36,145 bases of DNA from contig NZ_JAGGQP010000043.1 in the NCBI RefSeq assembly GCF_018613235.1, positions 1-36,145 of the forward strand. The letters run 5' to 3'. The notes under the pieces were generated by a model. That model made no database searches and was not told the DNA's origin. It saw only the letters and a program-made list of their open reading frames with translations. The position numbers and the translations under genes were made by a program. The stretch's first letter is position 1. Every line of letters starts with the position of its first letter. This document shows positions 1-36,145 of this stretch, piece after piece. Origin of the DNA: Bacillus sp. ISL-41. Lineage in GTDB: Bacteria; Bacillota; Bacilli; Bacillales; Cytobacillaceae.

Positions 1-246
1 TGCCCGTGAAAGAGGAAATCGAGAGAGCACGGTCACAAGAAGGGTGAACTTGTGCCCGTGAAAGAGGAAATCGGAAGAGCACGGTCACAAGAAGGGTGAA
101 CTTGTGCCCGTGAAAGAGGAAATCGAAAGAGCACGGTCACAAGAAGGGTGAACTTGTGCCCGTGAAAGAGGAAATCGCAAGAGCACGGCCACAAGAAGGG
201 TGAACTTGTGCCCGTGAAAGAGGAAATTTCAAGAGCACGGTCACAA
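1..246. repeat. 52-nt tandem repeat array A (about 4.7 units)
   Basis: Units begin at 1, 53, 105, 157 and 209, an exact 52-nt period, and the array is cut by the window start. Each unit carries CCCG and, 28 nt later, GGTCAC (GGCCAC in unit 4). Units are nearly identical except for a 4-nt window about 20 nt into the unit (CGAG, CGGA, CGAA, CGCA, TTCA). The junction between units can fold as GGTCACAAG against CTTGTGCCC. Because 52 is not a multiple of 3, the open frame on the minus strand is a by-product and not a gene. It belongs with arrays at 5231, 23767 and 30289. Confidence 0.95.
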
Positions 247-263
247 CAGGTTTTAGAGCATAG

Positions 264-290
264 AAAAAGAGGAGGAATCCTCCCCTTTTT
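264..290. terminator. bidirectional terminator after the NERD gene
   Basis: AAAAAG-AGGAGGA pairs with TCCTCC-CCTTTTT around a very short loop, giving A/T tracts on both sides. It lies just beyond the stop of the minus-strand NERD gene and separates it from repeat array A. Confidence 0.75.
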
Positions 291-299
291 CAAAGTTTA

Positions 300-1205
300 C
301 TACTCATAAAAAGTAGAGCTGCCCTCCCCTTGAGCGAGAAAATTGTGCTTTAAGACTCTTCGAATGGTTTTTTGGGGGAAGATTCCATTTACCCATTCGT
401 AAATTATTGATGTGGTCACCTTTTGGTCAGGGAAGAGCAATTGATAGGTTACAATAGTACGCAAGACGGCAGAATCAATTGTTTCCTTAGAACTACAATG
501 AATACAGTAGAAATTATAACGGTTGTAACTCTCCATCAACCCACCGCACTCTCCACAAATAACCCCCTTCCTCAACATTCCAAATTCATAACTCGGCACT
601 CTTGAGTATGGCGACTTCTTGATATGCAGGGACAATAGGGCTTCGGCCAATTTGGTATGTTTGTTATTCAGCTTAGAAGAGGCTCTATTCATATTTTTCA
701 TAAAGCGATTCATCTGGTTTGGCAAAATAATGGGTGATTTTAATGGTGCCTGCAGAAGGGCGAATTCTGGGTTAATGAACACGAGGTGAGGTTCAAGAGG
801 AATGTAGAAGCCAAGTTCCTTAAGCAGTTGTTTTAATAGTGATTCAGCGCGACTTAGTTGGTGGAGGGGGTTTTTGATTTCTTTGCCGGCGGCCGTCTTA
901 AATTTGTCTCCATCCAGATAATAGTCCCCTTCAAGATTCTTCACTTCAAAAAGATGCAGCCGGTCCTGCGTGATGACGAATGAGTCGATTTGAAAAAGGG
1001 TGCCATTCACTTCGAGCAGCAGGTCGTTGATAATGATACTCTCAACTTGGTAATTCGTAAACCAATGGTCGAATTGCACTTCACCTTCATAGCCTTTTTC
1101 CAGCGTTCGCAGGTTCTGTGCATCTTTCTCTTCCAGTTCCATCCTTGGCTCCAGGGCTTGCAACAATTGTAATTCTTCTGGTTTGGTTCTTTCTTTTACT
1201 ATCAT
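300..1205 (-). CDS. NERD-domain protein with C-terminal zinc ribbon
   Basis: The 301-aa protein carries a NERD (nuclease-related) domain at about residues 35-150. Nuclease-like residues are visible: E41 in GYEGE, D74 in QIDSF, and E87/K89 in FEVK, the D-ExK arrangement shared with PD-(D/E)XK-type folds. A four-cysteine zinc ribbon follows (C217, C220, C234, C237), and the C-terminus is helical and basic. No signal peptide or membrane segment is seen, so it is probably cytoplasmic. The start is ATG with AGAAAGGAAG upstream on the minus strand. It is transcribed alone, away from the riboswitch, and ends at the terminator at 264-290. NERD proteins are suspected DNA- or RNA-processing factors with no well-proved role. 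A nuclease role is inference. Confidence 0.85.
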   Translation of the reverse strand: MIVKERTKPEELQLLQALEPRMELEEKDAQNLRTLEKGYEGEVQFDHWFTNYQVESIIINDLLLEVNGTLFQIDSFVITQDRLHLFEVKNLEGDYYLDGDKFKTAAGKEIKNPLHQLSRAESLLKQLLKELGFYIPLEPHLVFINPEFALLQAPLKSPIILPNQMNRFMKNMNRASSKLNNKHTKLAEALLSLHIKKSPYSRVPSYEFGMLRKGVICGECGGLMESYNRYNFYCIHCSSKETIDSAVLRTIVTYQLLFPDQKVTTSIIYEWVNGIFPQKTIRRVLKHNFLAQGEGSSTFYE

Positions 1206-1275
1206 ATTCCACTTCCTTTCTTCTCTATTTTAAAAAAAGACCAAACGAAAAACAGTGAACATTTTCCAACATTTT

Positions 1276-1302
1276 AGAATCTTGATTTAACTAAAAGATT
1301 CT
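1276..1302. promoter_or_regulatory. inverted repeat over the riboswitch promoter
   Basis: AGAATCTT (1276-1283) and AAGATTCT (1295-1302) form an 8-nt perfect inverted repeat with an 11-nt gap. It covers the -35 box and most of the spacer of the promoter at 1282-1310. It could be a protein operator, but no regulator is encoded nearby. Confidence 0.4.
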
Positions 1303-1310
1303 GATAGTAT
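1282..1310 (+). promoter_or_regulatory. SigA-type promoter for lysine riboswitch leader
   Basis: TTGATT (1282-1287), a 17-nt spacer and TAGTAT (1305-1310) stand about 25 nt before the first conserved riboswitch helix. Spacing and position fit a vegetative promoter. Confidence 0.7.
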
Positions 1311-1334
1311 TAACCTAATTTCATATGATCTTAT

Positions 1335-1516
1335 CAGATCGGTGAGGTAGAGGAGCGAATAACAAGAGTAGTCCATCGGAGTATGACATCGTTGATGGTG
1401 GATAAAAGGGTTGTTTGCCGAAGCGTGGCCAGGGTCAAACTGGTTACTGCTGGGATGTTTCCTGAATAAGGAGCAGACTGTCATGCTTGATTTTGTGCAT
1501 GGAGAACTACTGATCG
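1335..1516 (+). ncRNA. lysine riboswitch (L-box)
   Basis: The L-box consensus blocks appear in order: GAGGTAGAGGAGCGAA (1344-), AAGAGTA (about 1364), an AAAAGGG block, GCCGAAGC (1417-1424), a TGGTTACTGCTGGG block, CTGAATAAG, AGACTGTCAT (about 1475-1484) and the closing P1 strand GGAGAACTACTGATC. The outer helix pairs about GATCGGTGAGG with CTACTGATC. A terminator hairpin follows at 1541-1576. By the known mechanism, bound lysine favours termination, so the downstream gene is expressed when lysine is low. The next gene is an amidohydrolase, which is not a usual L-box target. Confidence 0.93.
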
Positions 1517-1540
1517 AAATGGAGGATAACGTATATTGTA

Positions 1541-1576
1541 AAAAGCAATGATAGGTTATTTTCTATCATTGCTTTT
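1541..1576 (+). terminator. expression-platform terminator of the lysine riboswitch
   Basis: AAAAGCAATGATAG (1541-1554) pairs perfectly with CTATCATTGCTTTT (1563-1576) around an 8-nt loop, and its 3' arm ends in the T run. It stands 24 nt after the riboswitch P1 helix. An open frame starting at the ATG inside this hairpin (1548) is not the real start of the next gene. Confidence 0.92.
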
Positions 1577-1700
1577 TTGCATGTTAGAGCTTTTCCACTA
1601 TCCCCTTCTATCAAACTCCTTTTGCATACGTCCGTATGCGCACTTCTCATTATTTTCAAGCATGATCTGTCTCACTTTAAAACCAAAGGGGAGAATCTTC

Positions 1701-3299
1701 TTGAGAACCATCTACAAAAATGGAACGATCTATACATTCAATTCACGCAATCCAATTGTACAGGCAGTGGTCATTGAAAATGGCCGTTTTATCGATATGG
1801 GAACTACCGCGGATATGGTGCTGCAGTGGGGCGGCCAGGCGCAAATCATTGACCTGGAAGGGAAGACGGCTACGCCGGGTTTAATCGACAGTCATCTTCA
1901 TCTGTCCATTATGGCGGATAGTTTCATCAACCTTGATTTTGTCGGAGTCACTTCAAGGCATGAGATGCTGGCAAAAATCAAGGCAAGGGCCAGTCAGCTT
2001 GAGCCTGGCGAATGGATTGTCGGCAGCAGCTGGGATGAGAACCTTTTTACCGATGGAGGAATTCCGACGATTGCAGAGCTGGATCATGTTGCTCCAGCCA
2101 ATCCGTTATTTTTAACGAGGACTTGCCTGCACGCGACCCTGGTCAATAGCAAGGCGCTCGAAGTGAGCGGCTATCATCCCTTAATCGCAGTTCCAGAGGG
2201 AGGAACAATCGTACTTGATGAATTCACGAAACAGCCGACCGGCCTGTTCCTTGAGTCAGCTGCGAATCTGGTCAGGACGTACATCCCAGAGCGTTCATAC
2301 GATGACTGGAAAAAAGCGATGCGCCAGACGATGCATTTTGCGATGAGCAAAGGGCTGACAAGCGTGCATACAAATGATCCGCTGTATCTCGGCGGACTTG
2401 AAAAAACATGGGATCTATTCAATGAGCTTTTAAATGGAGAGCAGCTCGGCTTGCGCAGCAATCTTTTGATTAACCATGAATTTTTACCAAACCTAAAAGA
2501 GGCTGGAATGTACACAGGCTATGGCAATGACACGCTGCAAATCGGGGCGGTGAAAATTTTTGCCGATGGGGCCTTTGGACGAAGGACCGCTTTGTTGTCG
2601 GAACCATATAGCGATGCACCGGGCCATTACGGCGATGCGATGTATGACCAGGAACAGATGTACGAAATCGTCGGTGGTGCACGTGAATTGGATATGCCAA
2701 TCGCGGTGCATACAATTGGCGACAAAGCCCTCGAAAATTTGCTGGACGTGCTTGACCAATTTCCTGCAGCAGCGTATCGCGACAGGCTGATCCATGCGCA
2801 GGTCCTGCGGGAGGAACTGATTCCTCGCCTGAAATCACCGAGCCGGATTGCTGATATACAGCCGCGCTTCATCGCCAGCGATTTCCCATGGGTTCAGGAG
2901 CGTCTTGGCGCAGAGCGGATTAAGCTTTCATATGCCTGGAAAACACTGATGGAAGCAGGCGTCATTTGTGCTGGAGGGTCGGATTCCCCAGTCGAACCCG
3001 TCGATCCTATTCTCGGAATCCATGCTGCAGTCACTCGGAAAAAACCAGGCGAAACTCACGATGGTTATGTACCAGAGCAGAAGCTGTCGATGGTCGATGC
3101 ATTTCGTCTTTTTACAGAATTAGGAGCTTATCCAACTAATGAAGAGACACTCAAAGGCACAATCGCTCGGGGGAAATTAGCTGACCTGACCGTTTACTCC
3201 AAGAATCCATTTGAGATGAAAGACGCTGATGAGCTTTTATCGTTGGATATCGAAATGACAATAATTGGCGGGGAAATCAAATATCGAAGGTTCTCGTAA
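1701..3299 (+). CDS. amidohydrolase family 3 protein (YtcJ-like), under lysine riboswitch
   Basis: With the TTG start at 1701, behind GGGGAG at 1688-1693, the protein has 532 aa. A longer frame from 1548 would begin inside the riboswitch terminator, and homology begins only after 1701. It has the metal-dependent amidohydrolase fold of the YtcJ/N-substituted formamide deformylase type. Visible features are an N-terminal beta-sandwich strand, TPGLIDSHLHL with H65 and H67, K285 in GAVKIFADGAFG, H337 in AVHTIGDKAL, IHAQ, and D428 in AGGSDSPVEPVDP. Such enzymes hydrolyse amide or imide bonds, usually with one or two divalent metals. The substrate cannot be read from the sequence. The riboswitch suggests that it helps when lysine is short, for example by releasing an amine or lysine from an N-acylated or cyclic derivative; that is inference. 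No signal peptide is seen. Confidence 0.9.
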   Translation: MRTIYKNGTIYTFNSRNPIVQAVVIENGRFIDMGTTADMVLQWGGQAQIIDLEGKTATPGLIDSHLHLSIMADSFINLDFVGVTSRHEMLAKIKARASQLEPGEWIVGSSWDENLFTDGGIPTIAELDHVAPANPLFLTRTCLHATLVNSKALEVSGYHPLIAVPEGGTIVLDEFTKQPTGLFLESAANLVRTYIPERSYDDWKKAMRQTMHFAMSKGLTSVHTNDPLYLGGLEKTWDLFNELLNGEQLGLRSNLLINHEFLPNLKEAGMYTGYGNDTLQIGAVKIFADGAFGRRTALLSEPYSDAPGHYGDAMYDQEQMYEIVGGARELDMPIAVHTIGDKALENLLDVLDQFPAAAYRDRLIHAQVLREELIPRLKSPSRIADIQPRFIASDFPWVQERLGAERIKLSYAWKTLMEAGVICAGGSDSPVEPVDPILGIHAAVTRKKPGETHDGYVPEQKLSMVDAFRLFTELGAYPTNEETLKGTIARGKLADLTVYSKNPFEMKDADELLSLDIEMTIIGGEIKYRRFS

Positions 3300-3306
3300 A
3301 AGCATG

Positions 3307-3350
3307 GGGACGGTTCTAACTTCCATTCGGAAGAAAGAATCGTCCTTTTT
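3307..3350 (+). terminator. terminator after the amidohydrolase
   Basis: GGACGGTTCT pairs with AGAATCGTCC, with an inner TTCC/GGAA pairing, followed by TTTTTAGTTTTT. It isolates the amidohydrolase from the chemoreceptor gene. Confidence 0.8.
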
Positions 3351-3370
3351 AGTTTTTATGGCTAAAGTCC

Positions 3371-3397
3371 TAAAATCTTCTGAATTTGTGCCGAAAT
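3371..3397 (+). promoter_or_regulatory. SigD-type (motility sigma) promoter
   Basis: TAAA (3371-3374), a 15-nt spacer and GCCGAAAT (3390-3397) match the Bacillus SigD consensus TAAA-N15-GCCGATAT with one mismatch. It lies about 50 nt before a chemoreceptor gene, the classic kind of SigD target. Confidence 0.8.
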
Positions 3398-3447
3398 AGA
3401 TAATAGATAGAATACAGTGCAATTTGCGCTGCTAAGGAGAGCGGATG

Positions 3448-5184
3448 ATGAAGATCAAAAAGCGATTCAAGGTTAAGCAGGTAAAGCTTAATACAAAGTT
3501 CACGGTTCGGAAAAAACTATTTGCTGGCTTCTTCTCTGTATTGGCGCTGCTGGCGTTGGTGGCAGTGATCACCAACTTACAATTCGGCAAGATGAACAGC
3601 CAGTATTCAACCTCCATTAATGATCGTATGGAAAAGCTTAATCTGATTGTCGAGATGAAGGATGCCATCATGAGGGAACAGCTGGCACTCCAAAAATATA
3701 TGGCAAATGGCGATGGTGAAAGCCTGATTGAATTTGAGGGCGCTGTTGAGGATTTCAAGAAAAACTCAGAGAAATATTTGAGCATTACAGAATCCGCCGA
3801 GGGGAAAAAGGTAGGAGAGAACCTTATTGCTGCCGAGGCAGCATATTACGTAGTAGCTTCAGAGGCCTTTATTTTAATAAGGGATGAACAAACGGTCAAG
3901 GTCAGATTGCTGATGCAAAAGGAAGGAAATCCACTCATCTTCAACCTGAATTCTGCCGCTGAGGATGCAATTGAGTACCAGCAGGATGCCTTGGATGCGA
4001 CGAGTGAAACGTTATCTGGGGAAGTACAGAAAGTAGCTCTGCTCATCATTGTGATCAGTGCAGCGGCATTTATCATTGGAACGGCGATTGCTACCTATAT
4101 CAGCAGAATGATTTCTAAGCCTGTCCAGCTTGTATCAAGCGCGGTCAAGCAAATGGCTGACGGAAACCTGGCTATCGAGAAAATCAATGTGAAAAATAAA
4201 GATGAGATTGGCCAGTTGGCTGCAGATTTCAATGAAATGGCAGCTAACTTGCGGAACTTAATTTATCAGGTTAGCAGCACATCGGAGCAGGTTGCGGCAT
4301 CTGCTGAGGAAATGATGGCTAGTGCAGACCAGACGAACTCGGCTACGAACCAGGTAGCGACAGCCATCCAGGAAGTGGCAGGCGGTGCAGAACTTCAAAG
4401 CAAGAATACGGAAGAAAGTGCGAAGGCAGTAGGAGAGATGGCGGGAGGAATCCAGAGGGTTGCCGTCACAACATCCACGGTCGCAGAGTCCGCAGCGGAT
4501 ACGACGAAACAGGCTATGCTCGGACATGAATCTTTGGAAAAAGTGATTGAGAAAATGAAAACAATCAATCATACGACAAGTGAAACGAATGCCGTCATCA
4601 AGGATTTGGATCGCAAATCGGCTGAGATAGGAAAGATCATTGAGGTCATTACCGGAATCGCTGACCAGACCAACTTGCTTGCCCTGAATGCAGCCATTGA
4701 AGCAGCAAGGGCTGGTGAGCATGGAAAAGGATTTGCCGTTGTCGCGGATGAAGTCCGAAAGCTTGCGGAACTCTCAAGACAGTCAGCAAGCCAAATCTCC
4801 GGCTTGATTGAAGTTATTCAAAAAGAAACCCACCAGGTCGTTGAAATGATGAACAAAGGAACAACTGAAATTTCCGAGGGAACTTCGTTGGTGGAAGACA
4901 CTGGCAAGACATTTGACGAGATTTTAAAATCGATTGAGAATGTCAGTTCGGAAATCCAGGAAGTCTCCGCAATTTCAGAAGAGATGTCAGCAAGTGTCAT
5001 GGAAGTGAACGCCTCAATTGACGAAGTGACCAAAATCGCCCGCGGCTCCGTCGCAAGCACAGCAGAAATCGCTTCTGCAACTGAAGAGCAGCTGGCTTCG
5101 ATGGAAGAAGTCGCAGCATCATCCGCATCCCTCGCACGACTTGCAGAGAACCTGAGAGAGATGGTCGGGAAGTTTAAAGTTTAA
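3448..5184 (+). CDS. methyl-accepting chemotaxis protein, membrane-bound
   Basis: This is a transmembrane chemoreceptor of 578 aa from the second of two adjacent ATGs (3445 and 3448). AAGGAGA at 3434-3440 is better spaced for the second. TM1 is about residues 22-45. A 150-residue extracellular helical sensor of the four-helix-bundle type follows, then TM2 at about 195-218, a HAMP domain at about 219-270, and a long cytoplasmic coiled-coil signalling domain. The hairpin tip ([20 protein letters not shown], near 405-425) contacts CheA and CheW. EQ-rich methylation-type helices flank it, and no CheR-binding pentapeptide is seen at the C-terminus. The ligand is unknown. The promoter is SigD-type, and the gene is alone between two terminators. 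Confidence 0.95.
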
Positions 5185-5192
5185 TTAGGGGA

Positions 5193-5224
5193 GAAGCATA
5201 TCACGCTGATATGCTTCTTTTTTT
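5193..5224 (+). terminator. terminator after the chemoreceptor
   Basis: GAAGCATATCA and TGATATGCTTC form a perfect 11-bp stem with a 3-nt loop, followed by a run of seven or more T. Confidence 0.93.
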
Positions 5225-5230
5225 GCGACG

Positions 5231-5420
5231 TATTGGCGTCCGAAAAAACGAGATATTGGAAAGAGAGGTCACCAATAAAGAGTATTGGCGCTAGAAAATT
5301 GAGTTTTTGAAAAAAAGAGGTCACCAATGGAGCGTATTGGCGCCTGGAAAAATGAGATATTGGAAAAAGAGCTCATCAATAAACCGTATTGAATCATTCA
5401 AAAGAGAACAGGTCACTAAT
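5231..5420. repeat. 52-nt tandem repeat array B
   Basis: TATTGG-type unit starts fall at 5231, 5283, 5335 and 5387, an exact 52-nt period. GGTCAC or its derivative lies at 5267, 5319 and 5371, each 28 nt after the CCCG-like position of the unit. The last unit is about 12 nt short, with GGTCAC at 5411. Unit junctions fold as CACCAATA against TATTGG(C)G. Short open frames across the array follow no codon pattern and are not called. The array fills the space between the chemoreceptor terminator and the 62-aa gene. Confidence 0.9.
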
Positions 5421-5521
5421 ATTCTCGCGATTGCCTCCCCAGGTGCATTCGCCCAAGCCAAAACCGTGATAAACGCATATAAAATTAGTGAAGACAAAAA
5501 GAGAAGAGGGAGGTAAGCCGT

Positions 5522-5710
5522 ATGCATGCATACAGACATCCTTATCGTTCGCAGGATCAGAGGTTTTTCGGCTGGGGCTTTGGATTGCCGTTTTTAGGTG
5601 GTTTGGCTGGTGGATTATTGGGTGGCGCTTTATTTTACCCGCGTCCGTTTTATCCGCCATACCCGCCGATTTATCCGTGCTGCCCGCCTAGATATCCGTT
5701 TTATTACTAA
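5522..5710 (+). CDS. small Gly/Pro/Tyr-rich protein of unknown function
   Basis: This 62-aa protein starts at ATG 5522, 7 nt after a strong AGGGAGG. An N-terminal hydrophilic stretch with His/Tyr/Arg is followed by a glycine-leucine hydrophobic segment (about residues 22-38) and then a Pro/Tyr tail with two adjacent cysteines (YPPYPPIYPCCPPRYPFYY). The composition recalls small spore-coat or surface-associated proteins of Bacillaceae, but no family is recognised. The good ribosome binding site and the terminator right after the stop support a real gene. A membrane or coat location is inference. Confidence 0.7.
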   Translation: MHAYRHPYRSQDQRFFGWGFGLPFLGGLAGGLLGGALFYPRPFYPPYPPIYPCCPPRYPFYY

Positions 5711-5721
5711 CTACAACAAAC

Positions 5722-5757
5722 AAAAGGGAGTAAGCCAACTTGGCCCGCTCCCTTTTT
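5722..5757. terminator. terminator between convergent genes
   Basis: AAAGGGAG pairs with CTCCCTTT around a loop that contains a small CCAA/TTGG pairing. A and T tracts on both sides allow it to serve the 62-aa gene and the minus-strand hydrolase. Confidence 0.85.
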
Positions 5758-5760
5758 GTA

Positions 5761-6555
5761 TTAACTGATATTCGCTTTTTTAACTTGATGCTTGTCCATA
5801 AATTCTAGGGACAGCTCATTGAATTCTTCTGCTTTATCAATATTGCAGACATGCCCGCACCGCTCCAGGATCACGAGCTCCGAGCTTTTATCCCCGTGAA
5901 GGTCTTCTGCTAATTCCCTTACAAACATATGGTCCTCAGCACCTGAAATATAAAGCTTTGGGACATTCCTGCTTTTTTCCTGAACATTGCTATAGGTAGT
6001 TTTGACATCTCCGGCAAGAGGGTACCAGGCAAGGAAGTTTTTCCGTTTCATCTTATAGGCTTCCTGGATGAAAAATCTCCTGGAGCTCTTATGATTTCCA
6101 CGAGGCATCAGGATCCAGGCCAGTATGCGGTACAGCCACATAAACGGAATGAAATTCCTAATTAACCATGCGAATTTGATCAGTGATTTTGCAAATAGGT
6201 TCAATTTTGTGATCGCCCCGCCAAGGACTGCTGACCTCACTCGTCCGGGTTGCGTTTGCAGCAGGTGATGGACAATGATCGTTCCCAGCGAAACTCCGAC
6301 AAAATGAGCCTTGCGAATCGAGAGGTGGTCCAGTGTCGTGAGGATCTCTCTGACAATTGAATCAAAAGAAAAGCTTCCCTTATAGGAATCTATGTCAGGC
6401 GATTTCCCGTGGCCAGGCATGTTGATAGCGACGATATTATATTTTTTAAGAAAAGGTTTTAGCTGCTTGTAAAAAATATTGGAGCTGCCGCCAATTCCGT
6501 GCAACAACACGATGTACTCCGTGCCTTGACCTTTATATAATCTGTAATCCAGCAT
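5761..6555 (-). CDS. alpha/beta-fold hydrolase
   Basis: The 264-aa protein has a complete alpha/beta-hydrolase layout: oxyanion-hole motif HGIGGS (about 19-24), GHGKSP, nucleophile elbow GVSLGT with S89, acidic residue D208 in GAEDHMF, and H235 in CGHVCNI. A hydrophobic cap of about residues 115-180 (LIRNFIPFMWLYRILAWILM) suggests a lipophilic substrate or membrane contact. AAGGAGA precedes ATG by 6 nt on the minus strand. The substrate cannot be told; esterase, lipase-like or C-C hydrolase activity are all possible. It is a single gene with its own promoter at 6592-6620. Confidence 0.88.
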   Translation of the reverse strand: MLDYRLYKGQGTEYIVLLHGIGGSSNIFYKQLKPFLKKYNIVAINMPGHGKSPDIDSYKGSFSFDSIVREILTTLDHLSIRKAHFVGVSLGTIIVHHLLQTQPGRVRSAVLGGAITKLNLFAKSLIKFAWLIRNFIPFMWLYRILAWILMPRGNHKSSRRFFIQEAYKMKRKNFLAWYPLAGDVKTTYSNVQEKSRNVPKLYISGAEDHMFVRELAEDLHGDKSSELVILERCGHVCNIDKAEEFNELSLEFMDKHQVKKANIS

Positions 6556-6591
6556 CCGATTCTCCTTAGCCGTACTTTGTTGTGTTAATTA

Positions 6592-6620
6592 ATAATACCC
6601 TTGATAGCCTTTTCAGTAAA
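6592..6620 (-). promoter_or_regulatory. SigA-type promoter for the alpha/beta hydrolase
   Basis: On the minus strand TTTACT, a 17-nt spacer and TATTAT lie about 35-65 nt before the ATG at 6555. Confidence 0.6.
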
Positions 6621-6630
6621 CTATTGAGGC

Positions 6631-6673
6631 AAAAATAACGGCAGGTACCATCTGGAAAGGATGGTACCTGCCG
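6631..6673 (-). terminator. terminator of the amylopullulanase gene
   Basis: A perfect 14-bp stem (CGGCAGGTACCATC / GATGGTACCTGCCG) is followed on the minus strand by TTATTTTT. It lies just past the stop of the 5.6-kb gene. Confidence 0.92.
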
Positions 6674-6683
6674 TGTTGATTTG

Positions 6684-9600
6684 TTACTTTTTGCCCTTTT
6701 TGTCGACTTTGATGACCACAGTTGTTAATGGATCAAGAGTTAACTTGCCATTTGACAGCTTAAAGCCGGTTGGCTTGGAAACAGGTGTTTTTCCTGCTTC
6801 ATCGTTATCGACAAGAACCTTAGCTTTAGAGAAGTCAAGATTTTCTAATGTCAAGGTACGAGCTGTCATATCAGCGTTTACGAATACATAGTACGTGCCA
6901 GTCTTATCGGTTGATACATTTTCGTACGCTATGACTAAGTCTGTATCCTTGATTTCAGGAAGGTCAAGCAATCTTACATTCTGGTCAACGAGTTCTTTTT
7001 CACCGAGGCGGAAAGCGTTCGTTGATTTTCTCAGCTCGATCAAGCCTTGAGTGTAGGCTTGTGTTGTTGTGTTGACTGAGAATTCCTTCTTGTTTGTTGC
7101 CTTTTGCCAGTCGAACATGTTGATTGCATCTGATGAATCATATGAATCGTGGATGAAGTAGCCAAATGGCTGGCCTTGTGCATCTGTCAATTCATGATAC
7201 TTTTGCTCAGGAACACCTTCACCTTTCCATTGCTTCGTTCTTCCATACTCCTGGCCTGCGTGAAGGAAAGCAGTACCCTGTGACGTCAGGATCAAGGAGT
7301 TTCCTAGACGAATGCGTTTGTGAATTTCAAAATTGTTCTCCGGAATTGCCGGATCCTTTTTAATGGACTGGGCAATAACATCATATAACGGTAAGTTATC
7401 GTGTGCTGCGATGTATTGAACCATGTCTCCTGGATCGTCGTCAGCTGTGTTGCCAGGCTGGCCTTTGATATTGTTGAAAATCGTGTTGATATCACGCGCA
7501 CCGCCAGTCAGGAATCGAGGCTCACCTTCTGAACCGAAGCCTGATTTCAATTCATTGCGGATTTCATCAGAGAATACACCGACATCATCGGTTTTATCCA
7601 TCCAATCCTGGTCAGCGCCCATGCCAGCTAGATCAGGCTCGGCGATGTGGCCAGCGAATGTTCTCCAGCCTTCACCGATGAACAATGCATCAGGGTTAAC
7701 AGAAGCTGCTGCATTATATGCATTTTGCACTGCAGGATAGGTAGCGTCACCCATCATATCAAAGCGCATTCCATCGATCTTGTATTCTTCGAACCAGTAT
7801 TTCACTGAATCTACCATCAGCTTTTCAGCCATTGTATGGCTTGTTGCCAGATTGTTTCCAAAGCCGCCAAGGAAGTTACCTTGTGCGTCCTGGAACGCAT
7901 AGTAGTTAGGAACGATATCATTCAGCTGGCTTGCTTGTGCCATATGAGTGTACACAACGTCAAGGACGACACCCATTCCAGCATCATGGATCGCATCAAT
8001 CATCATTTTCAGTTCTTTCACGCGTAATTCAGGATCTGTTGCATCTTCTGAATAGGCGCCATCCGGCGAGAAGTAGCTGTGTGGGTCATAGCCCCAGTTA
8101 TACTCGTTGCCGCCAGCAGAGTATTCAAGTTCTCTTTGGCCCATCTTCGTTTCATCGCCATAATACCACGCCATTACAGGCAGTAATTGAACGTGTGTTA
8201 CGCCAAGCTTTTTAATATAATCCAGCTTGTCGACGAAGGCATTGTAAGAACCCCATCTTGCGTTCAGGTCACCTGCGATTGTAGGGTCAGACGTGAAGTC
8301 ACGTACGTGAACTTCGTAAATCACAGCGTCTTCACGTTTTTCATAGCCTTTGATTTTTGCATGGTCGAAATCTTCAGGGTTCGTTCCGCTCAGGTCAACA
8401 ATCGCTGCTTTACCAACGGTATCCCCATCCGGACCAGCTTCACCCTTCGTATTCACCGTAAAGGCTGCCATCGATTTTGCATAAGGGTCAAGAACCTTCT
8501 TTGTGACTCCATCATTTGTCACTTCATACTGGTAAAAATAACCCTTAAGATCAGATACATTCAGGTCGCCAGGAGCAATGTCCGCAGACCAGACACCTTT
8601 TTCACCCTTTGTTAACTCAATGCTGCCAATTTGCTCTGCTGCATTGTCTTTATTGAAGAAGTTCGCCACAACCTTAGTTGATTTTGGAGCCCATAGCTTC
8701 AATGTAGCTGAGCCATCCTTATAAATAGCACCAAGATCATCACCATCATAAGCAAACATTTCATCGAGCATTCTCCAGCTTATAGCTGCAGAAACTGTTC
8801 TGTCTGCAAAAGTTACGGATAATGGAAGCTTGTTTAAATCAAATGAAGCTTTTACTTTAACGGTTTTGTTGTCGTTTGTAATTTCAACACTTTCAATTGA
8901 AACTGCTGTACCATCTGCATCTTTGATTTCCAGCTTTGATTTTAAATTATCAGCTGTTAAGCCATCTGTCATAGTGAAGCCTAATAGAATAGTATCTTCT
9001 GAGACTACTTCTGCAGATGTAAGGCCGGTTGCCTGCTCCCAATATGGAGAGATATAGACATTATCATCGCCTTGTCTGACCCAAACGTGGTTGTATCTGT
9101 CCAGAAGGTTGAAAGTTTTATCTCCGCCATCCTTCGCACTATTTGTCCTATTGAGAGTGATCATGCCAATTTCTTTAGCATTTTCCTTTAGTTGAATGTC
9201 AACATACGCACCATAACGATCCGTGCCAGAGAAGGAAGCAGCTCCTGCTGGCCAGTTCTCAGAAGGTGCAGCGACATCGCCCCAGTTCCAAAGACCAAAG
9301 TTTTCATAGTCAGCGTTGTCACGTACATAGTGGACGCGGACAGTGTTTTCAGGAAGGTTGACTGGTTCGAAAGTGTAAACCTTGTCATCTTCTTGCTTGA
9401 TAAAAATTTCATTGATTTCAGATGAAGTGATCGTAAAGCCTTTGTCACCGCCGTCTTTACCTGCATCACCTTTTGTTACATCCATAACCAGGAAACCAAT
9501 GTTCTTTGCGCCGTCTGCAAGCTCGACATCAATGTATGCGCCATAGCTGTCTGTTTTCTCAAACATGGTAGCACCTGTCGGCCAGTTGGCAGAAGGGGAG

Positions 9601-12251
9601 GCCACATCGTTCCACAGCCATGCACCATAATTCTGATAGTTGTTGTCGTCACGCTTGTAGTGGATGCGGATATGGTTCGCTGGGATTGGTTCGACAGTGC
9701 CGTCGCCATTTCCGTCGCCATTTCCATCATCATTTCCATCTTCAGCAGGAATGATCGCGCCATTTTCAACCGTTAGTAGAACTGTACCGCCATCTGCTTT
9801 AGAGGGGATTGTTAATGTCACTTTTCCAGCTGTGGCAGTGTAAGTGTTATTTGAATAGTGGTCAGTTACCGTTGCGTTTTCACCATCAACAGTAAGTGTC
9901 ACTTCTTTTGCGCTATCAGAGATGTTCAATCCTACATATGCGTTTTCATTTCCGTAATTTCTCGCAAAAAGTAGATACTGATCAGTGTCTGATCCAGCGA
10001 TTGTCGTGCGTTCACCTTTTGCGAACACTTCAGAATGTTCTCCCCTGAAGTTTAAAATCTTTTGATAGTGTCCAAGGACATCATTGCCTTCGACCTGATC
10101 CCATGTCAGGTCATAGCGGTTGTCGTATTGTGGATAGTTATTTGCTCCTGATTGTCCTAGTTCTTCACCGTAATAAATAACTGGCTGGCCCTTAGCTGTA
10201 GCCTGCAGGGAAGCAGCCACTTTCAACTTGCCCTCGTCATTCCCTACAGCATGTAAGAACCCATCTTCATCATGGCTGCCGAGGAACTGTCCAAGTGTAG
10301 CAGTGTTATCAATTTTTGCGTTACGGTCAATCAGTGCATTGTTTGCTGAATTAAGGCTGCCGTTAACAAAGCTCTTTGCGATATTTTTAAAATCAAAGTC
10401 AAGCAGGGAGTCCATCATGCCTGTTTCCAGGTAGCCTAGCTGATTCTCTGCGCTTGCACCCCAGGCCTCGCCAATCATTTTGTGTTCTGGCATTTTTTCG
10501 GTAATAGCATTTTTAAATGCCATCCAAGTAGTATCTTCAACGTGCTTTACTGTGTCAACACGGAAGTAGTCGATTGTGTTGCCGTTATTAGTTGTTGCTT
10601 CCTCAATCCATTTTGTCTGCCAGTCGATGATTGTCTGGCGGACTGTTGGATCTTCTGTTTTAAAGTCAGGAAGATCTGCCAGCTCCCCGACGACTTCATC
10701 ATCGCCAACATTGGAACCCTGGCGAAGAAGGCTGCTAAATGTGCTGCGCTCCGCGTCAGTTGGGTAGCCAGCTGGCGGATTCTCCGCAGTGCCATCAATA
10801 TCTTTCAAGCCGTACCCCGTGTGATTCAATACCACATCGACCATGATTTTAATGCCGCGCTCATGTGCAGCGTCAATCAAGGTATGGAAATCTTCCATTG
10901 TTCCAAAGTGAGGGTTTAACCCACCGAAATTGCTGGCCCAATAGCCATGGTAGGCATAATAGGAATGCTCATCATCGGAGCGTACATCGTACTTAATGTT
11001 CTCCACGATCGGGCTGATCCAAATGGTATTAACACCCAGCTTATCCAGGTAATCGAGTTTCTGGGTAATTCCTTTAAAATCACCGCCCTGGTAGGTACCA
11101 CGGTCATTCTTTTCTTCATAGTTCTGATTGTAAGGATCATTATTAGTGGAATCCCCATCAAAAAACCTGTCTGTCAGCATGAAATAGATAATCGACTCAT
11201 CCCAGTCAAAATCATTTTCACCGACGGATTGTCTTGTTTTTACATCCACAGTAGCTGTGCCATTATGTGCATTTCCAAATGAATCAATAACTGTTAGTGG
11301 AATCGATTTTGTTCCTGCAGTTACGTTATCGTCGACTGCAATTGTTACTTCTTTTAACGCTGGGTCGACTTCAAGAGCATTAGATCCGCCAATTGAGGAT
11401 ACGTCGGCTGTGATCTTCCTGACTTCAATGCCATCTGTCAGGCCTTCTACATCAACTGTCAGCACAGCATTTTCGTTGTAGTCAATCTCATCCGGTTGAA
11501 CAGAACCGGAAACAGTTAACTCAGTGTTTGTGTGAGAAATCGTTGACTTGCCATCAACGGTGTTGTAAGGATCAGTTACTTCATTTGTCCCGCCATCTTT
11601 CGTCGTGACGAGGTAAGTATATTCATTTGTGCCATTTGGAATGTTTTCATATGAAGCTGCGAATCTCTCATTCTCTGGCTCGTATGTCATTGGAATCGTT
11701 TCGCCATTGAACTGTAATTCTACTTTTTCAATCGTGTGCATTGCATCGGAAGCGAAAAGTTCTTTATCTCGATAGAAGAAAGTAGCATTGCCATTATCGA
11801 TGACAGGAGCTGACCCATCGGGAACGATGCGAATTTGCTCAACGCCACTTGTGATGAATGCTTTTGTAATGGAATCGTTCTGGTTAACTGAGATAAAACG
11901 ATCTCCGAATTCCTTTTGAGCAGTATTCCAGTCAGTAGTACTGCGAAGGACAAAGCCGATTTCTTTGGTGGCAGGTGCAACAGCAATATCAGCTATCGCT
12001 TTGTTACCATCATATTTTTGAAAATTGATCTGGTCATTTTGCACTCCTGTGTTCCAGACCCATATATTCCATTCGCCAAAATTTTGATCTTCACGAATAT
12101 AGGTAAAGCGCACTTTGCGATCAGTCGTTTCTGAGGTTACAGTGGTTCCTTCCGCATTAGCCTGCTGTACGGGTATAAAAGGAAGCCATAAACTCAGAAT
12201 CATAATTGCAGTCATGAAAATAGAAAAGCTGCGTTTTGTGCTTTTACTCAT
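6684..12251 (-). CDS. secreted amylopullulanase with two catalytic domains
   Basis: From the ATG at 12251 (after GGGAGGA), the protein is 1855 aa; the open frame extends upstream but lacks support. A signal peptide of about 33 residues ends QQANA. A starch-binding PUD/CBM41-like module follows, then Ig-like segments, then a GH13 alpha-amylase domain (about 345-825) with VVLNHTGYG, nucleophile D near 565 (FRVDTVKH), acid/base E near 594 (GEAWG) and SHDED near 660. After an Asp/Gly-rich linker (about 829-850) come two similar CBM41 modules (about 854-954, 967-1064), a CBM48-like module and a pullulanase GH13 domain. That domain shows YNWGYDP near 1384, MRFDMMGD near 1495, GEGWR near 1526 and AAHDN near 1617. 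Size and layout match the two-active-site alkaline amylopullulanase type known from Bacillus sp. KSM-1378. It should cut alpha-1,4 and alpha-1,6 bonds of starch outside the cell. No cell-wall anchor is seen, and no maltodextrin uptake genes lie beside it. Confidence 0.95.
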   Translation of the reverse strand: MSKSTKRSFSIFMTAIMILSLWLPFIPVQQANAEGTTVTSETTDRKVRFTYIREDQNFGEWNIWVWNTGVQNDQINFQKYDGNKAIADIAVAPATKEIGFVLRSTTDWNTAQKEFGDRFISVNQNDSITKAFITSGVEQIRIVPDGSAPVIDNGNATFFYRDKELFASDAMHTIEKVELQFNGETIPMTYEPENERFAASYENIPNGTNEYTYLVTTKDGGTNEVTDPYNTVDGKSTISHTNTELTVSGSVQPDEIDYNENAVLTVDVEGLTDGIEVRKITADVSSIGGSNALEVDPALKEVTIAVDDNVTAGTKSIPLTVIDSFGNAHNGTATVDVKTRQSVGENDFDWDESIIYFMLTDRFFDGDSTNNDPYNQNYEEKNDRGTYQGGDFKGITQKLDYLDKLGVNTIWISPIVENIKYDVRSDDEHSYYAYHGYWASNFGGLNPHFGTMEDFHTLIDAAHERGIKIMVDVVLNHTGYGLKDIDGTAENPPAGYPTDAERSTFSSLLRQGSNVGDDEVVGELADLPDFKTEDPTVRQTIIDWQTKWIEEATTNNGNTIDYFRVDTVKHVEDTTWMAFKNAITEKMPEHKMIGEAWGASAENQLGYLETGMMDSLLDFDFKNIAKSFVNGSLNSANNALIDRNAKIDNTATLGQFLGSHDEDGFLHAVGNDEGKLKVAASLQATAKGQPVIYYGEELGQSGANNYPQYDNRYDLTWDQVEGNDVLGHYQKILNFRGEHSEVFAKGERTTIAGSDTDQYLLFARNYGNENAYVGLNISDSAKEVTLTVDGENATVTDHYSNNTYTATAGKVTLTIPSKADGGTVLLTVENGAIIPAEDGNDDGNGDGNGDGTVEPIPANHIRIHYKRDDNNYQNYGAWLWNDVASPSANWPTGATMFEKTDSYGAYIDVELADGAKNIGFLVMDVTKGDAGKDGGDKGFTITSSEINEIFIKQEDDKVYTFEPVNLPENTVRVHYVRDNADYENFGLWNWGDVAAPSENWPAGAASFSGTDRYGAYVDIQLKENAKEIGMITLNRTNSAKDGGDKTFNLLDRYNHVWVRQGDDNVYISPYWEQATGLTSAEVVSEDTILLGFTMTDGLTADNLKSKLEIKDADGTAVSIESVEITNDNKTVKVKASFDLNKLPLSVTFADRTVSAAISWRMLDEMFAYDGDDLGAIYKDGSATLKLWAPKSTKVVANFFNKDNAAEQIGSIELTKGEKGVWSADIAPGDLNVSDLKGYFYQYEVTNDGVTKKVLDPYAKSMAAFTVNTKGEAGPDGDTVGKAAIVDLSGTNPEDFDHAKIKGYEKREDAVIYEVHVRDFTSDPTIAGDLNARWGSYNAFVDKLDYIKKLGVTHVQLLPVMAWYYGDETKMGQRELEYSAGGNEYNWGYDPHSYFSPDGAYSEDATDPELRVKELKMMIDAIHDAGMGVVLDVVYTHMAQASQLNDIVPNYYAFQDAQGNFLGGFGNNLATSHTMAEKLMVDSVKYWFEEYKIDGMRFDMMGDATYPAVQNAYNAAASVNPDALFIGEGWRTFAGHIAEPDLAGMGADQDWMDKTDDVGVFSDEIRNELKSGFGSEGEPRFLTGGARDINTIFNNIKGQPGNTADDDPGDMVQYIAAHDNLPLYDVIAQSIKKDPAIPENNFEIHKRIRLGNSLILTSQGTAFLHAGQEYGRTKQWKGEGVPEQKYHELTDAQGQPFGYFIHDSYDSSDAINMFDWQKATNKKEFSVNTTTQAYTQGLIELRKSTNAFRLGEKELVDQNVRLLDLPEIKDTDLVIAYENVSTDKTGTYYVFVNADMTARTLTLENLDFSKAKVLVDNDEAGKTPVSKPTGFKLSNGKLTLDPLTTVVIKVDKKGKK

Positions 12252-12333
12252 GCGAATCTTTTCCTCCCTAAATGAATTAATCTTGCAAGAATAGTAGAAG
12301 AAGTCCTCCTTTCTTAAACAATGGAATCCTAAG

Positions 12334-12347
12334 TGAAACCGTTTGCA
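12334..12347 (-). promoter_or_regulatory. cre-like operator (CcpA type)
   Basis: TGAAACCGTTTGCA is a near match to the catabolite-responsive element TGWAANCGNTNWCA (one mismatch). It lies about 85 nt upstream of the amylopullulanase start, where bound CcpA would block transcription in the presence of glucose. Confidence 0.65.
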
Positions 12348-12381
12348 CAATTCGGTAAAAAATTTTAAAAGGCCCAAATAA

Positions 12382-12395
12382 TGCAAGCGCTTGCA
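12382..12395 (-). promoter_or_regulatory. LacI/GalR-family operator (perfect palindrome)
   Basis: TGCAAGCGCTTGCA is a perfect 14-nt palindrome with the central CG typical of LacI-family sites. Its centre is 48 bp upstream of the cre-like site. It could bind CcpA or a maltose/starch repressor such as a MalR homologue; none is encoded in the window. Confidence 0.6.
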
Positions 12396-12699
12396 AAAAA
12401 CTTTCGTCTCAATTTTACAATACTTTAACACGGTCAGCAATGAATGGAGAGGAGCCTGAATGCATGTAAATAGTGCCAAAATACTACATGATTTGATAAA
12501 AGAATAGGCTTATAGTATTTGTTGATTGTCAGTTTATAAGAAATTCTCTTGGTAATCTACTTGAAAGCAAAGAAATATGTCGGAATAAATATATAAATGA
12601 GATAGAAAATGAATAATAAGACCTATCTTGAAAGTCTGCTTTATTGAGTAAAATCATGTATCTTTACGATAGATAGTTAAACGAAAGAGGTTTTGGAAA

Positions 12700-13485
12700 A
12701 TGAGTAATCTTAACGAGCTATTCCGCAAAAGGATTGGACTGTCTAGTTCAACTCTAGTGACAGTAACAAATTTAGATCAAATTCTTGAACTGACCGCAGC
12801 TTCAATCCCCTTTGAAAACCTGTGTACCCTTTCGGGGGATTCAAATGAGTTGAATAAAGGACATTTAATGGAGAAAATCATTCAAAGGAATGAAGGCGGT
12901 CTCTGCTATGACTTGAATGGGATCCTCTATTTGTTTTTAAAAGAGAATGGACTGGATGTCCAGTTGATCCGTGGGTCTGTTTATGTTCCGGATTTAAAAG
13001 GCTTCAGTCCGACGGGAAGGACGCATGCTGCGATTTTACTGAATGATAATGGAAGAAGATACTTGGTTGATACCGGTTTTGGCGGAAATTTGCCGTTAAG
13101 GCCGGTCTCTATGAATGGTACTGAAATCATTTCTCCTAGCGGTGAGTTCCGTGTGAAAAAAGAGGCCAGTGAGTTCGGAGATTACTTTTTGGAAATGAAG
13201 CTGAAGTATAAGGATTCTGATTGGAAGATCGGCTATGCCTTTGATTCCAGAGAGCCGGTAAAGAATATCAGCGATTTATCCGAGATGAAGAAGATCATTA
13301 CGACGCATCCGCAGTCTCCATTTAATAAAAAGCCGTTGCTGACAAGAGTGACATCCGATGGGAGCATGGTATTGACGGAAACCAGTTTTACCTCTTGGAC
13401 GGAAGATGGGGCCAAGAAAGAGGAAATAGACTCTAAGCGTTTCAAGGAATTGGCGAAAGAATTCTATAATATCGAAGTAAAATGA
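12700..13485 (+). CDS. arylamine N-acetyltransferase
   Basis: This 261-aa NAT family protein has the Cys-His-Asp triad: C69 in EGGLCYDLNG, H109 in GRTHAAILL and D124 in LVDTGFGGN. The conserved PFEN and RGSVYVP segments are present, and the length fits bacterial NATs (250-280 aa). The enzyme moves an acetyl group from acetyl-CoA to arylamines or hydrazines in the cytoplasm. ATG follows AAAGAGG by 9 nt. It is divergent from the amylopullulanase, and no terminator is evident in the 60 nt before the next gene, so some read-through is possible. The promoter is not clear. Confidence 0.93.
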   Translation: MSNLNELFRKRIGLSSSTLVTVTNLDQILELTAASIPFENLCTLSGDSNELNKGHLMEKIIQRNEGGLCYDLNGILYLFLKENGLDVQLIRGSVYVPDLKGFSPTGRTHAAILLNDNGRRYLVDTGFGGNLPLRPVSMNGTEIISPSGEFRVKKEASEFGDYFLEMKLKYKDSDWKIGYAFDSREPVKNISDLSEMKKIITTHPQSPFNKKPLLTRVTSDGSMVLTETSFTSWTEDGAKKEEIDSKRFKELAKEFYNIEVK

Positions 13486-13545
13486 AACCTTCCTATAGTG
13501 TAAACCGTTAATATAGTATCAAAAAATGACAGGTGGATGAATGCG

Positions 13546-14361
13546 ATGGACTCAAGGGACTACTTATTGAAAGAACTGGAGCAGATTGAAAAGTGGGAGA
13601 AGGACCAGAAGGGGCTCTGGTTTTGGGAGCGTCTGACTCGTCTGCCATTCAAAATGCTTGATCGGTTCACGCCAAAATTCATCCAGGAAAAGGTAGGTGT
13701 CCTGCTTGATGAGCTGGGAAGCTACATTCAGACGGGCGGACAATATTTAACAAGCGAGAAGTCAGTATTTCAATTTTTCGAGAAAAAGACGGGCAGGAGA
13801 GTCAGTCAGCTTGCAGATATGGAACGCATTCCGGTGGAAGAAATGAAGCAGGCATCACTTGCACTGGGCGAGCAGCGGAAGAAGGCGGCGACAATCCAGG
13901 GAGCAAGTACGGGGATTGGCGGGATTTTTACGCTGGCGATTGATATTCCTGCGGTGCTGGCCCTCTCGCTAAAAACAATCCAGGATATTGGCATCCTCCA
14001 TGGATACGACCCAAGAGACAAGAAAGAGCGGGTTTTCATCATCAAGTGCCTCCAGTTTTCCTCAGCAGATGTCGTCGGAAAACAGGCAATATTGAATGAA
14101 TTGAGCGATTTTAACAATGAAAATAAATCAAGGGAAGTGATCTCCCAACTTCAGGGCTGGCGCGAGGTAACCTTGACGTATACAGAATCCTTCGGATGGA
14201 AAAAGCTGCTTCAAATGGTCCCGGTGGCCGGAATAGTGTTCGGCGCCTTCGCCAACCGGTCGATGGTCAGCGGTCTTGCCGAAACCGCGACAATGCTGTA
14301 TCAGAAGCGCCGGATTTTGGAGAGGCTCCAGGCCGAAACCTTGCTGCCAAAGAGTGAATAG
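13546..14361 (+). CDS. EcsC family protein
   Basis: The 271-aa protein resembles EcsC-family proteins: an N-terminal helical region rich in W/E/K, then a Gly/Ala hydrophobic stretch GASTGIGGIFTLAIDIPAVLA (about 122-142) and the HGYDPRDKKE motif that marks the family. A second hydrophobic segment, VPVAGIVFGAFANR, lies near the C-terminus. AGGTGG at 13531-13536 is directly against the ATG at 13537 and is correctly spaced for the in-frame ATG at 13546, so the latter is chosen. In B. subtilis EcsC is encoded with the EcsAB ABC transporter, but here no transporter is adjacent. The family's function is not established. It probably forms an operon with the 43-aa gene 53 nt downstream. Confidence 0.85.
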   Translation: MDSRDYLLKELEQIEKWEKDQKGLWFWERLTRLPFKMLDRFTPKFIQEKVGVLLDELGSYIQTGGQYLTSEKSVFQFFEKKTGRRVSQLADMERIPVEEMKQASLALGEQRKKAATIQGASTGIGGIFTLAIDIPAVLALSLKTIQDIGILHGYDPRDKKERVFIIKCLQFSSADVVGKQAILNELSDFNNENKSREVISQLQGWREVTLTYTESFGWKKLLQMVPVAGIVFGAFANRSMVSGLAETATMLYQKRRILERLQAETLLPKSE

Positions 14362-14414
14362 CCAGTCAAGAATGTTTGGATAATAAGGAGAAAAGCAAAT
14401 AAGGAGGTCTCCAT

Positions 14415-14546
14415 ATGAGCCCAGACAAAAAGCAGCAAGTGGAGCAAGTAAAGCAAGACCCGAAAAAAACAGAAACAAACAATCAGAGTTCCAATCAGAC
14501 TGACGGCTTCCGTTACGACTATGATGATTCTTCAGACTTGAAATGA
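14415..14546 (+). CDS. 43-aa hydrophilic small protein
   Basis: ATG 14415 is preceded by a textbook AAGGAGGT at 14401-14408, and the stop is followed at once by a strong terminator. The product is very polar, rich in Lys, Gln, Asn and Asp, with no hydrophobic segment. It has a basic N-terminal half (MSPDKKQQVEQVKQDPKK) and an acidic Asp/Tyr tail (DGFRYDYDDSSDLK), and is probably disordered. It lies 53 nt after the EcsC-like gene and shares its terminator. It is not recognised; a small acid-soluble or stress-type protein is a guess. Confidence 0.7.
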   Translation: MSPDKKQQVEQVKQDPKKTETNNQSSNQTDGFRYDYDDSSDLK

Positions 14547-14550
14547 GAAA

Positions 14551-14587
14551 GAGGAAAAACCTTTCAACCGGGTTTTTCCTCTTTTTT
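14551..14587 (+). terminator. terminator after the 43-aa gene
   Basis: GAGGAAAAACC pairs with GGGTTTTTCCTC and is followed by six T. Confidence 0.92.
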
Positions 14588-14898
14588 GTATCTTGTACCT
14601 TCGATAAGAACTTTACGATAAAGACACCCGTCATATAGCAGCTCGGAAAAAACACTGGTCAGTTCATGAGCCTTAGTCCAAATTAGGACCACATTCGAGT
14701 ATTTTCCTGTAAAAAATGATAGTAAATCACCTTCCCGCGTTGTAAAATAAATTGAAAAATTGAATAGAGTTTAAGATTCGGTTTTGTCATCCATTTTGAA
14801 TTACAGGAGGAAACAAGGGACATAAAGAATGAATGATGCTTTCGTTTATATATCAATCTAATTTTTGGAAAAATTTGTGATTAAGAGGTTGATGAAAG
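14588..14898. other. intergenic region without a recognised gene
   Basis: The stretch between the terminator and the dioxygenase gene is AT-rich. A possible weak promoter is TTGTAA, 17 nt, AATAGA near 14740-14770. A 10-codon frame (MNDAFVYISI) begins near 14829 after AGGAGG, but the spacing is poor. I see no repeat, hairpin array or conserved RNA motif. Confidence 0.5.
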
Positions 14899-15546
14899 TT
14901 GATAATGGATGCTGTTGATTTAACTGTAAAGGAACCAACGATTTTTAATCATATCGGGAACAAAATCAAAACCGACGATCGTGAAATCAACATAATTGCC
15001 AGGATGGAAGAACCGTTAATCGTCATTTTGGGTAATGTATTGAGTGACGAGGAGTGCGATGAGCTAATGGAGCTGTCGAAGGACAAGCTGCAGCGCTCGA
15101 AAATCGGGAATACCCGGGAAGTTGATCAGCTCAGGACAAGCAGCAGCACGTTTATTGAAGAAGCTGAAAATGACGTTGTTGCTCGAGTTGAAAAAAGAAT
15201 TTCGCAAATAATGGGCATTCCGAATGAACATGGAGAAGGCCTGCAAATCTTGAATTATAAAATCGGCCAGGAGTATAAAGCTCACTTTGACTTTTTCTCG
15301 TCAAATGTCAGCAACCCGAGGATCAGCACATTGGTCATGTACTTGAATGATGTCGAGCAAGGAGGAGAAACTTACTTCCCTAAGCTCAATTTTGCTGTAT
15401 CCCCGCAAAAGGGCATGGCCGTTTATTTTGAATATTTCTATGACAACCAAGACTTGAATGACTTGACCCTGCATGGCGGAGCGCCAGTCGTGATCGGTGA
15501 CAAATGGGCCGCAACGCAATGGATGAGAAGGAAAAGAGTTAAATAG
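14899..15546 (+). CDS. prolyl 4-hydroxylase-like 2OG-Fe(II) dioxygenase
   Basis: The 215-aa protein matches the small soluble prolyl-4-hydroxylase type described in B. anthracis. Iron ligands are H129 and D131 in YKAHFDFF and H192 in LTLHGGAPV, with the 2-oxoglutarate-binding K202 in GDKWAATQW. The STLVMYLNDVEQGGETYFP block and the RTSSSTF element are also typical. It would hydroxylate a prolyl or similar side chain using O2 and 2-oxoglutarate; the target is unknown and no collagen-like gene lies nearby. The start is uncertain: TTG 14899 follows GAGG by 10 nt, while an in-frame ATG at 14905 is less well placed. It is a single gene with its own terminator. Confidence 0.9.
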   Translation: MIMDAVDLTVKEPTIFNHIGNKIKTDDREINIIARMEEPLIVILGNVLSDEECDELMELSKDKLQRSKIGNTREVDQLRTSSSTFIEEAENDVVARVEKRISQIMGIPNEHGEGLQILNYKIGQEYKAHFDFFSSNVSNPRISTLVMYLNDVEQGGETYFPKLNFAVSPQKGMAVYFEYFYDNQDLNDLTLHGGAPVVIGDKWAATQWMRRKRVK

Positions 15547-15554
15547 AGTATGAA

Positions 15555-15583
15555 GAAGTATGCTGAGCATGCTTCTTTTTTTG
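15555..15583 (+). terminator. terminator after the dioxygenase
   Basis: GAAGTATGC pairs with GCATGCTTC around TGA, with one G-T wobble, followed by seven or more T. Confidence 0.9.
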
Positions 15584-15859
15584 TTTAGCAAGGCTTTAAA
15601 AATTTGTGGGTGACTTTATGTAGTATTCTTAATCCAACTCAAGCACCTACCTTTTCCTCTCCTAAAATGTTTAGCATATGGTCCAAGGCCTTTCTAGTCC
15701 CTACTATTTCGCCTCTCTACTGCTTCTGAATCTTACCAACAATTTTATTATTTCGTATAATGGGTTTTCGCTTCAAATTATGGAGGACACCCTCTATAAT
15801 GATAAAGGTCTTATTGCACTATTTGTCTGAATATTTATATTAATTTGAAGGAGTGTATC
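15584..15859. other. intergenic region before the AbgT gene
   Basis: No open frame or repeat stands out. A TATAAT-like box at about 15757 lacks a good -35 box. TTGCAC at 15814 followed by TATTAA lies too near the ribosome binding site for a normal leader. The pyrimidine-rich stretch at 15650-15730 has no clear structure. The AbgT promoter is therefore not assigned. Confidence 0.45.
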
Positions 15860-17389
15860 ATGGAAACGACAAATAAAAAAGGTTTTATTTTGCGTTCACT
15901 CGATGTGATTGAGCGTGTGGGAAATAAATTGCCTCATCCGGTCACCTTGTTTGCTATTTTCTCCGTAATGGTCATCGTGCTGTCAGCGGTTTTCTCAGCA
16001 ATGGGTGTAAAAGTGGCAGACCCTATGAATGAAGGGGAATTTTTAACAGTCAAGAACTTGTTAAGCAAGGAAGGGATCGCCTATCTATTTGAAAGTGCCG
16101 TCACTAACTTCACTGGCTTTGCTCCGCTGGGAACGGTTCTTGTTACGATGCTGGGAATCGGGATTGCGGAACGTACTGGTCTGATCAGTGCGGCATTGCG
16201 CGGACTTGTTACTTCTGTTCCTAAGCAATTATTGACTGCTGCGCTTGTTTTTGGCGGCGTTATGTCCAGCATGGCAGCTGACGCTGGTTATGTTGTCTTG
16301 ACACCACTTGGAGCTGTCCTGTTCGCTGGTCTAGGAAGACATCCGCTTGCTGGTTTGGCGGCAGCCTTTGCTGGTGTATCCGGCGGATTCAGCGCAAACC
16401 TGCTGCTGACTTCATTGGACCCGCTTTTAGGTGGTTTGACGAAGGATGCTGCGGCTATTTTTGATCCGGCATATGCTGAAAACATCAACTATGCAATGAA
16501 CTACTATTTCATGATTGTTTCAGTTTTCTTGATTACGATTATTGGAACTTTTGTGACGGATAAAATTGTTGAACCGAGACTCGGCACTTTCAAGGGTGAT
16601 GTGAAAGAAGAGGTTGATTATTTATCTGCTGTTGAGAAAAAAGGTCTTTGGGGAGCTTTGATTTCAATCATCATCACATCAATCGGAATTGCCTTGCTTG
16701 TAATTCCTGAATGGGGACCACTTCGCGGCGGGGAAGAGAACATCATCAATGCTCCATTCTTCCACTCACTGGTGCCTGTCATCTTGATTCTGTTCTTCGT
16801 ACCAGGTTTTGTATACGGCAGAATCACAAAATCAATTAAGGATGATAAGGACGTTGCGGATCAGCTGTCAGACACTATGGCAACAATGGGTTCATACATC
16901 GTTCTGGCATTCGTTGCCGCTCAATTCGTTGCTTATTTCAAGGAATCGAACCTTGGTTTGGTACTGGCTGTAAACGGTGCAGAGCTGCTTGAAAATACAG
17001 GCTTCAATGGAATTCCTTTAATTCTGGCGTTCATCGCCATCTCAGGATTCATTAACCTGTTCATCGGCAGCGCATCTGCCAAATGGGCAATCATGGCGCC
17101 GGTATTCGTGCCAATCATGATGCAAATCGGTTACACACCTGAGTTCACTCAGCTTGTATACCGTATCGCTGACTCAACGACAAATATCATTTCACCATTG
17201 ATGCCATACTTCGCAATCGTCATCGCGTTTGCGCAAAAGTACGACAAGAATGTTGGAATCGGTACACTGATTGCAACGATGCTGCCGTATTCAATTGCCC
17301 TGACGGTGGGCTGGGTAATAATGCTGATCATCTGGATGCTGACAGGAATCGATATCGGTCCAGGGTCTTCCATCTATATGCCTAAATAA
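15860..17389 (+). CDS. AbgT family transporter (p-aminobenzoyl-glutamate type)
   Basis: The 509-aa polytopic membrane protein belongs to the AbgT family. Evidence is the opening LPHPVTLFAIFSVMVIVL, the re-entrant-type stretch AAAFAGVSGGFSANLLLTSL with the family LDPLL, and the C-terminal half with GSASAKWAIMAPVFVPIM and DSTTNIISPLMPYF. About a dozen hydrophobic segments are visible. Family members import p-aminobenzoyl-glutamate or export sulfonamides and related antimetabolites by ion coupling; which applies here is open. ATG 15860 follows GAAGGAG; an in-frame TTG at 15845 would place the ribosome site inside the gene. No abgA/B peptidase genes are adjacent. The GTPDP-like end has no extra domain. 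Confidence 0.92.
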   Translation: METTNKKGFILRSLDVIERVGNKLPHPVTLFAIFSVMVIVLSAVFSAMGVKVADPMNEGEFLTVKNLLSKEGIAYLFESAVTNFTGFAPLGTVLVTMLGIGIAERTGLISAALRGLVTSVPKQLLTAALVFGGVMSSMAADAGYVVLTPLGAVLFAGLGRHPLAGLAAAFAGVSGGFSANLLLTSLDPLLGGLTKDAAAIFDPAYAENINYAMNYYFMIVSVFLITIIGTFVTDKIVEPRLGTFKGDVKEEVDYLSAVEKKGLWGALISIIITSIGIALLVIPEWGPLRGGEENIINAPFFHSLVPVILILFFVPGFVYGRITKSIKDDKDVADQLSDTMATMGSYIVLAFVAAQFVAYFKESNLGLVLAVNGAELLENTGFNGIPLILAFIAISGFINLFIGSASAKWAIMAPVFVPIMMQIGYTPEFTQLVYRIADSTTNIISPLMPYFAIVIAFAQKYDKNVGIGTLIATMLPYSIALTVGWVIMLIIWMLTGIDIGPGSSIYMPK

Positions 17390-17396
17390 TCTCGAA

Positions 17397-17428
17397 GGAA
17401 CCCGAGCGCTTTGCTTGGGTTCTTTTTT
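17397..17428 (+). terminator. terminator after the AbgT gene
   Basis: GGAACCC-AGC pairs with GCT-GGGTTC around a short loop, followed by six T. Confidence 0.88.
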
Positions 17429-17502
17429 ACAAAAAAATACTGCCAAATTTTTCATGTTAAATGTATAATAATAGAACAAATTTGAAGAGGGAGGTGTCTT
17501 CC

Positions 17503-18480
17503 GTGGAACTATGGAATATTTATGACCAATACAGGCATATGACGGACCGGATTCATGAAAGAGGGCAGGAGTTGGAGGCTGGGAATTATCACCTCGTTGT
17601 CCATGTCTGGATTGTGAATGATGACGGCCAGTATCTGATCCAGAGAAGGCAGCCATGGAAAATCGGTTTTCCGAATATGTGGGACTGTTCAGCAGCGGGT
17701 TCTGCGATCATGGGTGATGACAGTGAGCAGGCGGCCATCCGTGAGGTGAAGGAAGAGATCGGAATACACCTGGACATAGAAAAAGGGGAGCGTATCTTCA
17801 CAGTGAAATTTTCGCACGGCTTCGATGATATCTGGCTGGTCAGGCAAAATGTCGGTATTGAAGAGCTGACACTTCAGGAAGAGGAAGTCGCTGAAGCGAG
17901 ATGGGCAAGTGAAGACGAGATAAAGGAAATGGTTAAAAATGGAGAGTTCATTCCGTTTAACTATTTTGATCAGTTATTTGAAATCGTTAATTCGCCTATC
18001 AGCCTGGAAAAAGCTTCAGAAGAGGATGCTGAGGAACTTTTAGCACTGCAAAGAGAAGTATTCATGCCTTTATATAATAAATACCAGGATCATGAAACCA
18101 GCCCGGTAACTCAAACAATGGAGAAATTCTCCGCCAGATTCGAGCGGGGCGATTATTATAAAATCCTTTTTGAAGGCAGGCTTGGGGGCAGTGTTCATGT
18201 CTATGAAAAGTCTCCTGGATTGATGAAGCTGCATATCATCAATATCCTTGAAAAATACCATAATAAAGGCATTGCGCAGGAAGTTATGAAGCGGCTGGAA
18301 CTTATGTACCCGGAAGCAAATGCATGGGAGCTTGATACCATCCTGACTGAAGAGCGCAATTGCTACTTATATGAAAAGATAGGGTATAAACGAACCGGAG
18401 AAGCTAAAGAGATCAACAAAGACCTGACGTTGATACGCTATCGGAAAGACTCCAACTTATCCAAAATTGTGGGTATCTAG
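17503..18480 (+). CDS. Nudix hydrolase - GNAT acetyltransferase fusion
   Basis: This 325-aa two-domain protein starts at GTG 17503, behind GGGAGG (about 17489). The N-terminal half (about 1-170) is a Nudix domain of the YfcD/isomerase-like kind, with HVWIVNDDGQYLIQRR and a Nudix box G-SAIMG-D-DSEQAAI-REVKEEIG. The glutamate after the first spacer is replaced by Asp, while the REVKEE metal site is intact. The C-terminal half (about 175-325) is a GNAT domain with the acetyl-CoA loop EKYHNKGIAQEV, then NCYLYEKIGYKRTGE. It may remove or repair a nucleotide-linked compound and acetylate a small amine, but neither substrate can be read. A -10 TATAAT lies at 17463-17468 with a weak -35. It ends at a bidirectional terminator. 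Confidence 0.88.
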   Translation: MELWNIYDQYRHMTDRIHERGQELEAGNYHLVVHVWIVNDDGQYLIQRRQPWKIGFPNMWDCSAAGSAIMGDDSEQAAIREVKEEIGIHLDIEKGERIFTVKFSHGFDDIWLVRQNVGIEELTLQEEEVAEARWASEDEIKEMVKNGEFIPFNYFDQLFEIVNSPISLEKASEEDAEELLALQREVFMPLYNKYQDHETSPVTQTMEKFSARFERGDYYKILFEGRLGGSVHVYEKSPGLMKLHIINILEKYHNKGIAQEVMKRLELMYPEANAWELDTILTEERNCYLYEKIGYKRTGEAKEINKDLTLIRYRKDSNLSKIVGI

Positions 18481-18507
18481 GTGGCCATATACATACTTCA
18501 CTACATG

Positions 18508-18539
18508 GAAAAGGCCTGCCAATTCAGTCAGGCCTTTTC
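18508..18539. terminator. bidirectional terminator between convergent genes
   Basis: GAAAAGGCCTG pairs perfectly with CAGGCCTTTTC around a 10-nt loop, with T-rich flanks. It serves the Nudix-GNAT gene and the antiporter gene. Confidence 0.9.
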
Positions 18540-18545
18540 GCTTTT

Positions 18546-19502
18546 TTAATTCCGTAAAATAATATAAACCAAATACGCGATATAAACTGCTGCGAGAATG
18601 CCGCCCTCCACTTTTGAAATCTTGAATTTTGATCTTGAGAATATCAGCAGGACAGCTGTCAGAATAATCATCAGGGCGATATCGGTGAAAATTTTATCAT
18701 TGACCGCGAGTGGCGAGATGGTTGCTGATACCCCCAGGACGAAAAGGATGTTAAAGATATTGCTTCCGACAATATTACCGAGAGCGATTTCGCTTTTCTT
18801 TTTCAGGGCAGCGGTAATCGATGTGATTAATTCAGGCAAAGAGGTACCGACAGCGACAATCGTCAAACCTACGAGGGTCTCGCTCATTCCAAGGGAAAGT
18901 GCGATTTCTGTCGCATTATCAACTACCAGGTCACCGCCAAATATAATCGCGGCGAGGCCAGCAAGAGTAATGAATATATTCTTCCCCCAGGTTCCTTTGC
19001 CGGTGACTGCAGCCACATCCGATGCTGGTTCCCGGTTATTCAAGGCAACCTCAATGATGTAATACAGGAAAATCAGAAAGAAAAGAAGAAGGATGATTCC
19101 TTCGCTTCTGCCAATTGAATTAATGTTGGCCATCTGGAGTGCAATATCACTGGCAACTGCTGCCAGCGCAACGCTCGCCAGCAACGTAAAAGGAATCTCT
19201 TTCCGAATGGTTGTTGTTTCAACTGCAAGTGGATTGATCATGGCAGTGATGCCGACAACCAGTGTGATATTGAAGATATTGCTTCCAATCACGTTCCCAA
19301 GAGAAACCGCGCTGCTTCCCTCCATTGCGGCAATGATACTGACGGTTGCTTCCGGTGAGCTTGTTCCGAAAGCGACAATTGTCAACCCTACCAATAATGG
19401 AGGTACCCGGAGCAGAGCCGCGATTTTTGATGCCCCGTCGACAAAGTAGTCAGCACCTTTTATGAGTAAAGCAAAACCTATGGCTAAAAGGATATATGTC
19501 AA
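18546..19502 (-). CDS. CaCA-family Ca2+/Na+ (cation) antiporter
   Basis: The 318-aa membrane protein has the two inverted alpha repeats of the calcium/cation antiporter superfamily. The first is VGLTIVAFGTSSPEATVS and GNVIGSNIFNI; the second is VGLTIVAVGTSLPELITS and GNIVGSNIFNI. The acidic residues in both TSxPE motifs bind the ion. About ten transmembrane helices and the YrbG-like length fit a bacterial Na+/Ca2+ or H+/Ca2+ exchanger that expels Ca2+. The start is TTG at 19502, with AGGGAGATGG just upstream on the minus strand. The exact ions are inference. It stands alone between two terminators. Confidence 0.92.
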   Translation of the reverse strand: MTYILLAIGFALLIKGADYFVDGASKIAALLRVPPLLVGLTIVAFGTSSPEATVSIIAAMEGSSAVSLGNVIGSNIFNITLVVGITAMINPLAVETTTIRKEIPFTLLASVALAAVASDIALQMANINSIGRSEGIILLLFFLIFLYYIIEVALNNREPASDVAAVTGKGTWGKNIFITLAGLAAIIFGGDLVVDNATEIALSLGMSETLVGLTIVAVGTSLPELITSITAALKKKSEIALGNIVGSNIFNILFVLGVSATISPLAVNDKIFTDIALMIILTAVLLIFSRSKFKISKVEGGILAAVYIAYLVYIILRN

Positions 19503-19573
19503 ATTACCATCTCCCTAAAAAGATTACTGTTTACAAGATAGCAAAAAAATCCTCCAAAGAAAAATTTCAGCAG

Positions 19574-19605
19574 CAAAAAAAGACGACTCGGAGTGAGTCG
19601 CCTTT
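19574..19605 (-). terminator. terminator of the dtpT gene
   Basis: On the minus strand GGCGACTC pairs with GAGTCGTC and is followed by seven T. Confidence 0.85.
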
Positions 19606-19617
19606 TGTATAACAGAA

Positions 19618-21111
19618 TTATTTAATTCCCTTCATATACCCTTGAATCTTTGGAGACATGATGAACAGGATGATACCCAGCACGATGGATGCCCCACCGA
19701 TTGTACCGAAGTAAGCCATCTCTGTTTCAGCAGAGTAGAACTTGACGATCTGTGCGTTAATAGCTTGTGCTGCTGCACTTGCAAGGAACCAGAGGCTCAT
19801 TGTTTGTGCAGAGAAAGCAGCCGGTGCCAATTTTGTTGTTGCTGACAGACCAACTGGGGAAATCAGCAATTCACCGAATACTACGATCAGGTAGCTAAGT
19901 ACAAGCCATAATGGACTAACAAGTGCATCTGAACCTGTGAAGTATCCAGGAATCAGGATGACAAGGAATGAAAGGCCGGCAAACATCAATGAGAATGAGA
20001 ACTTCTTAGGAATTGATGGCTGACGGTCGCCAAGCTTCACCCAGAACCCAGCAAAGATTGGTGCAAAGATAATGATGAATAATGGGTTCAGTGACTGGAA
20101 CCATGCTGGAGAGATGGAAATTCCAGCGAATTCTAATTGGGTACGCTTGTCCGCATAGTTTGCAAGGATGGTTGAGCCTTGCTCCTGGATTGCCCAAAAC
20201 ATGACAGCTGCCAGGAATAGCGGAATATATGCAAGAACGCGTGAACGTTCAACTTCAGTTGTTTTAGGGCTGCGATACATGATGATAAAGTATGCAGTCG
20301 GAATTAAGATACCTAGGATTGTTACAAGGTTAATAAAGCTTTCGAATGTTAAAAGTCCAGCAGGAATTAAAATAGCACTTAAAATACCGATTGCGACAAC
20401 CGCTATAGCAAAAATCGTGAAAGTTTTCTTCTTTTCAGAAGGAGAAAGCGGGTTTGGTACAGCTGTACCAGCAAGACCAAGATTCTTTTTCTTTGTAAGA
20501 ACAAAAACAACTAGTCCAATAAACATACCGATTGCGGCAATTGCAAAGCCGTAATGGAAGTTGTAAGCCTCAGAAACTGCTCCAACAATTAGCGGCGCAA
20601 GGAACGCACCTGCGTTGATCCCCATATAGAAGATAGTGAAACCAGCGTCACGACGAGCATCGTTTTCGCTGTACATCTCACCAACGACAGTGGATACGTT
20701 TGGCTTCAAAAGACCTGTTCCGATTACGATCAGGATCATCGAAACGAAGAACATTGTGATGCTGCCAGGAATCGCAAGTGCGATATGACCTAACATAATC
20801 AGGACTCCGCCGTAGAATACAGCTTTTGATGTACCGAATATACGGTCAGCCAGCCATCCGCCGATGACACCTGACATATAAACGAGTGAGCCGTAAATGG
20901 ACATGATAGAAAGCGCTAACGTTTCATCAAGCCCTAAACCGCCTTTTGATACTTCGTAATACATGTAGAATACGAGGATCGCTCTCATTCCATAGTAAGA
21001 GAAACGTTCCCAGAATTCTGTGAAGAAAAGTGTGAAAAGTCCCTTTGGATGTCCGAAGAATCCTGATTGAGGAACACTATCCACAATTTTCTGCCTATTA
21101 AGGTTTGACAT
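19618..21111 (-). CDS. dtpT: proton-dependent di-/tripeptide transporter
   Basis: The 497-aa protein belongs to the POT/PTR2 family. It opens with GFFGHPKGLFTLFFTEFWER then FSYYGMRAILVFYM, which contains the ExxER signature motif for proton coupling. GTGLLKPNVSTVVGEMY and FYMGINAGAFLAP are the PTR2 signatures. Twelve to fourteen transmembrane segments are visible. It imports di- and tripeptides with protons, as DtpT of B. subtilis and Lactococcus does. ATG follows AGGGAGGGG. A strong promoter lies 27-55 nt upstream, so the gene is probably well expressed. No peptidase gene is nearby. Confidence 0.95.
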   Translation of the reverse strand: MSNLNRQKIVDSVPQSGFFGHPKGLFTLFFTEFWERFSYYGMRAILVFYMYYEVSKGGLGLDETLALSIMSIYGSLVYMSGVIGGWLADRIFGTSKAVFYGGVLIMLGHIALAIPGSITMFFVSMILIVIGTGLLKPNVSTVVGEMYSENDARRDAGFTIFYMGINAGAFLAPLIVGAVSEAYNFHYGFAIAAIGMFIGLVVFVLTKKKNLGLAGTAVPNPLSPSEKKKTFTIFAIAVVAIGILSAILIPAGLLTFESFINLVTILGILIPTAYFIIMYRSPKTTEVERSRVLAYIPLFLAAVMFWAIQEQGSTILANYADKRTQLEFAGISISPAWFQSLNPLFIIIFAPIFAGFWVKLGDRQPSIPKKFSFSLMFAGLSFLVILIPGYFTGSDALVSPLWLVLSYLIVVFGELLISPVGLSATTKLAPAAFSAQTMSLWFLASAAAQAINAQIVKFYSAETEMAYFGTIGGASIVLGIILFIMSPKIQGYMKGIK

Positions 21112-21137
21112 GATTACCCCTCCCTATTTTCTATTTT

Positions 21138-21166
21138 AGGATACTTTTTGATGTGTGAATTGTCAA
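21138..21166 (-). promoter_or_regulatory. strong SigA promoter for dtpT
   Basis: On the minus strand TTGACA (perfect), a 17-nt spacer and TATCCT stand directly upstream of the dtpT ribosome binding site. Confidence 0.82.
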
Positions 21167-21430
21167 AAACAATATTAGGAAGGAATATCCTGAAGTGTTG
21201 ATATATAAGTGTTTTTGGTGATTTCCACACAAAAAGAAAGTTTATTAAAAATTATTAAATTAATAAGAATTTGTTAAATAATCAGGTAAATTAGTAAAAA
21301 TATCCCATGGCGCACAAAACCGTATTTACCCACTTTTACAGAATGACAAACCAACAATTGGGATGAATATTTATTAGCCATCAGGGTATTCGTAGAATAT
21401 AAGGCTTATTGATGAAAGGGAGGGAAAACA
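21167..21430. other. AT-rich divergent intergenic region
   Basis: Between the dtpT promoter and the DUF305 gene there is a very AT-rich stretch (about 21240-21305, many TTAAT/AATTA steps). This is suitable for a regulator site or an UP element. No canonical CodY box, open frame or strong hairpin is seen. The DUF305 promoter is not clear. Confidence 0.45.
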
Positions 21431-21889
21431 ATGAAGAATAAATACGGCAGATTTGCACTGATGGTACTGACTTCCACGGTTATCATGTTCATTCTCATGT
21501 ATTTAAATGCCTACAGTATTGATCACGTATTCTTCAGTGAAACTAGACTTTACATGGCTTTGATTATGGGCGGTGTGATGGCCATTGTCATGCTATCTTT
21601 CATGCTTAAGATGTATACAAACAAGAAAGTCAATATAGGTATTTATGCCGGAAGTGCTTTATTGATCGCTGTTTCGTTGTTTCTGGTACGCAGCCAGACA
21701 ACCGTTGATGATACATCATGGATGAAAGCAATGATTCCACACCACTCAATTGCCATCCTGACAAGTGAGCGTGCCGAAATCGAGGATCCTCGCGTGAGAA
21801 AACTTGCTGACGAAATTATCAAGGCACAGCGTAAAGAGATCAGCGAAATGAAGACGCTGATCAAAGATCTTGAAGAGAAGGAAGACTAA
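21431..21889 (+). CDS. membrane protein with C-terminal DUF305 domain
   Basis: The 152-aa protein has three N-terminal hydrophobic segments (about 8-28, 38-58, 69-87). A short DUF305 helix-pair domain follows with WMKAMIPHHSIAILTSERA and DPRVRKLADEIIKAQRKEI. The HH pair and Met residues are the conserved centre of DUF305, a ferritin-like fold often found near copper and redox genes. Here the domain should face the outside or the cytoplasm depending on topology; three segments with a basic N-terminus favour outside. ATG follows GGGAGGG. Metal binding is a family-based suggestion. No copper genes are adjacent. Confidence 0.85.
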   Translation: MKNKYGRFALMVLTSTVIMFILMYLNAYSIDHVFFSETRLYMALIMGGVMAIVMLSFMLKMYTNKKVNIGIYAGSALLIAVSLFLVRSQTTVDDTSWMKAMIPHHSIAILTSERAEIEDPRVRKLADEIIKAQRKEISEMKTLIKDLEEKED

Positions 21890-21900
21890 CTGGTATTTTC

Positions 21901-21940
21901 AAAAGAGACTAGTCCATATCTGGATTAGTCTCTTTTCTTT
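21901..21940 (+). terminator. terminator after the DUF305 gene
   Basis: AAAAGAGACTAGTCC pairs with GGATTAGTCTCTTTT (one wobble), followed by CTTTT. Confidence 0.9.
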
Positions 21941-22011
21941 TATCCATAAAGGAAAACTTGCTAGTGGTGGAGAATTATCGTGAGTACTGAATATCTTTAG
22001 GAGTGACTGAA

Positions 22012-22848
22012 ATGAAGACTAAATTAATTTTAGTAGAGGGCCTTCCTGGATCGGGAAAGTCGACAACCGCGGGGTTGATTCATGAAATTCTTACTGAGAA
22101 TCAAGTATCAGCTGAGCTTTATATGGAAGGGAACCTCGATCATCCAGCAGATTATGAGGGTGTTGCTTATTTTACAGAAGTAGAGTTTGAATATCTTCTT
22201 AATGAGAGCGGCAGTCTCAGCAGGGTTTTTCAGGATTGGGTAATCGTTAAGAGGGGGCGGCGTCTGCTGCCGTATATGAAAATTAAAAATGAACTAGGCA
22301 GTGGTTTTCCGGACGAATTCTTTGCCGCTATCTCCAAAAAAGATGTATATGAAATTCCGCTGGAGGAGAATATCGCAGTCATTTCGGAAAGCTGGGAAGA
22401 ATTTGCAAGACAAGCAGCTTCGGAAGAAAAAGTCTATATTTTTGAGTGCTGTTTTATCCAAAATCCAGTGACTGTGGGCATGGTCAAGTATGGAGCGGAA
22501 TCAGAAGTGACCCTTGGATATGTAAACAGGCTGGCTGAAGCCGTAAAAGCTCTAAACCCTTTGCTTGTCTATGTAAGGCAGGAAGACATCGGAAAATCGT
22601 TCCGCAAAGCAGTGACAGAAAGGCCTGATGACTGGTTTAATGGTTTTGTTCATTATTACACGTCTCAAGGGTACGGGATGGTAAATGAACTGAGTGGGCT
22701 GGATGGCACAATTGAAGTCCTAAAAGCAAGGCAGGAACTCGAGGATAGTATTATTAATCAACTCCCTATTTCTGCGCACATCCTGAATAATTCACAATTT
22801 GATTTTAGTATACATAGGGAAAATTTAAAGAAAAATCTTAAATGGTAA
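22012..22848 (+). CDS. P-loop NTPase, nucleoside/small-molecule kinase-like
   Basis: The 278-aa protein has a Walker A motif GLPGSGKST at residues 10-18, directly at the N-terminus, as in shikimate/adenylate/thymidylate-type kinases and AAA_33-like proteins. The rest has no recognised signature; a thymidylate-kinase-like fold is possible. Residues such as LLVYVRQEDIGKSFRKAV suggest a lid-like basic region. ATG 22012 is 8 nt after AGGAG at 21999-22003; an in-frame GTG at 22003 overlaps that site and is rejected. It may phosphorylate a small metabolite, but the substrate is unknown. The gene is alone. Confidence 0.75.
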   Translation: MKTKLILVEGLPGSGKSTTAGLIHEILTENQVSAELYMEGNLDHPADYEGVAYFTEVEFEYLLNESGSLSRVFQDWVIVKRGRRLLPYMKIKNELGSGFPDEFFAAISKKDVYEIPLEENIAVISESWEEFARQAASEEKVYIFECCFIQNPVTVGMVKYGAESEVTLGYVNRLAEAVKALNPLLVYVRQEDIGKSFRKAVTERPDDWFNGFVHYYTSQGYGMVNELSGLDGTIEVLKARQELEDSIINQLPISAHILNNSQFDFSIHRENLKKNLKW

Positions 22849-22869
22849 CACTATTACAATTTTATTCAC

Positions 22870-22900
22870 GAGTCTGATTATTCTTTGAATCAGGCTCTTT
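22870..22900 (+). terminator. weak terminator after the P-loop gene
   Basis: GAG-CTGATT pairs with AATCAG-CTC, with a T/G bulge, and is followed by only three T. Confidence 0.5.
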
Positions 22901-23103
22901 GGCGTGTTTTTAGAATAAATGAATCCATCAAGAGATTAGCAGAGTACAAGAAAAATTATGGCAAAAAGGATGCTGCCGATTAGCAGTGCTTTTTTTATGA
23001 TTTGCAGGGTAACTCAAAAGCATGAAAATAAAGAGTTTTATTGGAATATCCCGGAAAATCCATGTAATATAATAGTGTGAGGGGTATGTAAGGGGTGGAT
23101 TGT

Positions 23104-23700
23104 ATGGGACAGATTTTGTATAAAAAAATTTATAGTGTGAAAGAAGGGTATCTTTCACTGCATAAAGGGTTACGGACAACTGGATATTTATCTAGAGCAA
23201 AGAGAAACAAGCTAATGTCATCACAATTTATTGAAAGAATCATGCTGGCAGTCACTGAGGTGAATGGTTGCGAGGTATGTTCCTACGCCCATACGAAAAT
23301 TGCATTGGAGCAGGGAATGAGCAATGAGGAAATCCAGATGCTGCTATCCGGGACAGCAGAAAATATTCCAAGGGACGAAATGCCGGGGATCCTGTTTGCG
23401 CAGCACTATGCTGATTCGAGGGGAAATCCCACGGAAGAATCCTGGAAGAGGATTGTTGATGTCTATGGGCAAGAGAAGGCATGGGGTATATTAGCTGCTA
23501 TCCGGATTATCATGATCGGAAATGTTTTTGGCATTCCTTTGAGTGGCTTGAGGACGCGCCTGAAAGGAAAGCCAAGCGGGAAAACCAATGTATTTTATGA
23601 GCTTTCGATGATTCTCAGCTTCCCTATACTTTTTCCGCCAGCGTTGTTACACGGATTAATTTTGAGTGCATTAAAAAAGCCGGTTATCGAATTTCCATAG
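23104..23700 (+). CDS. carboxymuconolactone decarboxylase-like (AhpD-type) protein
   Basis: The 198-aa protein has the AhpD/CMD core: C56-E-V-C59 in NGCEVCSYAHTKIALEQG with H63 and a helical surround. AhpD-type proteins use this CxxC-H site as a thiol redox centre that reduces peroxiredoxins or lipoyl groups; the broader CMD family also includes decarboxylases and proteins of unknown function. A hydrophobic C-terminal tail of about 25 residues (SMILSFPILFPPALLHGLIL) may be membrane-bound, which is unusual for AhpD. ATG 23104 follows AAGGGG by 8 nt; the GTG at 23095 overlaps the ribosome site. No ahpC-like gene is adjacent. The enzymatic role is open. Confidence 0.85.
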   Translation: MGQILYKKIYSVKEGYLSLHKGLRTTGYLSRAKRNKLMSSQFIERIMLAVTEVNGCEVCSYAHTKIALEQGMSNEEIQMLLSGTAENIPRDEMPGILFAQHYADSRGNPTEESWKRIVDVYGQEKAWGILAAIRIIMIGNVFGIPLSGLRTRLKGKPSGKTNVFYELSMILSFPILFPPALLHGLILSALKKPVIEFP

Positions 23701-23706
23701 AATCAG

Positions 23707-23738
23707 AAAATCCTGTTCCGAACAAGGAACAGGATTTT
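23707..23738 (+). terminator. terminator after the AhpD-like gene
   Basis: AAAATCCTGTTCC and GGAACAGGATTTT form a perfect 13-bp stem around a 6-nt loop; the tail is AT-rich rather than a pure T run. Confidence 0.85.
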
Positions 23739-23766
23739 ATTTATCTGACTCATACATTCTAATAAA

Positions 23767-23893
23767 GGTCACTAATAGAGGGTAACGGTACTGCGTATTG
23801 GCGCCCGAAAAATCCAAGTCGAGGAAAAACAGATCACCAATAGAGCGTATTGGCGCCCAAATAATCCAAATAGCGGAAAAACAGGTTACCGAT
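23767..23893. repeat. 52-nt tandem repeat array C
   Basis: TATTGGCGCCC units begin at 23796 and 23848, exactly 52 nt apart. GATCAC (23832) and GGTTAC (23884) each lie 28 nt after CCCG or its derivative. A preceding half-unit has GGTCAC at 23767, shifted by 13 nt relative to the period because of an apparent insertion (GGTAACGGTACTG) before the CGTATTGG. The unit junction can fold as CACCAATA / TATTGGCG. It sits between the AhpD-like gene and the amidase. Confidence 0.88.
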
Positions 23894-23968
23894 GAATGAT
23901 GCATAACAAAAGAGGAATTTAAATATTTTTAGAGAAAGTAGATAAAAAAATAGATGGTGGTGAGGGCG

Positions 23969-25462
23969 ATGGAGGGTTTCAATTACAAGCACTATGACGG
24001 ACTGGGTCTTGCAGAGCTGGTAAAAAAGAAAGAAGTTCAGCCAATGGAACTGGTTGAGGAAGCAATCCGTTTAACAGATTCGTTGAATCCGAGAATGAAT
24101 GCTGTCATCAACAAGATGTACGAGCAGGCAAGGAAGACAGCAGGTCAGCAGCTGGCTGGGCCATTTGCAGGAGTCCCGGTGTTTCTAAAAGATATCTCTC
24201 AGGAAATTGCAGGACAACCAATTACGGCAGGGTCCAGGGCGTTCCTAAAATATCGGGCTAAAACAGATTCAGAGTATGCTAGACGTCTGAGACAAGCTGG
24301 AGTGGTTTTCCTTGGGCAGACGAATGTGCCAGAGTTCGCACTGGTCGCGGTGACGGAGCCTGCTCATTTTGGTCCAACCAGAAATCCCTGGAATCTAAAC
24401 CATACACCGGGGGGATCAAGCGGTGGTTCGGCTGCAGCTGTGTCCTCGGGAATCGTTCCGATCGCCGGTGCCAATGATGGCGGAGGATCAATTCGTATCC
24501 CGGCTGCCTACTGCGGGTTGTTCGGCCTAAAGCCTACCCGCGGCCGTACACCGGTCGGTCCGAATTATGGACGTGCATGGCAGGGAGCTTCTGCGGAACA
24601 TGTACTGACACGTTCGGTCAGGGACAGTGCAGCTATGCTGGATGTCCTGCATGGACCTGAGAAATCAGGTGCATTTTCCGCTCCTCCGTATTCGGGGAGC
24701 TATTTTACAGCAGCAGGCACTCCTCTTGGAAAAAAGCTAAGAATCGCTATTTCGGTAAAATCACCGATTGGAACAGAGGTTGATGCTGATTGCAGGGAGG
24801 GTGTCCTGAAAACGGTTCGGCTGCTTGAATCGATGGGACACCAGGTTGAAGAAGTGGAGGTTCCAGTGGATGGCGATAAAATCGCGAAAAGCTATTTGAC
24901 GATGTATTTCGGAGAGACGGCTGCTCTTTTAGCATCTTTAGAGGAAGTGCTTGGACGAAAAGCGACTGCTGCTGATGTGGAGCCGACGACCTGGCTGCTA
25001 GGCCTGCTTGGCAAGGCGACGTCAGCAGAAGAATTTGTTTTAAGTTTAAGAGAGTGGGACAGGGCAGCTTTACAGATGGAAACCTTCCATGAGACCTATG
25101 ATTTTTATATCACTCCAACAACTGCTTATCCGCCAGCTAAAATCGGGGAATTGGACCCGTCATCATCTGAAAAAATTCTTATCAGTACTGTGGGTAAATT
25201 AGGCCTTGGAGGAATGTTAAAGAAGGCGGGCATCGTTGACCAAATCGCGCAAAAAAATCTTGCCCGCACGCCATTCACCCAGCTCGCCAATCTTACAGGC
25301 CAGCCGGCAATGTCTCTGCCGCTGCATCAAACAAAAGATGGTTTGCCAGTCGGCGTACAGGTAATGGCGGCGAGAGGAAGAGAGGATTTGCTTTTCCAAC
25401 TGGCTGGGGAGCTTGAACAGTCAGAGCTCTGGCAGGATGTCAGAAAGAATCCCCTATTCTAA
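23969..25462 (+). CDS. amidase-signature family amidase
   Basis: The 497-aa protein (ATG 23969, behind GGTGGTGAGG) belongs to the amidase-signature family. Catalytic K74 is in VFLKDIS, the cis-serine S150 in [16 protein letters not shown], and the nucleophile S174 in [14 protein letters not shown], in the usual order and spacing. The FGLKPTRGR block follows. Free-standing members hydrolyse fatty, aromatic or short amides. GatA of the tRNA amidotransferase is also similar, but no gatB or gatC gene is nearby and an extended C-terminal region ([12 protein letters not shown]) suggests a stand-alone enzyme. The substrate is unknown. An upstream in-frame ATG at 23954 has no ribosome site. Confidence 0.92.
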
Positions 25463-25463
25463 G

Positions 25464-25485
25464 TTTAATCAAACGTTTGATTAAA
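25464..25485. repeat. perfect 22-nt palindrome, operator-like
   Basis: The 22-nt sequence from 25464 to 25485 is its own reverse complement, with core AATCAAACGTTTGATT. It starts one base after the amidase stop and lies before the terminator. AT-rich palindromes with central ACGT are typical of TetR- or LacI-family operators, but no promoter or regulator gene is visible here. Confidence 0.7.
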
Positions 25486-25511
25486 AAGAGTCAAACCCTT
25501 GATAGTACTGA

Positions 25512-25545
25512 AAAGAGGCAGTTGCGGCTGCCTCTTTCTTTTTTA
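25512..25545. terminator. terminator between convergent genes
   Basis: AAAGAGGCAG pairs with CTGCCTCTTT, and a T run follows in the plus direction. It closes the amidase gene and may also act on the minus-strand unknown gene. Confidence 0.88.
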
Positions 25546-26034
25546 ACATAAAACAATAATCCTAAAAGGCGTAGTCTGCGCGGGGATGCTGAAAGTAGAT
25601 GGACCATACACCACCATTAGATTCCTGTTTGCAGGACTCTTTGTAAACCTTTGTCCATTTTCCAACAAAATCGGTGTTCCCGGTGAAAGGTTAATCTTCA
25701 GCATGCCATCACTGCTGATGAGCTGCCTATTGAAAAAATCGACCTTCACATTCTGCCCTGTTGTTTCTTTGACCATGACAAGCGCCCGGTATTGTGGCGG
25801 ATAAATCAATGGAACAGGCGCGTCAGCATCATAGTAGCCTGTCACCCGGTCGCCTACCCGCACCATTGCCTGGTCGAGGAAAAAGGTTTTCGGTTCGACC
25901 ACGAAATTGACTTGCCTTCCACTTCCGTCAATGACAGACATTAATTTATAGCAGCCTTCATTTTCGCCAGATGGCGTGATCGAAAAGTCGCTTATCATCG
26001 TTACCGTTCCGCTGAAAGGTTGATACTTGACCAC
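25543..26034 (-). CDS. conserved-type hypothetical protein, beta-rich
   Basis: The 163-aa product is not recognised. It is beta-rich: alternating hydrophobics with several glycine turns (GSGRQVNFVVEPKTFFL, VRVGDRVTGYYDADAPVPL), and an ending FRIIVLC. The pattern VxVGDxVxGYYD resembles the strand-turn pattern of an OB-fold-like barrel. No signal peptide or membrane segment is seen. The start is GTG at 26034, 6 nt after AAGGGGGAAA. It is convergent with the amidase and divergent from the DUF4385 gene, and stands alone. Confidence 0.75.
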   Translation of the reverse strand: MVKYQPFSGTVTMISDFSITPSGENEGCYKLMSVIDGSGRQVNFVVEPKTFFLDQAMVRVGDRVTGYYDADAPVPLIYPPQYRALVMVKETTGQNVKVDFFNRQLISSDGMLKINLSPGTPILLENGQRFTKSPANRNLMVVYGPSTFSIPAQTTPFRIIVLC

Positions 26035-26146
26035 TCAATTTCCCCCTTCACTGTATTCCTGCCCATATTCTATTCGTTCGGGGCAAAAGCGTGCTTGTTA
26101 GCAAACTGCCTGAGCGGGTAAAACAAGCTAAAAAGGAATGGTTTAA

Positions 26147-26593
26147 ATGCCTTTTAATTATGATCTTGATTTTGACAGCATTGACTTTCGTGAGCAGCCT
26201 GAGCTGTACCGGGTGGGCAGGGGCGAACAGGGGGTACTGCTGGTGGAGCCCTATAAAAGCGAAATCCTGCAGCATTGGCGTTTCAAGACACCGGACATCG
26301 CCCGGGAGTCGTCCGAAAAAATTTATGAGATGTTCCTGGATTACAAAGAAAAAAATGATTTTGTCGGCATGGATATGGCAAGAAAATTCCTGCAGATGGG
26401 CTACACCCGAGCCCGCCGCTATACAAATTATAAGGGCGGACGGAAATATGATGAAGATGGCAAGGTGAAAGAGCGCCAGAATGATCCGGTGAAGGCTGAA
26501 TCAGCCTCCATTTTTATGGAAAAGTGGAAAAACGCCAGAACAGATAAAGAGTATCTTGGTATGAAAAAAGAGCACCAGAATAGATATGGATGA
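26147..26593 (+). CDS. DUF4385 family protein
   Basis: The 148-aa protein matches the DUF4385 family by its sequence pattern: NYDLDFDSIDFREQPELYRV, GRGEQGVLLVEPYKSEI, HWRFKTP, and GMDMARKFLQMGYTRARRYT. It is polar and soluble, without signal peptide, and basic towards the C-terminus. The function is not known. ATG follows AAAAGGAATGG. The stop is directly followed by the glpD terminator. It is divergent from the unknown gene at 25543. Confidence 0.82.
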   Translation: MPFNYDLDFDSIDFREQPELYRVGRGEQGVLLVEPYKSEILQHWRFKTPDIARESSEKIYEMFLDYKEKNDFVGMDMARKFLQMGYTRARRYTNYKGGRKYDEDGKVKERQNDPVKAESASIFMEKWKNARTDKEYLGMKKEHQNRYG

Positions 26594-26629
26594 AAAAAAT
26601 TCCCCCTGATGATAGAAAAATCAGGGGGG
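26593..26629 (-). terminator. terminator of glpD
   Basis: On the minus strand CCCCCTGAT-type arms (ATCAGGGGG / CCCCCTGAT) enclose a short loop and are followed by ATTTTTTT. It overlaps the end of the DUF4385 gene. Confidence 0.85.
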
Positions 26630-26633
26630 TCAC

Positions 26634-28289
26634 TTATTTTACAGGTATGACAGCTTCATTTAAAGCCCCTTCAAGTTCCAAAGTAAACGCTTCTGTTTGC
26701 CGGTCATTCCAGCTGAATTGGTCACGCATGAAGTTAATAACATTTTCCTTGAAGTTATGCACAAGGCGGATATTGAATAAAATCGCTCCTGTCCGCCTAT
26801 TGAAGAAGTCGACTGGTGTGGCTGCCGCTTCATACTGGATAGCGTAAACCAGCTTTGCAAACAACTCTAATGGCAGGCCATATTGATCTGCTTCTTGCTT
26901 GTGTTCGGATGCAAGCTGGAACATAATCGGAGTGTTCGAACCATACTGGCAGGCAAGACGGCGGGCTTCTTCTTTAGTGAGGCCAGCTATCACGCCTTCT
27001 TCAAGCTGTTTTTCCACAAAAGAGTCAAGGTTTGCAGAACCGCCGACATCCCCGCCTGAAATAGGCAGGTTCTTCGTCTGGCAGCCAGGGAAGCTGAGTC
27101 CATCTTCTTTAGCGAATTTCTCGGCAAGCAGGTCGACAATCGTTTCCGCCATTTTACGGTAGCCAGTCAATTTTCCGCCGGCGATGGTGATCAGTTTTGA
27201 ATCAGATTCCCAGATTTCATCTTTTCTGGAGATTTCAGAAGGAGCCTTGCCATCCTCGTGGATCAGCGGCCTGATGCCTGCCCAGCTGGATTCAACATCT
27301 TTTTCCGTCACATTGACATCCGGGAACATATATTGAATTGCTTTAAGAAGATAGCTTCTATCTTCCTCCGTCATGCCCGGATTGATTGGATTTTCATTGT
27401 AAAAAGTATCGGTCGTGCCGACATAGGTTTTGCCATCTCGCGGAATCGCGAAGACCATCCGTCTGTCAGGCGTGTCAAAATAGATAGCTTGTTTGAGCGG
27501 GAAACGTGATTGGTCAATGACGATATGGACACCCTTTGAAAGCTTCAGGGTTTTTCCTTTTTTCGAATCATCCATTTCACGAATGCCATCAACCCACGGG
27601 CCAGTTGCATTGACCACTTTTTTGGCATGGACTTCGTAATCCTCGCCTGTTAACAGATCCTGTACAAGGACTCCTGAAACAACTCCATTTTTATAAATAA
27701 GGTTTTTAACTTTAGAATAGTTCAATGCTGTTGCGCCTTTATCCACAGCCTGCTTCATGACCTCGATTGTCAGGCGGGCGTCATCGGTGCGGTATTCCAC
27801 ATAATAGCCGCCACCCTTCAATCCGTCTTTTTTCACTAGCGGTTCCTTTGCCAATGTTTCGGCCGCGCTGAACATTTTCCGTCGCTCCGATCTTTTGACG
27901 CCAGCTAAAAAGTCATATACCCTCAGGCCGATGGAGGTGCTGAAGCTGCCAAATGTTCCGCCTTTATGGAAGGGGAGAAGCATCCATTCCGGTGTCGTGA
28001 CATGCGGGCCATTTTCATACACAATCGCCCGTTCCTTGCCGACTTCAGCAACCATTTTTACTTCAAATTGTTTTAAATAACGCAAGCCTCCGTGCACGAG
28101 CTTTGTAGAACGGCTTGAAGTGCCTGCCGCAAAATCCTGCATTTCCAACAGGGCGATGTTCATTCCCCTTGTTGCAGCATCCACTGCGATCCCGGCACCG
28201 GTAATGCCGCCGCCAACGACAAGGACATCAAATGTTTCAGTTTTCAGTTTCGATACTATATTTTTACGGTCGAGATTTGAGAATCTCAT
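26634..28289 (-). CDS. glpD: aerobic glycerol-3-phosphate dehydrogenase
   Basis: The 551-aa protein is an FAD-dependent glycerol-3-phosphate dehydrogenase that oxidises glycerol-3-phosphate to dihydroxyacetone phosphate and passes electrons to the quinone pool at the membrane. FAD binding GGGITGAG is at about residues 26-33. Family motifs include [30 protein letters not shown] and [12 protein letters not shown], and the length equals B. subtilis GlpD. The ATG at 28289 has AAGGAGG 8 nt upstream on the minus strand; a longer frame to 28346 would run through the leader terminator and is rejected. The leader at 28311-28372 gives GlpP-dependent antitermination. glpP lies immediately upstream. Confidence 0.97.
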
Positions 28290-28310
28290 ACGATACGCCT
28301 CCTTAAGATG

Positions 28311-28372
28311 AAAAAAAGAGAGACCACAAACAACATTATCGCCCAAAAGCCGAAATGTTATCGTGGTCTCTC
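28311..28372 (-). promoter_or_regulatory. glpD leader terminator/antiterminator (GlpP target)
   Basis: On the minus strand GAGAGACCAC (28372-28363) pairs with GTGGTCTCTC (28327-28318), followed by seven T. The 35-nt arm between has a second small stem (AACATT / AATGTT). In B. subtilis GlpP with glycerol-3-phosphate allows read-through of such a leader. Here glpP is directly upstream, consistent with that control. Confidence 0.88.
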
Positions 28373-28405
28373 CAGTTCTCCTACCCGATTTATTAACTTG
28401 TAATC

Positions 28406-28411
28406 ATTATA
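28406..28411 (-). promoter_or_regulatory. glpD promoter -10 (extended)
   Basis: On the minus strand TGATATAAT is an extended -10 element (TGnTATAAT) with only a weak -35 (TGAAAA). It lies between the glpP stop and the glpD leader hairpin. Confidence 0.65.
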
Positions 28412-28430
28412 TCACAGACACCCCGAATTT

Positions 28431-28994
28431 TCATGTGTCGGATTCTTGAAATTGGGAAATTTCCCATAATTCTCTTTTCGATGTAGTGATCGCCGCGGCA
28501 CCAGCATCGAGTGCGTTTTTTACTTCCTCAGGGGTTCTGATCAGGCCGCCTGCAAAAATCGGGATGTTCACTCGTTCCTTGACTTCCTTGATCATCCAGG
28601 GCATCGCTCCCGGTAAAACTTCAATATAATCAGGTCGCGTTTTTTCGATGAGTTTATAGTTTTTCTCGAGTGCATGGGAATCAATCAGGAATACCCTTTG
28701 CACAGCGAGCACTCCTTTTTGCTTTGCTTTTAAAATGACACTCGACTTTGTGGAGATCAAGCCATACGGTTTGTATTCCTGGCATAGATATTCGGTCGAA
28801 TAATCATCACTTTTCAACCCTTGAATCATATCAACATGATAGATCATTTTTTTGCCGTAGCGCTTGGCCATCGCATTAATATTTTTCAATTGAGCGATAT
28901 GTACTTCCAGAATGACACCTATTTCAAAAGGGCTTTCGAGAAACAGCTCAAATTCTTTCATATTCGAAGAGGCGGGCAAGATTTTTTGATTCAA
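28431..28994 (-). CDS. glpP: glycerol uptake operon antiterminator
   Basis: The 187-aa protein matches GlpP: MNQKILPASSNMKEFELFL, YHVDMIQGLKSDDYSTEYL, GLISTKSSVILKAKQKG, DYIEVLPGAMPWMI and FAGGLIRTPEEV. It is a TIM-barrel-like RNA-binding antiterminator that, with glycerol-3-phosphate, stabilises glp leader RNA and prevents termination. The start is TTG, after AAGGATGGG on the minus strand. In B. subtilis glpP heads the glpFK and glpD genes; here glpD follows directly, but glpF and glpK are not in the window. A C-terminal extension is short. Confidence 0.95.
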   Translation of the reverse strand: MNQKILPASSNMKEFELFLESPFEIGVILEVHIAQLKNINAMAKRYGKKMIYHVDMIQGLKSDDYSTEYLCQEYKPYGLISTKSSVILKAKQKGVLAVQRVFLIDSHALEKNYKLIEKTRPDYIEVLPGAMPWMIKEVKERVNIPIFAGGLIRTPEEVKNALDAGAAAITTSKRELWEISQFQESDT

Positions 28995-29154
28995 AAGAAT
29001 CCCATCCTTAAGTTAGATTCTCCATTATCTTAACATGAGAGGCTTGTTTTTTTCTATGACGCAGAGGACACGAGCATACTCAAAATTGTCGAAGATCATC
29101 AAGACTAGTACGATAGTAACAAAGTTAAATATCAAATGACGATGAGGAGATAAC

Positions 29155-30075
29155 ATGCAGATTAGAATAGAAAAGAAGAGCACACAGGTTTTTGAGCAAG
29201 ACGCCGTCCTGGCAGCGATTGAAAGGTCTTTGGCCATGATTGAGTTTGATCCAGATGGAAAAGTGCTCTGGGCGAATGAAAATTTTGCGGAGACAATGGG
29301 CTATCGAGTCGAAGAAATGCCGGGACTTTTGCATAAACAGTTTTGTACAACAGAATTCGCTGGAAGCAGAGCCTATAAAGAATTATGGAGAAACCTGCGC
29401 AACGGGAAAAGCTTTCAGGAAAAAATACAGCGAGTCACGAAGAGGGGGAAGTTCCTCTGGCTTGAGGCTACCTATACACCGGTTTACGATTCTTTAGGCA
29501 GAGTTGCTGGTGTGGTCAAGGTAGCTACTGATATAACCGAGCGCGAATTGACTGCGACAAGACTTGCACAGCAGCTTCAGCAAATGTCCGAAGACTTAAG
29601 GGCACGGGCGGAAATGGGCATTACAAGAAGTGAAGAAGCAGCCTCGGCGGCTAGCAAGCTTGTTGAGGAGTCAAAAGAAAATTCCGAAATTCTCGTATCT
29701 CTCCAATCACAGGCCAAATCGATCGGCAACATCGTGCAGACCATTCGCGAAATAGCCGCACAAACCAACCTGCTTGCCCTGAACGCAGCCATCGAAGCGG
29801 CAAGAGCCGGGGAGCATGGAAGAGGCTTTAATGTCGTTGCCGGAGAAGTAAGGAAACTCGCTACACGTGTCCAGGATTCAATCCAGGAAGTCAATGAACA
29901 CATCGAAGGAATAGCAGGCGAAATTACCAAAATCAACGAAGCCACCCAGCGCTCGCAAAATGGCATCACCAACAACCAGGCACTCAATGAACAAGCGGTA
30001 GCCGCCTTCAAAGAAATCGGCAGTGCTGCCCGCGAATTGGACCAGCAGGCAAAGACATTCAAGGACATATTATAA
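29155..30075 (+). CDS. soluble PAS-domain chemoreceptor
   Basis: The 306-aa protein lacks transmembrane segments. A PAS domain (about 20-130: [43 protein letters not shown], and a PAC-like end [11 protein letters not shown]) is followed by a short chemoreceptor signalling domain with tip [20 protein letters not shown]. The coiled coil is much shorter than in the membrane receptor at 3448, like soluble receptors of the B. subtilis YfmS kind. It probably senses an internal signal such as redox or a small ligand through the PAS domain and acts on CheA. ATG follows GAGGAG. No methylation pentapeptide is seen. Confidence 0.92.
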
Positions 30076-30084
30076 GGAACACGG

Positions 30085-30113
30085 ACACCGTCGATTATGG
30101 CGGTGTTTTTTTT
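30085..30113 (+). terminator. terminator after the PAS chemoreceptor
   Basis: ACACCGTC pairs with GGCGGTGT around GATTAT (one wobble), followed by eight T. Confidence 0.9.
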
Positions 30114-30152
30114 GTGGTAAAGCAAGAAGCTTTATAAAGAGAGGGTAAGCAT

Positions 30153-30181
30153 GGTGACATAGAGAGGCCGTCTATGTCACC
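30153..30181. repeat. perfect hairpin without a T tract
   Basis: GGTGACATAGA and TCTATGTCACC are perfect complements around a 7-nt loop GAGGCCG. No T run follows in either direction, so it is probably not an intrinsic terminator. It lies between the PAS receptor terminator and repeat array D. Confidence 0.8.
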
Positions 30182-30288
30182 AGATGAGGTGAACTGTTGA
30201 CGAGAAGTCAGGTAGGCAGGTTCTATAAGACCGTATGGGATAAAGGAATCGATAAAAGTTCATATAGGTGAAATCAATATGCTCCTGC

Positions 30289-30385
30289 ATTGCCCGAAAA
30301 AGAGTCGGAAGAGGAAAAACGGTAAAAGAAGAGGTTCTGCATTGCCCGAAAAAGAGTCGAAAGAAGAAAAACGGTAAAAGCAGAA
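30289..30385. repeat. 52-nt repeat array D (two units)
   Basis: ATTGCCCGAAAAAGAGTCG occurs at 30289 and 30341, exactly 52 nt apart. GGTAAA lies 28 nt after CCCG (30293 to 30321), the same offset as GGTCAC in arrays A-C. The units differ by a few bases. The GGTAA / TTGCC pairing is weak. The unit is more diverged from A-C, and is assigned to the family by period and spacing rather than identity. Confidence 0.75.
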
Positions 30386-30496
30386 GCTCCTTTCTTACCC
30401 CTGCATACGATTAAAACATTATGACGCAAAATCCAGCTGGTCTCAGCAACTTTTCCCTATATTTCTCGTCTCATTAGTGCAAGGGGAAAGCATTAT

Positions 30497-30525
30497 TTGT
30501 TGTAACGCTTAATTTATGGTATATT
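30497..30525 (+). promoter_or_regulatory. SigA-type promoter for the RNase J gene
   Basis: TTGTTG, a 17-nt spacer and TATATT lie about 115 nt before the ATG, giving a long untranslated leader. Confidence 0.6.
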
Positions 30526-30641
30526 TTAAGAACTTCAAACCCCTATTTTCTCCATCTAATTTCTTCACTATTCTTTATTAAGAGATATGATTCCCATGGG
30601 AATTTATAAATACATTTGCACAAAGAAACAGGAGTTGAACT

Positions 30642-32306
30642 ATGGAAACGAAATTGAAAAAAGATCTTAAGATTTTCGCTTTGGGCGGTCTTGGTGAGAT
30701 CGGAAAAAATACGTATGTAATCGAATACAAAAATGAAATGGTGCTGGTGGACTGCGGAATTAAGTTTCCGGATAATGAGTTGTTCGGAATTGATTATGTG
30801 CTTGCGGATTACACTTATTTGAAGCAAAACCAGGACAAGCTGGTCGGGATTTTTGTCACTCATGGCCATGAAGACCATATCGGCGGCCTGCCGTTTTTGC
30901 TGCAGGATGTGAAGGCGCCGATTTATGGAGGCGATTTTGCGGTTGAGCTGATTAAGTCCAAACTGCAGGAGCACAAGATCAAGGGTGTGAAATTCCACCA
31001 AATCAACAATGATACAGTGGTGGAATTCCAGAACATTAAGGTGCGCTTTTTCAGGACAACGCACAGTATCGCCGATTCATTCGGTGTTGTGGTGACGACT
31101 CCGGAAGGGAATATTGTCCACACAGGTGACTTCAAATTTGATTTAACTCCGGTTGGAAGAGGCACTGATTTCCAGAAAATCGCTGAAATCAGCAGTGAGG
31201 GAGTGCTATGTCTGTTATCAGACAGCACGAACAGTGAACAGCCTGGTTTTTCCGTATCTGAAAGACGTGTCGGGGAAGCAATCGAGGATATTTTCCAGAC
31301 AGTGGATGGCCGTGTTATTTTCGCAACCTTTGCATCAAATATTGACCGAGTACAGCAGGTTGTGAAGTCATCCCTCAAATATAATCGAAAAATAGCTATA
31401 GTTGGCCGAAGCATGGAGAAGACATTCGAGATCGGTCGCAGGCTGGGTTATATCACTGCGCCGGATGAGGCTTTCGTCAGCATCAATGAAATTGGGCAGG
31501 TTCCAAGCCATCAGCTAACGATCATCTGTACAGGAAGCCAGGGAGAACCTATGGCAGCCCTTGCGAGGATTGCGAATGGTACGCACAGACAAATCTCCGT
31601 CATACCAGGAGATACGATTGTCTTTTCATCATCACCGATCCCAGGCAACACAATCAGCGTAAACCGCGTGATTGATAAGCTGCACCGAATCGGGGCGGAT
31701 GTCATCCATCATAAAATCAGTGAGGTCCATACTTCAGGACATGGAAAGCAGGAAGAGCAGAAGCTAATGATCAAGCTGTTGAATCCTAAGTTTTTCATTC
31801 CAATTCATGGTGAATACCGCATGCTGGACCAGCATGTCAAATTAGCTGAGCAATGCGGAATCCCGCGTGAAAACTCGTTTATTTTAGATAATGGAGATGT
31901 CCTGGAATTGTCTGCTGATGGCGGCCAGCTCGGTGGAAAGGTGCCGGCACAGCCAGTATATGTCGATGGCAGCGGAATCGGAGATATTGGCCATATCGTG
32001 TTGAAAGACAGAAGAGTTCTGTCCCAGGATGGCCTTGTGATCGTCACCATGATGATTGATCGCGAGAAGAAGCAGCTTGTCAACAAGCCTACAGTCGTGA
32101 CAAGAGGATTCGTTTACGTCAGGGAATCAGGCGACTTAATGAAGAATGTAGAAGAACTGATCAAGGATAAAATTGTAACGGAATTGGCTGGAGGCACGAA
32201 GGACTGGTCAAGCATCAAGAAGGCGGTCATCGACGTCGTCAACCCATTCCTGTACAGCCAGACAGGCAGAAGACCAATGATTTTGCCGATTATAATGGAA
32301 GTCTAA
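30642..32306 (+). CDS. ribonuclease J, J1-like
   Basis: The 554-aa protein is a metallo-beta-lactamase/beta-CASP ribonuclease. It shows H74, H76, D78 and H79 in THGHEDHIGG, H141 in RTTHSIADS, D163 in HTGDFKFDLTP, the beta-CASP CTGSQGEPMAALARIANG, SSPIPGN and HTSGHGKQEEQ. The end, RRPMILPIIMEV, is as in B. subtilis RNase J1 (555 aa). It is a 5'-exo/endoribonuclease for mRNA turnover and RNA maturation in the cytoplasm. It matches J1 more than J2 by eye. In B. subtilis rnjA follows rpoY, but no rpoY is seen here. It could be a paralogue or a moved gene, so I give no symbol. ATG follows AGGAG. Confidence 0.93.
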   Translation: METKLKKDLKIFALGGLGEIGKNTYVIEYKNEMVLVDCGIKFPDNELFGIDYVLADYTYLKQNQDKLVGIFVTHGHEDHIGGLPFLLQDVKAPIYGGDFAVELIKSKLQEHKIKGVKFHQINNDTVVEFQNIKVRFFRTTHSIADSFGVVVTTPEGNIVHTGDFKFDLTPVGRGTDFQKIAEISSEGVLCLLSDSTNSEQPGFSVSERRVGEAIEDIFQTVDGRVIFATFASNIDRVQQVVKSSLKYNRKIAIVGRSMEKTFEIGRRLGYITAPDEAFVSINEIGQVPSHQLTIICTGSQGEPMAALARIANGTHRQISVIPGDTIVFSSSPIPGNTISVNRVIDKLHRIGADVIHHKISEVHTSGHGKQEEQKLMIKLLNPKFFIPIHGEYRMLDQHVKLAEQCGIPRENSFILDNGDVLELSADGGQLGGKVPAQPVYVDGSGIGDIGHIVLKDRRVLSQDGLVIVTMMIDREKKQLVNKPTVVTRGFVYVRESGDLMKNVEELIKDKIVTELAGGTKDWSSIKKAVIDVVNPFLYSQTGRRPMILPIIMEV

Positions 32307-32312
32307 TCAGAG

Positions 32313-32338
32313 AACGCTCCTTTATGGGGCGTTTTTTT
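32313..32338 (+). terminator. terminator after the RNase J gene
   Basis: AACGCTCC pairs with GGGGCGTT (one wobble) around TTTAT, then seven T. Confidence 0.9.
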
Positions 32339-32362
32339 ATATCTAATGATTATTCTTCAATT

Positions 32363-32390
32363 AAAAAACCCCGCTGATTAATCAGCGGGG
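32363..32390 (-). terminator. terminator of the ltaS-type gene
   Basis: CCCCGCTGATT and AATCAGCGGGG form a perfect 22-nt palindrome, followed on the minus strand by six T. Confidence 0.93.
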
Positions 32391-32399
32391 TCTAAATCA

Positions 32400-34256
32400 T
32401 TATTCCTCATCTTTTTCATAAAAACGAAGCAAGTCTCCGTAAATAATCTGGTCTGAGTAGCTCAATTCGTTCTTGGCATGCTCGATATAAGGTTCACAGC
32501 TTGCACCGTCTGTCGGCTCTCCTGTGGCTTTATCGTAGCAAACGCCTTTCGTGTAGACTACATCTTCGGTAATGAAGCTTCCGTCTCTTAGAGCAACAAA
32601 GTTATCCTGCTTTTCGGAGAACATGTCTGCTCCAAACTGGATATCTTGTTTTGTATCAATTCCAGCAAGATTCAGCAATGTTGGGCGAAGGTCGATTTGA
32701 CCTGTTACAGTTGAAATAGTCTTGCCTTCGTGACCTGGAATGTGAATGATCATTGGCACACGCTGCAGCTGTGTTGATACAAACGGCGTGATTTCCTTGC
32801 CAAGGTACTGCTCCATTGCCTTGTTATGGTTTTCGGAAATTCCATAGTGGTCACCGTAGATCACGATGATTGAATCCTCGTAAAGACCTTCCGCCTTCAA
32901 ATCTTCGATGAAAAGCTTAAAGGCTTCATCCGTATAACGAACAGTTGGGAAGTAGCGGTTCAAAGTGCCGCTGTTTGAATCAAACTCATCAATGAATTTA
33001 TCTTCTTCATCCAGCTCGAACGGGAAGTGGTTTGTCAGCGTAATGAACTTCGCGAAGAACGGCTTTGGCATTGCTTTTAAATGTTCCACTGACTGGTCAA
33101 AGAAATCCATGTCCTTCATGCCCCAGCCAACAGAGTTTTCTTCATTCACTACATAATCCGGCAATGAGTAGAAACGGTCATAGCCGAAGTTGTTGTACAT
33201 GACGTCACGATTCCAGAAGCTCTTGTTGTTCGCATGAAGCTTCGCAGTGTAATAAGAGTTTTCCTTCAGCCTTTCAGCAAGTGACATGTACTGATTCCCT
33301 GAATGGGTGAAGAATACTGCTCCGCGTCCAAGCGGATATAAAGAGTTTTCCAATAGAAATTCTGAATCAGATGTTTTACCCTGTGCCGTCTGATGGTAAA
33401 AGTTATCAAAGTAATAGCTGTCTTTAATGAACTCATTCAGGAATGGCGTGATTTCCTGGCCATTCACCTTCTGTCCGATGACAAAATTCTGGGTAGATTC
33501 CATTGAAATCACGATGAGGTTCTTGCCCTTTGCCGCGCCGAACATTTCTTTAGATGGTTCTGTGTATTGTGCACGAGTGTAGTTCTCGATTTCGGTCAAC
33601 TGGTTGCCATCTGCCATGGCTCTTTGTGCAGTTGTTTTAGTTTGCAGGTACGCATCATAAATATGGTGATTGTACGTCCCGATATTCTTGACAAGGATCT
33701 CCCTGTCAAACGTACGAGTCAGCAATTCAGGACGTTCCGACTCTGAAAGCCCAAGGTTGAAAAATGCAAGGCCGATCGCACTGAAGTAAAAGGCAGATGC
33801 ATATACGCTTTTGTACTTTTTAAAAGAAATCTTTGGTGTTTTTACAAAAGCCAGGGCTAAAATAAGCAATGCATCCGCAAAATAAATGATGTCAGTGAAG
33901 CCGATCAATTCTCCGACACTGCTCTTTAAATCGCCCATATTGCTTGTCTGTGTCAACAGCGGAATCGTGATGAAATCACTGAATTCCTTATAGTAAACAA
34001 CATTGGCGTAAAGAATAAAGGAAGTGATGAAGCTTGTTGCGACAACAAAGATTTTTTGCTTCCTGCCGGCCATGAAGATCCCAAGTCCTAAAGCGAACAT
34101 AAGGAAGCTCAATGGATTAATGAACAGGATGAATTCCTGCATTTTATTTTCAATATCTATATCAAAATTGAACTTATAAACAGTGTAGGTTTTAAGCCAT
34201 AATAGGATAATGGCAATCAAGACGAAACTTACGGACTTGTTCTTATTAGTCCCCAT
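32400..34256 (-). CDS. lipoteichoic acid synthase family protein (LtaS-type)
   Basis: The 618-aa protein has five N-terminal transmembrane segments (within about 10-170) and a long extracellular sulfatase-like domain. Catalytic T295 lies in the LtaS motif [14 protein letters not shown]253 is in SMES and the metal-binding YGDHYGIS block follows. It transfers glycerol phosphate from phosphatidylglycerol to grow the lipoteichoic acid chain outside the membrane. B. subtilis has several paralogues (LtaS, YfnI, YqgS, YvgJ). Length and motifs fit, but which one this is cannot be told. ATG follows AGGAGGG on the minus strand. It is alone and convergent with the RNase J gene. Confidence 0.94.
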
Positions 34257-34288
34257 GCAATCCCTCCTAGGAATCTATTGAAGTTTTC

Positions 34289-34317
34289 ATTTTACCACAA
34301 TTGAAAATAGTTTTGTA
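34289..34317 (-). promoter_or_regulatory. possible promoter for the ltaS-type gene
   Basis: On the minus strand TACAAA (weak -35), 17 nt and TAAAAT stand about 33-61 nt before the ATG. Confidence 0.45.
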
Positions 34318-34430
34318 GCTGTCCCGATAATCGCGTAATTTTCCGATATTTATTAGTACGAAACAAACACCTGAAAAGTTTCTGGTAATTATTCCTATTT
34401 AACCGTAAATCCAGCACATTTTCCGGGCTG

Positions 34431-34571
34431 CCCAAGGCGCTTGCGCTTTTTTTGTCTAGCTCCAGCGCCTAGCCCCTCGAGTCGCTTCGGTCCGCCCAAT
34501 GAAGTCAAAGAACGACATCACCGGTCGGCCCTCCAGCGCTTGTCGGGGCTTCCCAAGGCGCTTGCGCTTTT
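34431..34571. repeat. GC-rich structured intergenic repeat element (copy 1)
   Basis: A unit starting GTCTAGCTCCAGCGCC (34454) runs to AAGGCGCTTGCGCTTTT (34571). Its outer arms pair (AGCGCC-CCCC with GGGG-GGCGCT) and an inner part pairs GAAGTC with GACATC. The 20-nt tail CCCAAGGCGCTTGCGCTTTT occurs twice, at 34431 and 34552, so an extra tail precedes the full unit. The same unit reappears near 35912. It lies between the LtaS-type gene and the CDF gene, with no coding sign. I recall such elements from Bacillus genomes, but cannot cite a name. Confidence 0.85.
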
Positions 34572-34692
34572 CTTTGCCAGAGGAAACTTTTTTGCTGCCA
34601 TGTTAATTAAATGGATAAGGGTAAAAAGGTTGCTGTAGACTCACTCGCCTTTGGATTGTTAAAATGTTCTAGCAGTTGAATGGAGGCCAGTC

Positions 34693-35562
34693 ATGAATGA
34701 ACAACGTTATTCCAATTTAAAACTAGGTGAACGCGGGGCCATTATAAGTATCCTCGCTTATATACTTCTCTCTGTCTTGAAGCTTTCTGTAGGTTATATC
34801 AGCGATTCCGAAGCATTAAAGGCTGATGGTCTGAATAATACGACCGATATTCTAGCCTCATTGTCCGTTTTGATCGGTCTCAGGCTCTCCCAAAAACCTG
34901 CGGATGAAGACCACCTTTACGGCCATTGGAAATCAGAAATGGTCGCTTCGATGGTAGCATCTTTTATCATCATTGTTGTCGGATTCCAGGTTTTAACCAG
35001 CGCCTTCACCTCGTTTTTTGAAGGAGCTGCCGAAGCACCAGATCTTATTGCTGCCTGGACAGGTTTATTTTCGGCACTCATTATGTATTTCGTGTATCGT
35101 TACAACCGAAACCTCGCAAGCAAAATAAAGAGCCATTCGGTCATGGCCGCGGCTAAAGATAACCTGTCCGATTCCTGGGTGAGTATTGGGACTGCCGCAG
35201 GCATCATCGGCTCCCAATTTGGCTTGCCCTGGCTCGACCCCGTAACGGCATTCATCGTTGGCGCACTGATTTTAAAAACAGGCTGGGGCATCTTTCGTGA
35301 AGCATCCCACCAGCTGACAGACGGCTTTGATGTTGACCTAATTAAAGAATATAACGATACGATCTGTAATATTCCTGGTGTCAAAGGAATTAAGGATTTA
35401 AAGGCAAGAAGCTACGGCAACAATATTGTCGTGGACTGCGTCATCACCGTGAATCCCACCCTCGACATCAGTACTGCCCATGATATCTCGACAAGGGTCG
35501 AAGATAAGCTCATGGAAGAATACGATATATATGACGTCCATGTACATGTAGAGCCGGACTGA
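34693..35562 (+). CDS. cation diffusion facilitator, manganese efflux (MneP-like)
   Basis: The 289-aa protein is a CDF transporter with six transmembrane helices. Metal-site residues are in ADGLNNTTD (D45, N48/N49, D52) and DSWVSIGT, with HLYGHWKSE (H74, H78) following. The C-terminal cytoplasmic domain ends DVHVHVEPD. The N-x-x-x-D pattern and the opening GERGAIISILAYILLS match B. subtilis MneP (YeaB), which exports Mn2+ with protons. ATG follows GGAGG. In B. subtilis MneP is under the Mn-sensing MntR; no MntR site was recognised here. A role in Mn efflux is inferred from similarity. Confidence 0.9.
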   Translation: MNEQRYSNLKLGERGAIISILAYILLSVLKLSVGYISDSEALKADGLNNTTDILASLSVLIGLRLSQKPADEDHLYGHWKSEMVASMVASFIIIVVGFQVLTSAFTSFFEGAAEAPDLIAAWTGLFSALIMYFVYRYNRNLASKIKSHSVMAAAKDNLSDSWVSIGTAAGIIGSQFGLPWLDPVTAFIVGALILKTGWGIFREASHQLTDGFDVDLIKEYNDTICNIPGVKGIKDLKARSYGNNIVVDCVITVNPTLDISTAHDISTRVEDKLMEEYDIYDVHVHVEPD

Positions 35563-35648
35563 TCAAGAAAAAGTTATGAACGACTATAGACTTGTTCATG
35601 CTATACTTAGCTGGACTATTAGATTTTGAAGGGTAAAGGTAAAAATAA

Positions 35649-35840
35649 ATGAAGTTTGTAAAATCACAGATGAAACAGTTGATTAAGGATCATCCAGAGC
35701 TGCAAATGCGCTTATCCAGTTTGATAAAAGAACATGATCTGGAGAAAAACTTTGCCCTTAAGGCTTTGTATCATTCTGAAGTAGCTGAGGGCGGAAAGTA
35801 TCAGCTCGCATACCAAGCACTTGACTTGCCCAAGGGGTAA
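35649..35840 (+). CDS. 63-aa hypothetical protein
   Basis: The 63-aa polar protein, MKFVKSQMKQLIKDHPELQM onward, is predicted helical and slightly basic. The start ATG at 35649 follows AAAGG by about 12 nt, a weak site. It is 86 nt after the CDF gene and is closed by no clear terminator before the repeat at 35912. No family is recognised. It may be a real small gene or a chance frame. Confidence 0.45.
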   Translation: MKFVKSQMKQLIKDHPELQMRLSSLIKEHDLEKNFALKALYHSEVAEGGKYQLAYQALDLPKG

Positions 35841-35911
35841 GTCATTTTTATTTCGAATTCCACAAGGCAAGTTATAAGATATGGAATGGATAAATTTATA
35901 CTTTGATTAGT

Positions 35912-36145
35912 GTCTAGCTTCAGCGCCTAGCCCCTCGAGACGTTTGTCTAGTGTCGCCTCCTAGAAACTCCGAAACTTCAACTCCCCCGGCAGAAGCAAA
36001 AAGCGCTTCTTTGTCGGAGTCTCCAGTTTCTGCGTTTCTGGACAGTCGGCTATACATTTCGGTTTCGGTCCGCCCGATGAAGTCAAAGAACGACTTCACC
36101 GGTCGGCCCTCCAGCGCTTGTCGGGGCTGACCAAGGCGCTTACGC
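35912..36145. repeat. structured repeat element, copy 2, with another repeat nested in it
   Basis: GTCTAGCTTCAGCGCC (35912) opens the same unit as at 34454, and the later part (from about 36065, TTCGGTCCGCCCGATGAAG, to the window end GGCGCTTACGC) closes it. Between them (about 35941-36062) is a different sequence with its own arms: ACTCCGA pairs with TCGGAGT, AGAAGC with GCTTCT, and GAAAC with GTTTC. The inner unit looks like a second repeat family lying inside the first. The window ends inside the copy. Confidence 0.85.

Follow-up and report, generated by a model that had tools for sequence, protein, structure and literature searches.

The window analysed is a whole contig (C38, 36,145 nt) of the Bacillus sp. 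ISL-41 genome (G000), and it carries four arrays of tandem units, all on the minus strand:

Array 1 (class B), 1..252, minus strand: four full units (44-96, 96-148, 148-200 and 200-252) and one cut by the contig end
Array 2 (class A), 5228..5421, minus strand: units 5228-5280, 5280-5332 and 5332-5384 and a degenerate fourth (about 5385-5421)
Array 3 (class A), 23764..23897, minus strand: units 23793-23845 and 23845-23897, preceded by a partial unit
Array 4 (class C), 30282..30386, minus strand: units 30282-30334 and 30334-30386

Array 1 is incomplete, as the contig end cuts it, and its unit reads CTTGTG A CCGTG - loop - CACGG G CACAAG on the minus strand. At least two contigs of this genome (C38 and C41) start inside such arrays, which makes them relevant to assembly. 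Array 2 stands behind the terminator-like hairpin (judged by eye) of an upstream chemotaxis-receptor gene. Array 3 has a carboxymuconolactone-decarboxylase-like gene on one side and an amidase gene on the other, and array 4 is neighboured by a PAS/chemotaxis-receptor gene and an RNase J gene, a place where class C units occur in other species too.

TRF reported a period of 52 at 1-246 (95% match), 5229-5391 (76% match, 5% indels) and 30285-30384 (93%), and its output at score 30 lacked the array near 23767-23893 despite two clear units there. An earlier note on this DNA had given all four arrays an exact 52-nt period; this holds for arrays 1, 3 and 4, whereas array 2 repeats imperfectly, with a degenerate fourth copy. 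An alignment of eleven 50-nt segments drawn from the four arrays is free of gaps. The distance from the start of GCCC (or a variant) to the end of GGTCAC (or a variant) is 35 nt in units of all four, in agreement with the 28 nt from CCCG to GGTCAC noted before. The arrays align with a common core, and the possibility that they would prove unrelated in alignment can be dropped. They were also said to differ in sequence, and they do form three classes, but arrays 2 and 3 belong to the same one (TATTGG..CCAATA), arrays 1 and 4 to two further ones, and the core is common to all. The arrays show no match to a known RNA family: Rfam gave none above the gathering threshold for the window arrays, its sole match being a lysine riboswitch elsewhere in the window, and none at six array loci.

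Unit architecture and sequence classes

A model built from the window arrays, the scan that the earlier note had proposed, found 109 units in the same genome (E<=0.1). A model-free census of 1.22 Mb of the genome (26%) gave 73 non-coding tandem places; we assigned a unit of 52 or 53 nt to 45 of them, which fall into about ten classes by sequence. The census arrays were picked by hand at periods of 52-54 and 103-106, and places at any other period, including one at 50 and one at 102, were excluded; L242 and L243, two rows of a single array, were counted once to give 45 of 73, and array 2 of the window falls below the census threshold and outside the 45. The class count is our own grouping by arm motif, with three rows in no class and three in two. 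Other periods are a minority (28 of the 73 places, 19 of them at 20-21, 40-42 or 60 nt), and the genome is not one of many unrelated periods, as had been allowed for. Both searches bear out the earlier view that the likeness among the four arrays goes beyond chance.

The unit measures 52 nt, or 53 nt in one class (class I), and units follow each other at exactly 52 in 325 of the 332 neighbouring pairs spaced <=60 nt. Its core, GAC[AC]-25 nt-[TG]G[TG]C, has the spacing of 25 in 30 of 45 arrays compared with 0-7 at other spacings from 14 to 43; class I is without a core at this spacing. Inverted arms flank the core, and the outer arm sequence varies by class while the arms remain largely complementary (arm score 6.98 in the 41 arrays scored, 2.49 in shuffled units). 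About ten classes built in this way support the suggestion, made from the window alone, of one family or one selected architecture. In classes A-C the palindrome contains a conserved A.G mismatch, kept in 286 of 399 units, which gives the unit a direction, and classes D-H have mostly perfect GACA..TGTC cores without the mismatch. Neither this palindrome with its mismatch nor its alignment with replication featured in the earlier note.

At informative positions the arms pair with the neighbouring unit (94) as well as within their own unit (77), which is expected of shared half-sites and not of one private hairpin. A-tract phasing at 10.4 bp showed no excess over shuffles (1.54 versus 1.53), and intrinsic bending by phased A-tracts was rejected; the clearly raised harmonic in this analysis is 8.7 nt (3.22 versus 1.38).

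Genomic position and persistence

Copy number ranges from 1 to 23 units per array in 89 array rows, a set from which clusters with a best score <28 were dropped and in which L116, L041, L053 and L054 have no row. Counts from these rows (399 units, 109 gene ends) are not independent, as the same locus from several species is included. The arrays are nearly always intergenic, with predicted ORFs, taken as spurious, overlapping 8 of the 89 rows. Of 109 cases, 57 have a terminator-like hairpin between the gene end and the array, compared with a single one in shuffles. Such hairpins also lie inside 38 of 178 array strands, so that an effect on transcription is conceivable for some arrays. In G011, the gap between terminator-like hairpin and array at the MCP-RNase J locus is only some 30 nt, which leaves scant space there for a promoter.

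In the genus, most likely Mesobacillus, a fuller model places units in at least 19 of 21 genomes, with at least 84, 19 and 35 units in G016, G019 and G020, respectively (E<=1e-4); for G012 there were no A-C units among the matches listed. Arrays occur in two or more genomes in 30 of 41 locus groups, and the majority class is the same in 28 of these 30; the class differs between species in one group (C at L109, B at L165). At many loci the array and its class are kept between species with the copy number changing, as expected from the local expansion at intergenic sites that had been proposed. Individual arrays are lost in many species which, together with the absence of A-C units from the G012 matches, indicates that no single array is indispensable. 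Single units persist at L138/L154, in two species, and at L038. In a locus comparison that placed 13 of 15 loci, L042 has 12 units in G000 and one half-site in G011, the adjoining sequence being 93% identical. This is the sole near-empty site compared for the terminal inverted repeats and target-site duplication of a MITE or IS end, and it shows a half-site in place of a clean empty site.

A phylum-wide survey confined to the class A arm pattern found it in 2 of 398 genomes among the matches listed, both of this genus. Small samples were taken from other genera. No 52-nt arrays were present in 160 kb of G030 or in 60 kb each of G024 and G036. A 120-kb sample of G121 contained four, three with GACM-N25-KGKC cores and the fourth with TACC-N25-GGTC, the purine direction being standard in one of the four only. 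Eight single matches in other phyla were each alone in the stretch read and do not enter the array counts; their GC skew makes five standard and three reversed. The elements do not appear to be phage- or plasmid-borne: a search of 72,556 plasmid records and 50,697 phage records with one 14-unit class A array gave no match, and the patterns of classes A, E and F matched 2, 12 and 3 viral contigs, respectively, at one place each. Full-text literature searches, with most subscription papers outside their coverage, returned no paper describing these arrays in its title or the start of its abstract.

Direction of the units on the chromosome

Units of classes A-C behave as a replication-polar DNA signal, and their direction follows chromosome replication, not transcription. 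In the complete genomes G003, G005 and G011 the mismatch is oriented with replication at 34 of 35 loci, with L112, one array split by an IS, counted once and the G003 origin placed at 4.47 Mb via synteny with G011. Grouped by their neighbouring genes, polarity is standard at 15 of 15 loci co-directional with the fork, 3 of 3 head-on, 4 of 4 divergent and 12 of 13 convergent. Unit by unit, 211 are standard, 2 reversed and 55 neither in these genomes. The L137/L153 locus has reversed polarity in two species. L166 is standard by its position beyond the origin, with the local GC skew slightly against (-0.017). A reversed or nearly symmetric loop, as seen at the convergent loci L117/L140, L123/L160 and L129/L146, does not alter the polarity.

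GC skew agrees at all 35 loci found by exact arm pattern, which include Neobacillus, Cytobacillus, FJAT-49736, FJAT-29937 and Ammoniphilus; among the 35 are two under the title Chryseobacterium, two whose skew is weak and several that share a strain, and the eight other-phylum loci were dropped. Over all classes the purine-strand direction is standard by GC skew in 41 of 45 arrays, a weaker test than mismatch polarity and the only source of direction for classes D-H.

Two possible causes of the orientation were rejected. Base composition fails in that the leading strand is 52.5% purine in non-array intergenic DNA and 61.9% in arrays, and has C and T at the mismatch position, against the skew. 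Strand-specific hairpin stability was set aside as the main explanation, since the strands differ only weakly: the pyrimidine strand was better in 222, worse in 164 and equal in 13 of 399 units with DNA parameters, and 229, 157 and 13 with RNA parameters.

Interpretation and relation to known systems

Our leading interpretation, to which we give a probability of roughly 0.4, is that the four arrays belong to a single superfamily of polar non-coding DNA elements, probably read by a candidate protein. The units would act as double-stranded, or transiently single-stranded, DNA and not as RNA. A putative protein would bind each half-site, reading the core and the distance between cores, and because 52 bp is five helical turns, successive units would show the same face and might allow cooperative loading along the array. 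The direction of the unit would matter to a process travelling with the fork, such as fork passage, lagging-strand processing or chromosome organisation, and units in the wrong direction would be lost since this process would be direction-sensitive. Copy number would shift when like units recombine unequally or slip against one another.

A wider proposal, which we regard as possible but doubtful, is that the chromosome carries some 170 such arrays (extrapolated from 26% of the genome) as polar DNA stations, with about ten arm classes, one ruler (52 bp or five helical turns, cores 25 nt apart) and a putative dedicated protein travelling with or meeting the fork. One machine might then recognise all the arm variants through core and geometry, or the variants might have a set of paralogous readers.

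Foremost among the alternatives, although we consider it unlikely, is that the units are REP-like mobile single-stranded hairpins, inserted in one orientation into the lagging-strand template by an enzyme specific for single strands (HUH or other) and subsequently amplified in tandem. IS200/IS605 elements insert into the lagging strand in one orientation, and the near-absolute replication orientation would be the outcome of such insertion. Persisting single units, the occurrence of one class at many loci, and stems that vary around a constant core, as in REP families, also fit. However, no Y1 transposase (PF01797, Y1_Tnp) was found in the unit-bearing G016, G019 and G020, even at E<=0.01, one is present in G012, which has no A-C units among the matches listed, and ten Y1 loci of about 3.3 kb contain no unit. 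A Y1/RAYT transposase was rejected as the mover, its presence not being correlated with the units. The classes also lack a common terminal tetranucleotide, the loci and mostly the class are inherited between species, and the loop and mismatch directions are uncoupled at several loci.

Next, and rather unlikely as well, are selfish or neutral repeats with no function, whose inverted arms would drive fork slippage or template switching and amplify one orientation. Quasipalindrome correction at forks is a means of keeping arms complementary, and concerted correction predicts the equally good match to the neighbouring unit. The range of copy number, the L042 locus and IS insertions in two G011 arrays are in keeping with such repeats. 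Correction should however erase the mismatch that most units keep, the strands differ little in hairpin stability, and the unit length, exactly 52 nt in different classes and also in other genera whose loops are unrelated, suggests a constraint.

It is improbable that the arrays are transcribed, as small RNA genes or untranslated regions, with each unit forming an RNA hairpin. The stems do covary strongly (82.2% of cells paired, and double changes in 55 cells versus 19.3 in shuffles), G.T exceeds A.C in pyrimidine-strand stems (216 versus 124), and the arrays have the leading-strand bias that is common in RNA genes. Against this stand the Rfam results, an orientation independent of neighbouring genes, the frequent terminator-like hairpin between gene end and array, and the little promoter room on the hairpin side at the MCP-RNase J locus; the lack of preference for pairing within units over pairing across their borders weakens the RNA-hairpin reading further. 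A coincidence of unrelated minisatellites can practically be dismissed: other tandem repeats are present in the genome, but 52/53 nt prevail in the census in place of an even spread of periods, the core spacing peaks at 25, the window model alone recovered 109 units, and the class A arm pattern was confined to this genus among the phylum matches listed.

In the genomes sampled, this non-coding architecture keeps its geometry, and in classes A-C its replication direction, while the arm sequence turns over. This is an uncommon opportunity to learn what the proteins of a bacterial fork or of chromosome organisation read. The genus is culturable and a single locus allows separate changes of orientation, spacing and core, which makes the question directly testable.

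Among known repeats, the TMECO intrastrand-triplex repeats of E. coli are similarly intergenic and fold on one strand, but their description reports no strand-orientation bias and a C- and G-rich consensus dissimilar to our units, whereas the arrays are orientation-biased (PMC4666352). CRISPR was rejected, as the whole 52-nt unit repeats and there are no unique spacers. REP/BIME elements are GTAG- and CGTC-tagged palindromic repeats, many of them plausibly transcribed; the arrays are like them in being short intergenic palindromes of many copies, with families differing in their stems, single and clustered occurrence and inverted pairs, and unlike them in often having a terminator-like hairpin between gene and array (PMC3733652). 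Further differences from REP/BIME are the fixed 52-nt tandem period and the polarity with replication. The features of REP/RAYT systems are only partly present: a short palindromic repeat in many intergenic copies is found, but 43 aligned A-C units have no common tetranucleotide (GTAG, CGTC or other) at either end and no RAYT is required, and membership was rejected on these two features.

The BOX elements of Streptococcus contain a variable number of a roughly 45-nt internal module and are intergenic. The arrays share the variable module number and the intergenic position, but their unit has inverted arms of its own, many sequence classes follow one geometry, and ends resembling boxA or boxC were not noticed. 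In plasmid iterons and other tandem protein-binding arrays the sites are often whole helical turns apart, as are those of the arrays, where binding would be by the putative protein; the arrays differ in occupying dozens of chromosomal loci, with inverted half-sites and many classes, and an initiator gene was not seen next to the arrays of the window. KOPS/SRS, Chi and Ter are single short motifs with a direction set by replication rather than by genes. The arrays track replication in the same way, but do so as tandem 52-nt palindromic units with changing arms.

The window arrays and their units

The genome of Bacillus sp. ISL-41 (G000) comprises 4.62 Mb in 57 contigs, and the window is the whole of one of these, C38. 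The earlier note had described four arrays of 52-nt period with a common motif spacing in otherwise unlike sequences. This is borne out by TRF and by the motif distance, as GCCC through the end of GGTCAC (or variants) spans 35 nt in units of all four arrays, except that array 2 proved to be imperfect. The repeats, with classes A to C being groups of units by arm sequence, are:

1-246, period-52 repeat found by TRF (array 1, class B)
5229-5391, period-52 repeat found by TRF (array 2, class A)
23793-23897, two clear units (array 3, class A)
30285-30384, period-52 repeat found by TRF (array 4, class C)

Eleven segments from the four arrays could be aligned without gaps. Scanning of the flanks showed that the genes beside the arrays are ordinary chromosomal ones (chemotaxis receptors, amidase, RNase J, pullulanase and others). 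Two contigs, C38 (window 1-252) and C41 (L041:1-50), start within arrays, so copy numbers there are lower bounds, and the assembly seems to have been broken by the arrays. The window also carries a lysine riboswitch (RF00168) at 1340-1517, upstream of an amidohydrolase gene, and a 1931-aa reading frame at 6684-12479 with alpha-amylase, pullulanase-associated (PUD), CBM_48 and SpuA C-terminal domains, the predicted product of which is a very large amylase/pullulanase-type protein.

On the minus strand the unit is a pyrimidine-rich palindrome with a long loop, reading CTTGTG-A-CCGTG ... CACGG-G-CACAAG in class B and TATTGGTG-A-CC ... GG-G-CACCAATA in class A, with different arms surrounding TACC ... 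GGGC in class C. The arms co-vary: in a gap-free alignment of 43 units (A4), 82.2% of stem cells are paired, changes on both sides account for 55 stem cells against 19.3 in shuffles, and pairing drops to 33-46% when the partner is slid by 1-3 columns. An A.G mismatch at columns 12/42, a mostly unpaired position, is carried by 286 of the 399 distinct units (A, 146/246; B, 96/108; C, 44/45). Pure slippage as the source of the arrays leaves this persistent mismatch unexplained, since correction should erase it.

Adjacent units are spaced by exactly 52 bp, which is five helical turns, in 325 of 332 cases (spacings <=60 nt), and 52 is the mode in 63 of the 66 arrays with at least three units. Eight spacings of 103 nt indicate that units with indels exist, and these are under-counted by the gap-free unit detector. 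A-tract phasing at 10.4 bp was not found in the arrays. Arms match the adjacent unit no worse than the unit they belong to (94 versus 77 informative positions), a result more in keeping with common half-sites or array-wide correction than with a hairpin private to each unit.

Occurrence and locus history

A covariance model built from the eleven window units detected 109 units in G000 (E<=0.1). Among the matches listed for its 43-unit counterpart at E<=1e-4, 19 of 21 genomes of the window's genus, most likely Mesobacillus, were represented, with zero matches at that threshold in G012 (complete) and G010 (66% complete). At the family level, under stricter filters, the matches listed came from 21 of the 151 genomes sampled and from 2 of 25 genera; across the phylum, the class A arm pattern was found in 2 of 398 sampled genomes among the matches listed, both of the window's genus. 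The exact arm pattern matched 43 stretches in the named-genome collection, 33 of them from Mesobacillus, Bacillus sp., Neobacillus, Cytobacillus and Ammoniphilus records, two from records titled Chryseobacterium, and eight as isolated matches in other phyla. It is this distribution that makes Mesobacillus the most likely genus of the window. The Mesobacillus arm pattern in L080 and L088, from records titled Chryseobacterium sp. ISL-80, lies where GC skew is strong; the title or the assembly of these records may be wrong. One 14-unit array had no match among phage or plasmid records.

Predicted ORFs, which we assumed to be spurious, overlap 8 of 89 rows of these intergenic arrays. In 57/109 cases the facing gene end is separated from the array by a terminator-like hairpin with a T-run, compared with 1/109 in shuffles, and 38 of 178 array strands themselves contain such a hairpin.

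The arrays persist between species while their copy number changes. At 30 of 41 locus groups they occur in at least two genomes, and the majority class is kept in 28 of these 30; of the other two groups, one has unlike classes (L109 C, L165 B) and one ends in a label tie. At least one scored unit is present at the MCP-RNase J locus in 9 of 19 genomes, with decayed remnants or nothing in others, and at the amidase locus in 8 of 16, a further genome being truncated there by a contig end. Twelve units stand at the L042 locus of G000 against just one half-site in G011, which is 93% identical alongside; the remaining placeable counterparts have zero scored units. Spread by transposition is opposed by the absence of its enzyme, Y1 transposase, from three genomes (G016, G019 and G020, at E<=0.01).

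Other elements were seen at these loci. An identical Mutator-family (IS256-type) element (1459 identical bases, 391-codon transposase, a 7-nt repeat at either end of each copy) lies within two arrays of G011 (L112, L117). In G018 the MCP-RNase J gap (L195), which is the site of class C units in other species, is filled by an unlike tandem repeat of 21/42 nt, and in G005 a sequence resembling, by eye, a group II intron start adjoins a quasi-palindromic array (L146).

Fork-linked direction of classes A-C

The direction of units in classes A-C is linked to the replication fork. Mismatch direction was scored in three complete genomes (G003, G005, G011), with arrays grouped by gene neighbourhood and the standard direction being that in which the complement of the leading strand has the A in its 5' arm. 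By unit, 211 were standard, 2 reversed and 55 neither; by locus, 34 of 35 were standard, the 36 rows giving 35 loci because both L112 rows are a single array interrupted by an IS. The standard direction held whether both genes were co-directional with the fork (15/15), head-on (3/3), divergent (4/4) or convergent (12/13). An RNA model of the arrays is without a link to gene direction and, on one side at one locus, short of room for a promoter. Loop direction was also standard except at three convergent loci, with two more near-symmetric; at L117/L140, L123/L160 and L129/L146, where the loop is reversed or near-symmetric, the mismatch still follows replication.

With coordinates in G011 and G005 counted from 1, all first-half loci have positive local GC skew and all second-half loci negative, as expected for an origin at coordinate 1. 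The G003 origin was set at 4.47 Mb from synteny; L166 lies past that point, and its local skew (-0.017) runs slightly counter to the assignment. A second set obtained with the exact pattern agreed by GC skew at 35/35 loci, two of them with weak skew; these loci are not all independent, and GC skew follows genes too. In G000, with every class included, 41 of 45 arrays are purine-rich on the leading strand as judged from GC skew; in G121, a genome of another genus, this holds for 1 of 4.

The wider set and its relation to known repeats

A model-free census by autocorrelation over 1,218,246 bases of G000 (60 stretches plus the window) gave 73 non-coding tandem places (74 rows, two being one array cut at a stretch border). 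By our assignment the unit is 52 or 53 nt in 45 of the 73 (36 of 52, 9 of 53; before merging, 46/74, with 37 and 9). These fall, by our own grouping, into about ten arm-motif classes, comprising A, B, C and others with arms such as TTCGGACAA, GACGGACA, ATCGGACA, TGACAG, AGACATTT and ATGTGCCCC, and a class of 53-nt unit with arm CCCTTATG. The core GAC[AC]-N25-[TG]G[TG]C occurs at spacing 25 in 30 of 45 arrays and in 0-7 at any other spacing between 14 and 43; GAC-Nk-GTC, of identical geometry, peaks at k=27 (26 arrays, 0-7 at other k). Inverted-arm scores average 6.98 over 41 arrays, against 2.49 for shuffled units. The spacing peak and the arm scores establish a fixed geometry and a common core, with arms that are largely complementary and not common to the classes. 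By extrapolation from 26%, the whole of G000 would hold about 170 such arrays. Of the six non-coding tandems in 120 kb of G121, four repeat a 52-nt unit, with sequences other than those of G000 and with spacing-25 cores; 52-nt arrays were absent from G030 (160 kb), G024 (60 kb) and G036 (60 kb), which are of other genera.

Among the other 28 census places, 19 have periods of 20-21, 40-42 or 60. This second intergenic set, of period 20-21 and its multiples (TCGCTATAAAAAT and TTTATTTGCGAAA types, for example), is also present in other genera of the family, 21 nt being two helical turns. Its loci are:

G000, L251, L252, L255 and L258-L261
G030, L301
G036, L316
G121, L305

The 52-nt arrays would work at the DNA level through a putative protein reader. 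None of the known families tested fits them, and no description of them was found in searches of open-licence papers, judged by titles and the opening lines of abstracts. REPs are the nearest kind, yet the arrays fall short of these on the tag and transposase criteria. We call the arrays a novel form of the broad kind of bacterial intergenic palindromic repeats; that they are something of their own is a real possibility.
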